A DNA stretch of 64,000 bases, taken from Buxus sempervirens. Its lineage: Eukaryota; Streptophyta; Magnoliopsida; Buxales; Buxaceae. The stretch lies in NCBI GenBank assembly GCA_947561395.2, contig OX387187.1, positions 21,867,829-21,931,828 of the forward strand, written 5' to 3'. The notes under the pieces were generated by a model. It saw only the letters and a list, made by a program, of their open reading frames with translations. It was not told the origin of the DNA and made no database searches. Positions 1 to 64,000 of the stretch are shown here, in pieces; position 1 is the first letter of the stretch, and each line of letters begins with the position of its first letter. Both the position numbers and the translations under genes were made by a program.

Positions 1-1704
1 GTAAGAGCCATTTTACTTCAGCAGCAGTGTGTGCTAAGGCTCGATATTCTGATTCACAACTAGATCTGGAAACAGTTGGTTGTTTCTTTGAACTCCATGA
101 GACAAGATTATCACCAAGATAAATTGCATAGCAAGAGGTAGAGCACCTAGTGTCTGGGCACCCTGCCCAATCAGCATCAGAGTAGGCCACAAGATTAAGA
201 GGTGATGTAGAGGAGAAGTATAACCCAAATTGCAATGTGCCTTTGACATAATGAAGTATGCGTTTAAGAGCTTGAAAGTGAATCTCAGAAGGTGACTGCA
301 TATACTGACTGTGAGACATGGGAAAAAATCAAATCTAATGATTTCCTCAATCATCACACGGGATCATATTAAACAAAGAGTCGCCACCATTCAATTTAGG
401 CGTGAATGGACACCAAAATATTAAATAAGCACAAAAGGCAAATTTTTAGGGCAAAATATCCCTCCTAAAAAAAACAACCAGAGATAGGTAAGGGGATTAA
501 GTTATGAACAGGGGAAGGTGTTAGGCACCCCTATTCATCCACACAAGGTGGTTGCCAGGTATTGTTCATGTTTAAAATAAAGGAAAAAGCTTGCTATAAA
601 AATCAGGAAAAATCATAAAAAATAGAGAATTGTATGGTTTTTTCATATGAATATTCTGATTGATCCAGAACTATCAAATATGATCATACCATTCCTAGGG
701 TTTCATGATCAACACAAAATTGAGATAAAATCAAATAAAATCAATTTAAAGTGAAAAATCCAAAAATCTGGCTTCAAGTCAAAACTCTAGAAATCTAGAA
801 AAATATGATTTTTATAAAATATTTCAAAATTGAACTTGAATAGTCCAGGACATAGATAAAGCCCAAATTTCACATTAAATCAGAAAATAAAAACCAAAAA
901 TACCCACGTTGATGAAAAACACCAAAAGGGGAGAATTTAGACCGTAGGGTCTTCTCTCAATAATGAAAAACAATTTTAAAAACCATATCATGAAACCCTA
1001 GTATTTATTTTTAGGCTTCTGGATTCAGATCTACCATATTGATCATGATAAATCCAAGATCCTAGCCTAAAACCACAAAAATCACGAAAACAGTGCTGTA
1101 GGTGCAAAAGTGGCAAAAATCCAAATTTTATCAAAAAGTGGGGATCTCATGCTATAAACATCATAGATTCATGTAATTCATTCAGATATATCATAAAAAG
1201 CATTAAAACATGATCAAGATATTCAAAATAATCACATCTCACAAATTTGAGCACATGGGGGTCTACCCTACGGATCCACCTGTTCCCCTTTCCCCTAGTT
1301 CTCTCTTCACGTTTTACGGCTAGAGAGACTCTTGAGGTACTTGTAGATAGGTTTGGGTATACAAACACAATCACAGGCCTTATTCTATGAAAAAGACAAA
1401 AAACAGATATGGGGTTCTATTCTAGGGATCCACCTGTTCCCCTTTCCCCTAGTTCTCTCTTCACGTTTTACGGCTAGAGAGACCCTTGAGGTACTTAGAG
1501 ACAAGTTTAGGAATACAAAAACAGATATGGCCTTATTCTACAGCAATAGAGATGATCCTATTACTTCTAGAATTGAAGACAGAAAATAAAAAAAGGATAG
1601 GGGACTTACCTGGATTGAGCAGGCAGAGCAGCAGGGATTCCTTTCCTTCTCTTGGAGCTTTTGATTCTTCAAAATTTCGTGGCCCTAAGCTAGAGGAATG
1701 AGCC

Positions 1705-1714
1705 TCTATTTATA
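1705..1714 (-). promoter_or_regulatory. TATA box of the solo LTR
   Basis: CTATAAATAG on the minus strand, about 410 bp inside the LTR start. The sister LTRs carry the same decamer at 22163-22172 and 41473-41482. Confidence 0.7.
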
Positions 1715-1915
1715 GACACACCCAGGGGCAAGGCTGGTCCAGAAGGATATATCATGATTCTCAGGATAGAGTGAAATACAGAGATGATGCCCATCCATAG
1801 CCATCCAAGGTGACTTCAGCGAATAAAAGACATAATCCGCTCGTTTAAAGATATATTGGACTTCAAATAAAGCTCGGAAATCGAGAGGATGACAAAACTT
1901 GCACGTGTCTTTAAT

Positions 1916-2019
1916 GCCCGTAAATACACTACGGTCCAACGGGGACCGTATAGATACTACGAGCGCGCCTGCCCGTAGATATTTTGCGGGCAAGATCGGC
2001 CCGTGAAGTCAATACGGGC
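1916..2019. repeat. U3 dyad array, GCCCGT type (four copies, 27-28 bp phase)
   Basis: Four inverted repeats with 6-bp arms and exactly 9-bp spacers start at 1916, 1944, 1971 and 1999. The arms are GCCCGT/ACGGTC, GACCGT/ACGAGC, GCCCGT/GCGGGC and GCCCGT/ACGGGC. The spacer sequences differ completely. The array begins 202 bp upstream of the TATA box, the same distance as in the LTR at 20333. Confidence 0.8.
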
Positions 2020-3534
2020 AAAGCCTGTTCATTCTATTTTTAGGCCTGTTTGACCTGTTTTAAGCTCTAATTACATGTTTTTATTATTTTCTCATTTGGC
2101 AGTGCAATTTGGGGTGTCTACACTGACTAACTGAATTTACAGCATGAGCAAGATCAGGTCTGGTGATTGTGAAGTACTGCAAGGCTCCTACCATGGAGCG
2201 ATAGAAAGTGGGATCACTGTAAGGAGAACCTGTAGTAGAGAGCCGTTGAGAGACAACCATGGGAGTAGGAACCGGTTTGCTGTCAAGTAATTGAGCCCGA
2301 GATAAGATATCTCGAGCATATTTCACTTGACTAAGAAAAAGTCCATTAGATGTACGATGAACCTCTAAGCCAAGAAAATAATTTAACGTGCCCAGATCTT
2401 TAGTGGCAAATTCATGATAAAGTTTGGTAATAAATTCATCAAGGAGAGTATTGTTGTTACCAGTAACAACAATACTCTCCTTGTTACTGGTAACAAAAAT
2501 ATCATCAACATATAGTAGCAGAAAAATGAGACCACCAGATCTTGAGAGAACAAATAGAGAAGTGTCGGCATGGCTGCAAAGAAAACCAATCTTCAAGAGA
2601 AAGGTACTAAATCGGCGGAACCAAGCACGGGGGGCTTGTTTTAAGCCATAAAGAGCCTTCTTCAGCTTACAAACATGATTAGGGAAGCATGGATCAATGT
2701 AACCAGGTGGTTGGTCCATGTAGACTTCTTCATGAAGAATACCATTGAGGAATGCATTTTTCACATCGAATTGACGAAGAACCCAATTGTTCGAGACAGC
2801 CAAGGAAAGTACAACACGAACAGTAGAAGCCTTAACAACAGGATTGAAAGTATCATTGAAGTCAAAACCAGGAAGTTGAGTGTACCCTTTGGCAACATGA
2901 CGAGCTTTCAAGCGATCAACAGAGCCATCTGAGAGATATTTTACCCGAGATACCCATTTGGAGCCAACAATATTCTTGTGGAGAGGTCTAGGAACCAAAT
3001 CCCAGGTTTTGTTAGAATTAAGGGCTCGGATTTCCTCATCCATGGCTGCAATCCAGCCTGGATGTTTTGCTGCAGATTTAAAACCTTTGGGCTCTTTGAC
3101 AGCCAGCAAAGAATGCAATAAAGAAGAATTCGGCACCGTGCAAATATAGGAGGACGTCTTTGGCTTAAATACACCAGCCTTGGAATGTGTAATCATGGGA
3201 TGTGGACCGAGTGGAGTAACCGACATGGAAGAAGTAGAAACAGCAGGGGCAGTGACCATGGTAGAGTCGGTTTCAACATTTGATAAAGCATCTTGATTTG
3301 ATGAAGAACCAGATGACGTGAGTGAAGCATCTTGAATAGTATTCTGCATAGGAGTTGGAACCTGCAACTCAAGAGAAGTGGGGTCAGTAGCACAAGTAAC
3401 ACATGGGCTGGATGTGGACAAAGTTGGAGTAGGTAAAGGAGTCTGAGAATGTAGAGAAGAGGGATCAGATTCACAAAAAAGAAGAAAAAGAAGTTGCAGA
3501 TGCCATGGATCGAGAGGAGATTAATCCAATTTCT

Positions 3535-3546
3535 GCTCTGATACCA
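3535..3546 (-). other. Primer binding site of the left copia element
   Basis: On the minus strand this reads TGGTATCAGAGC, the usual plant copia site complementary to the 3' end of initiator methionine tRNA. It lies 6 bp inside the LTR. Confidence 0.85.
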
Positions 3547-3552
3547 TAATAA

Positions 3553-3738
3553 TGTTTATAGAATTTGTAAAACCACCATGTTTGATTCTGTGGTGGATGT
3601 TTGTATTTATAAAGAGTTTGTAACAGAATACAGGTTTTAAGAAGATAAAGTGGAATGAGTCAAAACAAACTAACAGAGTATCACGTCTCCAGATCTATAG
3701 GAGAATCCCTCAATGTGTGGGTATCCTTATCCTTAACA
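3553..3738 (-). repeat. 5' LTR of the left copia element (186 bp)
   Basis: Read on the minus strand, the segment begins TGTTAAGGATAAGG and ends CA just upstream of the primer binding site. A TATA-like TTATAAATAC lies near 3608-3617. The partner LTR is beyond the left edge. The outer boundary is inferred from the TG end, so it could be off by a few bases. Confidence 0.7.
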
Positions 3739-3861
3739 TTCTCCTTCTATTGATCGTACTGGCAGATTTTTGCATCACTACAAATGAATTCTGTCATCTT
3801 GGAAAATTGGGAAAACTGAAAGTGTTCTGGGCACCGGCAATTTGAGGTGTCCTAGAAAAGT

Positions 3862-4396
3862 CCTCCTCAACCATTCATCAGAGTCAACTTTGATGGAGCT
3901 TTTTGTATAAACGCAAGGAGAGCATTAGCAGGCGGCATTGCAAGGGATTTCTCTAGTAAGCATTTGGCTTCTTTTTCCACTCTGTTATCAGCTACTTCCA
4001 GTCTACAAGCGAAAGCTGAAGCTGCATTGGAAGAAGTTTGTTTGGCTACTGCACACAAGTTCTCACACGCAATTTTTGAAGGAGATTCTTAAGTCATAAT
4101 TTTGATCCTAGCGTCTACATCTGTGGACATTCCTTGGTCTATCAGGGTTCCTATTAACAAGATTACAGAGCTGTGCCAAAGTTTCGAATCTGTGAATTTC
4201 TCTCACTCATTTCGGAAAGGCAATCAAGCAGCAAATAGATTAGCAAACTTTGCTTTGGATTGTTTCCCCTGTTTGTGGACTTCAACTCCTCCCTTCCTAT
4301 CCTGTCTACTCTTTGATGAAGCTAGAGGGAGATCTGCTGTGTGCGTTCTTCTTAATATTATATTTCCAATTTGACTAACATTAAAAAAAAAAAAGG
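3862..4396 (+). pseudogene. LINE 3' end: RNase H domain with poly(A) tail
   Basis: The plus-strand frame starting at 3862 reads PPQPFIRVNFDGAFC, then LQAKAEAALEEVCLA and FEGDS, then FRKGNQAANRLANF. This is the order of the RNase H-like domain (RVT_3 type) at the C-terminus of plant LINE reverse transcriptases. One in-frame TAA at 4090-4092 follows FEGDS, where a CAA codon would give the expected glutamine. The final motif has N in place of the usual acidic residue (QAANRLA). The frame closes at 4374 and is followed by a short AT stretch and an A-run to about 4396, as expected for a LINE tail. The copia LTR abuts on the left, so the copia element probably inserted into this LINE. Confidence 0.8.
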
Positions 4397-4559
4397 AATT
4401 CTCATGGTTCGCGAGAATTACAATTTATACCAAGGAGGTGTTTTTTACAATTCTCATTAAACATAAAATTTTATTATCATTGATTTTTTGCAAGAGGGAC
4501 CATTTCCATTTATTCCATAACATAAGAAATTAAGCCGATTAAAATATAATTTAAAATTT

Positions 4560-5385
4560 AAATCTAGAGAGAAACTTTAGAAAGAGAGTCGAATGCTCTA
4601 GAGTGAGAAAACCTAGAAAAAATACTTTAGAGGGAGGGGGAATGCTCTAAATAGAGGAAAAAGGTTAAGAACTTTAGACAGAAGAGTACTTTAAAGAGAA
4701 AATGTAGAGAGAAACTCTAGAAAGAGAAAGGAAATGCCCTATAGAGAGAAAAAGAGAACTATAGAAAGAGGAGAAAGCTTTAGAGAAAGAAAATCTATGA
4801 AAATTAGAGAGTGAAAACACTACAAAAAGAATCCTAGAGAGAAAAATCATCTAGAAAGAGAATTATAGAGAGAGATAATTCTCTAAATAGAGAATTTCAA
4901 AGAAGGGAAATGCTTTAAAGAAAGAATATCTAGAGAAAATTTTAAAGTGAAAATCTCTTAATAGAGAATTTCAGAGAGAGAAAATACTCTAGAAAGAGAA
5001 TCCTAGAGAGAAAAATCTTATAGAGAGAAACCTATATATAAAAAATCCTTTTAGAGTGAAAGTTTTCTAGAGAATTTCAGAGAGAGAAAGCACTCTAGGA
5101 AGAGAATCCTAGAGAGATAAAATCTTCTAGAGAGAATTATAGATAGAAAAAACATAAATAGAGAAAATCCTTTCTAGAGTGAAAGATCTCTAAAGAGAGA
5201 ATTTTAGAGAGAGAAAACACTCTAGAAAGAGAATCCTAGGGAGATAAAAAGAGAGAATTATAGAGAGAGAAAACCTATATAGATAAAATATTTTCTAGAG
5301 TGAGAATTATCTTCTGTAGAATTTTAGAGAGAGAAAAATTCTAGAAAGAGAACTAAAGAGAGAAAATCATCTTGAAGGATAATCG
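4560..5385. repeat. Degenerate GA-rich tandem repeat
   Basis: About 0.8 kb built of diverged units around TAGAGAGAAAATC and CTCTAGAAAGAGAA, with no stable period and no gene. CTCTAGAG-like palindromic cores recur. It looks like a decayed minisatellite. Bases 4397-4560 are AT-rich with nothing recognisable. Confidence 0.75.
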
Positions 5386-5589
5386 AAAGATAAGAAATAA
5401 ATAAAACCAACAAAAAGTTAGCTGAAATTATTTAGGTAAAATTTCAAATACAACCGTCTTTTGAAAAGTAAATACAAAAACAGACGTTGAAAAGTCTTTC
5501 CTACCAAAACATGCAACTTTTCAAAACTATTTACCAAGTGGTCCGAAAACACTGTAGCATATTTCGAAGACCCCATTTTGCCTTTCCCT

Positions 5590-5940
5590 CTTCGTTCGAC
5601 TGAAACACCCATCGGTTCATCTTCTCATTTTTGCAAAGCGATTAGGTGCGAAACCATGAGAGATACAACGAACCCTAGAGCGACGGCGAGGCTTGTTCCC
5701 GGCGTTGGGCGACAACTGCTGTCATCACTGGCGCTTCTGATTGAGAGGGGTTGACCGACATTGTCATCTCTTTCGTCTCTCATTTGTAGGAGGTCACTGG
5801 CGCTTGAGATCTGGTGGAAGCGGTTATAGTGTGCCATTTTCTTCTGTCTGTCGGAGAAGAAAACGGCGGTAGAGTGCCTTGACGAAGCACTTCAGCCAGA
5901 CATTTCCCTTGTTAGAGGTTGTGAGCAAATCTCCTCAAGG
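5590..5940 (+). other. Exon-like 5' region of the palindrome arm (mirror at about 13333-13683)
   Basis: A GC-richer stretch in an AT-rich arm. Read inward it holds a small frame from ATG at 5655 (MRDTTNPRATARLVPG..., ending at TGA near 5753) and ends with a good splice donor (CTCCTCAAG, then GTAAGAACC). The mirror copy is on the minus strand. I read it as the first, mainly untranslated exon of a MULE-type transposase transcript driven from the terminal repeat, or as captured host exon sequence. The opposite strand also has a 70-codon open frame, which I consider chance. Confidence 0.45.
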
Positions 5941-7704
5941 TAAGAACCAATTGTCCCTAATCTGTTTGCTTTTTAGAATGAAAATTTTTTGGTCTACATT
6001 TTTGTTAGGTTTCCATCCATGATGTGGTACATTTCGTTTAGTTATGGATAATCTAACCTTAGTCTCTGAATCGATGCATTTCAAATGCTTGAAGAAATTC
6101 TCGAATGAATCGGAACGTGAACACCATGTAATTTTGGATATGGTGTTCATAATGCCCATTTTTAATAAAAAAGTTCAGTTGAATGGTTGATTCGACACAC
6201 CCATTTTATCTGTATTATTTTCTTTGTGATTGCAAGGATGCTACTAATGGTATGGGAAGATATGTAACATCCTGGATTTGCAGTATCTTACTTATTAATG
6301 TGGTTTTCCTAATTTCCCATATTTTGTTATTTGTTGTGGTTCATCTTGATTGTTTTATTTGAGTTGTCTAATTTTTGTGGCATTTTATGTGCTGTTTTAC
6401 TATGCTTTATTTCTTACCATGATAACTGTTGTGAATTAGCTTGGCTTTCTGTGCAAGATTGAGTTTCAATTTATTTTAGGCATATTATATTGGATTATTC
6501 AATGGTGTGATTGTATGCATTAACTATTTGGCTTGGTGTTTTATTTTGATTTGTTTTGTATTATGCTTGGTCTGGCTTGTTTTGAGTGAATCTGCTTGGT
6601 TATGTTAGGTTGAGGCTGCTTATATGCTCTTGGTTTGCTCTATGATTAGTCTCTATTATCGTTTACCTGTGCATCAGGGCATTCAGTTGGAAGCATAAAA
6701 CTCATGGTCCGGCTTGTTTTGAGTGGATCTACTTGGTTATGTTAGGTTGAGGCTACTTAGATGCTCTTGGTTTGCTCTGTGATTAGTCTCTATTATCGAT
6801 TACCTATGCGCCAAGGCATTCATGAGAGTTGGAAGCATAAAACTTCTTCCCCTATATTTCTCTGCTCTTGTATGCCTTGTTTCTCTTGTACTTTTGGTGG
6901 TGGTGAGCTTTTTGGGCGGATTGAGAGATTGGGAGCTCGCTTCGATTATTTGTGTTTTTGGTGCTTTTCTCCTTGATGTAAGCTTCAACATTTTCTTGGA
7001 TTTATATGTAAATATGGTTAAACAGTGAAGTGTGTTCCGTTTCACTTGATTTTTGGGGAATAGTTTTAGGTTCTTCTGAAACTGACTTCTAGTGTCTTTG
7101 GAAGAAATTCCACAATCCTCTCCTTTGTTTTCTTATACACTCAAGAACCACTTATTTGGAATTTTCTACGAATCACATGCAAGTTCTATCTTAATTTACT
7201 TTATTTATACTACTATTGAAACAACGTAGATAAATTAAACAAGAAGGAGAATGCTTACAATAATAGATAAGTTAGATTTAACATAAAGCAAGATTGATAT
7301 ATCCTTACTTTATTCTTACAAGACGCCGACGAGGTACGAAGCAACGGGTGTCGTTAAAACTGTGCCTTGTGCAATGTCGAGAACATCTATGGTCCTCGCA
7401 AGTTCCCTTATATAGGTCGGTCTTTGAGTATAAAGGATGTTTCTTTGTGAAATATGCTTGCACAAACATGGGACCCATATCTTTTGTCATATCTAAGATA
7501 AAATTCATATTATTCTATATTTTTATTAACGTATTTTCCTCTCTTTACTATTCAGTTCATATGTTTGATTTTGACCAAGTTGATTAAGGTGATCATGTTA
7601 CAGGTTTGTGTGGGTAGATAATTGATAGCCTAAGTTGTTATTTCGAATAGTTTATATTAATCATGCATTTGCTCACCTTGTTAACATGTTATATGGAGTG
7701 CAAT

Positions 7705-8106
7705 ATGCCACAACCACCCCCGGAGAATTCGTTGTTTTGCTACTTTCATATAGATGGAGAGATAGTTATAGAGCAAGAAAAGTTTGTATCATACCTGGGG
7801 GGGAGTCGTTTAGATGGATTCAATATAAGTGGTAATACATAGTACGATCAATTTGTAAGTGATGCCTGTAATTTATTTGAGATATCTCCAGTGGGTTTGT
7901 TTATGAAGTACTCCCTTATGTACAATAAGAGTGCATTACTTCCACTTACTGGTACATTCTTTGATTGTTAGGAGGAGGCTGGTCGGCTAGAGCACATGCA
8001 GAAAGAGTTACAAATAATGAGTGATGCATATCGGAGATCCATCACTGTTATAAGAGACGCATATGGAGGTTGCAATACTAGAGCTGATAAAGGTATAGGT
8101 GACTGA
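7705..8106 (+). pseudogene. MULE transposase N-terminal fragment (left arm)
   Basis: The ATG at 7705 opens MPQPPPENSLFCYFHIDG..., then YLGGSRLDGFNISGNT, a TAG (7840-7842), then YDQFVSDACNLFEISPVG, MKYSLMYNKSALLPLTG and a second TAG at 7969-7971. The pattern (GGSRLDGF, an acidic/hydrophobic helix, then a KY strand and a LLPL strand) resembles the N-terminal ubiquitin-like region of mudrA-type transposases. That match is by memory of the family and moderate. The second TAG may be a splice acceptor (TTCTTTGATTGTTAG then GAGGAGGCTGG). It is followed by a coiled-coil-like frame EEAGRLEHMQKELQIMSDAY ending at TGA 8104-8106. No catalytic DDE region is present. Confidence 0.5.
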
Positions 8107-8419
8107 GATGTTATTACGTGGTTGGAATATTTTTTTGGATTGATTATATGCGCTTGCTAGTGACCAAGATGAATTCATTTGAATTGCAGGTACGTAAAGA
8201 GTTGCGATGGAATATATCGAATGTGGAGCAGAGCTTTATGATTGCGACTTTCAGCTACATGTTTCCATGTATTCATTTATGTAATTAATGGAGCATATGT
8301 ATTTGGGATTTTATTATGGTGATTACCCAAATGTGGTGGATTGTCAGTTTTTTGTATGACAGTTGTGGTTTTTTAACAAATTGTAGATGTTCTTTGAATA
8401 TAAATAAAATTTTTTGCAA

Positions 8420-9610
8420 CAATTGAAATGACATAAACGATTACTCAGTTGTCCAAAATTTGTCTGAAATCGATTGCATGCAATTTGTCTATAACGGTTA
8501 TTTCTCATGTTTTGATTAATGATGTGTCAATAACACATAGACCTCTGATGATATGAACTCAGAATTTTAAATCGTGAATTAATAGATTAATCGTAAAAAT
8601 ATTGCTTAATCGAGGTGTTGTTATGATTATCTGGTAGTAATTTTATGCAATGGCCGAAGTGGTTAATCGGCACATTTCTATTAGTCGAGTGTTAATCCTG
8701 CAATGAACTTCAGAAAAACAACCAACTGTAACTCTAATCGACAAATTATCAATGCACCTTAAAAATAGTGATTAATTGGGAAATAGATACGATTAATCGG
8801 TACTAATTGAATGCCATGCGCCCAGTTGTTCATCGGCAATATCCGATTAATCGACGGTTAATCCTACAATTAGCCTCAGAAAAACAACACTCTGTGATTC
8901 TAATCGAGATTTTCTCGATTAATCTAAAAAATAGTGGTTAATCGGGAATTAGATACGATTAATCGGTCATCATTGAATGCAATGCGCCCAGTAGTTCATC
9001 GGCAAGGTTCGATTAATCGAAGTTTAGCGTTCAATTGCCGATTAACCAACAAATCACTAATTTATCATTAATCGAGTTACTTCCGATCAACGAATAGTTA
9101 AACAACCTAACTTTGATAATTGCCAAATATATGATTAATCAATACGTTGCCGATCATTGAAATTTCAAACAACCCATGTAGGTTATCGGCAACTACACGA
9201 TTAATCAATGTATAACCGATCAAATGACAGCCAACCAACCTTTCATCGTAGGATACCATCTCATTATTCAGGTTGGTCACACAAACATCTATAAGTATCC
9301 ATCGATTGTCTAAATAATATCCTACGAAGCAAGATTTGTATCCTCGATGCTAATAAGATATCCTCATTAACTTTGCGGATATAATTGTAGTAATCGTAGG
9401 ATACCATCTTATGCTTCGTGATTGTTCAACGAAGAACTATTAGTATCCCTCGATTAATAGAATTGTATCCCACAACTATAAATTGTATCCATTGATTCAT
9501 AGAATTGTATCCCATGATATAGATTAATCGAAATTTAAAACCTCGATGAACATTTCGATTTCAATGAAATTCGTTGATTAATCGGAAATATTAACGATCA
9601 ACAGTCCATG
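8420..9610. repeat. ATTAATCG-rich inner segment of the arm, with an approximately 180-bp tandem duplication
   Basis: AT-rich DNA in which the self-complementary CGATTAATCG and near variants recur, for example near 8798, 8850, 8957 and 9009. Two diverged copies of a unit of about 170-180 bp (TCAGAAAAACAAC to GCCCAGTTGTTCATCGG) lie between about 8709 and 9010. The mirror copy occupies about 9663-10850. No coding frame was found. Confidence 0.7.
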
Positions 9611-9662
9611 CTTCGGGTGATTGAACTTGCAATTTGTATCATCGATGCTAATAAGATATCCT
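9611..9662. other. Spacer at the centre of the palindrome
   Basis: A 52-bp unpaired centre. About 30 bp of it (TTTGTATCATCGATGCTAAT onward, from 9637) is a near copy, in direct orientation, of 9331-9362 in the left arm. That is consistent with a template switch when the palindrome formed. Confidence 0.8.
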
Positions 9663-12600
9663 CATAGACCGTTGATCGTTAACATTTCCGATTAATCAAC
9701 GAATTTAATTGAAATTGAAATGTTCATCGAGGTTTTAAATTTCGATTAATCTATATCATGGGATACAATTCTATGAATCAATGGATACAATTTATAGTTG
9801 TGGGATACAATTTTATTAATTGAAGGATACTAATAGTTCTTCGTTGAACAATCACGAAGCATAAGATGGTATCCTACGATTACTACAATTATATCCGCAA
9901 AGTTAATGAGGATATATTATTAGCATCGAGGATACAAATCTTGCTTCGTAGGATATTCTTTAGACAATCGATGGATACTTATAGATGTTCGTGTGACCAA
10001 CCTGAATAATGAGATGGTATCCTACGATGAAAGGTTGGTTGGCTGTCATTTGATCGGCTATACATTGATTAATCGTGTAGTTGCCGATAACCTACATGCG
10101 TTGATTGAAATTTCAATGATCGGCAACGTATTGATTAATCGTATATTTGGCGATTATCAAAGTTAGGTTGTTTAACTATTCGTTGATCGGAAGTAACTCG
10201 ATTAATGATAAAATTAGTGATTTGTTGGTTAATTGGCAATTGAACGCTAAACTTCGATTAATCGAACCTTGCCGATGAACTACTGGGCGCATTGCATTCA
10301 ATGATGACCGATTAATCGTATCTAATTCCCGATTAACCACTATTTTTTAGATTAATCGAGAAAATCTCGATTAGAATCACAGAGTGTTGTTTTTCTGAGG
10401 CTAATTGCAGGATTAACCGTCGATTAATCGGATATTGCCGATGAACAACTGGGCGCATGGCATTCAATTAGTACCGATTAATCGTATCTATTTCCCAATT
10501 AATCACTATTTTTAAGGTGCATTGATAATTTGTCGATTAGAGTTACAGTTGGTTGTTTTTCTGAAGTTCATTGCAGGATTAACACTCGACTAATAGAAAT
10601 GTGCCGATTAACCACTTCGGCCATTGCATAAAATTACTACCAGATAATCATAACAACACCTCGATTAATCAATATTTTTACGATTAATCTATTAATTCAC
10701 GATTCAAAATTCTGAGTTCATATCATCAGAGGTCTATGTGTTATTGACACATCATTAATCAAAACATGAGAAATAACCGTTATAGACAAATTGCATGCAA
10801 TCGATTTCAGACAAATTTTGGACAACTGAGTAATCGTTTATGTCATTTCAATTGTTGCAAAAAATTTTATTTATATTCAAAGAACATCTACAATTTGTTA
10901 AAAAACCACAACTGTCATACAAAAAACTGACAATCCACCACATTTGGGTAATCACCATAATAAAATCCCAAATACATATGCTCCATTAATTACATAAATA
11001 TACATGGAAACATGTAGCTGAAAGTCGCAATCATAAAGCTCTGCTCCACATTCGATATATTCCATCGCAACTCTTTACGTACCTGCAATTCAAATGAATT
11101 CATCTTGGTCACTAGCAAGCGCATATAATCAATCCAAAAAAATATTCCAACCACGTAATAACATCTCAGTCACCTATACCTTTATCAGCTCTAGTATTGC
11201 AACCTCCATATGCGTCTCTTATAACAGTGATGGATCTCCGATATGCATCACTCATTATTTGTAACTCTTTCTGCATGTGCTCTAGCCGACCAGCCTCCTC
11301 CTAACAATCAAAGAATGTACCAGTAAGTGGAAGTAATGCACTCTTATTGTACATAAGGGAGTACTTCATAAACAAACCCACTGGAGATATCTCAAATAAA
11401 TTACAGGCATCACTTACAAATTGATCGTACTATGTATTACCACTTATATTGAATCCATCTAAACGACTCCCCCCCCAGGTATGATACAAACTTTTCTTTC
11501 TCTATAAATATCTCTCCATCTATATGAAAGTAGCAAAACAACGAATTCTCCGGGGGTGGTTGTGGCATATTGCACTCCATATAACATGTTAACAAGGTGA
11601 GCAAATGCATGATTAATATAAACTATTCGAAATAACAACTTAGGCTATCAATTATCTACCCACACAAACCTGTAACATGAGCACCTTAATCAACTTGGTC
11701 AAAATCAAACATATGAACTGAATAGTAAAGAGAGGAAAATACGTTAATAAAAATATAGAATAATATGAATTTTATCTTAGATATGACAAAAGACATGGGT
11801 CCCATGTTTGTGCAAGCATATTTCACAAAGAAACATCCTTTATACTCAAAGACCGACCTATATAAGGGAACTTGCGAGGACCATAGATGTTCTCGACATT
11901 GCACAAGGCACAGTTTTAACGACACCCGTTGCTTCGTACCTCGTCGGCGTCTTGTAAGAATAAAGTAAGGATACATCAATCTTGCTTTATGTTAAATCTA
12001 ACTTATCTATTATTGTAAGCATTTTCCTTCTTGTTTAATTTATCTACGTTGTTTCAATAGTAGTATAAATAAAGTAAATTAAGATAGAACTTGCATGTGA
12101 TTCGTAGAAAATTCCAAATAAGTGGTTCTTGAATGTATAAGAAAACAAAGGAGAGGATTGTGGAATTTCTTCCAAAGACACTAGAAGTCAGTTGCAGAAG
12201 AACCTAAAACTATTCCCCAAAAATCAAGTGAAACAAAACACACTTCACTGTTTAACCATATTTACATATAAATCCAAGAAAATGTTGAAGCTTACATCAA
12301 GGAGAAAAGCACCAAAAACACAAATAATCGAAGCGAGCTCCCAATCTCTCAATCCGCCCAAAAAGCTCACCACCACCAAAAGTACAAGAGAAACAAGGCA
12401 TACAAGAGCAGAGAAATATAGGGGAAGAAGTTTTATGCTTCCAACGCTCATGAATGCCTTGGCGCACATGTAATCGATAATAGAGACTAATCACAGAGCA
12501 AACCAAGAGCATCTAAGCAGCCTCAACCTAACATAACGAAGCAGATCCACTCAAAACAAGCCGGAACATGAGTTTTATGCTTCCAACTGAATGCCCTGAT

Positions 12601-13829
12601 GCACAGGTAAACAATAATAGAGACTAATCATAGAGCAAACCAAGAGCATCTAAGCAGCCTCAACCTAACATAACCAAGCAGATCCACTCAAAACAAGCCA
12701 GACCATGCATAATACAAAACAAATCAAAATAAAACACCAAGCCAAATAATTAATGCATACAATCACACCATTGAATAATCCAATATAATATGCCTAAAAT
12801 AAATTGAAACTCAATCTTGCACAGAAAGCCAAGCTAATTCACAACAGTTATCATGGTAAGAAATAAAGTATAGTAAAACAACACATAAAATGCCACAAAA
12901 ATTAGACAACTCAAATAAAACAATCAAGATGAACCACAACAAATAACAAAATATGGGAAATTAGGAAAACCACATTAATAAGTAAGATACTGCAAATCCA
13001 GGATGTTACATATCTTCCCATACCATTAATAGCATCCTTGCAATCACAAAGAAAATAATACAGATAAAATGGGTGTGTCGAATCAACCATTCAACTGAAC
13101 TTTTTTATTAAAAATGGGCATTACAAACACCATATCCAAAATTACATGGTGTTCACGTTCCGATTCATTCGAGAATTTCTTCAAGCATTTGAAATGCATC
13201 GATTCAGAGACTAAGGTTAGATTATCCATAACTAAACGAAATGTACCACATCATGAATGGAAACCTAACAAAAATGTAGACCAAAAAATTTTCATTCTAA
13301 AAAGCAAACAGATTAGGGACAATCGGTTCTTACCTTGAGGAGATTTGCTCACAACCTCTAACAAGGGAAATGTCTGGCTGAAGTGCTTCGTCAAGGCTCT
13401 CTACCGCCGTTTTCTTCTCCGATAGACAGAAGAAAATGGCACACTATAACCGCTTCCACCAAATCTCAAGCGCCGGTGACCTCCTACAAACGAGAGAGGA
13501 AAGAGATGACAATGTCGGTCAACCCCTCTCAATCGGAAGCGCCAGTGATGACAGCGGTTGTCGCCCAACGCCGGGAACAAGCCTCGCCGTCGCTCTGGGG
13601 TTCGTTGTATCGCTCATGGTTTCGCACCTAATCGCTTTGCAAAAATGAGAAGATGAACCGATGGGTGTTTCAGTCAAACGAAGAGGGAAGGGCAAAATGG
13701 GGTCTTCGAAATATGCTACAGTGTTTTCGGACCACTTGGTAAATAGTTTTGAAAAGTTGCATGTTTCGGTACGAAAGACTTTTCAACGTCTGTTTTTGTA
13801 TTTACTTTTCAAAAGACGGTCGTATTTGA
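9663..13829 (-). repeat. Right arm of the giant palindrome (4,167 bp)
   Basis: Mirror image of 5444-9610, separated from it by a 52-bp spacer. It ends at GTATTTGA (13822-13829), opposite TCAAATAC on the left. Beyond both ends the flanks are unrelated. Differences between the arms include a run of 8 C at 11469-11476 against 7 G on the left, which breaks the reading frame only on this side. Confidence 0.93.
11167..11568 (-). pseudogene. MULE transposase N-terminal fragment (right arm)
   Basis: Mirror copy of the left-arm fragment, starting at the ATG complement 11566-11568. It differs by a few substitutions and by one extra base in the glycine-codon run near 11470. That shifts the frame before SRLDGF, so the left arm preserves the older reading frame here. 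Confidence 0.5.
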
Positions 13830-16753
13830 CATATGTAAGGACTATGTAAAAGATAAAGAAAAAAGATTGAATTCCCTAATGCCAACCAAACAATAGAATT
13901 TCAATGTATAGGAATTGAAAATCATAAGATTTATAATTCATATACATTCCAATTCACATGTACATTTTAATTCATGTCATCCAAACATAACCATACAGTC
14001 GATCCATTTACTAAACTCGACATTGAAATTGATGAGAAGTCAAATGAGATCCACCTCCTCCAATGTTCCCAAAAGCCATTCTTGGAAGCAAGTATAAAAG
14101 AAACTCCCAATTAATATGATTGTATGCCTTCTCACATTTTTTTCTTTTTTGTATGCCTTCTCACACACACTCACACACACATATATATGTATTTTTAATA
14201 TTCATAACATCAAGATCATGTCTTAGCAAATTGTGTTTCTAGCACTGATATATGTTCCTTAATCAGCTGACTAAAATTTCCCACTTTTGCAGGTCTCATT
14301 TACTAATGAAGAAAGCTTCGGAAAGGTAACCATGGGACAGATACTGATTCTTCTCATCTGTTCATATTTGTTTAGGAAAGAGTTTATATATTCAAGTAAT
14401 AAAGCCCTTAATTCCCAGTTCTCATTGTTCTTATAGCAAACTGGAAATAATATGTATAAATTCATTATACATGAGAAGAAAAAAGCGGGAAAAAAATCAT
14501 TTGAACCTCAAGGTTGAACGGCTGTGGATTATAGACACAAAATAAAACGCATACGTACTTGGTGTACCCGGAGGGCGAACCTTACAGTATCAGCTCCTAT
14601 TGATCAGGACCACCATCCATGGCTTCAAACACTGCAGATACTCTCTTTATACATTTCCTTGCCAACTTTATGGAAAAAACTTGATCTGTGCATTGACATT
14701 CAAATATTGTCAGTGAACAGGATGGAGCATCAAACAACTATCACTGGACACGTCACATTAATGCCAACTTCAAAATGGGGATGGTTTAGTACCCCCTATG
14801 TTGGATGTGGCGTCATCACTTCTCAAGGCTCGAATTTTTAGAAAGAGTACTCGGTCCATTTCAAATGCACATTCTCTTAACCCTTTTCAATAATTATAAA
14901 CCCCATCAGCAGGTTCCACCACAAAAAAATGTATGCATAAATCAGCAGCCACCTGAAGCCCTCCACAGAAGTAACAGAGAGAGATTGGGTCCAAACTTTT
15001 GCTTATATTTGTCTAAGTTGAAAGAAATAAATCAAAAAGGATTAATTAGATCATTGGACTTCTTAAATTGATGTATAAGCTTCATACTAAAGCTTCTAAT
15101 TAGAAGTATTGCAGAATGCCTTCCCAATACTTGCCTTAAAAATCCAATTTCAAACGCCCGCTATGAGAATATGAAACTCTCTGTATCGCTTCGTTGCAGA
15201 CTCCGTGATATATTATAAGCCTCATGCTCTAATTTATTTAAACCACATCAACCAAACAAGCAAATCATAAAAATCAAACTGGGTATCAATCTTAAGAAAG
15301 ACATAAAGAAGAGAACAACAAACAAAAACAATTTTTTACCCACTGACAAACACTTAATGATAATTTTTTACACACCAAGGTTGCATTGTTCACTGCAAAG
15401 CAGGGTATTATTTAAAACACAATACTTAGATATCACCACTAACATGCATTAAGGAAGAAAATTTAACCATTTTTACTTGGTGGTCACAGAAACCCTAACG
15501 TATTGGCACGCATGCAAAACTGCAAACGTATTACCAATTACTTGGTTTCTTCGTGACACTCCATGATTGGTGCTTCATGCAGGTCGAAGTCATAACAGTG
15601 TGAACCCCCTTCTAAGCAAAAACTTTTTCTCTCAACATGGGAAAACAATATTGGAAGAATATATGTACTCCATAGTATACTATGGAATGCACGAAATGCA
15701 TGCAAGCCCCAATTCTACATGGATAAGAGATTCTTCCCAACAACCAATCCTCATTTAGAATATCTGTTAAGCCATAAATGGGATGAATTGGGACTTGGGG
15801 ATAAACCACCAATTCGTTCGGTGTGACTGTCTATTAATTAAAACATTAATTACAACATTGCCTCTTCCAAATCCTTTTTATCATCAAACATGCGTTGTAT
15901 TAATTATTCATACATTAATTCTGTCATATAAATCTGAGCAAAACTAAAATCATATATAAATTAAACATACTATTCTACTTGGCAGAATTTGCATGCAAAA
16001 ACAACCAATTAAATATAAGATACTAACATGAACATGCGAATAAGAAAAGGTTGGAGCTAGGTTTAAAAGAAATTCAAGTTTTTTTGTCTAAGGGGTTTAC
16101 TTACAGGGTAAGATAGGTTAATTTCAAACCTTACCTACCCTGCACCACCAGCCAATGGAATAAAAATATTCCATTAATGCCATGAATCATTCACTGATCA
16201 GATCTGTACAATTTGATATGCTCGCCTACAGTCCCATGTATTCTACAAATTTCAAAAACCATGAATGCGGTTATCAATTTTTGTTGCCTTGTGATATTGT
16301 GTCTTGGATAGATGTTGACATGATCAAATATGACAGCATGGTCAGAAAACCCCCAATGTAAGGACTATGGTAGTTTCAGGCTTACCCAAAAAGCCATGTT
16401 AACCTGCTCCCAGCATATGTTCTCATTTTGCTCCTCTTCTTCATGTTAAATAGAGGACTGAATTGAAGAGCTTGCATACTTAGGAGCTGGGTATCATATT
16501 GCATATGTGTACGTTCATTTAAGTCCCTATATATTTTTTAATCAGCATGTACAGCAGCTTGATTATAAGTTTGATTATTGTTTTAGCTTTTCATATTATA
16601 AGTTTTCCTCTCTACATTATTTTGCAGGCACTGCTTCTTTTTTAAATGCTCACTTAAAGAGTGTTCTTTGTGGTGCTTGAGCTGACAAGTTGCTGTGAAA
16701 TCATTGGAACACTAGCTTGCAAGATCAAGAGTTACTTTCTCTACATCCATCCC
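13830..16753. other. AT-rich, low-copy-looking DNA without a supported gene
   Basis: Nothing here can be assigned confidently. There is a CA/TA microsatellite at 14160-14192, an exon-like piece bracketed by TTTTGCAG and GGTAACC (14291-14327), and a weak 105-codon frame at 14524-14841 ending near KWGWF. These may be remnants of a gene related to the RING gene downstream. Confidence is low. Confidence 0.5.
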
Positions 16754-17588
16754 ATGTCTCAGCATAACTTTACTGGATCTTCATCAACCGTGACAGGAAT
16801 GATTTCACCAGATCCTACAGATCTGGTTGACAAAAAGACCAGATGCTCCATCTGCTATGGTCTATTTAAGTATGGGCATGTTGTCGTCTATGCACAGCCC
16901 TGTATGCATCCTTTCCATCAGGATTGCTTCCATGGCATTTGTATAGACTCTACTAGAGAGAAAAAAGACATGTTTTGTCCTTTGGATCGGTCTGAAATTG
17001 AGAATTTGATAATCCGGCACATTGTTAGGTCAAGAAACGAAGACAACAAGGGAAAAGGTGGGGAGGATGTGCTTCATATATGATTCAGAAAGAAAATTTT
17101 TTTATTGACTATTATCATCAATTTATTGATTTAACAATGAAATCTTTTATCCATAGATGGAGCTGGCGTGAAAGATGAAGATGACTGTTCCAGCGATGAT
17201 GAGCGCAAGTTTCATAGTATGGTTGTTTCACTTCTGGTTTTTTCTTCTTTCAACGTAGAATAATGCAGTCTTTTCTTGCATGCATTTTACTTCAAAGTAA
17301 TTGAAAGGTTTAAGAAAAGAAAAAGTAAGCTAACCTAAATTTTATTTGGTGTTTGGGTATTCCATACCATTATCTCTTTTCATGAAGCCTATTACCTCTA
17401 CTTCATCCTAAAACTCATTTTGTTATGCATGATCGATCCATTAATTTATGGTTTTTAAGTATTTTGGTCTCCAGCAAACTAATGACAGATAGCTTATGGT
17501 TTTAAAAATATTGATTTTTATTTTTTGAACCCAATCTTCATTACGATATTTTGCAGTGTGTCCGCCGTTGACGATAAAGATTGAGTAA
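16754..17588 (+). CDS. Small RING-finger protein, three exons (candidate host gene)
   Basis: My model has exons 16754-17057, 17157-17216 and 17557-17588, all with GT-AG introns, giving 131 residues. The start is MSQHNFTGSSS. The RING signature follows: CSICYGLF (first cysteine pair), QPCMHPFHQDCF (Cys, His, His and Cys ligands), and FCPLDRSEIE, where the last ligand position of the usual CPxC is D. The tail is acidic (VKDEDDCSSDDERKF). RING proteins usually act as E3 ubiquitin ligases by binding an E2 enzyme; the altered last ligand makes this a variant or weakened RING. Exon phases join cleanly: exon 1 ends in phase 1 and the sum is a multiple of three. If exon 1 is not spliced the frame simply continues to a TGA at 17081. 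A further upstream exon ending at the TTGCAG near 16625 is possible. Confidence 0.6.
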
Positions 17589-19508
17589 TTTGCTTGGATG
17601 AAGAAAGGCATGCAGGAAGATGATTCTATATATTGATATCTATAAGGAAATTAAGGTTAAGTAATATATATTTCATATTAATAATGACATGGTTGTAAAA
17701 TAAGGAAAAATATATATATGTTTTTATAGCTAGGGCTTAGGGCCCAGGGGTCTGTACTTTTTGCTCATTTTGGCAGAGCTTGCCATGCATATATGTTATA
17801 CTAGCTTTATGGTTTGTACCACTATATATATATATACATGATTATTATTCTACTTCTAGTCCCCTTTATTTTTTTTTTCTTTTTTCTTTTTTTCTTTGGG
17901 GGGTGGGGGGGGTGGGTGGTGGTGGTGGTGGGTTGGTGTGGTGTGGTGCAGCGAATTAATGGAATTCATCTGAAGTTATACAAAAACAAGAATCAGTACA
18001 CGAAAAAATGAATAAGAAATTACACTGGGGCGCCTTAATTTTGCTAATGGCATCCGTGAGATCTCAATATACTGGAGGCTGAAAAAGGATGCATAAAGTA
18101 TAAACCAATCATAAGCAAATTAAAGGATAACAAAATGTAAACTATTAACAATTGAGATCCGAATGATACATAAAGTTCCCAATATGTACTTACTGTAGTA
18201 TAACTCAAACAAAAAACAAACCAGCCCTTTCTTCTGCTTCCATATATAACACAATATCAAAGAGACCTAAATCAACAAATGAGGAAGAAAAATGGGAAAA
18301 CCATTACAATATTTTTATGGCTACATTTAAATCAAAGCAACAGTGACATTTAATCAGTGACAATATATGCACACAACAGCGCATTGACACGTTAATATGC
18401 ATATTAATCCTATTACAATTCATATTTTAAAATCAAATAAATTCCTTGAAAGGCTTCATCTTTTAACTAATGCTGAAAATTAAACTCAAAAATCTTCAAG
18501 CATTTATATTTTTAAGACCTTAATTTTAGGTCTTCTTACCCTAGCAGGTGTGTATTGGCAAGGAGGGTTATTATAGAACTGAAACCAAACATTACCAAAA
18601 GTGACCTGTCTTAAGGTCATCCCCTACCTGCAGGTGCTGCAGTAAAGTGAAACCTTTCTATCTATAGGTACGTATCATTATTATTCTACCAAGCGTTATT
18701 CTGCACGGCCCAATCACATGATCTCTAGCTCGTTTATGGTTTAACGACAGTTAAAATTTAAGTTCTATTCTTGACTGTTCAAAGACAAATTGAGCAAATT
18801 AAATCACCAGAGAACTTGAGGTATAACCCGAATTGAGAATACGACCAGAAAGAGACAAATCATAGGTCTCATGCCGTGAGAACACAAGTTACAGGTTCAC
18901 ATTATAGAAAACTTGTCAGCATTTGCTTGATTCAGTGTGTCATAGAGGATATGATTGATTCCTTCGTTGTTTTTAGTGAACCAATTAAGAAAACAAGTTC
19001 ACGTACGTACGTCCTTTGTGATATGAGCCTCCGATGTCCCTTACGGCATGTAGTACTTACCATGCATGCCATGCCATGTGATATTTTAGATTGTGGACGT
19101 CAAGAAGTTCTTAGTTCTCTGGTACCTCTCATCATCATGAATAATGCTGGCCTGGAGAGTTTCGGGAGGCCAGACTTCATCCATGCCATGCCATGTGATG
19201 TGAGACATATCAGGACCTCCTAACACGAGGGCATGCTATTTTCATGTGATGGGTCCAGTTAAGGCGGAAGATGATTTATGTGAATCCAGTAGTCAATAGC
19301 GCTTACAATGGGTTTCCTGGTTTATATACATATCTAAGAGAAAATTATGAAAAAAGTCACTTTTTGGCCTCCATTTATAAAAAATAGTCCATAAAAATCT
19401 CATTTTGCAGAAAAGAATAACTTTTCAAACGTAATTGACCTGTAGGGTACTTTTAAAAAAAATTAAAAAATAGTTTCACTTTACTAGTAAGTAAAAAGTG
19501 CTTGTATC
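17589..19508. other. Non-coding stretch 3' of the RING gene
   Basis: No gene is supported. It contains a T-rich then G-rich tract (17869-17950) with runs of G suited to quadruplex formation, and two short ATGCCATGCC repeats near 19066 and 19183. It stops where an LTR fragment begins. Confidence 0.5.
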
Positions 19509-19873
19509 TGTGCGCACCTATTTTCGCACGGGCAAGGCGCACGTGGAGTACGTGCCTCGGGACATTCAGAGTCACCACTGCCTAAGAAGTGCAGGCAGAC
19601 ACAATGGTGACTAACTGTGCTAAAACTTACTGGTCTGCGGCTTGTTAGAGATTCGGGCAAGTTCTCGGTTACTTATGGGGAAATCCGAAGACACCCCGGC
19701 CCGCTCCGTTGGATTGACGGGTCCCTCGGGTCTCCCTGGTTTTGAATTAACTATCTCACCCTGTCCTAATCCAACATGTATTTTGGTTGATCTGGTGGGG
19801 ACCACTGAAGATGCAGGTCCCCTTTTACTTGATTTTATCTTTTTATCTCTTTTTGGTTTAAGTGGATCGGATA

Positions 19874-20138
19874 CGGGCCCCGTTGGAAGGCCCGTGGGAA
19901 TGCCAAGTTGGGCTTGAGCCCATGGCCCAGTTAGGGTTATTGGGTAACCCTTATTGGATTTGGTTGTTTTAGTTCAAGAGTTAATTAAACATGTAAATTG
20001 ATTAAGTGTGTTGAAACTTTTAGGGCCCAATGGGCTTGGATTTGGCCCAAGGGCAATTAATCAAGTGGCCTTTGGCCCATTTATTGAGATCGGGCTTTGT
20101 TTGGGCCGGATTGGATGTGGGCCCGATTGGAGGGCCCA
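19874..20138. repeat. TGGGCC-type 6-9-6 dyads in the LTR fragment
   Basis: CGGGCC-N9-GGCCCG at 19874-19894 and TGGGCC-N9-GGCCCA at 20118-20138. The first pair differs from the second at both outer positions, so symmetry is kept. TGGGCC matches the plant site II (TGGGCY) promoter element bound by TCP factors. Confidence 0.7.
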
Positions 20139-20288
20139 AAAAAGCCTTGGTGGGCCCAGATGGGCCCACTGTCTTAAAATGGGCTTGGGTTGACTCGAAA
20201 AGCTCGATGGGTTCGAATTATATCAAAACGGGTTGGATTGGGTCCAACCGGATCAAGCAAATTAATTTTTAATTAATTAGAAAAAATG

Positions 20289-20309
20289 AACCACATATAC
20301 GGTGCGGTC
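20289..20309. repeat. AACCGC-type dyad in the LTR fragment
   Basis: AACCAC-N9-GCGGTC. It occupies the place where the 31803 LTR has its TATCCGG dyads, although the two LTRs are otherwise the same family. Confidence 0.6.
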
Positions 20310-22162
20310 GGGGTAGAACCGTAGAACCAATGTGTGAGACATGGAAATGTCATCTAAGATGACTTCCGATATCGTCACGCGGGGATTGATAAAAATAGAG
20401 AGTCACCACCATTCAAGTTAAAGTGTGAATGGACACCAAAGGGATCATAAAAAGTAAATAGAGCCAAAGTAACTCTAAATGAAGGAAAAATTCAGAGATC
20501 AGGTAAGGGGAATTAGTTATTAGTGGGGGAAGGTGTTAGGCACCCCCACTCATCCGTCTAAGACAGTTGCTACATGCTTGCTCATGCTAAGGATTGCTTG
20601 CTAATCCAAATAGACAAATGATGCTTAAAAGTAAGCAAAATGTATGTGATTATTCCACATGAGTAGTCCAACGAATTTAGACTGTCATCATGGATATATC
20701 ACTTTAGAACTTCATGAGTGAAGGAAAATCCAAGTAAAATTTGAAGATAAACCAAGTTCAGGCAAATCTGGAAAAATCAGATTATAAGAACATGAAAGCT
20801 TCGATTAACCACAAATCACTCAATTTAAATTCAAATCCAATGAAACCAAAGCCATTTGAAGACTAGCATGAAGTAGAACATTTAGTAAAAAAATCAGCTC
20901 AATCCGATTTAAAATAAAAGAGAAACACTCTATGGAAATCTGTTGTTGTAACTCAGAAAAAGCGACGAGAAAGTATTTTCAAAACCTTATTCGTGGAATT
21001 TGGCTCCATATAAATTCATGAAAATTTGCATGGATGAAGTATGTAGTGCCATCTTTCAAATGAAATAAGCCTCATACAAAACTCCATCTAGATGTGACTT
21101 GTGTCTGCTCTTGAACAGGCCTTGAAGACCACAGATTAGCTCAGGACTATGCCATTGAACAGCTCTGAGTCAATCAAGTACACAGGCCACAAATCAGATC
21201 AAAATCTGTTGAAACCAATTGGAAATGCAAATAGATTCCTCAAGGAAAACACAGAAACTAAAATCACTCAAAACGGATTAAAATTGAGCAAATTGTGCAC
21301 CATCAAAGCGGCAAGTTCAGCAATCTGGGCTGAACTGACTTATAGACTTTGAACAGATGTTGTAAAAAATTGGCACCATAAAAATGAACAAAAATTTCCA
21401 GATACAAACTAGACATGCTCATCTATCACATGTCTTTGGAATCACTCAAAAATTCATCCGGAGGATGAAATTATAAGCATTCTAAGACATGCCACAGATG
21501 CTGCCCTGTTTTGAAGATTTTTGAAGAAAAAGCCAAAACTAGTGCATGTGTGCAAGTGGATTCGACCAAAACACTTGGAAATCAAGAAAAACAATCTCAT
21601 GAAGTTCTAAAATTCATTCTAAAGCCAATAATCTCAGATTTCCCGTATTAAATATAGAAATCCAAGATCTATCTTATCCTTGCAAAAAATGGTGAAAAGT
21701 GTGCTTGGTGGTGATGGAAATCAAATTTTCTAGGAGAAGGCTGGAATCCATTGCTATTGAGAGCAAGGATTCGCACGTCCTCTCCAGAGACAAATGTATA
21801 ATACATCAAGAAATCAACCATAGGCTCAAAATAACCAAAAAGCATGCTCTTCATCATTTGTAGGTTCTAAGCTTTTTCCATTCCACCATCTTTTTCCCCA
21901 GGTTCTCTCTTCACGTTTTACGGCTAGAGAGAATTCCCAGGTACTTTAGATGAGGTTTGGGGCTACAAAAACAATACTCGGAGCCTTACACTACAGAAAG
22001 GTAGAAGTTGGGAGTTGGAATTGTAAAGAAGAATACTAGAAAGCTAAATAGAGCTTTACCTTGGTAGCTTGAGCTTTGAGTAGACAATCCAGCAGAGTAT
22101 CCCTTCTTCTTGCAGAGCTCCAATGCTTCAAATTGCCAGCCATTTGCAAGAGGAGGACCCCT

Positions 22163-22172
22163 CTATTTATAG
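22163..22172 (-). promoter_or_regulatory. TATA box of the element A LTR
   Basis: CTATAAATAG on the minus strand. The first dyad upstream begins 202 bp away, exactly as in the 310-2122 LTR. Confidence 0.7.
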
Positions 22173-22373
22173 GCACAGCCAAGGGCAATAAAGTCCCAAG
22201 GGTATGCCCAAAAATCCCTCTAGATTGTTCCAATTCAAGTTAAAGCCTTGAATTGATGTAAATCTAGAGGTTTCGAAGGGTAAAACAGGGAGTTCAAGTC
22301 CCTGAGAGAGAGGTAATATGCGTAAATAAGGCTCAGAGATCGAGCCTTTTTTGCAAATCCCCGAAACAATCAA

Positions 22374-22641
22374 AACCGCGTACACAGTGCGATTTCCACA
22401 GAACCATCACTCTAAATGCGGTTTTTATGCAAATTCACCTCAACCGCACATACAAGGCGGTTCCAATTCAGTTACGCTTGTCATGATTGCTGTCGACATG
22501 GCTCAATGGCCAAAACTTCTAGAAGCCACGTGGCAGCTCACGCAAGAAGCATGAACCTCAACCGTTCTGTGTGTGTGGTCGCAACCACACATACAGGGCG
22601 GTTGAGACCAGATTCCCAAAAACCGTATATTCAGTGCGGTT
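22374..22641. repeat. U3 dyad cluster of element A, AACCGC type (six copies)
   Basis: Inverted repeats with 6-bp arms start at 22374, 22402, 22442, 22560, 22583 and 22621. The spacers are 9 bp in all but the second, which has 10. The arms vary around AACCGC/GCGGTT. The best copy is 22442-22462, AACCGC-N9-GCGGTT. Confidence 0.8.
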
Positions 22642-22754
22642 AGCACCATTTTTGAGTATTTTTGAGTGTTTGACACATGTCAAAGCTCAAATAAAACATT
22701 TAAAATTCATTTTGACTGTTATCTCATATTGAAGTGCAATTTGGGGTGTCTACA

Positions 22755-22768
22755 ACTGCCCCCTTTTC
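22755..22768 (-). other. Polypurine tract of element A
   Basis: On the minus strand GAAAAGGGGGCAGT directly precedes the LTR start TGTAGACAC. This is the plus-strand primer for reverse transcription. Confidence 0.85.
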
Positions 22769-23141
22769 GTTGGAATTAGAATCAATTAACAGCGGAGAGC
22801 AAAAAGACCCGCAAATTGCGCTTCCCAAGATTATGTCCATTCAATCATGACTTGCAAGAACTCCAAAATGTGATTTTTTTGGAAAAAGAATTTGTTTAGA
22901 AGATCTGCTGAAAAGTCCCTAACCTTAAGGGGCAAATCCTCTTCTCGCGTCTCACAGAGCACTCGTGGCTATGAAGTGAGATTTGAGCAAATTTTTAAAA
23001 CAAACGTTGATAGGGTGGTGTTTCTCGCAATTCACAACTATCTTGGACACAAGCCTCTTGGAAAAGAATGGAAAAAGTTTTGAAAATCCATTGTTTGGTG
23101 CTAACTGTACTGAACATGCAGTTTTTGACAATTTCAATATC

Positions 23142-23180
23142 AACCGCTCTGTCTGTGCGGTTCTCTAGGTTGCATATAAA
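23142..23180 (+). promoter_or_regulatory. Promoter of the antisense PMD gene in element A: dyad plus TATA box
   Basis: A perfect AACCGC-N9-GCGGTT dyad (23142-23162) is followed 12 bp later by TATAAA at 23175-23180. A GC-rich leader and a splice donor (ACACAG then GTAAGTGG, exon end 23526) come next. Element B shows the same order at 42242-42279. Confidence 0.65.
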
Positions 23181-23189
23181 CGCGACCAC

Positions 23190-24461
23190 AACAGGCTTCA
23201 CTTTGTTCACAAAAACCCTCGCCCTTCAAAGCTTGCCGTTTGCTCTTGCGACCGTAGTCTTATTCCGGTCCTCGATCGATCTTCTTCTCTGGCGAAGTCA
23301 CTCTCTCTCCGATGACTTCTGCTTTTCCAGTGGTTCTTCCACTCTCCAGCGTCTACTAGCTCAGTGGCAAGAGCTTTCGGCAAGTGGTCTGCTCTCATCT
23401 CGTCGATTTTTCCACTGTGGCCGAGAATCCTTCTCCTCCTTAACTTCAATCGACTGCTTTCGAAATTCCGGTGAGGTCAAGTCTCCATTTTTCTTGCAAG
23501 AGAAACTTAGATTTCGCCTAACACAGGTAAGTGGCTGAACCCTTGTCTTTACTTGCAAACAGTCAGTCCGAAAGTTTTGTACCTTGATTATATGATTGCA
23601 TGAGCTTAATTCATGTCCGAATTTGATTTTTTGCCCTTGATTTACTGCATTGGTTGCTTTGTTGTCAATGGGATAAAATCCCCAATTTTGCATGTGCCCA
23701 TTGCCTGTATTGATCTGAACTCAACCATGACTAGTATTACTTAGATTTACGGGATGATTTTGGTTATTTGCTCTTGCATTTTTTTATCACTTGAGCATTC
23801 GGTGTGTCCAATCACAACATACTTCAACACCAATTTTTCTGAATGTTGGCTATTTTCCGAACATGTTCTGAATTATTGACAGGATTTCATTGGTTCTGTT
23901 TTGTCAATATTTAATTTGATCTGAACACTCGGATGTCTAGTATAAATTGCTCTTGGACCCAATTGATGTGACACCCTATTAGAATGAATAGGATTGAACC
24001 TAGTTTGACACTCCCAGTTAGCTTGAATTCCGCTTTGACTATCCCTTTTACTAGCTTCCCTCTGTAAACCTGAAAAGTAGAACACATTTAACAGTTTAGG
24101 GCTTTAGGCAATTTGTAAACTTATCAGAATTCTAAAATTGAAAATGAATTGAAAATTCTGAATAGCTTGCTTCAAAAACCTTTCTTTCTTTCCTTTTGTT
24201 TTTTTGTTTATAAGAAGGATATATAGGAAATTTTGTTTCTTATATATAACAGAAATAATAAAGAAATTAATAAAGAATAAAAGACATCAAATCCTAGTTC
24301 GGCCGGGCACTTTCTGAGGTGTCTCTACCGATTTCCTTTTTCCTGTAAACCAAGTAGAATTGATTAGTCTAAAGAACAGCAAAATTAACTGAAACCTGAA
24401 AGCAAATAGAATGAATTGGCGATAAAACATAATGAATTTCTCCCCGCAATTGGTCTTGTAG
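23190..24461 (+). other. 5' leader exon and intron of the antisense PMD gene, element A
   Basis: The leader exon runs from about 23200 to 23526, and the intron from 23527 to 24461, ending in TTGTAG right at the ATG. Element B has the same layout, with the acceptor TGTGTAG immediately before its ATG at 43603. The open frame of 156 codons across the leader is not conserved in B, so I treat it as non-coding. Confidence 0.55.
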
Positions 24462-27266
24462 ATGGCTCGCACACGTCGCGCTTCTCGGGGCCCTGCCGAT
24501 GAACCTTCCTCTTCGAGGGTTCGGAGGGACCCGGCCGATGTGGCATCTTCTTCTAGGGCCGAGCAGGACCATGATCCTTCTTCTCCCAGCAGTCTGGAGG
24601 CTTCAGATTCAGATTCTGGAGCATTTGGGGGTTCGCAGGAGCTGACCCTGGAGGTATTCTCTCTTCTTTTCAAAACCAGGCCTTCCCTTACAACCTTTAA
24701 CCTGACCTTATCATGTTTGCATTTTTAGCCTACTATCGAGGTTCAAGGTCGCAGCGGGGCTCGCCGTAGAGGTAGGGCAGAGGCCCGGGCGGCTCGAGTT
24801 GCTATGCCTGCTGGGATAGCAGATCAGATCCAAGACACCCCTCTTCTTCACGATCTGAGGACGCATCCTTTAGCGGGCATCAGGGCTGACATTCCCCTTG
24901 TCTACCCGTCCTCCCATTATCGCGAGAGCTGGGCTCTTTTTGCCGAGACAATGGCTAGATGTTCGACTCCTTTGCGTCAAGAGATGGGCCGTTTTGGGTT
25001 CGGCCCCTTCATCACCATCACCAGCGTTCGTCAGGATCGACCTCTGATAGCGGCCATGATGGAGCGGTTTTTTCCAGAGACCCTGAGCTTCCATTTGCCT
25101 GATGTAGAGATTAGGATTTGTCCTTCTGACTTTGCTCTCATTACTGGGATCAGGATGACTGGAGATGTCATCACTGAGTTGGATAGGCCAGCTGATTCGG
25201 AGATTGCCAAGCTTTTAGGATATGATGAGATGTCGGTGGAGGCTTGGGACAGGAGTAGGATCACCCACATTTCCCGGACTTGGTTGAGGGAGACCTTCAT
25301 GGATGAGGGAAATAGCACCGTGGCAGCGGAACATCCCATCTTCCTAGTGGCCTTCCGCTTCCTCTTTCTCTTGATGATGGGGTCGTGCTTCTGCTTGGAG
25401 GATACCACCTCAGTCAGTCCTCACTTCTTGAGTCTTCTTAGGGATTTACCTCAAGCAAGGGACTATGCCTGGGGTCAGCTCATCTACGGCACCCTTTTAG
25501 CGAGTCTGCGTCGAGTGGTCTCTGTCCTGTCCTCTCCCAAAGGGGCTGGGGTTGGTTGTAGGTTTTTCTGGCCCTTTCTGCAGGTATAAATTCATTTCTC
25601 TTTTTCTTTTCTTTTTTCTCTTTTCTTCTCTTTTTTTTTTTCCTTTTCTCTTCTTTTTTTTTCTTATCTTCACTTTCTTTTCTTTCTCTATCAGTTCTTC
25701 GCTTGGGTCTATGTGGCCCATTTTCGGCCGACCTCCACATTGCCTGAGGGGACATTCCCTGTGGCCCACAGATGGAGTCAGATTAGGCGCGACTCAGAGA
25801 AGAGTCGCCCTAGGTCAGCCAGGGCTCACCTGGACAGGACCTTTAGGAGAGAGGTAAATACTTTCCTTTTATTCTTATTTTCTCGTTTCCTTTTTTCAAG
25901 AATCTGACATTCATCTTTGTTTATTTTCAGCTATCTGTACCCCGTCTAGATGGCCTTCATGATGAGTTGGCTTTTCAGACATTCGTGGACGAGGCGTTCG
26001 CTCTAGATCAGCGACGTCAGAGGTACCCATTCTTTATCGGGCAGCTGGGTAGCATATGGTACCTCAGCGAGCGCTTCTACTTCCAGCACATCGGCAAGCT
26101 CCGGATCCCCGTGGCTCCTCCAGATACAGCACCTGTCACCCCTCCTGGTCCATTTGATCCAGCCCATTTTGGTGATTGGGTGGCTGGAGATACACTTTTA
26201 GCCGAGGGTGACTATGATGCCTGGTTCGAGCAGCTCTCAGTGGGTTGTCTTATGCAGCCCATGCCCGTTCAAGGTGGAGTTACCGAGATCGGAGGGGTGG
26301 TGATCCGCCTATATGATACCACGGTATAAATCTCCTCCTGCTCCACTCTTTTTAGTTTCTTCCTTGTTTGAAATTATTCATATCCTTTTCTTCTCATTTC
26401 AGGAGGAACAGTTAGGGGAGATCCGAGCTAGGTATGCGGATCTAGAGCATCAGCTGGCGGAGAGAGATGCTGCTATAGCTGAGAGCGACATCATCATCAC
26501 TGGGCAGGCCGCTCTTATTGCTGATTTGCAGGCTCAGCGGCCAGTGCTCAGGACCAGGCAGGGCCTTTAGGAGTTCAGGTCATCCTTCTATCCTTTTCAA
26601 CTTCTACTTTTTATCTTTTATATTTTCTGCTTCTTATCAGGCTTTTTCCGTTTTCAGGAGGATGTGGCAGCTTCACCATCCAGCTCCCGTACCCTATCTC
26701 TTTCTGTAGAGGCTGTAGAGATTCCGGAGAGAGATCCAGAGATAGTGGCAGAGGCTACTTTGGCAGCCGTTCCAGAGCCAGCTAAACTGCCAAAGGTTAC
26801 CTCTATGCCTGAGAGTGCTCCTGAGCCAGAGACTGCTTAGCTAGAGGAGGATCCTGTGATTGCCACTGAGCCAGAGGAGGGTGGTCTTGAGGTTTCTGCG
26901 ATCCCTGAGGCAGCTGAGCCTGCGATGGAGGAGGATGTGCATGATGCACCCGAGCCTGAGGTGGTAGAGGTTCATGAGGCAGCAGACCCCATAGACATTG
27001 ATTCATCTCCCGCTGCTGAGGATTCTCGGATTCTGGGTCTAGTCCCCTTGGCGACAGATATCTCCTTTTCTCGTTTCATGGATCTTACCCATGATGGTCC
27101 GGACAATCCAGTTCAAGCCCCTTCTGTTGAGCCGGCGCCTCCAGTCGAGTTACCTCCTACAACTGGTCCCTCTACTCTTGCCGACCCATCTTCTCCTGCC
27201 AGCCCACATTTCTCAAATCATTTTTTTATCCGACGACGACGACGAGGCGGAGGCGGTGGGGATTGA
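24462..27266 (+). pseudogene. Antisense accessory gene A1: plant mobile domain (PMD)-like protein, six exons
   Basis: Exons: 24462-24653, 24729-25583, 25695-25853, 25931-26323, 26403 to about 26556, and 26658-27266. The first four are each a whole number of codons. Exon 1 is a short Arg/Ser-rich N-terminus (MARTRRASRGPAD). Exon 2 holds the PMD-like core: a Trp-containing helix (YRESWALF), FGPFI, MERFFPETLSFHLPDVEIRI, then DFALITGIRMTGDVI. Exon 5 is a coiled coil (EIRARYADLEHQLAERDAA). Exon 6 is acidic and proline-rich and ends in a basic tail (FIRRRRRGG). PMD proteins (MAIN/MAIL1 family) affect transposon silencing in plants and are often carried by transposons. Two lesions are visible. The donor after exon 5 is GG where copy B has GT, and a TAG sits at 26838-26840. 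It lies antisense between DUF7745 gene A2 and the LTR. Confidence 0.72.
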
Positions 27267-27500
27267 CCTGTAGGAGATAGATTTAGATTAGGATTTTTTT
27301 CCTTTCTATATCCGACACTTTGATATATAAAAAATGATGTATCCATTTGCATTTGTATGTAAAAGAGAAAATTATTCATTTTTGCTTCTTTTCATTTATT
27401 TTCTTACTTCTTATCATGATATAACTGCTATACAGGTAACAAGTATTTTTGGAAACATGACTTATTAAAAGAAAAAGGAAAAAACTATTTTTGTGCAAAA

Positions 27501-27618
27501 AACCGTACATACAGGGCGGTTGTTCCAGAACCGCACTTGTCCCGCGGTTTTTAAACTCCGCGGAAATGCAACCGCACATTGGGTGCGGTTCAGGCACAAC
27601 CATTCTGAGTATGCGATT
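27501..27618. repeat. Dyad cluster upstream of antisense gene A2, AACCGC type (four copies)
   Basis: Starts are 27501, 27529, 27570 and 27598, all with 9-bp spacers and steps of 28, 41 and 28 bp. Three copies are complementary over both arms apart from G-T-type mismatches; the fourth is degenerate (AACCAT/GCGATT). A TTTAAA motif follows at 27635-27640 and the ATG at 27749. Confidence 0.8.
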
Positions 27619-27748
27619 TTTGCCCTTTCGTGATTTTAAAGCCCCGAATCGCGGGAAAAACGTCACTTTGACGTATTGCTTAGGTCAGAAACCCCCTTTT
27701 CGGTGATTTTCTCTCTCCTAGATACCTTTAATCCACTTTTGACCATTA

Positions 27749-29401
27749 ATGGCCTCTGATTCAGCTTCTGTGCCTTCTTCATCCTCTGTACCTGAAACAT
27801 CAGCACCTAGACCAACCATTAGATCCAAACCTCCAAATCTGACAAGGTATGACATTGTAGATGCCTGCTATGAGAAATGGGTTGACTCAATGACCCATCA
27901 AGACAAAATAGATTGGGACTTTACCAATCTAGGCTACATCCTCTCACTCCCAAAGGTTTCCCTAAAATGGGAAATCATAAAGGCATTGATTAGGCATTGG
28001 GAACCCCAATTAAACCTTTTCAGGTTTGGGGAGAAGGAGATGACCCCTACAGTCGAAGAGGTTGAAACCATCCTCAATACTAGGTTCTCCAAAAAGGTAG
28101 TCAACCCACCTCTCAAACCAAGCTTCAAAAAGGAAGCCTCTACTTTTTTAGGAATTGGCAAGAAAGAGCTAGGGGCAGCTGATGCTCTATTGACCCTATC
28201 AAAGTCATTTTTGACTGAAAAGCTATTGAATAGCTCGAACTAGCCGGCCCAGTTTAATGCTTTGACCTTGATAGTGGTCAACCAACTTTTATTCCCCCGA
28301 GATGATAGAGAGGTTGATTTATCCCTCATTTCAGTCATTTACCAAGTTAGGGAGCGTGAAAGGCTTGCCCCTATGATCCTGGCTGAAATATACCAGGCCG
28401 TGACGGACTGCTATCATCAGAAGAAGAAGAGTTTCCTCGCCTGCGCCCCTATCCTTCAGGTAAAATCTGAACCTCTTTCTTGAATTACAGTTTTCATTGT
28501 AAAATTGAAATTTTCTAAATTGAAAGTGCTTCCCTTTTCTTTGCAGCTCTGGCTTTTGGATCATCTGTCTCAGGTGGAGGAGTTAGACCGACACTTCGCC
28601 CGGAACATGGATGTTCCCCTTTTGATGAACAATCGGGGCTGTCCTTCTATCCCTGGGGGCAAGAGGGGGTGGTTTGTCTTCTTAGGGACGCTCCAGGATG
28701 ACCAGGTGAGATGGCCTGGTACTTATCAGCCTTCTGCCGAGACGGTGATCAGCTTCCCAGATCGGAATTTTGCTGTGCTCATGGGCTTGAGGTCTGCCTT
28801 GCTTTATTTGCCTTTGAGAGTCATCCGGCAATTCAGAGAGGAGGCTCAGGGGATCCTGGTACCTCAGGGCTACGAGGAGTTCATTGGCCCTCTCACACCG
28901 GCCACCATGGGCCTGTGCTATCGTCTGATGAAGGAATGGTCTCATGCTTGCTTCTTGAGTGGTCCTGTCTTATCCAAATTGCATAAGAAGGACTACCTCT
29001 TCTGGATTAGGGAAAAGGCACAGAGTTGTGTTTCTATACCAGTGGATCCCTCTGCTATCCCGTGTCCTACCTACGAGGATCTTCTGGAGACTGAGAGGGC
29101 TTCTCATAGGCGGCTCCAGCACATATGGATAGAAGAGGCCCGAGCCATGAGACTGGAGAAGGAAGACTTGGAGAGACGGCTCGCAGAGCAAATACGGACC
29201 CGTCGCTTCGAGGTTAGAGCTGCATGGCGTAGGCATGATGAGACCATGGCCAGGCTCAGAGATATGAGGACCAGACAGACCCTCTCAGATGATGTCATTT
29301 CCTTCCTCAGCGACCCGGATGCAGAGGGGGCTGAGAGGCTTGTCGTGGTTCAGGCAGCTCGGATTAAAGAGCTCGAGGAGAGGCTAGGGGATAAAGATTA
29401 G
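27749..29401 (+). pseudogene. Antisense accessory gene A2: DUF7745/PMD-like protein, two exons
   Basis: Exons 27749-28459 and 28547-29401, 237 and 285 codons, with a clean GT-AG intron. The N-terminus is Ser/Pro-rich, then KPPNLTRYD, WDFTNLGYILSLPKV, IIKALIRHWEPQLNLFRFG and EKEMTPTVEEVETIL. This is the pattern of the plant DUF7745 family, itself PMD-like and frequent in transposons; that assignment is from memory. Exon 2 has GWFVFLGTLQDDQVRWPGTY and ends in a long charged coiled coil (about residues 430-520). A single TAG at 28241-28243 replaces the codon that is AAG (Lys) in copy B. It is convergent with the gypsy integrase end at 30456 and tandem with gene A1. Biochemical role unknown. Confidence 0.75.
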
Positions 29402-30455
29402 CCCCTTTATTGTATTTTTTTTCCTTTTTTACACTTTTGTACAAAGAGAAACTCCATTAATGGAAAGACAAGGAATACAAAAATAGATTTTTATACTATT
29501 GGCCTCAGAACTCTCATATGCTTGTAAAAACTGACAGTTTAATGAAAAGTCATTGATTTCTCATCATCGGCCAAAATATAATTTTCCTTTTTTATGTATT
29601 TTGTTGTAAATTGGTCCATGATGCTTTAATCACATATAGTTTGATGAATAAAAGTAAGTTGGGCAAAAAGGGTATTTTAAATAATAGGGAAGAATCCATT
29701 CCGTCGACCTTTGGACCTTTAGACTCATCCCCAAATTCTATTCCCATCTCCAGGGATCATGCCAGTGCTTACTGGTTCAGTCCTGTGCTGAAAATCTGCT
29801 TAACTCCAATCTGCTGCTCAAAACCGTGCATTCAGACCGGTTCAGCCAAAAACCGCCTTTAATATGCGGTTGCCTGACCTTTCTGCCAAAACCGTATGAA
29901 CAATGCAGTTTGGACCAATCTGTACCCATATTGCGGTTTTTGACCTTTTTCTGTTTTTTTTTCTTTTGTTCTTCTTTTTCTAGCCAATATTGCCCCTAGT
30001 GCCTGTTATGGTTTTCACTAGGGCCGGCTCATTTGCTCCGTCATTGCAAATCCAACTCCGAAAGTTGAAGGGATACACTAAGATCACCGAGGGCTTGATC
30101 AATAGGACGAAATAAAGGCTAGGTTAAGTTTATGAAAGAAAAGTTATTATAGGCTCAAAATTTTGATATTTTGAAATAGGACAACTGGGCTTACAGTCAT
30201 GATGGATATGACCCCAACTCCCAAAATTTGCCCTCTTTCTCTCCTTTTGTATTTGGCTTTCATCTGCCACATTATTTTTCTTCTTCTCTTTTTCTTTATT
30301 TTTTCCCCTATTGGCTTTGCCCCAATTGCAACTGTAAGCCCCAGTTTGGGTTCTTAAAAAAAACATGAACAGGCTCAACTTGGTTAGGCTAGATATTTTA
30401 AAATTTTTGAGGGATAAAGAAAAATGACCTCGGATAATTTCCTAGTGATATTCTT
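29402..30455. other. Spacer between the convergent A2 gene and pol
   Basis: No coding frame. It holds three AACCGC-type dyads (29822, 29851 and 29890) and a block at about 29975-30120 that is also conserved in element B (49090-49240). Within the block CCCTAGTG (29994-30001) and CACTAGGG (30016-30023) form a stem. The block lies where the two opposing transcripts would end. Confidence 0.6.
29822..29910. repeat. Dyads downstream of antisense gene A2, AACCGC type (three copies)
   Basis: AACCGT-N9-CCGGTT at 29822, AACCGC-N9-GCGGTT at 29851 and AACCGT-N9-GCAGTT at 29890. The steps are 29 and 39 bp. Confidence 0.75.
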
Positions 30456-31802
30456 TCAAGGGAAGTATCGCTTGACCGCGTTAGAGTTGGTTGGCTCAGG
30501 AAAGTCCTTCCCATCCATTTCTGATAAGATGAGAGCGCCTCCTGATAAAACCTTCTTCACCATGTAAGGTCCTTCCCAATTTGGCTTAAACTTTCCACGA
30601 GGGTCCTCCAGAAAAGGTAATATTTTCTTTAAAACCAAATTACCCACTTGGAAAGTTTTGGGCTTCACCTTCTTATTATAGGCCCTGGCATTCTCTTCTG
30701 GTACAATTGGCCGTGACAAAGTGCATTCAGACGCTTTTTCTCTATTAAGTTGAGTTGCTCATATCTAGACTGAACCCATTCAGCTTCTTCAAGTTCTGTT
30801 TCCATAAGCACTCTCAGTGATGGGATTTCCACTTCAACAGGTAAGACTGCCTCTGTCCCATAAACCAAGGAATACGGCGTTGCCCCAGTAGAAGTTCGGA
30901 TTGAGGTTCTGGAAGCATGGAGAGCAAATGGTAGCATTTCGTGCCAATCTCTATAACTCACCACCATTTTCTAAATTATCTTCTTTATGTTCTTATTTGC
31001 CGCCTCTACTGCCCCATTCATCTTTGGCCTGTATGGAGCTAACTTGTGATGAGTTATCTGAAACTGCTCACACATCTTCTTCATATCCTTGTTCTTAATA
31101 TTTGAAGCATTGTCTGATACTATGGCATTTGGCAATCCATAGCGACAAATTATATTGTGCTTCAGAAACTTAAGAACATGGCTTCCTATGATATTTGCAT
31201 ATGAAGCAGCTTCAACCCACTTCGTGAAATAATCGATTGCCACGAGATCGGTGTCCATTTGACGCTTTTGGAGAAATCATCCCAATGACATCAATACCCC
31301 ACATAGAGAAAGGCCATGGCGAGGTCATGCTATGTAACTCACTTGGTGGTGCATGCTTATTATCAGCATATAGTTGGCACAAATGGCACCTCTTAACATG
31401 TACGCAACAATCGTGCTCCATTGTAGCCCAATAATATCCCAATCGCAATATTTTCCTTGCAAGCATGTGTCCATTCATATGCGGCCCACAAACTCCTCCA
31501 TGCACTGTTTCTATCAATCTTTCTGCTTCAACCTTGTTGACACACCTAAGTAGAACATCATTATAGGATCTCTTGTATAACTGCCCAACACTTAGAAGGA
31601 ACTGCCCTGCTAACCTTTGTATCATTCTTTTTTCAGTAAAAGTAGCACCCTCTGGAAAACCCCGATTATTCAAGAAATTCTTGATATCTTGAAACCATGG
31701 TATTTCTACTTCTTGCGCTCCTTCTAGGACAAGACAATAAGCTGGCTCATCTCTGACTTCAATTTCGAGTGGTTGGATGTCTACCCCTTCTGGAATGCTA
31801 AC
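30456..31802 (-). pseudogene. Integrase of element A
   Basis: Read down from 31802: IPEGVDI linker, the zinc-binding HHCC region (HGGVCGPHMNGHMLARKIL ... CCVHVKRCHLCQ), MWGIDVIGMI, DYFTKWVEA, VSDNASNIKNKD and the NGAVEAANKN catalytic region, then a C-terminal domain ending LILSEMDGKDFPEP and KRYFP (stop at 30456). The core is broken by a frameshift near 31240, where element B has intact sequence (NGHRFILVAIDYF), by a TAG near 30970 and by a further frameshift near 30720. Confidence 0.88.
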
Positions 31803-32158
31803 TGTGCGCGCGTGGGAAACGCGGCACGGGGTAATTCGGAGTCGCCACCGCCTGATGGGGTGCAGGCGGACACCTGGGTGCCTAATCTTGTCTATTTAAG
31901 GCTTTTGGTCTGCGGCTTGAGATTCTAAGTCGGTTCTCGGTTGTGGTCTGGGGAAGTCCGTAGACACCCCAGTCCACCCCGTCGGATGACGGGTCCCGTG
32001 GGTTCCCTACTTTGAGTCAGCTTTCTCGCTTTGGTTCTCACCCGGTTCCTAATCCCGTATGTAATTCAGGTTGAGTCTTGGCGGGACCGCCTGAGTTGGT
32101 TTGGGTCCCTTTAGTTGATTTTATCTTTCATTTTAGGGTTTTTCTGAGTCTGATTGGG

Positions 32159-32705
32159 TGGGCCCCGTTGGAAGGCCCAACCGGTGTCCTGAATGGGCTT
32201 GAGTTGGCCCGTGTGTCCTTGTGGGCCTCGGCCTATCCTAGGAGGCCCTGTGGGCTTTGGTTAATGTATTGACTTTACATGGGGGTTCAAGTTGGATTAT
32301 TAAGTTATTTTCATGTAGGCAGTGGGCCGGATTGGTTTGTGGGCCCCTTAGGAAGGCCCACCTGGTGGCCAAGTGATTTTCTGTTATCTCATTTTTAGTC
32401 TTGCCAAAGTGGGCTGGTCACTGGGCTTGGGGCCCATGATCCAGGTTTCGGGCTTTGAAAACCCAGTGCTTCAAAGTTTAGGGTTTGCACCCTAACTTGG
32501 TTCGGTTAGCGGGCTTTGGCGGGCCCGGCAGGCCATAACCCATGGTCTCGGCCAAACCAGGCAGTTTATACATTCACTCATATCACAAGGTACGGGCGGG
32601 CCGCATTGGGCTTGGCCCGTCCGGTTCAATCGGTTCATTTTATTTTAATTGTTCAATTAGCATGCTTTGGTTCATTGGGCTTGGTGGGCCCCGTTGGAAG
32701 GCCCA
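32159..32705. repeat. TGGGCC-type dyads in LTR C (three copies)
   Basis: TGGGCC-N9-GGCCCA at 32159-32179, 32340-32360 and 32685-32705, each with perfect 6-bp arms and a 9-bp spacer. Confidence 0.75.
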
Positions 32706-32851
32706 CTAATGTGCCAAGTTGGACCGGTTGGTCCAAGTCCCGCCTTGGGTTTCCGGGTGGCCCGGAATCCCTGCTGGTTCGTTGGTTTATACACAAATTA
32801 TCCACAATTCGGCAGGGGATCAGCAATATGCAAAAATCAAGCTTCTGTGTG

Positions 32852-32952
32852 TATCCGGCAACTCAGGCCGGATACACAGAGTCTGTGGGTGATCCGGCTA
32901 GTGTGGCCGGATACCCAGAGGCCATAGGTGATCCGGCCTGAGTATCCGGATC
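32852..32952. repeat. TATCCGG-type dyads in LTR C, 39-bp phase (three copies)
   Basis: Starts are 32852, 32891 and 32930, exactly 39 bp apart, 7-9-7. The third has GATCCGG/CCGGATC, changed at both arms so that pairing is kept. Confidence 0.85.
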
Positions 32953-33965
32953 ACTCTGGAATTGGCCTTTTTGGGGTTTTGGCCTTTTGGGACTGATCCC
33001 AGGGGGTTCCAGGGACATGTTAAGGGTCTTGTGGGCTCCTGGATGAGCCCACGTAGGTTCAGAATTGGGAGAAGCCACACTTGGCTTCTCCCCTTGGATT
33101 TACAGCAAGGTAAGGGGGCCTTGGGGAAGGGGATCATTCTTTCATGCATGCATTCACATATAGCATATTCACATGGACAGATTTTCGAATAATGAAGACA
33201 GTAACTATCCTGTCATGGAAGGCCTAGTCTAATACGTAACATACACAACAGTAGATAATGACCCATATGGCTCTACCATGCATATCGCCATGCGTGCAAG
33301 AGAAAACACGAAGAAGATAAAACAACAGCAAAGTCTAGAGCTCTAGTCCCATGCTTAAAACAAGAAGGAGGCGCCGTAAGAAGGGAAAGAGAAGGGGGCT
33401 TATCCTGGGGGGTACATTAGATGAGCGGGGAGGGACATTCTCCTCCCCGAGATAATTACAACAGCATATTAAGTATGGCATTTTACTAAGCGTGCATGGT
33501 TCCTTAAGAGGCCTACGTGGGTATCATACATGAGGTGACTCCATGCCACGATAGGAAGACCAAGTGCGTGCATATAACGTGCTAAAACTAGGCCATGCAA
33601 AGCAAGAAGACAAAGAGCAGAAGAAATTCCAGAAAATTCTACATTTAATATATGTTGAAGCTAACGTGATGAGGAGTGATACCTGAGGGTTCTTAGAGCC
33701 TGGAGCAAACTGGAGGTACCTCCTGGAGGCTGGACAGCCGCTGGAACAGCTCCTTCACTCAGCAACAGCGGTGGCTTCCCTCCTTGTTGGGTTGTGGATG
33801 GGGATGAAGGAGGAAGAGGAGGACGAGAAAGGCTTGGATGGTGTGGAGAAGGGATGGGGTGCCAAAAGAGCTTGAAAAGGGAAGGATTCGAGTGGGAGTG
33901 GGTGAGGGAGGAGAGCTTAAAAATCGCATGAACAATGGCCAACCCCGGATATGAGCTGCTGTTAG

Positions 33966-33975
33966 CTATTTATAG
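33966..33975 (-). promoter_or_regulatory. TATA box of LTR C
   Basis: CTATAAATAG on the minus strand, 11 bp from the nearest TATCCGG dyad (33987-34009). Confidence 0.7.
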
Positions 33976-33986
33976 AAATTTTAATG

Positions 33987-34230
33987 TATCCGGCAACTCA
34001 GGCCGGATATACCAAGCCCCATTTGTATCCGGACTCAAAGTCCGGATACACTAGCTTCCCTTTGTATCCGGTCTTCAAGTCCGGATACAAGACATGATCA
34101 TTCGAAAATTAAATGCCGCCGCGAATTTGTCGGGCGATCGGCGCGGATCTCGCGCGAATATCTTGATGTATCCGGTCCTCAAGTCCGGCCATGAAGAATA
34201 GGCAGTGTATCCGGTATATGTGACCGGATA
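33987..34230. repeat. U3 dyad array of LTR C, TATCCGG type (five copies)
   Basis: Starts are 33987, 34026, 34065, 34169 and 34208. Steps within the two groups are 39 bp. All have 9-bp spacers of differing sequence, and only the fourth has an imperfect right arm. Confidence 0.85.
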
Positions 34231-34940
34231 CAAATCGAAAAATTACAGATTTGCCCTTCGACTTGACCGATTCGACCGACTCGACCGATTTGACCTTTTT
34301 TGATATCTACGGATCGCCCGTACGAAATTTTTTATATTTAAGATTTAGTCCCTGAGATATTTTGCTGCGTTGGCTGCCACGTGTGCAGTTCTTGCGCCAC
34401 GTGTGCAGTTTCCGGCTTTTGCTACCCGGAAACTTCGACAGATCATATCTCTCTCATCCGAACTCCGATTCGAGCAAACTCAATTGTGTTAAACTCGTAT
34501 CGGAGCCCTCCATTTAATGACATGGGGCTAAGCACTTGGCACGGATTCCGAGAAAAAGTCAACTTTTTGCTTTTCCTTAAGTTTGACTGCCCTTAGAATC
34601 TTCATCCGGACTCCGATTCGAGCAAACTCAATTGTGTTAAACTCGTATCGGGATTCTCTATCCATTGGGCTAAAGTAAGGTATTTGGCACGGAAATCGAG
34701 GAAAAGTCAACTCTCGGCTTTCCCTTAAGTTTGACTGCCCTTGGATCCTTCATCCGGACTCCGATTCCTGCAAACCCGGTTGCGCTGGAATCGTGTCGAG
34801 ATTCTCTATCCAATGGCGTAGAGTGATGCAGCCAAATTTTATTTGATTAAAAGGTCAACTTTTCCACCCCTCCGGGTTTGCCCTTTTTGCCGAGTTCTGC
34901 ATTTCTGGCTTTTTGGGAGCGCAAAAATGAGGTGCTTACA

Positions 34941-36907
34941 CTAACCATCGAAGCCAATGTCGCTAAGGCATCCGCAAATTGATTCTTAGACCTTGGCATA
35001 TAGCTAAAAGAAATTTGAGTAAATTTGGTAATTATTTCTTCCAAATACTGGTGATATGGGATCAACTTGTGATCTTTGGTTTTCCATTCACCAGTTGTTT
35101 GGAAGATGATAAGACTCGAATCCCCATATACGTCAAGTTCTTGAACATCATGATCTAGAGCAGCTTGTAATCCAATTATACATGCTTCATACTCTGCGAT
35201 GTTGTTTGTACACTGAAACCTCAACTTTACTGCAATTGGGATATGCGAACCATCCGGCTTCACTAATACTGCGCCGATTCCATTTCCATTCATATTTTCA
35301 ACCCCATCAAAAAACATATGTCAGGAGTCTTCACTTTCTTCTTCTTCAGCAAATAAGATAGCCTCGTCAGGGAAATTTGTCTTAAGAGGCTGATAATCTG
35401 ATAACGGATGCTCAGCTAGGTGGTCAACAATTGCCTGACCTTTGATTGCTTTCTGAGTGACGTAGGTTAGGTCAAATTCTGAAAGCAAAAGCTGCCATCT
35501 CGCCGTTCTACCAGTTAAAGTTGGCTTTTCGAACAAATACTTCAAAGGATCCATCCTTGAAATCAGCAAAGTTGAATAGCTTAAGAAATAGTGCCTAAGC
35601 CTCTGAGTTGCCCAAACCAAAGCACAGCAAGTCTTTTCCAAAGGCGAATATCTCGTCTCATAATCTGTGAACTTCTTGCTCAAATAGTAGATAGCATTTT
35701 CTTTTCTGTCTGTTTCATCATGCTACCTCAATACACATCCCATTGATGTTTCTAAAACCGATAGATATAGAATCAATGGTTTTCCTGGAGTTGGCGGTAC
35801 TAGAATAGGTGGATTTAATAGATAATCCTTTATTTTGTCGAATGCTTGCTGGCAATCCTCATTCCATATAGTTGGGTTGTTCTTCCTTAGAAGCTTGAAA
35901 ATCAGTTCACAAATAGCAGTGAGCTGTGCTATGAACCAGCTAATATACTGAATTCTTCCAAGAAAACCCCTAACTTCTTTTTCTGTTTTAGGAGGTGGCA
36001 TCCCAATGATTGCCTTTGCTTTAGACGAGTCTATCTCAATCCCTCTTCTGCTTACAATGAATCCCAATAATTTCCCTGACGTGGCTCCAAAAACACACTT
36101 TGCTGGATTAAGCCTTAAACTGTATTTTCTTAAACGGTCAAATACCTTTTTTAGATTGATTAAGTGATCATCTTCTTCACAAGACTTGGCGATCATGTCA
36201 TCCACATAAACCTCCATCTCTTTGTGGATCATGTCATGAAAAAGGGCCGTCATGGCTCGCTAATATGTTGCCCCGGCATTCTTCAATCCAAAGGGCATAA
36301 CTGTATAGTGAAAGGTTCCCCAAGACGTGATAAAAGCAATTTTCTCTTGATCTTCCTTTGCCATCTTGATTTGGTTATATCCGGAAAAGCCGTCCATAAA
36401 TGAGAACAAGCTGTGCACTGCCGTGTTATCAACCAAGATGTCGATGTGTGGCAAGGGAAAATCGTCCTTCGGGCTCGCCTTGTTTAAGTCTCTGTAATCT
36501 ACACACATCCTAACTTTTCCATCCTTCTTTGGAACCGGCACTATATTAGCTAACCAATCAGGGTATGTGGAAACCGCCAAAAATCCAGCTTGGAACTGCT
36601 TAACCACTTCATCCTTGACTTTTAAAGTCCATTCAGGCTTTAACCTTCTCAATTTTTGCTTAATAAGCTTTACTCCTGGCAGGATTGGCAACCTGTGTAC
36701 GACCATGTCTGTATCCAACCCTGGCATATCTCGATAAGACCATGCAAAAACGTCTTTGTAATTGGCCAAGAATTGGGACATTTCCTTCTGCTGCATATCA
36801 GACAAACATGCACCAATCTTTACAATTTTTGGGTCCTCTTCGGTCCCTAAGTTTATGGAAATGGTTTCTTCAATATTAGGTTGAATACCCTTTTCGTGAT
36901 GTTCCAA
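34941..36907 (-). pseudogene. Reverse transcriptase, RNase H and archaeal-type RNase H of element A
   Basis: From 36907 downward: KQKLRRLKPEWTLKVKDEV, WLANIVPVPKKDGKVRMCVD, FMDGFSGYNQI, MPFGLKNAGATY and the catalytic YVDD (about 36200). Then come a connection domain, the gypsy RNase H (YYLSKKFTDYETRYSPLEK), a second RNase H (MFFDGVENMNGNG ... NNIAEYEACIIGL ... LDVYGDSSLII), and NQFADALATLASMV at the LTR C insertion. The second RNase H of this type defines the Tat lineage. In-frame stops occur at about 36256 (CAG to TAG against B), 35722 (CAG to TAG) and 35319 (TGG to TGA). Confidence 0.9.
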
Positions 36908-38600
36908 TTAATATGATATTTCTCTTGGAAGGTCATCTTCTTCGGCCTTGGTCTCCTCTTCGATCCCCATTAGGTCGAAGTCGAGCTCGAGGTCGAAGTC
37001 GTATTCAACTTGCTCTAATTTAGTTTGCATATATGGTTCATAAGCAGATAGGACCATTTTGAAAGATTTAGAATTTCTAGAAAAAGCTGAAAAATCTTTT
37101 TGGGTTTTTTGAGAACCTTCTAAAGAAGCTTTTCCTAAAGATAAAGGTTCATTAAAACCTTCAGGAAAAGGGCAATCCACTAAAGGAGTTTTTTTTTTGG
37201 AGGCCGCAGTTGATTGCCAACCATATGCGGCCTCAAATGTCAAAGGGATTTCTTCCCAATTTTTTAAAACAAAGCCTTCTGGAGCAGGTGATATAGTGCA
37301 AGCCTGCTCTTCCTCAAGCTCTGGATCCGATACCATCATTACCGGATTGGAAAAACTGCCCTTTTCTGCTTCGGGGCTGATTTCAGATGTGAGTCTATCT
37401 GGGATCTTGATCGATGCCCAATCAATAAAAGGAATCTCATTTTCTGCTTTTTCTTTTCCTCCATCCTCTGCCATTGCAAAGAATGCCCCGACCTCTTCTG
37501 TAAAGTCCTGCTGCTCTCGTGGTAGTGGCTCAGGTTCACCTATGGCTTTAGGTTCAGGAGTTGGTGAAAGTGGGATGAAAGGTTGAAGGGTTGAGGTAAA
37601 AGGCTTCTTGAAGGGATTATCATTAATGTATGGAGGTTTGGAGGAGTCCGAAGGAGGAGATGATTGGATGGTATAAGAGGGCTTTGGAAAAGTTTCCCTT
37701 AAATGAGGGAATTTTCCTTGATTCTTTTCCTTTTCATTGCCATCCTCTTTCTGCTGTCCCCTTTTCCATCTCCTTATCTTCATTCCTAGTCCTGCTCGTG
37801 GGACCAGTTTCTGTGCCTTTATAGGCTCCACCCTTCCTTGCAAATTGATTCCCAACCCCTTTCCTGGATGGAAATCCCAATCTTTTAAAACTTTCTCCAC
37901 CATCTTTTTGGCGCATGTCAACTTCTCTTTCTTTTTTAAACACCCCCCAGGTATGAAGTTGACTGTTTCAAACTGAAAAGAATGAAACGCAATTTTGTCG
38001 GCCGTTAATTCCACATTAATGAAAGGCACATCAGGTGGTATGACTGGATGGACTAAATTATTGGCTAGGACTGTTACCACCCTTTGACCCCTTATATATT
38101 TCACTCTTTGGTGGAGGGTAGATGGCATTGCACTAACTGAGTGGATCCACGGCCTTCCTAGTAGTAGATTGAAGGCAGCAGGAATATCTATCACTTCGAA
38201 TGTGATATTAAAGATATTCAGTCCGATTGTAATCGGCAATTCAATCTCCCCTAGGGAGTGTGTTTTGGAGCTATCAAAAGCTCTCACTATCCTTCCATTC
38301 TGTTTGATTCTAGATTGATCCTGACCCATTGTCTATTAGGACTCATGCTATCATGCTACCATTACAAAGCACTGTGATGTGCAGAAGGTCCACATGATAA
38401 CATCCGCCAGGACTTATCTCGCTTTCAGAAAAGCTTATTACATTATGAGATAAGATCTGGCTGATCATCATCCCAAGCTGGTCTGGATTGATCGTTTTTA
38501 GCACATGAGCACTCTGAAGTACCTTCATTAATGAATCCATATACTTTTCTGAATTAAGCAACAATCCCAGTACTGATATCTGGGCAGGGACTTTAATTAG
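36908..38600 (-). pseudogene. Protease and G-patch region of element A
   Basis: Read downward from about 38600: the LLLNSEKYMDSL lead-in, ITVLCNGSMIA, a stop, then VLIDNG of the retropepsin active site. Directly after this the roughly 40 nt that encode ALNVCPLITFVKLGL in element B are missing and the frame shifts. It continues with INIF...FEVIDIPAAFNLLLGRPWIHS, a G-patch-like FHPGKGLGINLQGRVEP region (about 37850), and a long Pro/Glu-rich linker to RT. Element B keeps the active-site segment. Confidence 0.85.
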
Positions 38601-38813
38601 TTAGTCGACAATATTGAATTCACTCTTCTTCAATATTTTTAAGAGGTCTGCTGCCTCATCCGTGACGACCTGGGGGGTGTCTTCCCCTATCTTGGCTTTC
38701 CCCTTCTGATTCTTCTCTGCCTCTTTCCTTTCCTTTTCTGATTCTTGCTCTTTTCCCAACACATCTTCCTGATCTCGTCATGAGATTTACCTCTTTTTGG
38801 CTCTGATTCCTGG

Positions 38814-39564
38814 TCACTGGGTAGTAGTTGTAAAACCCTCGCTGTAGTTCCAAGGTACAGCAGTTTCTGAGTAAGAGGGTTTAGGAACATTGAACATCAG
38901 AGGCTGAAGATGAGATCTTGGTGCAGGAGTTGATGTGGGAGTAGGGTTGGAAGGAGGCACCTCAATGACCAGAGGCGGGAGTTGCCTTGATTCCCTTGAT
39001 TGAGAGGATTTTAAGGTCGATGAAGAAACAGAGGTGATTGATGCCGTGGTGAGGTCATAATTAATGACCAAAGGTGGTTTAGATGATGGAGTGGGTGGAG
39101 AAGCAACAGTTTGGTTGCAGTTAATAATAAGAGGGGGTTTGGACACATTAAGTTGGGTCATGAGAGAAGCAGCCCAGTTTAAAAAGGCATTAATGTCCTC
39201 TGCAGTCTTGCCATTTCCTTTATTTCCTGAAATGACATTAATCTGTTCCTCTATCTCTTCTTGGTCAAAATAGACCTTAACGGACGTCCCTATAGGCACA
39301 ATCAATTGCGAGGGATCAAATGTCCTAGGTCTTGAAGAGACAGCCCCCACAAAATTGGATGGGCCTGCCCCATTATGCTGGGGTAGAGGATTCTGCCCAA
39401 TGTCAGTCCTGGCGGGAGAGGGAGCAGCCGTGTTAAACAACAGGGGCTTCTGATCGATCAAATCCTAAATGGCATGCTTTAATGGCCAGCACCTGTTTGT
39501 AGGGTGTCCTGGTGCACCCATATGGTATTCACAGGTGGTTGAGGGATCAAAGTTCTTCCCCTTT
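38814..39564 (-). pseudogene. Gag C-terminal remnant of element A
   Basis: It begins at the junction with element B (KGKNFDP...) and includes a zinc-knuckle-like CEYHMGAPGHPTNRC. A stop follows, then the Pro/Ser-rich IDQKPLLFNTAAPSPA region and QLIVPIGTSVKVYFDQEE. It matches the gag of element B (about 54760-55560) closely. The upstream half is not in the window. Confidence 0.85.
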
Positions 39565-41633
39565 TGTGAGACACAGGAAAAATCACCGGGATGATTTCAC
39601 CTCCGTCAGCACACGGGCTCAACGCAAAATTGGGAGAGTCGCCACCATTCAAAATTTTGGGGTGTGAATGGACACCAAAAAGTTCAAAAATAAGCAAAAA
39701 TAGCTAAAAGGCAAATTCTAGAGTAAAAATAACTCTACTTGAAAATCAAATCCAGAGATGGGTAAGGGGATTAGATTATGAACGGGAGAAGGTGTTAGGC
39801 ACCCCCATTCACCCACACAAGGTGGTTGCCATGTGTTTGTTCATGCAAAAAAGATAAGAAAGCTTGCTAAAAATCATTAAAAACATTGGAAAAGAATTAA
39901 GCCAATGTGTGATATTTTCACATGAGGAATCCAAATGGATTCTAGATCCTCTTTTATGTCAATATCACTTCTGGAATATCAACAAAAATGGAAATCCAAA
40001 GCAAAAGTTGCACAAAACCAAGTTGAGTTAAAATCGGAAAATTCGGTGAAAAGTAATGCCATTTGTCTTGAAATCATTCAAAATCAATTTTAAATTAAAT
40101 CAAACCAAATCAATTTGAAAGATCATGGTAAATAAGAGACTCATGCAAAATTTCAAGTAAATCCGGTTGAAATCCTAGGATTTATGCTCCTTTAAAGTTG
40201 CTGCTGGGGAAAATCAAAAGTGAGAAGCATGCAAGTTTGGAAACTCACCTAGAAAAATCCACTCAATAAAAATCCACGAAATTTGGTGTGATTGAAGTCT
40301 GTATGGCCATTTTCGAATGAAACTAGCCTCATACAAAGATTCATTCGGATGTGCCTTGGGTGGTCTCCCGAACAGGCCCCGAAGATCATAGATTTACCCA
40401 GAAAAGTACTGATGAGCAGCTCTGGGTAAATCTGTTACCAATAATACAAATGCAGTCCAAAAATTATGAAACCAACTGGATTTGAAAATAGACTCATAAA
40501 TGAGTGCCCAGAAACAAAAATCACTCGAATCGGACTTAAAACGAACACATGGCGCTCCATCGAAGTGACAAGTTCCGTATTTAAACCTGAACTGTCCAAT
40601 CAACTTCGACAGAGAGGTGTCAAAATTCCGCTTGATAGAAAATAATGAAATTTGGTAGGCCTAAACTAGACAGCCTCACCTTTCCCATGGTTCTAGAATC
40701 ACTCCAAAATTCATCCGGACGATGAAGTTATGAGTGTCCGAAGTCGGGGTACAGTTGCTGTCAAGTTAGGCCTTATTTGAAGAAAAACAATTCAAAACTG
40801 TGACAAAGTGTGTGCAATTCGTGCAAGATGAATCCAAATCTTTTAAAAACCTTTTAAAAACATTCCAAAATTGATTGAGGCCATTTATTTCAGATTTATC
40901 ACAATAAATGTAATAAACCCAAAATATGAGCCTATCCCGCCAAAAGGGGTGCAATGTATGTGTAAGTGAAAATCATTCAAGAACAACATAGCATGCATTC
41001 TCATTCATTTAAAATAGGGTTCTAAAAGCAACCTAGGGTTCCGTTCCATTATCGTTTCCCTTAGTTCTCTCTCCCCGTTAAACACGGTTCTTCAAGATAA
41101 TCTTGGGGTACTTTGAATATGAAACGGTTTTCAATCATTCAAAATGCTTTATTCTAAATAGGTTCTAGTACTAGGGTCAATCCCCAGTCTCGTTTCTCCT
41201 AGATCCCGTCTTCACGTTTTACGGCTAGGGGGAGTCTTGAGATACTTTGAGCCGGGGAAGGATTTTCATACACACAAAAAGGCCTTATTCTACAGAAAGG
41301 TAGAAGAAGAGATCTAGATCTAGAAATGTAAAATAGAAAATAAAGAAGAGGTTTGAGGCTTACCTGGGGTTCTGGAAGCAATCCGGCGGCGGTTGCCTTC
41401 TTCACTCAAAGCTCTTGGATCTCCAACTTATTGGCAAGAGAATTAATGGCCATTTGCTTAAGGAGGAGCCTCCTATTTATAGGCAAAGGCTAGGGTTAGG
41501 GTTGGTGAGAATGGTAGATACAACATAATGTCTATAACCCACCAACCTTAACCCTAAGGCCATTTCCGAGATTTCCACTCATTTAATGAGGGATATGATT
41601 GTAAAAGTGAAAAGCTCTCGGAAAACCCTAATT
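39565..41633 (-). repeat. 3' LTR of element B, inner end truncated (about 2.07 kb)
   Basis: It begins TGTGAGACACAGG at 39565 and shares the family blocks (GTCGCCACCATTCAA, GGTGTTAGGCACCCC, CGTTTTACGGCTAGGGGG). The TATA box is at 41482-41473. The expected GTGTCTACA end and polypurine tract are absent. Near 41634 the sequence goes directly into an AGACAAGCCCAAATTGCACT segment that belongs to the internal region. A deletion has removed the U3 end, probably including its dyads. Confidence 0.75.
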
Positions 41634-42202
41634 TTTAGACAAGCCCAAATTGCACTCCCTTAACCTTGATTTGCTTGGTTCAATTCAATTTTGTAAAAAT
41701 AATTTTTAGGTGAAGATTTGCCAAAAAGCCCTAACTTTAAGGGGGCATTTCTCCATGAATTCTTACATTCCACTGAGCTCTCGTGGCTATGAAGTGGATT
41801 TTAAGCCCAAAAATATGATTTTTTGAAAACTGATTCTTTATCAAACCGAGTTGAAAATTGAGTGGATATCTTCCTTTTTGACCAACACATTTCACAAAGT
41901 TGTCCTAAATTCCACCGAGCTCTCGTGGCTGTGAAGTGGATTTTAAGGCAAAAATAGGATTTTGTGAGAAAACAGCTAACTTTGCAGCGCATTTCTTTTT
42001 TCTCCTCCTTTCTTTTTTTCTTTTTCTTTTTTTTTCTTTTCTTTTTTTTTCTTTTTCTCTTTTTTTTTTTCTTTTCTTTTTTTTTCTTTCTTTTTTTTTT
42101 CTTTTCTTTATCTCATTTTTCTCTTTTTTCTTGTTTTTTTTTTTCTTTTTTTTCTTTTTTTTCTGTTTTTTTCTTTTTTTTTCTGTTTTTTTCTTTTTTT
42201 TG
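41634..42202. other. Element B internal region with long polypyrimidine tract
   Basis: Homologous to 22805-23100 of element A: both carry GAGC(A/T)CTCGTGGCTATGAAGT, and B has two copies (near 41773 and 41915). From about 41995 to 42200 it is nearly pure T/C. Antisense reading of that tract gives a lysine-rich open frame, which I regard as an artefact. Confidence 0.7.
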
Positions 42203-42279
42203 TATCCAGCATGTTTAGCCGAATAAGAATGAGCTTGCTTGTATCCGGCCTGATTCACCGGATACACCTGCTTATAAAA
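42203..42279 (+). promoter_or_regulatory. Promoter of the antisense PMD gene in element B: two dyads plus TATA box
   Basis: A degenerate TATCCAG-N9-CCGAATA dyad (42203) and a perfect TATCCGG-N9-CCGGATA dyad (42242-42264) lie 39 bp apart. TATAAAA follows at 42273-42279, only 8 bp after the second. A GC-rich leader exon follows, with a probable donor at 42629 (GTAAGG). Confidence 0.7.
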
Positions 42280-43602
42280 GTCGTGCGCGACCGCGACTTT
42301 TCCTCTTCTTTTCTCCTTCTCCGTTTGCAAACCCCGGCTACATCTCCTTCCTTCTTCGACGACCGACGATCCTCCTTTGTTCTCCGGCCATTTCCGACGA
42401 CTTCTACTGTTTCCGGCAACTCCTTGAGCTCCGGCGACACCTATTGACGCCGGGCGACACTCACTCCCTACTGCGACCGAGCCCTATTCCTCACTGTTCG
42501 TCTACGACTCTTGGATTCTGGCCATCTCATTGCTCCTCCGGCGGCTGGCATTGACTCCGGCACCCTTGCTTCTGCTCGACAACTTCGCCCACATTCCAGC
42601 GACTCCTTGCTTCACTGTCCATCAAACAGTAAGGGTACCTCTGCATTCTTCCATCAGAAAAAAAATTTCTTGAATACCGAATTGCAAAAAAATTTTTTTT
42701 TTGTGTGAATTGTTGTTGATTGCACATGGTTGCTTGCTTCTCCACGCAAGCAGGATTATTGAACACACTTGAAATTTTCAGAATGTTCCTTTGCGATTGT
42801 ATCCTTGGATGAATTATTTTTGGCTTGATTGATGCCGAATTTTCAGACTTAATGTCATGCCATTTGCTGTGCCATGTGCTCTGTTTTGCCAATTTCTGCT
42901 ATGACTCCTGATGACCATGATTTGCTTCCTAGTATCCTAGAACTTGGGATTGCCTGCCAGTGGTATTTTTTTTTTTTTTTGAACTGCTAATTGTATGTTG
43001 GATTTCCTTTATCCTTGGCTTGGTATTCCTAAACTTGATCCAATCTTCTGCAATTCTTTAAGATTGACCGACTGGTGCATGATTTTTTTTAGATGGTATG
43101 CTACTGATACCATGTTGCAGTTTTCTCGAATCATGCTGCAATTTTTTCTTGACTGGAATTCTGCTTTTTATACCATGCTGCAATTTTTTCTTTTGACTGG
43201 AATTCTGATTCTTATACCATGCTGCAATTTTTCTTTTGACTTGAAATGCGGGGATTTATTCCTTTTTCCTTCATTCCGCCTAGTATTTGGATTAATGCGG
43301 CATTCCAACTGCCGGAACCATTCCGTGATTGGTTATTGGATTCCACCGTTTGTTTCAATCAGCTAAAGCCCATAGCAGTCCTGAAATCAATTAGCAGATA
43401 TTAGGCTTTGTACATATCCTTAGGACAGGAAGCTGTAGAACCAGAACAAAATAAAACCTTGAATAGCAATAGAGAACAAAAAATAAATGCAACTTCCCTT
43501 AGAACACAATTTTGACAAATCATGTAAGATTAAATGTGAGATGGAAACTAGACCGGAAGCAGAATAAAATTTCTGAAATTCTTAAAACACTTCCCTGTGT
43601 AG

Positions 43603-46501
43603 ATGGCTAGGAGTCGTTCTCGCGTTCGAGAGGAGGCTGACCCTGCTGATCAGCCCTCTACTTCGCGGGCTCGGACAGAGGCGAGTTCCAGCGCCACCCT
43701 GTCGGAGCCACTAGATGTCTCCAGGGAGAGCTCTGCTGAGGGCTCTGCTGAGGTAGGCTTTCACATTCTTCTCTTCCCTCCTTCTATTTCCTTCCTACAC
43801 AAATTTTATATTTTCCTTTTGGGATTTTAGCCCGTGGTTGCTCCTGCTCGTGGTCGGGGCAGAGGCCGAGGACGTGGCAGAGCCAGAGGTGCAACGCAGG
43901 ATCCTGTTATTGGAGGCGATGCTAGGGGATTCCGTTTGTCCTTCCCTGCGGATTTGAGGGCATCTGTTCAGGACACCGAGCTTCTCATTGGGTTGGATCA
44001 TCATCCATCGATGTGTGTCCGAGCAGATCTTCCTCTTTGGTATCCCTCTTCTCATCTGAGAGGTAGTTGGGGGAGGTTTTGTGAGCTGTATCAGACCCTA
44101 TCTCCCAAACTCAGACGGGAGTTTCGCAGGTGCCGTTTTGACCACTTCCTGCTCATTCCATCCTTCTGAGCTGATCGCCCTCTTATCTTCGCCATGCTGG
44201 AGCGGTACTTCCCCGATACGCAGACTTTTCATCTGCCAGAGGTTGAGCTAGGGATTCGTCCGTCAAATTTTGTTATGCTCACCGGCATCCCTTTGACGGG
44301 TAGGACCATAGAGATGGAGCGTCCTCCTGTTGCAGACGTTGGCACCCTGCTTGGGTATGAGGACCTTCCCGCGGCTGCCTGGGATGGTAGGAGTGGGTGG
44401 ATTTCCATTAGCTGGTTACGCAGCAGTATCACTGATCACCCCGACAGGAGGCATACGACTATTGCTGAGGCTGATGGCGATTTCCTCCCTCTATTTCGAC
44501 GAGTATTCCTGCTGATGCTGGGCAGCTGCTTTTTCCAGGAGGACACGACGTCAGTCAGTCCTATTTTCCTGGATGTCCTGAGGGATCTTAGGCAGACCAG
44601 GTGACTAGCTTGGGGTCGGTTGATATACGGGACTATATTAGCCGGACTGAGTCGAGTCGTCCGAGGTATGGCCGCTGCGAGGGGAGATGGTATCAGCTGC
44701 CAATTTTTCTGGCAGATTCTACAGGTATGGACCATTTGGACTTAATCCCTTGAATTTCTTTTATTCCCTTCTGACTTGTTTTCTTTCTTTGCCAGATATT
44801 CATGTATTCATACATGACCTACTTCCGCCCTTCTCCCATGCCTGGTGTTACAGAGTTTCCTGTAGCTGTACTGTGGTCGGTCTTGGACAGAGATGCAGAT
44901 CGGAGCCAGCCACGATCAGCCCGAGCGCATTTGGACCGTTCTCGCCGTTCTGAGGTACTTTTCTCTTCCTTCAATACCCTCCTTTCCTTTATACTACCTT
45001 GCATCTGACACTTTTCCTTGTGATTGTAGCTGATACTGGCCCGTTTTGAGGACGTGGATGACGAGGTTGCTCGTCAGGAGATGGTACAGGACACTTTTGA
45101 GCGGAATGTACGGCGCCAATCCTACCAGTGTTTCATTGGGAGACTTGGTAGGATTGTATACCTAGGCGAGCGCCTGTACTTCCAGCACAATGGCGCTCCT
45201 CGTATCCCAGTTCCTCCACCACCCGTTGACCTTGCCGTCCTCCTGCCCGGATTTGACGAGGCCCAGTTTGATCAATGGGAGGATGCAAAGTTACTCACCG
45301 TGGCTGGTGATTATGACGAGTGGATCCAGAGAGTGTCCATTGGATGCTTGATGGATCGACCCACTCGTGCCGGGGTGACTGAAATCGGCGGGATCTGTAT
45401 CCGGGTCCATGATGACACAGTAAGTTCCATGACTCTCATTTTCCATGTCCTTTCCTTCCCTTCTGTATTTCTGACCCCAATTCTGTTCTTATTGGCAGGT
45501 ACATGAGTTGAATACTATTCGGGACCGGTTCGAGAGCCAGCGGGCCGCGATCTATGATATGATCGCCGAGCATGACGAGGTCGTGGCCCAGAGGGATGCC
45601 CGGATCAGAGAGTTGGAGGCTCTGGTTGCTGAGCTCCAGACTAGACAGGTATCCGGTTCTTCATAGTTTTCATCTGTTTTAATTTCCATGTTTCTGCTAT
45701 TTTGATATGAACTGTTTAGCTTTTGCAGGACCCAGTCCCAGATCAGGCTGCTGCTTTCGAGCCAGATTTCCTTGTCCCTGATCCATCTCCAGTTTGGGCT
45801 ACTGATCCTGTGGATGTCCCGGCTGCTGATCCGGTGGTAGCTGCTCCTGCGGATCCCGTGGCAGACACCCTCGGTAAGTTTAGCTTTACTTCTCTGGTTT
45901 ATCTTCATATTTCAATTTCTGACTTTTTCTATTGATCTAGATATTTCAGTTCCTAGTCCTTCTGCTGATGTTGCCGAGCCTTCTGGGGCTGCAGGAGTTG
46001 AGACTATCGTGGCCGAGGATTCGGCTGCACCTGAGGTAGCTCCCTTGCCTGCTGAGCCTGTTCTTGTTGGCCCTTCATCCCCTGTGGCGGTCCCTGATTC
46101 CGCTCCTGAGGTCCTTGGTAAGTTTTTTTTTTAGTTTCATCTCTTTGATTCATTTGGATACCTCAATTTCTTATCTCTCTTCTGTTGGCCCAGCTACCTC
46201 TACTCCTGGCCCTTCTTCTGATGCTGCTGGGCCTTCTGGATCTGCAGGAGCTGAGGCTGCCGTGGCTGGGGATCCAGTTGAGCCCATTCCTGCTGAGCCC
46301 GGGGCCTCTTCCCCAGATTCTGCTCCTGATCCGCCTCCTGACCTTTCAGAGTATTGCTTGGAGTATCAGATCCAGCGAGTTGTGGGTCGGCTCCCTCGCC
46401 ATGCTGCCGAGCGTATTCTCGCATACTCTAGGCGCCGATCACCTAGAGGTAGAGGTCGCAGAGGAGGACGGGGCAGAGGACGCCGAGGAGATCCTGCATA
46501 G
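43603..46501 (+). pseudogene. Antisense accessory gene B1: PMD-like protein, eight exons
   Basis: Exons: 43603-43752, 43831-44724, 44796-44954, 45030-45419, 45499-45648, 45729-45873, 45941-46117 and 46194-46501, all GT-AG with consistent phases. Exon 3 is 159 nt, exactly as in A1. Exon 2 has the PMD-like core (LRGSWGRF, MLERYFPDTQTFHLPEVELGI, NFVMLTGIPLTGRTI). Exon 5 is a coiled coil. Exons 6-8 are Pro/Ala/Asp-rich low complexity with a repeated GPSSDAAGPSG-like unit. The C-terminus is an Arg/Gly-rich RGRGRRGGRGRGRR tail, suggesting nucleic-acid binding. Stops lie at 44167-44169 (CGA to TGA) and near 44602. The leader intron ends directly at the ATG (TGTGTAG). Confidence 0.75.
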
Positions 46502-46702
46502 GAGTAGTAGATTAGGATTTCACTTTTTCCTTATCATTTGTACAAACACAATTTATATATATGAAAAGGAATTTTTATTCATTCTCTCTTATCTAGCTCT
46601 CTTTTCTTTTCAATTTCATGTAATTATGACTTGTATACAGGTAAAACAGGTAAAAATTTTGGATTTTTTTCCATTCTCTCTTTTTTTTGCAATTTTTCTT
46701 TG

Positions 46703-46862
46703 TATCCTGCATATCAGACTGGATACATTGATTGTTCTTTGTATCCGGCATAACATGCCGGATACACATGGTCCCCTTTGTATCCGGCATACTTAACCGG
46801 ATATGAATAGAACCTTTTATATCCGATCTGAGTTGCCGGATACATTAAAAGATGTTATAAAT
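46703..46862 (+). promoter_or_regulatory. Promoter of antisense gene B2: four phased TATCCGG dyads plus TATA box
   Basis: Dyads start at 46703, 46742, 46781 and 46820, exactly 39 bp apart, each 7-9-7. The first and last have one or two arm mismatches. TTATAAAT follows at 46855-46862, 12 bp after the last dyad; the ATG is at 46973. Confidence 0.8.
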
Positions 46863-46972
46863 GCAACCAGCCTCGGGATTTGCATATTTTTTACGAGTTT
46901 TTGAGTTTAGAAACCCCCTTTTTCACCTTTTTCTTCCTCCCCTTGAGTTCTAGCTTGCTCCCATCATATCTA

Positions 46973-48651
46973 ATGGAATCCGGATCATCTTCTGCCTTGC
47001 CATTGTCTGTCCACACAGCCTCCCCTGCAAAACAGCCTTTTGGATCAAAACCACCTAATCTTACTAGGTATAATCCCATGGACTCCTTTTATAATAGGTG
47101 GGTTAATTCTATGACCCTGGATGAGGAGAGGAGATGGGATTCCAACCATCTAGGCCACATTCTACTTATTCCAAAGGTTCCCTTCAAGTGGGAGATTATA
47201 GAGGCCATGATTGGTCATTGGGTTCCCGATCTCAACTTGTTCCGTTTTGGGAACCATGAGATGACCCTGACCATTGAGGAGGTGGAAACCATCCTGGGCT
47301 TGAGGTTTGATGAGAAGGTAGTGAACCCGCCTCTTAGGCCCAGCTACAAGAAGGAGGCTTCTACATTTCTGGGCATAGGGAAGAAGGACTTAGGGGATTC
47401 TGACACCCTTTTGACCTTGTCTAAGTCCTTTTTGACTGAGAAGCTTTTGAGGGGGGAAAATAAGGAAGCCTGGTTCAACGCCTTGACCCTGATAGTGGTC
47501 AACCAGCTACTTTTCCCACGAGATGATGATGAGGTAGACTTGGCTCTAATCTCAGTGATATGCCAAGTTAGGGAGCGGGAGAGGTTGGCCCCTATGATTT
47601 TGGCAGAGATGTATCAGGCACTGACTGACTGCTACAATAGGAAGTCGAAACGCTTCTTAGCATGTTCCCCGCTCCTGCAGGTAATTTTTTTTTTCTTTTT
47701 GCCTTTTTTCTGCTTTTTTTTCTTTTACAATGCTAATATATCTCTCTTTCTTTGCAGCTTTGGCTACTTGATCACTTGACTCAGATTGAGGAGATCAGTC
47801 GACACTTCTTCCCCAGCTTGAAGGTTCTTATCTTGATGAGCAACCGGGGGTGTCCCGACATTCCAGGAGGTCAACAGGGCTGGTTTACTTTCTTGGGTTC
47901 ACTCCAGGATGATCAGGTGAGGTGGCCTGGTACCTACCAGCCCAATGCAGAGACCGTGATCAGCTTCCGAGACCGTAATTTCCTGATTCTGGCTGGCCTA
48001 AGACATGCAGTGCTTTATCTTCCTTCGCGGGTCCTTCGTCAGTTCAGAGCGACCCAGGGGATTATAATCCCAGGTGGGTATGAGGATCATCTTGGGCCCC
48101 TCTCTCCAGCTACCATGAAGCTGAATGCCTGGTTGATGAGGGAGTGGTCATATGTTCGCTTCATGCGTAGCCCCGTCTTCTCAGAAGCCCATGTGAAGGA
48201 CTATCTCTTCTGGATCAGGGAGCAGATACAGAGTCAGGCTCCCGTACCCAAAGATCCTCCTGCAATCTTGGCTCCTACTTATGAGGATATTTTAGAGTAT
48301 GAGATAGCTTCCCACAAGCGACTTTAGCAGATATGGGTACGAGAGGCCCAGGAGCTTAGGATACGGGGCCTTGACATGGAAAGGCAACTTGCAGAGTAGG
48401 TATCTCGCCGTCTGGCTATGGAGAAGCAACTTGAGGAGCATAGGCAGGCTCGCCGTCTTGAATTCCGGGCATTGAGACAGAAGCACCAGGATGCTTTAGC
48501 CGACCTTAGGAGCATGCGGATTTGGCAGACTCTTTCAGATGAGGTCATTTCCTTCTTGAGTGATCCCGCTGCAGAGGGGGCTTCTGAAGTTATTGCAGCT
48601 CAGGCAGCTCGGATTCGGGAGCTTGAGGAGCGGCTAGGAGACAGAGATTAG
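46973..48651 (+). pseudogene. Antisense accessory gene B2: DUF7745/PMD-like protein, two exons
   Basis: Exons 46973-47680 and 47758-48651 (236 and 298 codons), same intron position as A2. The ATG is chosen because MESGSSSA aligns with the N-terminus of A2; the frame stays open further upstream but is not conserved there. Conserved blocks are KPPNLTRYN, LGHILLIPKVPFKWEIIEAM, FRFGNHEMTLTIEEVETIL, GWFTFLGSLQDDQVRWPGTY and a C-terminal coiled coil ending LEERLGDRD. TAG stops are at 48325-48327 (CAG in A2) and 48397-48399. It lies head-to-tail behind B1 and convergent with pol. Function unknown; conservation of protein and intron in two elements suggests past selection. Confidence 0.76.
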
Positions 48652-49570
48652 CCTTATTTCCTGCACACATTTTTTTTCTTTTTTCCTACCTTTGTACAAA
48701 ATCAAACTCCAATAGTGGAAAGACAAAGGATTTAATTCAAAATAAAATTTTTATATTATTGGCCTCAAAATGCTCAGATGCTTGTAAAAACAAAGGTTTT
48801 ATGAAAAGTATTTGATTTATCATCACTGGCCAAAGTATAGTTTTTCCTTTTTATGTTTTTTTTTATTTTTTGAAATTTGGTCCATGCACTTAATCACCTA
48901 TATTTAAAGGAATTAGGACCAGGTTAAATAATGAAAAGGGTAGTCCAAAAAATAATGAGGGATCAGAACCGTCCATCTTAGGACCTTTAGAGTCATCCCC
49001 AAATGCCAAAACTGACCCCATTCTGCTCATGTCGATTCTGCTTCAAGCTTAGATCTCTATGATCAACTCAACCTTTGATTTTTTTTTCTTGCCAATATTG
49101 CCCCTAGCGCCAGTTACGGTTTTCACTAGGGCCGGCTTCTGCATTCCGTCATCACTAATCTTACTCTAACATTTTACTGAATAAACTAAGATCACCGAGG
49201 GCTTAAAAATAGGACGAAATAAAAGCTAGGCTCGGTTTATGAAAGAAAGGGTATTAAAGGCCCAAAAATTTTCAAGGGTGGAAATAGGTCAACCGGATTT
49301 ACAGTCATGATGAATTTAACCCTTTTTCCCTAAATTGCCTTCTTTGCATCTTTTTTCACACTTGGCTTTCATTTGCCATTTTTCATTGCTTTTCCTTTCT
49401 TTTTTTCTTTTTTCCTCAACTTTGCCCCAATTGATTTTGCCCCAATTTGACAGTAAATCCGGTTTGGGTTTATCAAAGAAACGAACCAGCTCAATTTGGC
49501 TAGACTAGGGATTCAAATTTTGAAGGAAATAAAGAAAAATGGCCTCGGATCATTTCCTAGAAATATTCAC
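48652..49570. other. Spacer between convergent B2 and pol of element B
   Basis: No coding frame. It is related to 29402-30455 of A, including the block at 49090-49240 with the CCCTAGCG/CACTAGGG imperfect stem (49101-49130) and ACTAAGATCACCGAGGGCTT. Unlike A, I find no dyads in it. Confidence 0.6.
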
Positions 49571-51297
49571 TCAAGGAAAATACCTTTTTACTGCATCGGA
49601 GTTAATTGGCTCAGGAAAATCTGTCCCATCCATTTCCGTTAAAATGAGTGCACCCCTCGACAGGACCTTCTTGACGACATACGGCCCTTCCCAATTCGGT
49701 TTGAACTTACCACGAGGATCTTCCAAAAATGGTAGAATTTTCTTTAAAACTAAGTTTCCTTCTTGAAAAGTTCTGGGCCTCACTTTCTTATTGTAGGCCC
49801 GGGCCATTCTCTTCTGGTACAACTGGCCATGACAAAGCACTTTCAACCGCTTTTCTTCTATCAGGTTGAGTTGATCATGTCTTGACTATACCCATTCGGT
49901 TTCTTCCAGTTCTGCTTCCATGAGCACTCTGAGTGATGGGATTTCTACTTCCACTGGCAAGACTGCTTCCATTCCATAGACTAGGGAATACGGGGTTGCC
50001 CCTGTTGAAGTTCGGATCGAGGTTCTGTAGGCATGTAAAGCAAGCGGTAGCATTTCATGCCAATCCTTGTAACTCACTACCATCTTCTGAATGATTTTCT
50101 TTATATTTTTATTTGCTGCTTCACTGTCCCATTCATCTTTGGCCTGTACGGAGCTGACTTGTGGCGGGTGATCTAAAACTGCTCACACATCTTCTTCATG
50201 TCCTTGTTCTTAATATTTGAAGCGTTGTCTAATACTATGGCACTTGGTAGTCCATAGCGACAAATGATATTGTGCTTCAAAAACTTAATAACATGGTTGC
50301 TTGTGATGTTTGCATATGATGCTGCTTCTACTCATTTAGTGAAGTAATCAATCGCCACCAGGATGAATCTGTGCCCGTTTGATGCCTTAGGGGAGATCAT
50401 GCCAAAGACGTCTATGCCCCACATAGAGAAGGGTCATGGTGATGTCATGTTGTGCAACTCACCTGGGGGTGCATGCTTGTTATCCGCATATATCTGATAT
50501 TGGTGGCACCTCCTGACATGTACACAGCAATCATATTCCATGGTCGACCAGTAATAGCCCAACCTCAAGATCTTCTTTGCCAGCATGTGCCCGCTCATAT
50601 GGGGCCCGCAAATTCCTCCATGTACAGTCTCAATCAGTCTTTCCGATTCAGTCTTGGCTACACATCTAAGCAGAATATCGTTATGTGACCTCTTGTACAA
50701 ATGTCCACCACTTAGCAGAAACTGACCCGCCAACCTCTGTATTGTCCTCTTCTCAGTAGCAGTGGCATTTTCTGGCAGACTCCGATTGTTCAAGAAATTT
50801 TTGATATCTTGAAACCATGGCGTTTCTTTTTCTGGTGCTCCCTCTAGAACGAGACAGTAAATCGGTTCATCTCTGACTTCAATTTCCAGTGGTCTGATGT
50901 CTACTCCTTCTGGTATGCTGACCATTGAAGCTAATGTTGCTAGAGCATCCGCGAATTGATTCTTGGCCCTTGGCATATAGTTGAAGGAAATTCGAGTGAA
51001 ATTTGTGCTCATTTCTTCCAAATACTGGTGATAGGGGATCAATTTGTGATCCTTGGTTTTCCACTCACCAGTTGTTTGGAAGATGATAAGACCCGAATCC
51101 CCGTATACGTCAAGTTCCTCCATTTCATAATCCATGGCAGCTTGCAACCCAATTATGCATGTTTTGTATTCTGCGATATTATTGGTGCACTGGAATCTCA
51201 GCTTTATTGCAATCGGGATGTGTGAACCATCTGGTTTAACCAAGACTGGCCCTATTCCATTTCCATTCATGTTAGCGGCCCCATCAAAGAACATCTA
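49571..51297 (-). pseudogene. Archaeal-type RNase H and integrase of element B
   Basis: From 51297 down: MFFDGAANMNGNGIG, NNIAEYKTCIIGL and DVYGDSGLIIFQ (second RNase H), the LATLASMVSIPEGVDI joint (intact here), the integrase zinc region (HGGICGPHMSGHMLAKKIL, CCVHVRRCHQYQ) and the core with DYFTKWVEA-like sequence. It ends in KRYFP, stop at 49571. The second cysteine of the last zinc pair is Y (CHQYQ where A has CHLCQ). The core has a TAG near 50173 and a 1-nt deletion near 50122, so it is inactive. Confidence 0.88.
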
Positions 51298-53156
51298 CCA
51301 AGAACTTTCACTTTCCTCTTCTTCAGTGTACAGAATTGCCTCATCTGGAAAGTTGGTCTTCAAGGGTTGGTATTCTGGCAGAGGATGTGCAGCCAGGTGA
51401 TCAGCAATGGCTTGCCCCTTGATCGCCTTCTGAGTGATGTACGTGAGGTCAAACTCGGATAGTAGTAACTGCCACTTTGCCGTTCTGTCAGTCAGTGCCG
51501 GTTTCTCAAATAAATACTTCAGCGGGTCCATCCGGGATATCAATAGTGTGGAGTGACAAAGGAAGTAATGCCTTAGCCTCTGAGTGGCCCACACTAGAGC
51601 ACAGCAAGTCTTCTCCAATGGTGAGTACTTGGTTTCATATTCCGTGAATTTTTTACTCAGATAGTAAATTGCCCTTTCTTTTCTACCAGTCTCATCATGC
51701 TGCCCTAAGACACATCCCATCGACGTTTCCAACACTGACAAGTACAGGATCAGTGGTCTTCCTGGGGTTGGTGGCACTAGTACAGGTGGGTTTAGCAAAT
51801 ATTCCTTGATCGTATCGAAGGCCTACTAGCAATCCTCATTCCAGACCGTCGGGTTATCCTTCCTCAGAAGCTTGAAAATTGGTTCACAGATAGCAGTGAG
51901 CTGCGCTATGAACCGGCTTATGTACTGAATCCTCCCAAGAAAACCACGAACCTCCTTCTCGGTTCTGGGTGCTGGCATTTCAATTATGGCCTTGGCTTTA
52001 GCCGGGTCAATTTCAATTCCTCTTCGGCTTACTATAAACCCCAGTAACTTCCCTGATGTAGCCCAAAAACGCACTTAGCTGGGTTAAGCCGTAGACTGTA
52101 CTTCCTGAGCCGATCAAACACTTTCTTCAGATTGATCAAGTGGTCCTCCTCTTTGCATGATTTGGCAATCATATCATCCACATAGACCTCCATCTCCTTG
52201 TGGATCATGTCATGTAATAGTGCTGTCATGGCCCGCTGATATGTTGCCCCGGCATTCTTAAGCCCAAATGGCATAACTGTATAGTGGAAGGTGCCCCAAA
52301 GAGTGATGAATGCTGTTTTTTCTTGATCCTCCTTAGCCATCTTGATCTGATTGTATCCAGAGAAACCATCCATGAACGAAAATAGGCTATGTGCCGTAGT
52401 ATTATCCACCAAGATGTCTATGTGTGGAAGCGAAAAATCATCCTTTGAGCTTGCCTTATTCAGGTCTCTGTAGTCCACGCACATTCTGACTTTCCCGTCC
52501 TTCTTTGGTACTGGCACTATGTTTGCGAGCCACTCTGGGTACGTAGAGACCGCCAGAAATCCTGCTTGGAATTGTTTGACCACTTCGTCCTTGACCTTCA
52601 AGGTCCATTCAGGTTTTAATCTTCTCAGCTTCTGCTTAATCGGCTTAACCCCTGGCAAAATTGGTAACTTATGCACCACCATGTCCGTGTCCAACCTCGG
52701 CATGTCCCGATACGACCAAGCAAACACATCCTTGTAATCTGCCAAGAACCGTGACATTTCATTTTGTTGCACATTAGACAAGCATGACCCGATTTTCACA
52801 ATTTTTGGGTCCTCTTTGGTCCCAAGATTTATGGATATGGTCTCCTCAATATTAGGTTGGACCCCCTTTTCATGACGTTCCAATATGTATTCAATTTCTT
52901 TTGGAACGTCTTCTTCTTCGACTTCGGTCTCTTCTTCGATCCCCATGAGATCAAAGTCGAGCTCAAGGTCGAAGTCATATTCAACCTGGTCTAATTCGGT
53001 CTTATTATACTGTTCATAAGTGGTTTGGACCTTTTTGAAAAAATTAAATTTCCTAGAAAAAATAGAAAAATCTTTTTGGATTTTTTGTGGGCCCTCTAAA
53101 CATAATCCCCCTGAAGACGAAGGCCCATTAAAACCTTCAGGGAAATGGCAATCCAC
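51298..53156 (-). pseudogene. Reverse transcriptase and RNase H of element B
   Basis: From 53156: an acidic linker with a repeated DFDLELDFDLMG, NLGTKEDPKIVKIG, KQKLRRLKPEWTLKVKDEV, RMCVDYRDLNKAS, FMDGFSGYNQI, the catalytic YVDDMIAKS (about 52185), then LGFIVSRRGIEID and RNase H (YYLSKKFTEYETKYSPLEKT). Frameshifts lie at about 53156 (A-run one base shorter than in element A) and about 52065 (one base missing after CVFG). A TAG at about 51826 replaces the CAG of element A. Confidence 0.9.
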
Positions 53157-54640
53157 TATTGGAGTTTTTTTTTGGAAGCCGCGTTAGCTTGTCGAACAAA
53201 AGCTACTTCAAAAGTAAGGGGAGTTTCCTCCCAATTGTTCATTACAAAATTCTTGGGAGCAGGGGAAATAGGGAAATCCTGCTCCTCCAGCCCAGAATCC
53301 GATGCCATCATCACCGGGTGGGTACTGCCCTTTTCTGCTACGGGGCCCAGTCCAGATATGACCTCATCTGGGATTTTCACTGCGGCCCAATCAATGAATG
53401 GTAGCTCGTTGTCACTACCAGTTTTTTTGCCTTCAGTCATGGCAAAGAAAGCCCCAACATCCTCAGAGAAGTCTGTCCGCTGCTCTGGTTGTGGCTCGGG
53501 CCCGTTGGCTGCTCCCAGTATTGGAGATGGGTTGTATGGTTGCAAGGCCGAAACAAAAGGCTTTTGAAATGGGTTGATGTTTCGGTAAGGAGGTTTGGAC
53601 TGGTCCATAGGAGGAGATATTTGGATTGTATAGGAGGGTTTAGGGAAACTTTCCCTTAAATGAGGGAGTTTTCCTTTACTTCTTTTCTCTCCTTCTTCAT
53701 GCTTCATCCTTCTCCAACATCTGGGCTTGAAGCCCAACCCTACTTTAGGGATCAGTTTCTTAGCCGTGATTGGCTCCACCATTCCCTGCAAATTGACTCC
53801 CAGGCCTTTCCCTGGGTGAAAGTGGTATTTCTCCATCACTTTCTTCACCATTTTCTCAACAGTGGTCCCCTTTTCCTTCTTTTTCTCACACCCCCCAGGT
53901 ACGAAATTTACCGTCTCGAACTGAAACGAGTGGAATGCATTCTTGTCGACAGTCAAGTCTACATTTATCAAGGGTACATCAGGTGACACAATGGGAGGCA
54001 CCAAGTTTTCGACTAGGACTGTTATCACCCTTTGCCCTCTTATGTATTTTACCCTTTGGTGGAGCGTGGATGGTATTGCCTTAGCCGAATGTATCCACGG
54101 CCTCCTTAGGAGCAGATTGAAGGCTGTGGGTATATCCATCACTTCAAATGTGATATTGAAGATATTCGGCCCAATTGTGACCGGCAGTTCAATCTCCCAT
54201 AGGGAGTGGGTCTTGGAGTTATCAAAAGCCCTCACTATTCTCCCATTCTGTTTAATCTTTGACTGGTCCAGACCGAGCTTGACAAAAGTGATTAACGGGC
54301 AGACGTTTAACGCCGACCCGTTGTCAATCAAAACCCGTGCCACCATGCTGCCCTTACAAAGCACTGTGATGTGCAAAGGGTCACGTGATAGCACCCACTT
54401 GAGCTGATCTCAACCTCAGAGAAACTTATCACATTATGTGACAAAAATTGACCAACCATTTTGCCAAGTTGGTCCGGATCAATGGTTTGGGATACATGTG
54501 CACTCTGTAGCACCCTTAACAATGCATCCCTATGCTTTTCCAAATTCAGCAAAAGGCCCAGTAATGAAATCTAGGCCGGGACCTTGTTCAGCTGATCCAC
54601 AAGATTGAATTCACTCTTTTTGATTATTTTTATGAAGTCG
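53157..54640 (-). pseudogene. Protease and G-patch region of element B
   Basis: From about 54640: an inactive lead-in with a stop near 54570, then HITVLCKGSMVARVLIDNGS, the retropepsin active site with DNG in place of DSG/DTG, as in other Tat elements. Next is FNLLLRRPWIHSAKAIPSTL, then a G-patch-like FHPGKGLGVNLQGMVEP (about 53810), then a Pro-rich linker. There is a frame break near 54395, where the aligned reading changes. Confidence 0.85.
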
Positions 54641-54717
54641 GCTGCCTCATTTTCTGTACCCTGGGGGGTGTCTTCTCCTAATTTTGTTTTTCCTTTCTGT
54701 TTTCTTTTTTCTTCATT

Positions 54718-56877
54718 TTATTTTTTCTCTTTTTCTACTTCTGTCTCCTTCTCCTTCTCTTCACCCCCTACACATCTCCCTGACCTCGCCATGAGGTTCA
54801 CCTCCTCCTGGTTCTGGTTCCTAACCACTGGAACCGTAGCCGTGATTCCCTCGCTGTAATTCCATGGTACAGCGGCCTCAGAATAGGCTAGTTTGGGGAT
54901 ATTAACCACTAATGGCTGGAGTTTGGACCGGGATGTATGGGCTGGTTTAGGAATAGCGTGGGTTGGCTGAACATTTACAACCAAGGGCTGGAGCTTGGAT
55001 TTTGCGGGGACAGAAGAAGTGATGGAAGCAATGGTGGGGTCAAGGTTGATGACCAGTGGAGCCTTTGATGGCTTGGATGGTGAATAAGTGGGTGGACTAC
55101 AATTAAAGACCAATGGAGGCCTTGAAGTGTTTATTTGGGCCATAAGAGAGGAGACCCGATTCAAAGAGGAGCTAATGTCCTCAACAGCATAGTTGTTTTT
55201 CTGGGAGACCATATTGATCTCCTCTTCTTTTTTTTCTTGGAAAAAATGGACCTTGACCGTGGTCCCTACGGGAGCTATGAGCTGAGATGGGTCAAAGGCC
55301 CTCCTCGTGGTGGATATGGCAGTGATAGAGTTGGATGGGCCTGCCCCATTGTGGTAAGGCAGAGGGTTCTGCCCAATATCATTTCCCGACAGGGTAGGTG
55401 CAGCAGTATTGAAAACCAAGGCCTTCTGGTCCAACAGGTCTTGGACCGCATGCTTCAGCATTCAGCAAGTGTCAGTAGAGTGCCCCGGTGCACCCATGTG
55501 ATAGTCGCATATGATGGCTGGATCAAAATTCCTCCCCTTCGGGGCATTCGGGTTGGGCTCTTTCAGAGTCAAATATTCCCCTTTCAGCAAAGTTGGCAGC
55601 AGTTGGGAAAGAGATACAGGAAGGGGAGTCAAGACTCGGTTCCTTCTTGCTGCCATCCAGGCCTCCCTCTCCTCCTTAGTAAAGGTCCTCCTCTGATTTG
55701 CGGGCACGGAAGGAGAGAAATTGACATTGTGCAGGGTCTGATACAACTGTTGGGCTGGCTGGGCCTGCTGGGTTTGCTGGGTTTGCTGGGCTTGTTGAGG
55801 TACGGATATGTTGACATGGAGTGGCTTCTTGGCAGGAGGAGCTTGTACCAGGTTCACTTCCCCCTCTTTTCTGGCTCCGTTATTTTTGAATCCAGCCCCC
55901 TTCTTCTATGCCAAGGAAGCGAAGGAATCAGACTGCCCGGTCAGAGTAAAGTAGTCAATAAGTCTTCCTGACCTAATCCCTTCCTCGATCCGGTCTGCCA
56001 CCTGGACCAGGGCTGCAAAATTGGTGGTGATCTGCCCCACCAAGTGGTTATAGAAAGGCTGCCCCAGTGTGCCTATAAACGTTGATATCATTTCTGGTTC
56101 CAGCATGGGCGGCCTAACCTGGGAGGTGGCCTCTCTCCACCTCTTGGCATACTATCGTACAGACTCATCCTTCCCCTTACTCATCCTCATCATGTCGTAC
56201 CGGTCTGGCACGATCTCAGAGTTGAACTTGTATTGATCTAAGAAGGCGTCGGCCAAGTCCTTCCACCTCCTAATTCTGCCGTGGTCCACTGTGGCGAACC
56301 ACCTAAGAGCTGACCCGGTCAAACTCCTCTGAAAGAGTTGGATCAGTATGCCGTTGTCCCGGCCAAATTGGCATAGGGCCCCGCAGTATAGCTTCAAGTG
56401 GCTCATAGGGCAGCCTGTGCCGTCAAATTTGTCGAAATCTGGGCACTTGAATTTGGCCGGTAGGCATACATCCGGGTACATGCAGAGCTCATCAAAAGTG
56501 GTGCCTCCATAGCTGTTTCCCCCTTTTACCTCTTTCAGTTCTTCCTGGATTCTCTCTATCCTGAGTAACATTTTCCTTTCAGTTTCTTCCCTGGCTTTTT
56601 CCTTCTCCAGTTCTTTTTCGGATTCTGCTGTATTTTCCCTGATCAGAATGGGTTCAGGGACCGGTTCAAAAATGGGCTCAGGCATGGGTTGAGCCGGAGG
56701 TGGAATGTAGGCTTGAGGTGGTGGTGCTTGATGGGAGGTAGAGGCTTGGTTTTGGGCTTGGGCCTGAGCCGCCAGTAAGTCTCCCAGCATTTTGGCCAGA
56801 CCGGCCACTTGCTCTTGCAGCTGAGCAAAGTCTTGAGCGGGTACAGTGGCTTGAGCTTGGTTCTCTTCAGTGTTCAT
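54718..56877 (-). pseudogene. Gag of element B
   Basis: Starts MNTEENQAQATVPAQ at 56877. A coiled coil follows (EKELEKEKAREETERKML). The retrotransposon gag core is CPDFDKFDGTGCPMSHLKLY, ALRWFATVDHGRIRRWKDL and FLDQYKFNSEIVPDRYDMM. Further on are a Gln-rich linker (QQTQQTQQAQPAQQ) and a zinc-knuckle variant CDYHMGAPGHSTDTC. Stops at about 56152 and 55906 look like CAG to TAG, and the one at 55462 like TGG to TGA. It assembles virus-like particles in active relatives; this copy cannot make a full protein. Confidence 0.88.
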
Positions 56878-57059
56878 GGCTCTAGCTTTGGATCTGGTCA
56901 CGGGAGCAATGATTGCAAATAAGTGTACCTGGGTAAGAAAAACAAAGAAACCAGCCAGCTTCCATTTAATTTGAGACACACCCCTATAAATGTAGACAAG
57001 TGGGTTAGGTGAACACAAGTCTGATTTTATTATATATTTTTTTATTTTTTTATTTTTGC

Positions 57060-57598
57060 TTGGAATATTTTGGGGCTTCCAAGTGTCCCAAAAATTTTGA
57101 CTTTGAGTGGTTCTCGTGACCAAACAAAGGTTTTTGGAATATTCTGAGGCTTTCAAATGTCCTAAAAATTTTAACTTTGAGTGGTTCTCGTGACCAAACA
57201 AAGGTTTTTGGAATATTCTGAGGCTTCCAAATGTCCTAAAAATTTTTTTGACTTTGAGTGGTTCTCGTGACCAAACAAAGGTTTTTTTGGAATATTCTGA
57301 GGCTTCCAAATGTCCTAAAAATTTTAACTTTGAGTGGTTCTCGTGACCAAACAAAGGTTTTTTGGAATATTCTGAGGCTTCCAAATGTCCTAAAAATTTT
57401 GACTTTGAGTGGTTCTCGTGACCAAACAAAGATTTTTGGAATATTCTAAGGCTTCCAAGTGTCCTAAAAAATTTGAATTTGAGTGGTTCTCGTGACCAAA
57501 CAAAGGTTTTTTTGGAATATTCTGAGGCTTCCAAATGTCCTAAAAATTTTAACTTTGAGTGGTTCTCGTGACCAAACAAAAGTTTTTTGGAATATTCT
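57060..57598 (-). repeat. Leader tandem repeat of element B (period about 75 bp, 7 copies)
   Basis: GAGTGGTTCTCGTGACCAAA recurs at 57105, 57179, 57256, 57332, 57407, 57481 and 57557, with GGAATATTCTGAGGCTTCCA between. Units vary by 1-3 nt, mostly in T runs. It lies upstream of gag and is cut at 57598 by the copia LTR. Confidence 0.9.
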
Positions 57599-57725
57599 GT
57601 AAGTGTGAAAACTCACACTCCTTTTATGACAAATGTTTGACAAATTATGTCTTCTAATAAATCTTCAAGATGTGCAGATTAAATAATGAAAATTCAGTAA
57701 ATTTAGAAAAGAAGAAGAAGACACT

Positions 57726-57982
57726 GCTACCACGCCGCTGGTAGCCCAATGAAATGGAAGATTTTCTAAACAGAGCATTTTATTGGAAAGGCACTTGCGA
57801 AGATCAACGCCGCTGCCACCCCACTGGCAGCGCATAAATGAATCAGTGCTGTGAAAGTAGGCACGTTCACTTGCGTCGTAAGGCGACGCCGACACGCCGC
57901 TGGTAGCGCAGAGCGAGATTGAAGATTATATGATCAGCAGTGCACATGCCGCGTTCTCTCCCGCTAGCAGCCCGCTGGCAGC
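57726..57982. repeat. U3 dyads of the copia LTR, 6-8-6 type (four copies)
   Basis: Starts are 57726, 57812, 57888 and 57963, 20 bp each. The arms are GCTACC/GGTAGC, GCTGCC/GGCAGC, GCCGAC/GGTAGC and GCTAGC/GGCAGC. The first two are perfect and differ from each other at both arms. The spacer is 8 bp and more conserved (ACGCCGCT, AGCCCGCT). Confidence 0.75.
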
Positions 57983-58378
57983 ACCCCTTAACTGATTTAA
58001 CTTGGTTTGAGCGGGAATTGAGTTCGCTTCCAGCCGTCTACCCCGATCGTTTCACAACGTCACCAGCACTCGACGCGATCTGAGTTTTATTCTTTAAATA
58101 GACGTGCTGTAATTGTTTGTAATGACTTTTGATCTTTGGATCGTTTTGATTTTGGATCTTGAGGTGTTTTGAGATTCGATCAAATCGTCTTTAGAGAGTC
58201 GGCGATCGAGTGAGGGGGAGATCTGAGATAGATCACCCGGAATTGAAGAGAGAGGATTCTTCTTCAATTCGGAACTTCATCTAATCGTGTGATCGCCTGG
58301 ACTGGTGATCAGCCTTGATTGATGCGTAGGTGGATTCCTACTGCATTGGATCGTCTCAGTGGATTCTGAGGTGATTGC

Positions 58379-58560
58379 TGCGATCTGGATTGATCGTGTT
58401 CTGCAGCTTGTGGATTCAAGCTGTGTTGCAGTTCGTGGATTCGAACTGTGGATCACTGGTGAGTGATTGTTTGCGATCTGGACTGATCGTGTTCTGTAGC
58501 TTGTGGATTCAAGCTGTGTTGCAGTTCGTGGATTCGAACTGTGGATTGCTGTTGAGTGAG
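58379..58560. repeat. 93-bp tandem duplication in the copia LTR
   Basis: TGCGATCTGGA(T/C)TGATCGTG starts at 58379 and 58472. Both copies include GTGGATTCAAGCTGTG and GTGGATTCGAACTGTG. Confidence 0.85.
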
Positions 58561-58774
58561 TCAAATTGTAAAGGTTAAGTATGTACTCCTTTGTAATTGT
58601 CTTTTCATTCAATAGTGGATTTTCGAAGGGTTAGTCGCCTCATATAGACTCGAGGTTTTTCTTGGATCTGGATCCAGGTTTCCTCGTATAATTCTCTGTG
58701 TATCGTTTCCGCATTGTTAAATTCTAAATTGTTGTAGATCGTGGACCTATAGAGTAGTCCTCTACTCTTTCAAG

Positions 58775-58824
58775 TGGTATCAGAGCCTATTCACTTTGAA
58801 TTGCTATACAAGTGGTATCAGAGC
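58775..58824 (+). other. Duplicated primer binding site of the SIRE-like element
   Basis: TGGTATCAGAGC at 58775-58786 and again at 58813-58824, within a 20-bp direct repeat 38 bp apart. The first, 2 bp from the LTR, is the functional position. Confidence 0.85.
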
Positions 58825-61800
58825 CTATACAAAGAAGGAGGATCTGCCTCTAGACCTCCATTATTTGAAGGTAACAATTATTCTTACTGGAAAGCAAGAA
58901 TGAGAGCTTATCTGAAATCAATCGATGAGCGTGTCTGGCTCTCGGTTTGTAATGGCTATCATCCACCTGAGATCACAACAGAAGGAGGTGTTGTGATCCC
59001 TAAACCTCATGATCAATGGACTAAAATTGAATCTGATCAATTTGGATGGAATAACAAGGCAATGAATGCCTTATTTTGTGCTGTTAGTGTTGAGGAATTC
59101 AGGAGAATTTCCTCATGTGAAGTTGCTAAGGAAGCTTGGGACATTCTTGAGGTCACTCATGAAGGAACCTCAGCTGTCAAGCTTTCCAGACTCCAAAGAC
59201 TTACTACATCTTTCGAAACTCTATATATGAAAGATGATGAGTCTTTTGATGAGTTTTATGCTAAACTCTCAGATATTGTTAATTCTAGTTTTAATCTTGG
59301 AGAAAAAATCTCTACATCAAAGGTTATTAGAAAAATCTTAAGATCTTTGCCTGAAAAATTCAAACCTAAAGTAACTGCAATACAAGAGGCAAAAGATGTA
59401 GATAACATGAGAATTGAAGATCTGGTAGGATCTTTACAGACTTATGAGCTAGATCTGAATATTCCTAAAAGAAGTAAAGGAATAGCTCTAAAATCAGTAA
59501 ATACTGAAGAATCAGATAATTCTGATGTTGATATGGATGAACTTGTTCTCTTAGCCAAAAAGTTTAAGAAAATGTTTAAAAAGAGACAATCCAATTCTTC
59601 ATCATCCATGGACAGATCAAATAGGAGATCTTATAAGAAAATGTCTGATCCAAGAAAAGAGAAGAAATTTTCTCAGAATGATGAAGTCCAATGTTACAAA
59701 TGTAGAGGATTTGGACATGTTGCATCTGATTGTCCCTCAAAGGATAAAAAGAAAAAGACTAATTATCAGGTTACTTGGGATGATAGTAACACTGATAATT
59801 CTTCACAATCTGATGAGGATATTTCTGCTAATTTTACTGCTTTCAATTCTTTTTACTCATCCTCGTCTGGTAGTTCAATCTCTGGAATTGCAGGAGATAA
59901 TAAAGAGACTTTATCAGATGATGAAGAAGAACTACAAGAAGCCTACAATCAGCTCTATAAGGAATTCAATAGAGCTCAGAAGAAAGTCAAGAAAATGAGT
60001 AAAAAATTGAAGGAATCAGAAACAGAGAAAAATAAAGCTCTTGCAAAAATTGAGTCAATAAACCAGAAGTTACTTGAAAGACAGGCCAAAGAAGATTTTC
60101 TGGTAACTTCTTTAACTGAAAAAACTGAAAAACTAAAAGAAAAGGAAGCTCAGATTTCTGTACTTCAAGGTAAAGTGAGTGAACTTGAGAAAGTTTCAAA
60201 TTCAAGTAAATCTAATGCTTCAAATTCTTCTGCAGGAAATCATCAAATTAATGAGGAATCAATTTCAAAAGAAGTTCCTGAAAGCTCAAATTCTGCTGAA
60301 AAGAGAATGAGTGTAAGTAATCAAAACAAGGAATCTTCACAGAAAATTTCTGCTGGAGAATTAAGATCAACAGGTAAACCTTCAACTTCTGAGAAATCTA
60401 AATCTGTACAGTTTAGAAATACTGGCAAATCTAGAAATGTTGATTTTTCTGAACATAGGTTCATACCTGTATGCCATCACTGCAATAAAAAGGGTCATAT
60501 AAGACCAAAGTGTTATGCACTGCATGGTTTCCCTGATGGATATTTTGATAATAAGAGAAAAGTGAATCAAAGTCAGTCCCTGGACTTATACAACAGATTT
60601 GACTCCCTGTTAAAATTGACTGAAACATTAAATCAGGAAGTCACAAATTTGTCAAAGAAGCTTCCTTCAAAAACTCAAGTAGTTGATGAAGGTACTTTTC
60701 AGATGACTCCTGAAAAACATATTTGGGTAAGAAAAGATTCATTAGTTGCTAATGTGGTTCATGTAGCTTTGAAAGCTCATGATGTCAACATGTGGTACTT
60801 GGACAGTGGTTGTTCAAGACATATGTGTGGACACAGGTCTATGTTCAGTACTTTTGAAGAATATTTTGGTGGAAGTGTTACATTTGGTGATGGAAACACT
60901 TCCCAGGTCAAAGGCAAAGGAACTGTAAATGGTCCAAATGGTGTTTGTTTGAAAGATGTATTATTTGTATCTGGTTTGAAGGCTAACTTGATAAGTATTA
61001 GCCAATTGTGTGATTCCAGATTGTTTGTCAATTTTACCAGAAAAGAATGTAAAATCTTGGATAATTCTGGTAAAACTGTTCTTATAGGTGTAAGAACAAA
61101 TGACAATTGTTATGGAATTATTGGAAACAATGAAAAATCCTTAAAATCTTCTGTTTGTGATGAAATTGATTTGTGGCATAAAAGACTGGGCCACATTAAC
61201 TATAGAGATTTGTCAAAAATCTCCAAGTCTGAGTTGGTTAGTGGAATTCCCAAGTTTGGGAAAAATAAAAAGAAAGGTATGTGTGGTCCTTGCAATCAAG
61301 GAAAGCAAATCAAAGCCACACACAAGAAAACCAACATTGTAGGAACATCAAGACCATTAGAACTGATTCATATGGATTTAATGGGACCTACAAAGATTGA
61401 AAGTCTGGGAGGAAAGAAATATATATTTGTTGCTGTAGATGACTACAGCAGATATACCTGGGTAGATTTTCTAAGAGAAAAATCTGAATGTTTTAACTGT
61501 TTTAAACATCTGTGCTGTCAAATTCAAGTTGAAAAGAACTTGCAAATAGGAAAGATTGTTAGAATCAGATCTGATCATGAGACAGAATTTGAGAATCAAA
61601 TGTTTTCCAATTTCTGTGAAGAACAAGGAATCAAACATGAATTTTCTGCTCCTAAGACCCCACAACAAAATGGAGTTGTGGAAAGGAAGAACAGAGTTTT
61701 ACAAGAAATGGCTAGAACCATGATGATAGCAAAGAAAATTTCAACAAAATTCTGGGCTGAAGCTATAAACACTGCCTGTTACATTAGTAACAGAGTTTAT

Positions 61801-61877
61801 ATCAGATCTGGGTGGAAACAAACTCCCTATGAACTTTGGAAAGGAAAACAGCCAAACTTGAAATATTTCAGTCTTTG
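58825..61877 (+). pseudogene. Gag, protease and integrase of the SIRE-like element
   Basis: The open frame continues from the primer site without an ATG before RPPLFEGNNYSYWKARMRAY; the first ATG is the M of ARMRAY. Domains in order: gag core (to about 59480), zinc knuckle CYKCRGFGHVASDC (59692), coiled coil (59940-60190), a second knuckle CHHCNKKGHIRPKC (about 60473), protease WYLDSGCSRHMCG (about 60795) and integrase. The integrase has HKRLGHINY with MCGPCNQGK, DLMGPTK, VDDYSRYTWVDF, RSDHETEFEN and the catalytic-Glu NGVVERKNR. A frameshift at about 61877 (two bases missing, at SVFGSK) separates it from RT. Coding is otherwise undamaged over 1,000 codons, so the copy is fairly young. Confidence 0.85.
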
Positions 61878-63770
61878 GAAGTAAATGTTATATCTTAAGG
61901 GACAGAGAAAATCAAGGAAAATTTGATTCTAGAAGTGATGAAGGAATTTTTCTAGGATATTCTTCTTCTAGTAGAGCATACAGAGTTTTCAATTTGCAGA
62001 AATCTGTTGTAATGGAATCTATAAATGTGCTAATAGATGATGAAGGTAATGACAGTGAATTTTTGCAGGCTGTAGATGAAGAGGATGAACTCAGAGATTC
62101 ATCCCCAAGCAATGAAGTTATTCCTCTGACTAGAACTCTCAAAGACCACCCAACTGAGCAAATTGTTGGAAAAATTTCAGATGGAGTAAGAACAAGACAT
62201 CAACTGCAGAATGAGGTAAGATTTTCTTCTTACTTATCTCAATTTGAGCCCAAATCTTATAAAGATGCTTTGTTGGATGATTCTTGGTTAAATGCTATGC
62301 ATGAAGAACTGAATCAATTTACTAGAAATAATGTTTGGGAATTGGTTGAAAGACCCTCTGATCTAAATGTGATAGGAACCAAGTGGATTTTTAAGAACAA
62401 ATCTGATGAGAATGGGATAGTAACCAGAAATAAGGCTAGGCTTGTTGCTCAGGGGTATACTCAAGTAGAAGGAATAGATTTTGATGAAACCTTTGCTCCT
62501 GTAGCTAGGTTAGAATCAATCAGATTACTGTTGTCTATTGCATATTATTTGAATTTTAAACTGTTTCAAATGGATGTTAAGAGTGCATTCTTGAATGGAT
62601 ATCTGAATGAAGAGGTCTATGTAGAGCAACCTAAAGGATTTGAGGACACAAATCATCCTAAATATGTCTACAAACTGAACAAAGCCTTGTATAGACTCAA
62701 ACAAGCTCCTAGAGCTTGGTATGAAAGACTCACCTCCTTTTTACTTGAATCTGGTTTTATGAGAGGAAATGTGGATAAAACTCTCTTTATTCAAAGAGAG
62801 TCCAAACATATTTTGATTGCTCAAATCTATGTTGATGACATAGTGTTTGGATCTACTTCTGAAAATCATGCTCACTCCTTTGCTGACTTAATGAAGTGAA
62901 TTTGAGATAAGTATGATGGGTGAACTGAACTTTTTCTTAGGTCTTCAGATTTATCAATCTCAACTAGGAATTTTTTTCTCTCAAGCAAAATATTCAAGAA
63001 ATCTTGTTAAGAGATTCAGCTTAACTCATTCTAAACATGCTAGGACTCCTATGAGTACTAGTTTAAAACTTGGAAAAGATGAATCTGGAAAAGTTGTAGA
63101 CCCTACCCTGTACAGAGGAATGATTGGGAGTCTACTGTACTTAACAGCAAGTAGACCTGATATAAGCTTTAGTGTGGGAGTTTGTGCTAGATATCAGGCT
63201 AATCCTAAAGAATCTCATCTGAATGCTGTAAAAAGGATTATAAAATATGTTAATGGAACTGTTGATCTGGGAATCTGGTTTTCCAAAGAGACAAACCCAC
63301 ATCTTACTGGATACACTAATGCTGATTGGGCTGGGTGTATGGATGACAGAAAAAGCACCTCTGGTGGTTGTTTTTACATGGGTAATAATCTCATTGCCTG
63401 GTTAAGCAAGAAGCAAAACTGTGTTTCTCTAAGTACTGCTGAAGCTGAGTATATTGCTGCAGGAAGCAGCTGTACTCAACTTATATGGATGAAACAAATG
63501 TTATCTGATTATGGGTTAGATCAAGATCAAATGATTCTCTTCTGTGACAATCAAAGTGCCATAAATATCTCCAAGAATCCTGTTCAACACTCAAGGACCA
63601 AACATATAGATATCATGCATCACTTTATAAGAGAGTTAATTGAAGACAAAACTGTATTGATTGAATATATATCTACTGAAAAACAGTTGGCTGACATTTT
63701 CACTAAACCTTTAGATCAGAACAGATTTGAAACTCTTAGGAAATACCTAGGAGTTTGCTCTCAAAACTGA
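61878..63770 (+). pseudogene. Reverse transcriptase and RNase H of the SIRE-like element
   Basis: After the frameshift the frame reads [17 protein letters not shown] and [12 protein letters not shown] follows with [68 protein letters not shown] and the catalytic [10 protein letters not shown] (about 62830). A second frameshift near 62896 (two bases missing in [14 protein letters not shown]) precedes the RT end and RNase H: NADWAGCMDDRKSTSGGC, STAEAEYIAA, CDNQSAINISKNPVQHSRTK and QLADIFTKPL. The RNase H motif has N where DADWAG is usual. It stops at 63770. Confidence 0.88.
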
Positions 63771-64000
63771 AAATCAGGTTCTGTTTTGAGTTAATTTAGA
63801 TGTAAAATAATCTACATATCTGTTCAAAATGTTCTTGTGTGTTCTTAATACTGAATTCTTAATTCAGGAAGCTTGAGTCTATGCATATTGATAGAAATGT
63901 TTTATAATCAACTATCAGGTTTGTCTTAAACACTTTTGTGCATTGAAGATTATTGTGTGTTTGAAGCTTGGATTCTATAGGCTATCACCTTTATGAAAAG
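63771..64000 (+). other. 3' untranslated part of the SIRE-like element
   Basis: AT-rich, with no polypurine tract, LTR or further reading frame before the window ends. Confidence 0.6.

Follow-up and report, generated by a model that had tools for sequence, protein, structure and literature searches.

MAIN and MAIL1 are host silencing proteins related to retrotransposon PMD proteins. Among the closest described systems, Arabidopsis VANDAL (MULE) DNA transposons carry the motif YAGTATTAY for VANC21 and AGTTGTCC/AGTTGTAC for VANC6. According to the available part of PMC5735166, VANC targets are short motifs, particular to each family, that form tandem arrays in noncoding sequence, and VANC21 motifs are arrayed in one orientation. 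PMD genes within Ty3/gypsy elements, as in elements A and B described below, are known from the PMD-A1 and PMD-A2 Gypsy clades (Ikeda et al. 2017, PMC5418596); the available part of that account describes proteins and phylogeny, and cis sites are absent from it. The elements of PMC7264820 and PMC11963269 have antisense genes at the equivalent place, one of them (gene23) with its own promoter, and nuclear location or DNA binding was proposed for the products. In the available parts, the domain named is TRP28, unlike A and B, 'inverted repeat' occurs in neither text, 'hairpin' is absent from PMC7264820, and 'palindrom' is confined to the references of PMC11963269. The DOWN motif of MAIN/MAIL1-dependent Arabidopsis genes reads CATGCAGTTT in the MORC1 promoter, in the available part of PMC9899485. 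It differs from the half-site of element A by one change (ATGCGGTT versus ATGCAGTT), a resemblance that could be chance. Its link to PMD proteins is genetic, with direct PMD binding unproven, and it is a single site, unlike the dyads of Buxus.

We analysed a window of 64,000 nt from Buxus sempervirens (GCA_947561395.2, contig OX387187.1, 21,867,829-21,931,828, forward strand), and genome scans covered the 676.5 Mb assembly. An earlier note on the window had described about 37 inverted repeats, all but one with a 9-bp spacer (N9) of unconstrained sequence, with arms specific to each element. The dyads are real and far exceed chance. The fixed N9 was confirmed, but the free spacer and one arm type (TGGGCC) were not. 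The features are as follows (strand is given where assigned).

308..2120, minus: solo LTR of the GCCCGT family
1709..1714, minus: TATA box TCTATAAATAG of the solo LTR, about 200 bp from the nearest dyad, which lies upstream
1916..2019: solo LTR array in U3, four G[CA]CCGY-N9 dyads (1916, 1944, 1971, 1999) with a 27-28-bp period
20333..22750, minus: element A LTR (right end approximate); gag-pol is on the minus strand
22166..22171, minus: element A LTR, TATA box CCTATAAATAG; read along the gag-pol strand it comes about 200 bp after the nearest dyad
22374..22641: U3 array in the LTR of element A, five AACCGC-type dyads with N9 (22374, 22442, 22560 with 3 mismatches, 22583, 22621); one site, at 22404, has N10 and not N9
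23103..23162: element A site before the PMD-like gene, AACTGT-N9-GCAGTT (23103) and AACCGC-N9-GCGGTT (23142)
23175..23180, plus (PMD-gene strand): element A TATA box, 12 bp past the 23142 dyad
24462..25586, plus: first open pieces of the antisense PMD-like gene of element A (Pfam PMD 2.5e-16; DUF1985 weakly, 0.087-0.11)
27501..27618: array before the DUF7745-like gene of element A, four AACCGC-type dyads (27501, 27529, 27570 and, with 3 mismatches, 27598)
27749..29398, plus: antisense DUF7745-like gene of element A, open at 27749-28240 and at 28484-29398
29822..29910: three AACCGC-type dyads of element A (29822, 29851, 29890), between DUF7745 and pol
32159..32706: TGGGCC inverted repeats at 32159, 32339 and 32684 (also about 19873, and 20118), excluded
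32852..32954: LTR C first array, three TATCCGG/GATCCGG dyads with a 39-bp period, including GATCCGG/CCGGATC
33987..34230: second array of LTR C, five TATCCGG dyads (33987, 34026, 34065, 34169, 34208)
42203..42264: element B site before the PMD-like gene, two TATCCGG dyads (42242 and, with 2 mismatches, 42203)
42273..42278, plus (antisense-gene strand): element B TATA box CTTATAAAAG, 8 bp past the 42242 dyad
43603..44601, plus: open pieces of the antisense PMD-like gene of element B (Pfam PMD 4.7e-07 on 44170-44601)
46703..46842: element B array before the DUF7745-like gene, TATCCGG dyads at 46703, 46742, 46781 and 46820 with a 39-bp period
46856..46861, plus: element B TATA box GTTATAAATG, 13 bp past the array
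46973..48648, plus: element B antisense DUF7745-like gene, pieces 46973-47683, 47737-48324 and 48400-48648 (ends inferred)

Arrays occupy the U3 of LTRs and also precede the antisense PMD-like and DUF7745-like genes; the dyads stand upstream of TATA boxes on both strands. A TATA box follows the array by 8-22 bp at 4 of the 6 antisense-gene sites examined, and follows the nearest dyad by about 200 bp in 2 of 3 LTR arrays (the third stretch ended too early). Both PMD-fold genes are antisense to gag-pol, with PMD and DUF7745 on the plus strand and RVT_1, G-patch and a sub-cut-off gag on the minus strand. The element A PMD-like gene had 146 scored genome matches at 81-100% identity, and its DUF7745-like pieces are in the same frame with stops between them (intron or disruption). 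The element B array at 46703-46842 is homologous in position to that of element A at 27501-27618. The element B copy in the window has no LTR array (302 bp of L061 are missing). In one apparently full-length B-type element the LTR, leader, inner and DUF7745-upstream arrays are all TATCCGG-type, and a B relative has a dyad array upstream of gag.

Genome-wide, there are 6,478 copies of AACCGC-N9-GCGGTT, whereas all spacers from 0 to 8 add up to 57 and all from 10 to 30 to 654. TATCCGG-N{0,30}-CCGGATA occurs 28,817 times (reversed control, 58). Among the matches listed, the spacer was N9 in 90 of 92 places for TATCCGG (counted by eye) and in 46 of 50 for GCCCGT. For these three chosen arms, the fixed 9-bp spacer thus holds across the genome. 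When arms were not chosen, spacer 9 did not stand out: perfect 6-bp inverted repeats had no peak at 9 (40 at 9, 42 at 4, 40 at 11), and the pooled loci had no spacer-9 peak for arm lengths 6, 7 and 8.

The window was scanned at N9 with up to two mismatches for four arm types. This gave 13 AACCGC dyads (one, at 25049, within the PMD frame), 14 TATCCGG, 5 GCCCGT (one, at 20075, off the array) and 10 TGGGCC, 5 of which are the repeats meant earlier. Of these, 12 + 14 + 4 + 5 = 35 count as dyads of the kind described earlier, and adding the N10 site at 22404 and three N9 dyads with 3 mismatches (22560, 23103, 27598) brings the total into agreement with about 37. Perfect TATCCGG dyads numbered 8 at N9 and otherwise occurred only at spacer 48 (6 cases), which is 39 + 9 and reflects pairing between neighbours; perfect AACCGC dyads numbered 5 at N9, 1 at 38 and 1 at 50. 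Dyads whose 6-mer arms recurred at least 4 times at one spacer numbered 19 at N9, whereas each of 20 Markov resamples had none, whatever the spacer. Scores were also seen at further spacers (7: 4, 11: 15, 13: 11, 15: 11, 16: 4, 18: 5, 38: 4), mostly from TATCCGG dyads read via shifted or neighbouring arms; spacers 11, 13 and 15 also contain TTGGAA, TTTGGA and GATTAA.

TGGGCC, proposed as an arm type of LTR C and of a fragment at 19509, was rejected, since it does not combine a fixed N9 with a variable spacer. Its spacer was N9 in 24 of 50 places among the matches listed, the N9 spacers were CCRTTGGAR in 10 of 10 readable cases, and the control reached 13,168 against 24,860.

The arms do differ by family, as the earlier note had stated, but they are not unrelated. 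AACCGC, G[AT]CCGC (including GACCGC), GCCCGT and TATCCGG, the arms of families within one group of Ty3/gypsy elements, all contain the core CCG-N11-CGG, which it had missed. This core occurs 31 times in the window (mean 2.0, maximum 7 in 200 resamples). The spacer is not unconstrained. GCCCGT spacers among the matches listed are often like AYTTSAART, nearly palindromic, and AACCGC spacers are recurrently like ACATACAG or its reverse. The dyads of the solo LTR and element A occupy the equivalent place in homologous LTRs, and those of elements A and B the equivalent place before DUF7745, with different arms.

In four arrays located via DUF7745 alone, blind to the dyads, 3 of 60 arm columns were variable versus 30 of 72 spacer and linker columns (15/45 spacer, 15/27 linker). 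Conservation was weak in the A family, with values of 0.094-0.101 for arms, 0.159 for spacer and 0.209 for linker (0.107-0.148 with perfect dyads masked), and 8/48 arm versus 10/36 spacer columns. In B arrays chosen by dyad, the flanks (0.088-0.089) vary less than the spacers, so part of the arm-spacer contrast comes from fast spacers. The irregularly spaced dyads of the A LTRs keep N9. Arms decay mostly one side at a time. Of the paired changes claimed before, GATCCGG/CCGGATC (32930) stood, but CGGGCC/GGCCCG (about 19874) falls in the excluded TGGGCC class. Two further double changes are TAACCGG/CCGGTTA, in 3 copies that are probably one event, and AACTGT/GCAGTT at 23103 in element A.

Arm type tracks DUF7745 clade in a tree of 11 genes, a modest sample with four arm types. 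In the three families with at least two site classes (AACCGC, TATCCGG, GCCCGT), the sites of an element have one arm type. All 6 A/B-type DUF7745 loci retrieved by homology have dyads upstream; they represent three families, and four of the six are close copies. None of 4 loci of another DUF7745 clade has them. LTRs of the GCCCGT family form pairs 19.4-19.8 kb apart elsewhere in the genome. Within one pair lies a DUF7745 gene preceded by an array with GCCCGT arms; of 40 GCCCGT-type DUF7745 genes among the matches listed, 1 falls within one of the LTR pairs listed, neither listing being complete. The 11 genes and this linkage support, for DUF7745, the suggestion that arm type follows the linked gene.

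Judged from sequence, we give a probability of roughly 0.55 that the dyads, palindromes close to promoters, serve as binding sites for a dimeric factor with kin-only promoter control. The factor is probably element-encoded; the identity of the binding protein and its effect we infer. A dimer would bind the two half-sites of each dyad. The reader would most likely be one of the two antisense PMD-fold proteins, whose ends appear coiled-coil-like (weak Pfam matches, including the last element B DUF7745 piece, 48400-48648). Binding would act on promoters of the element and its near relatives alone, activating them or protecting them from silencing, and arm and reader changing together could keep families apart. 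Against this reading, searches recovered neither a DNA-binding domain nor a solved relative for the PMD-like or DUF7745-like protein. A tentative extension, less likely than not, is that a PMD-fold dimer encoded antisense to gag-pol reads a family-specific CCG-N11-CGG code to activate or unsilence its own family, code and protein diverging without cross-talk between sister families.

LTR promoters commonly use host factors, and the dyads could be exploited enhancers bound by host transcription factors, the families having recruited different factors of one structural class. The promoter-proximal sites with TATA boxes fit this, as does the failure to find a DNA-binding domain in the element proteins. 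However, within the common geometry the surrounding bases differ at several sites together, in step with DUF7745, which one shared host factor would not impose; we regard this account as unlikely. That tandem duplication in a hypervariable stretch gave rise to the arrays, with a spacing that is inherited and has no function, agrees with the 39-bp and about 28-bp periods and with spacers common by descent to copies of one family. Yet arms are fixed within arrays while spacers and linkers differ, the irregularly spaced A-LTR dyads are still N9, and CCG-N11-CGG is kept across related families with different arms, which makes it very unlikely.

The earlier note had left open a dimeric factor or an RNA hairpin. 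Arms of 6-10 bp with a 9-nt loop could fold in transcripts, and there are a few paired changes. In 122 A-type dyads, the innermost pair (pair 6) is the sole biased one (T:G 47, C:A 9), preferring the G-U-compatible change, as might be seen with a hairpin on the antisense-gene strand. However, its two sides vary independently (C:G 59, T:A 5; Fisher p = 0.58), and single-arm changes at pairs 1-5 had no strand bias (G-U-compatible 9 on one strand versus 16 on the other, 5 neither) and 0 compensated changes. Several arrays also come before the TATA box that belongs to the following gene, and Rfam gave no family match in 20000-47000 of the window. The dimeric reading fits better, and action as hairpins is highly improbable.

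A finer version of the binding-site reading, drawn by analogy, is that the dyads are targets of a strict VANC-type anti-silencing protein, with methylation loss on binding, and not of an activator or repressor of transcription. As in VANC/VANDAL, a short motif is enriched in noncoding parts of its own family in tandem arrays that look duplicated, related families have distinct motifs that go with the linked gene (11 genes, four arm types), and an element-encoded reader, here proposed only, would act. The core has CG and CHG cytosines, and a role of captured PMD proteins in MULE anti-silencing had been speculated on (PMC5418596, available part). In contrast, the Buxus elements are LTR retrotransposons and VANDAL are DNA transposons, the dyads are fixed-geometry palindromes with a common core and VANC motifs stand in the same orientation, and the candidate readers are PMD/DUF7745, not DUF1985/DUF287. 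The VANC analogy proposed earlier holds in layout, with homology a weak hint: the PMD exon matched DUF1985 at best with E 0.087 (E no higher than 2 in 5 of 8 copies), its 12.9-13.2 bits are below the cut-off of 35.1 for membership, 0 of 8 DUF7745 pieces matched, and the genome gave no DUF1985 match above cut-off. We consider this version rather doubtful. The earlier interpretation was partly supported: a dimer fits better than a hairpin and arm type follows DUF7745 in the genes compared, but there was no support for TGGGCC as a member, free spacers or arms without a core.

If the tentative extension to a PMD-fold reader is true, a VANC-like system would operate in retroelements on a palindromic code, and gypsy PMD proteins would have a function. 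Fixed-geometry, family-specific promoter sites make the function of the antisense accessory gene and PMD protein directly testable. They allow predictions of which families should cross-react and which should not, and their differing codes form a natural series in which protein-DNA coevolution can be studied. Given 28,817 TATCCGG pairs (0-30 bp) and 6,478 AACCGC dyads in the genome, a factor of this kind could have numerous targets.

All dyad classes of the earlier note, that is, short inverted repeats with a 9-bp spacer (N9), were located in the window. When the arms were not chosen beforehand, perfect 6-bp inverted repeats in the window gave no peak at spacer 9, and no such peak appeared in the pooled loci at arm lengths 6, 7 or 8. 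These arm-blind counts ruled out a general excess of 9-bp spacers, so the claim depends on recurrent arms. N9 dyads whose arm recurs at least 4 times at one spacer numbered 19 in the window and 0 in all 20 Markov resamples. Scores of 4-15 were obtained at spacers 7, 11, 13, 15, 16, 18 and 38, mostly from TATCCGG dyads read through shifted arms.

The recurrent-arm claim holds for AACCGC, TATCCGG and GCCCGT. In the 676.5-Mb genome, AACCGC/GCGGTT was found 6,478 times at N9 (about 40 expected by uniform chance), compared with 57 at N0-8 together and 654 at N10-30 together. In the latter set, 24 of the 50 listed places had a 10-bp spacer (N10), for the most part with a ACTTTGAGTG-like sequence or the complement of one, and a ACTTTGAGTG-like N10 site was also present in the fetched A-type LTR stretches. 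TATCCGG/CCGGATA at N0-30 gave 28,817 matches and its reversed control 58, where uniform chance predicts about 78; N9 was present in 90 of the 92 places listed. GCCCGT/ACGGGC gave 15,285 (about 1,250 expected by uniform chance) versus 4,244 for a control which was itself contaminated, as many of these dyads also fit TGCCCG...CGGGCA; N9 was found in 46 of 50 listed places. The listed places are in each case the first ones only, all on contig C1. Among distinct spacers (40 of TATCCGG, 25 of AACCGC), no clear symmetry was detected beyond the arms. The largest excesses were at the TATCCGG spacer ends (0.53 vs 0.41 expected) and at outward position 4 (0.47 vs 0.33), and complementarity of the AACCGC spacer pairs 3-7 and 4-6 was below expectation.

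Two other repeat types were observed in these searches. CGCCAA...TTGGCG, the reversed control of AACCGC, occurred 794 times at N9, 340 times at N0-8 together and 506 times at N10-30 together, and may represent a further dyad class with a 9-bp spacer. Several AACCGCCGG...CCGGCGGTT-like inverted repeats at C1:480155-4678944, with 16-22 bp between AACCGC arms, are probably an unrelated repeat family.

TGGGCC, which the earlier note had counted as a further arm type, was rejected. Its spacers are scattered genome-wide: among 50 listed places, the spacer was 9 in 24, 6 in 7, 8 in 7, 11 in 4 and 28 in 4, with 10, 18, 25 and 30 once each. All 10 readable N9 spacers among these read CCRTTGGAR or its complement, a single spacer sequence from which the window spacers at 32339 (CCTTAGGAA) and 20118 (CGATTGGAG) differ slightly. 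The control was also high (13,168 vs 24,860 for TGGGCC).

When AACCGC, GCCCGT, GACCGC and TATCCGG were aligned on their inner edge, all of them carried CCG and CGG 11 bp apart. The arm code thus consists of the bases flanking CCG. CCG-N11-CGG occurred 31 times in the window (mean 2.0 and maximum 7 in 200 resamples). Two related LTRs had 3 each, and no other spacing exceeded 1 there.

Elements A and B are related. Both have their gag-pol matches on the minus strand, while the plus strand carries two antisense genes: a PMD-like one and a DUF7745-like one with an additional PMD score. The antisense genes were read as open pieces, the gaps between them being introns or disruptions. The dyads of both elements lie as follows.

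Dyads of elements A and B in the window
22374-22641, A, LTR U3
23103-23162, A, upstream of the PMD gene (plus strand)
27501-27618, A, upstream of the DUF7745 gene (plus strand)
29822-29910, A, further site
42203-42264, B, upstream of the PMD gene (plus strand)
46703-46842, B, upstream of the DUF7745 gene (plus strand)

An apparently full-length relative of B, whose LTR arrays at C1:3409339 and 3429750 match, also carries four-dyad arrays in U3 and another array ahead of gag. At the internal/LTR junction, B of the window is without 302 bp (window 41636-41638 vs 600-901 of L061, a relative of B), which include the relative's U3 dyad array. A strict TATA box was found 8-22 bp past four of the six antisense-gene arrays examined (PMD of A and B, DUF7745 of B and of the fetched stretch L106), and was absent past the DUF7745 arrays of A and L111. 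In both the A LTR and the solo LTR, the nearest dyad was followed after about 200 bp by a TATA box on the gag-pol strand; the third LTR stretch examined (L061) stopped too early. No TATA box followed the leader array or the 29822 site.

Other repeats were also present in the window. A 74-bp tandem repeat of about 7 copies (57060-57599) overlaps the gag-like open frame of B (56152-57579). A large inverted arrangement spans 5837-13436 (6568-6844 vs 12429-12707 and 8594-9026 vs 10248-10680, on opposite strands), and identical 9-bp arms with a 9-bp spacer occur within it at 5837 and 13410.

The cleaner test of constraint came from four GCCCGT arrays (L106-L109) found through DUF7745. Variable columns were 3/60 in arms, 15/45 in spacers, 15/27 in linkers and 70/289 in flanks (arms versus spacer plus linker, Fisher 5.5e-07, with columns that are not independent). 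In B-type arrays, variability was 0.005-0.036 for the arms of LTR and DUF7745 arrays, 0.165-0.219 for spacers and linkers, and 0.088-0.089 for flanks. The A-type contrast was weaker (arms 0.094-0.101, spacers 0.159, linkers 0.209); the B- and A-type values from L062-L101 overstate conservation, because these arrays were picked via perfect dyads. Before the A-type DUF7745, variable columns were 8/48 in arms, 10/36 in spacers and 13/34 in linkers, in a set where L110 alone is dyad-blind.

The earlier note had left open a dimeric factor or an RNA hairpin. We compared arm changes in 122 A-type dyads with at most 2 mismatches, including two matches inside the PMD frame and omitting dyads with at least 3 mismatches and L096, whose orientation is lacking. 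Pair 6 was strand-biased (T:G 47 vs C:A 9, a count inflated by shared descent), a pattern that could arise from a hairpin formed on the antisense-gene strand. However, the two sides of this pair vary independently (C:G 59, T:A 5, Fisher p = 0.58), and pairs 1-5 showed no compensated change. Single-arm changes at pairs 1-5 were G-U-compatible in 9 cases on one strand and 16 on the other, and in 5 on neither. We therefore consider it very unlikely that the dyads act as RNA hairpins, the pair-6 bias notwithstanding. The pattern of sequence change and the location upstream of TATA boxes favour DNA half-sites.

The relation of the dyads to the linked genes was examined as the earlier note had proposed. 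From 118 DUF7745 loci listed by homology, 20 were selected blind to dyads, and 10 of these yielded stretches for comparison. All six A/B-type stretches had dyads upstream: GCCCGT in L106-L109, AACCGC in L110 and G[AT]CCGC in L111, with one perfect core apiece in L110 and L111 and the remaining dyads decayed. Upstream of the other four (L102-L105), no CCG-N11-CGG core was found; these belong to a second DUF7745 clade, in which open frames of about 450-500 aa span the domain. When 11 DUF7745 stretches (winA, winB, L035, L037 and L060 being chosen with dyads known) were placed in an unrooted tree, arm types fell into separate groups, with identities of 84-93%, 90-99% and 89% within and 68-80% between groups. 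Across four families, these sequences lend modest support to the proposal that arm type tracks the DUF7745 gene. The family of the window solo LTR (GCCCGT) has LTR pairs 19.4-19.8 kb apart, and one such pair, at C14:11628217-11649496, has between its LTRs a sequence with 100% identity to L106, which comprises DUF7745 and the GCCCGT array belonging to it. Among the 30 best-scoring of 117 listed PMD loci by Pfam (L005-L034), no perfect dyad of these arms was found in the 1.5-kb flanks.

Protein database searches with an E-value limit of 0.001 gave no relative, and solved structures gave no convincing one. Among papers surveyed by title or abstract opening, with bioRxiv preprints and most subscription papers outside the scope, none described such sites. 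The DOWN motif of MAIN/MAIL1-dependent genes (MORC1), given as CATGCAGTTT in PMC9899485, resembles the ATGCGGTT half-sites of element A, and CATGCAGTTT itself forms the right arm of the dyad at 23103 (23103-23123); this likeness in sequence may serve as a lead only. DUF1985, the VANC domain, had 3 weak matches in the genome and 0 above the cut-off. Pfam found none in 8 DUF7745 pieces (L111 was omitted, since its piece contains a stop), which matched PMD instead. The PMD exon matched DUF1985 weakly over almost the full length (E 0.087-0.11); with E values up to 2 allowed, 5 of 8 copies showed a match. Weak Pfam matches also pointed to coiled-coil-like pieces in both antisense genes. Since the arms change from family to family while the geometry stays constant, the putative reader is likely encoded by the elements themselves.
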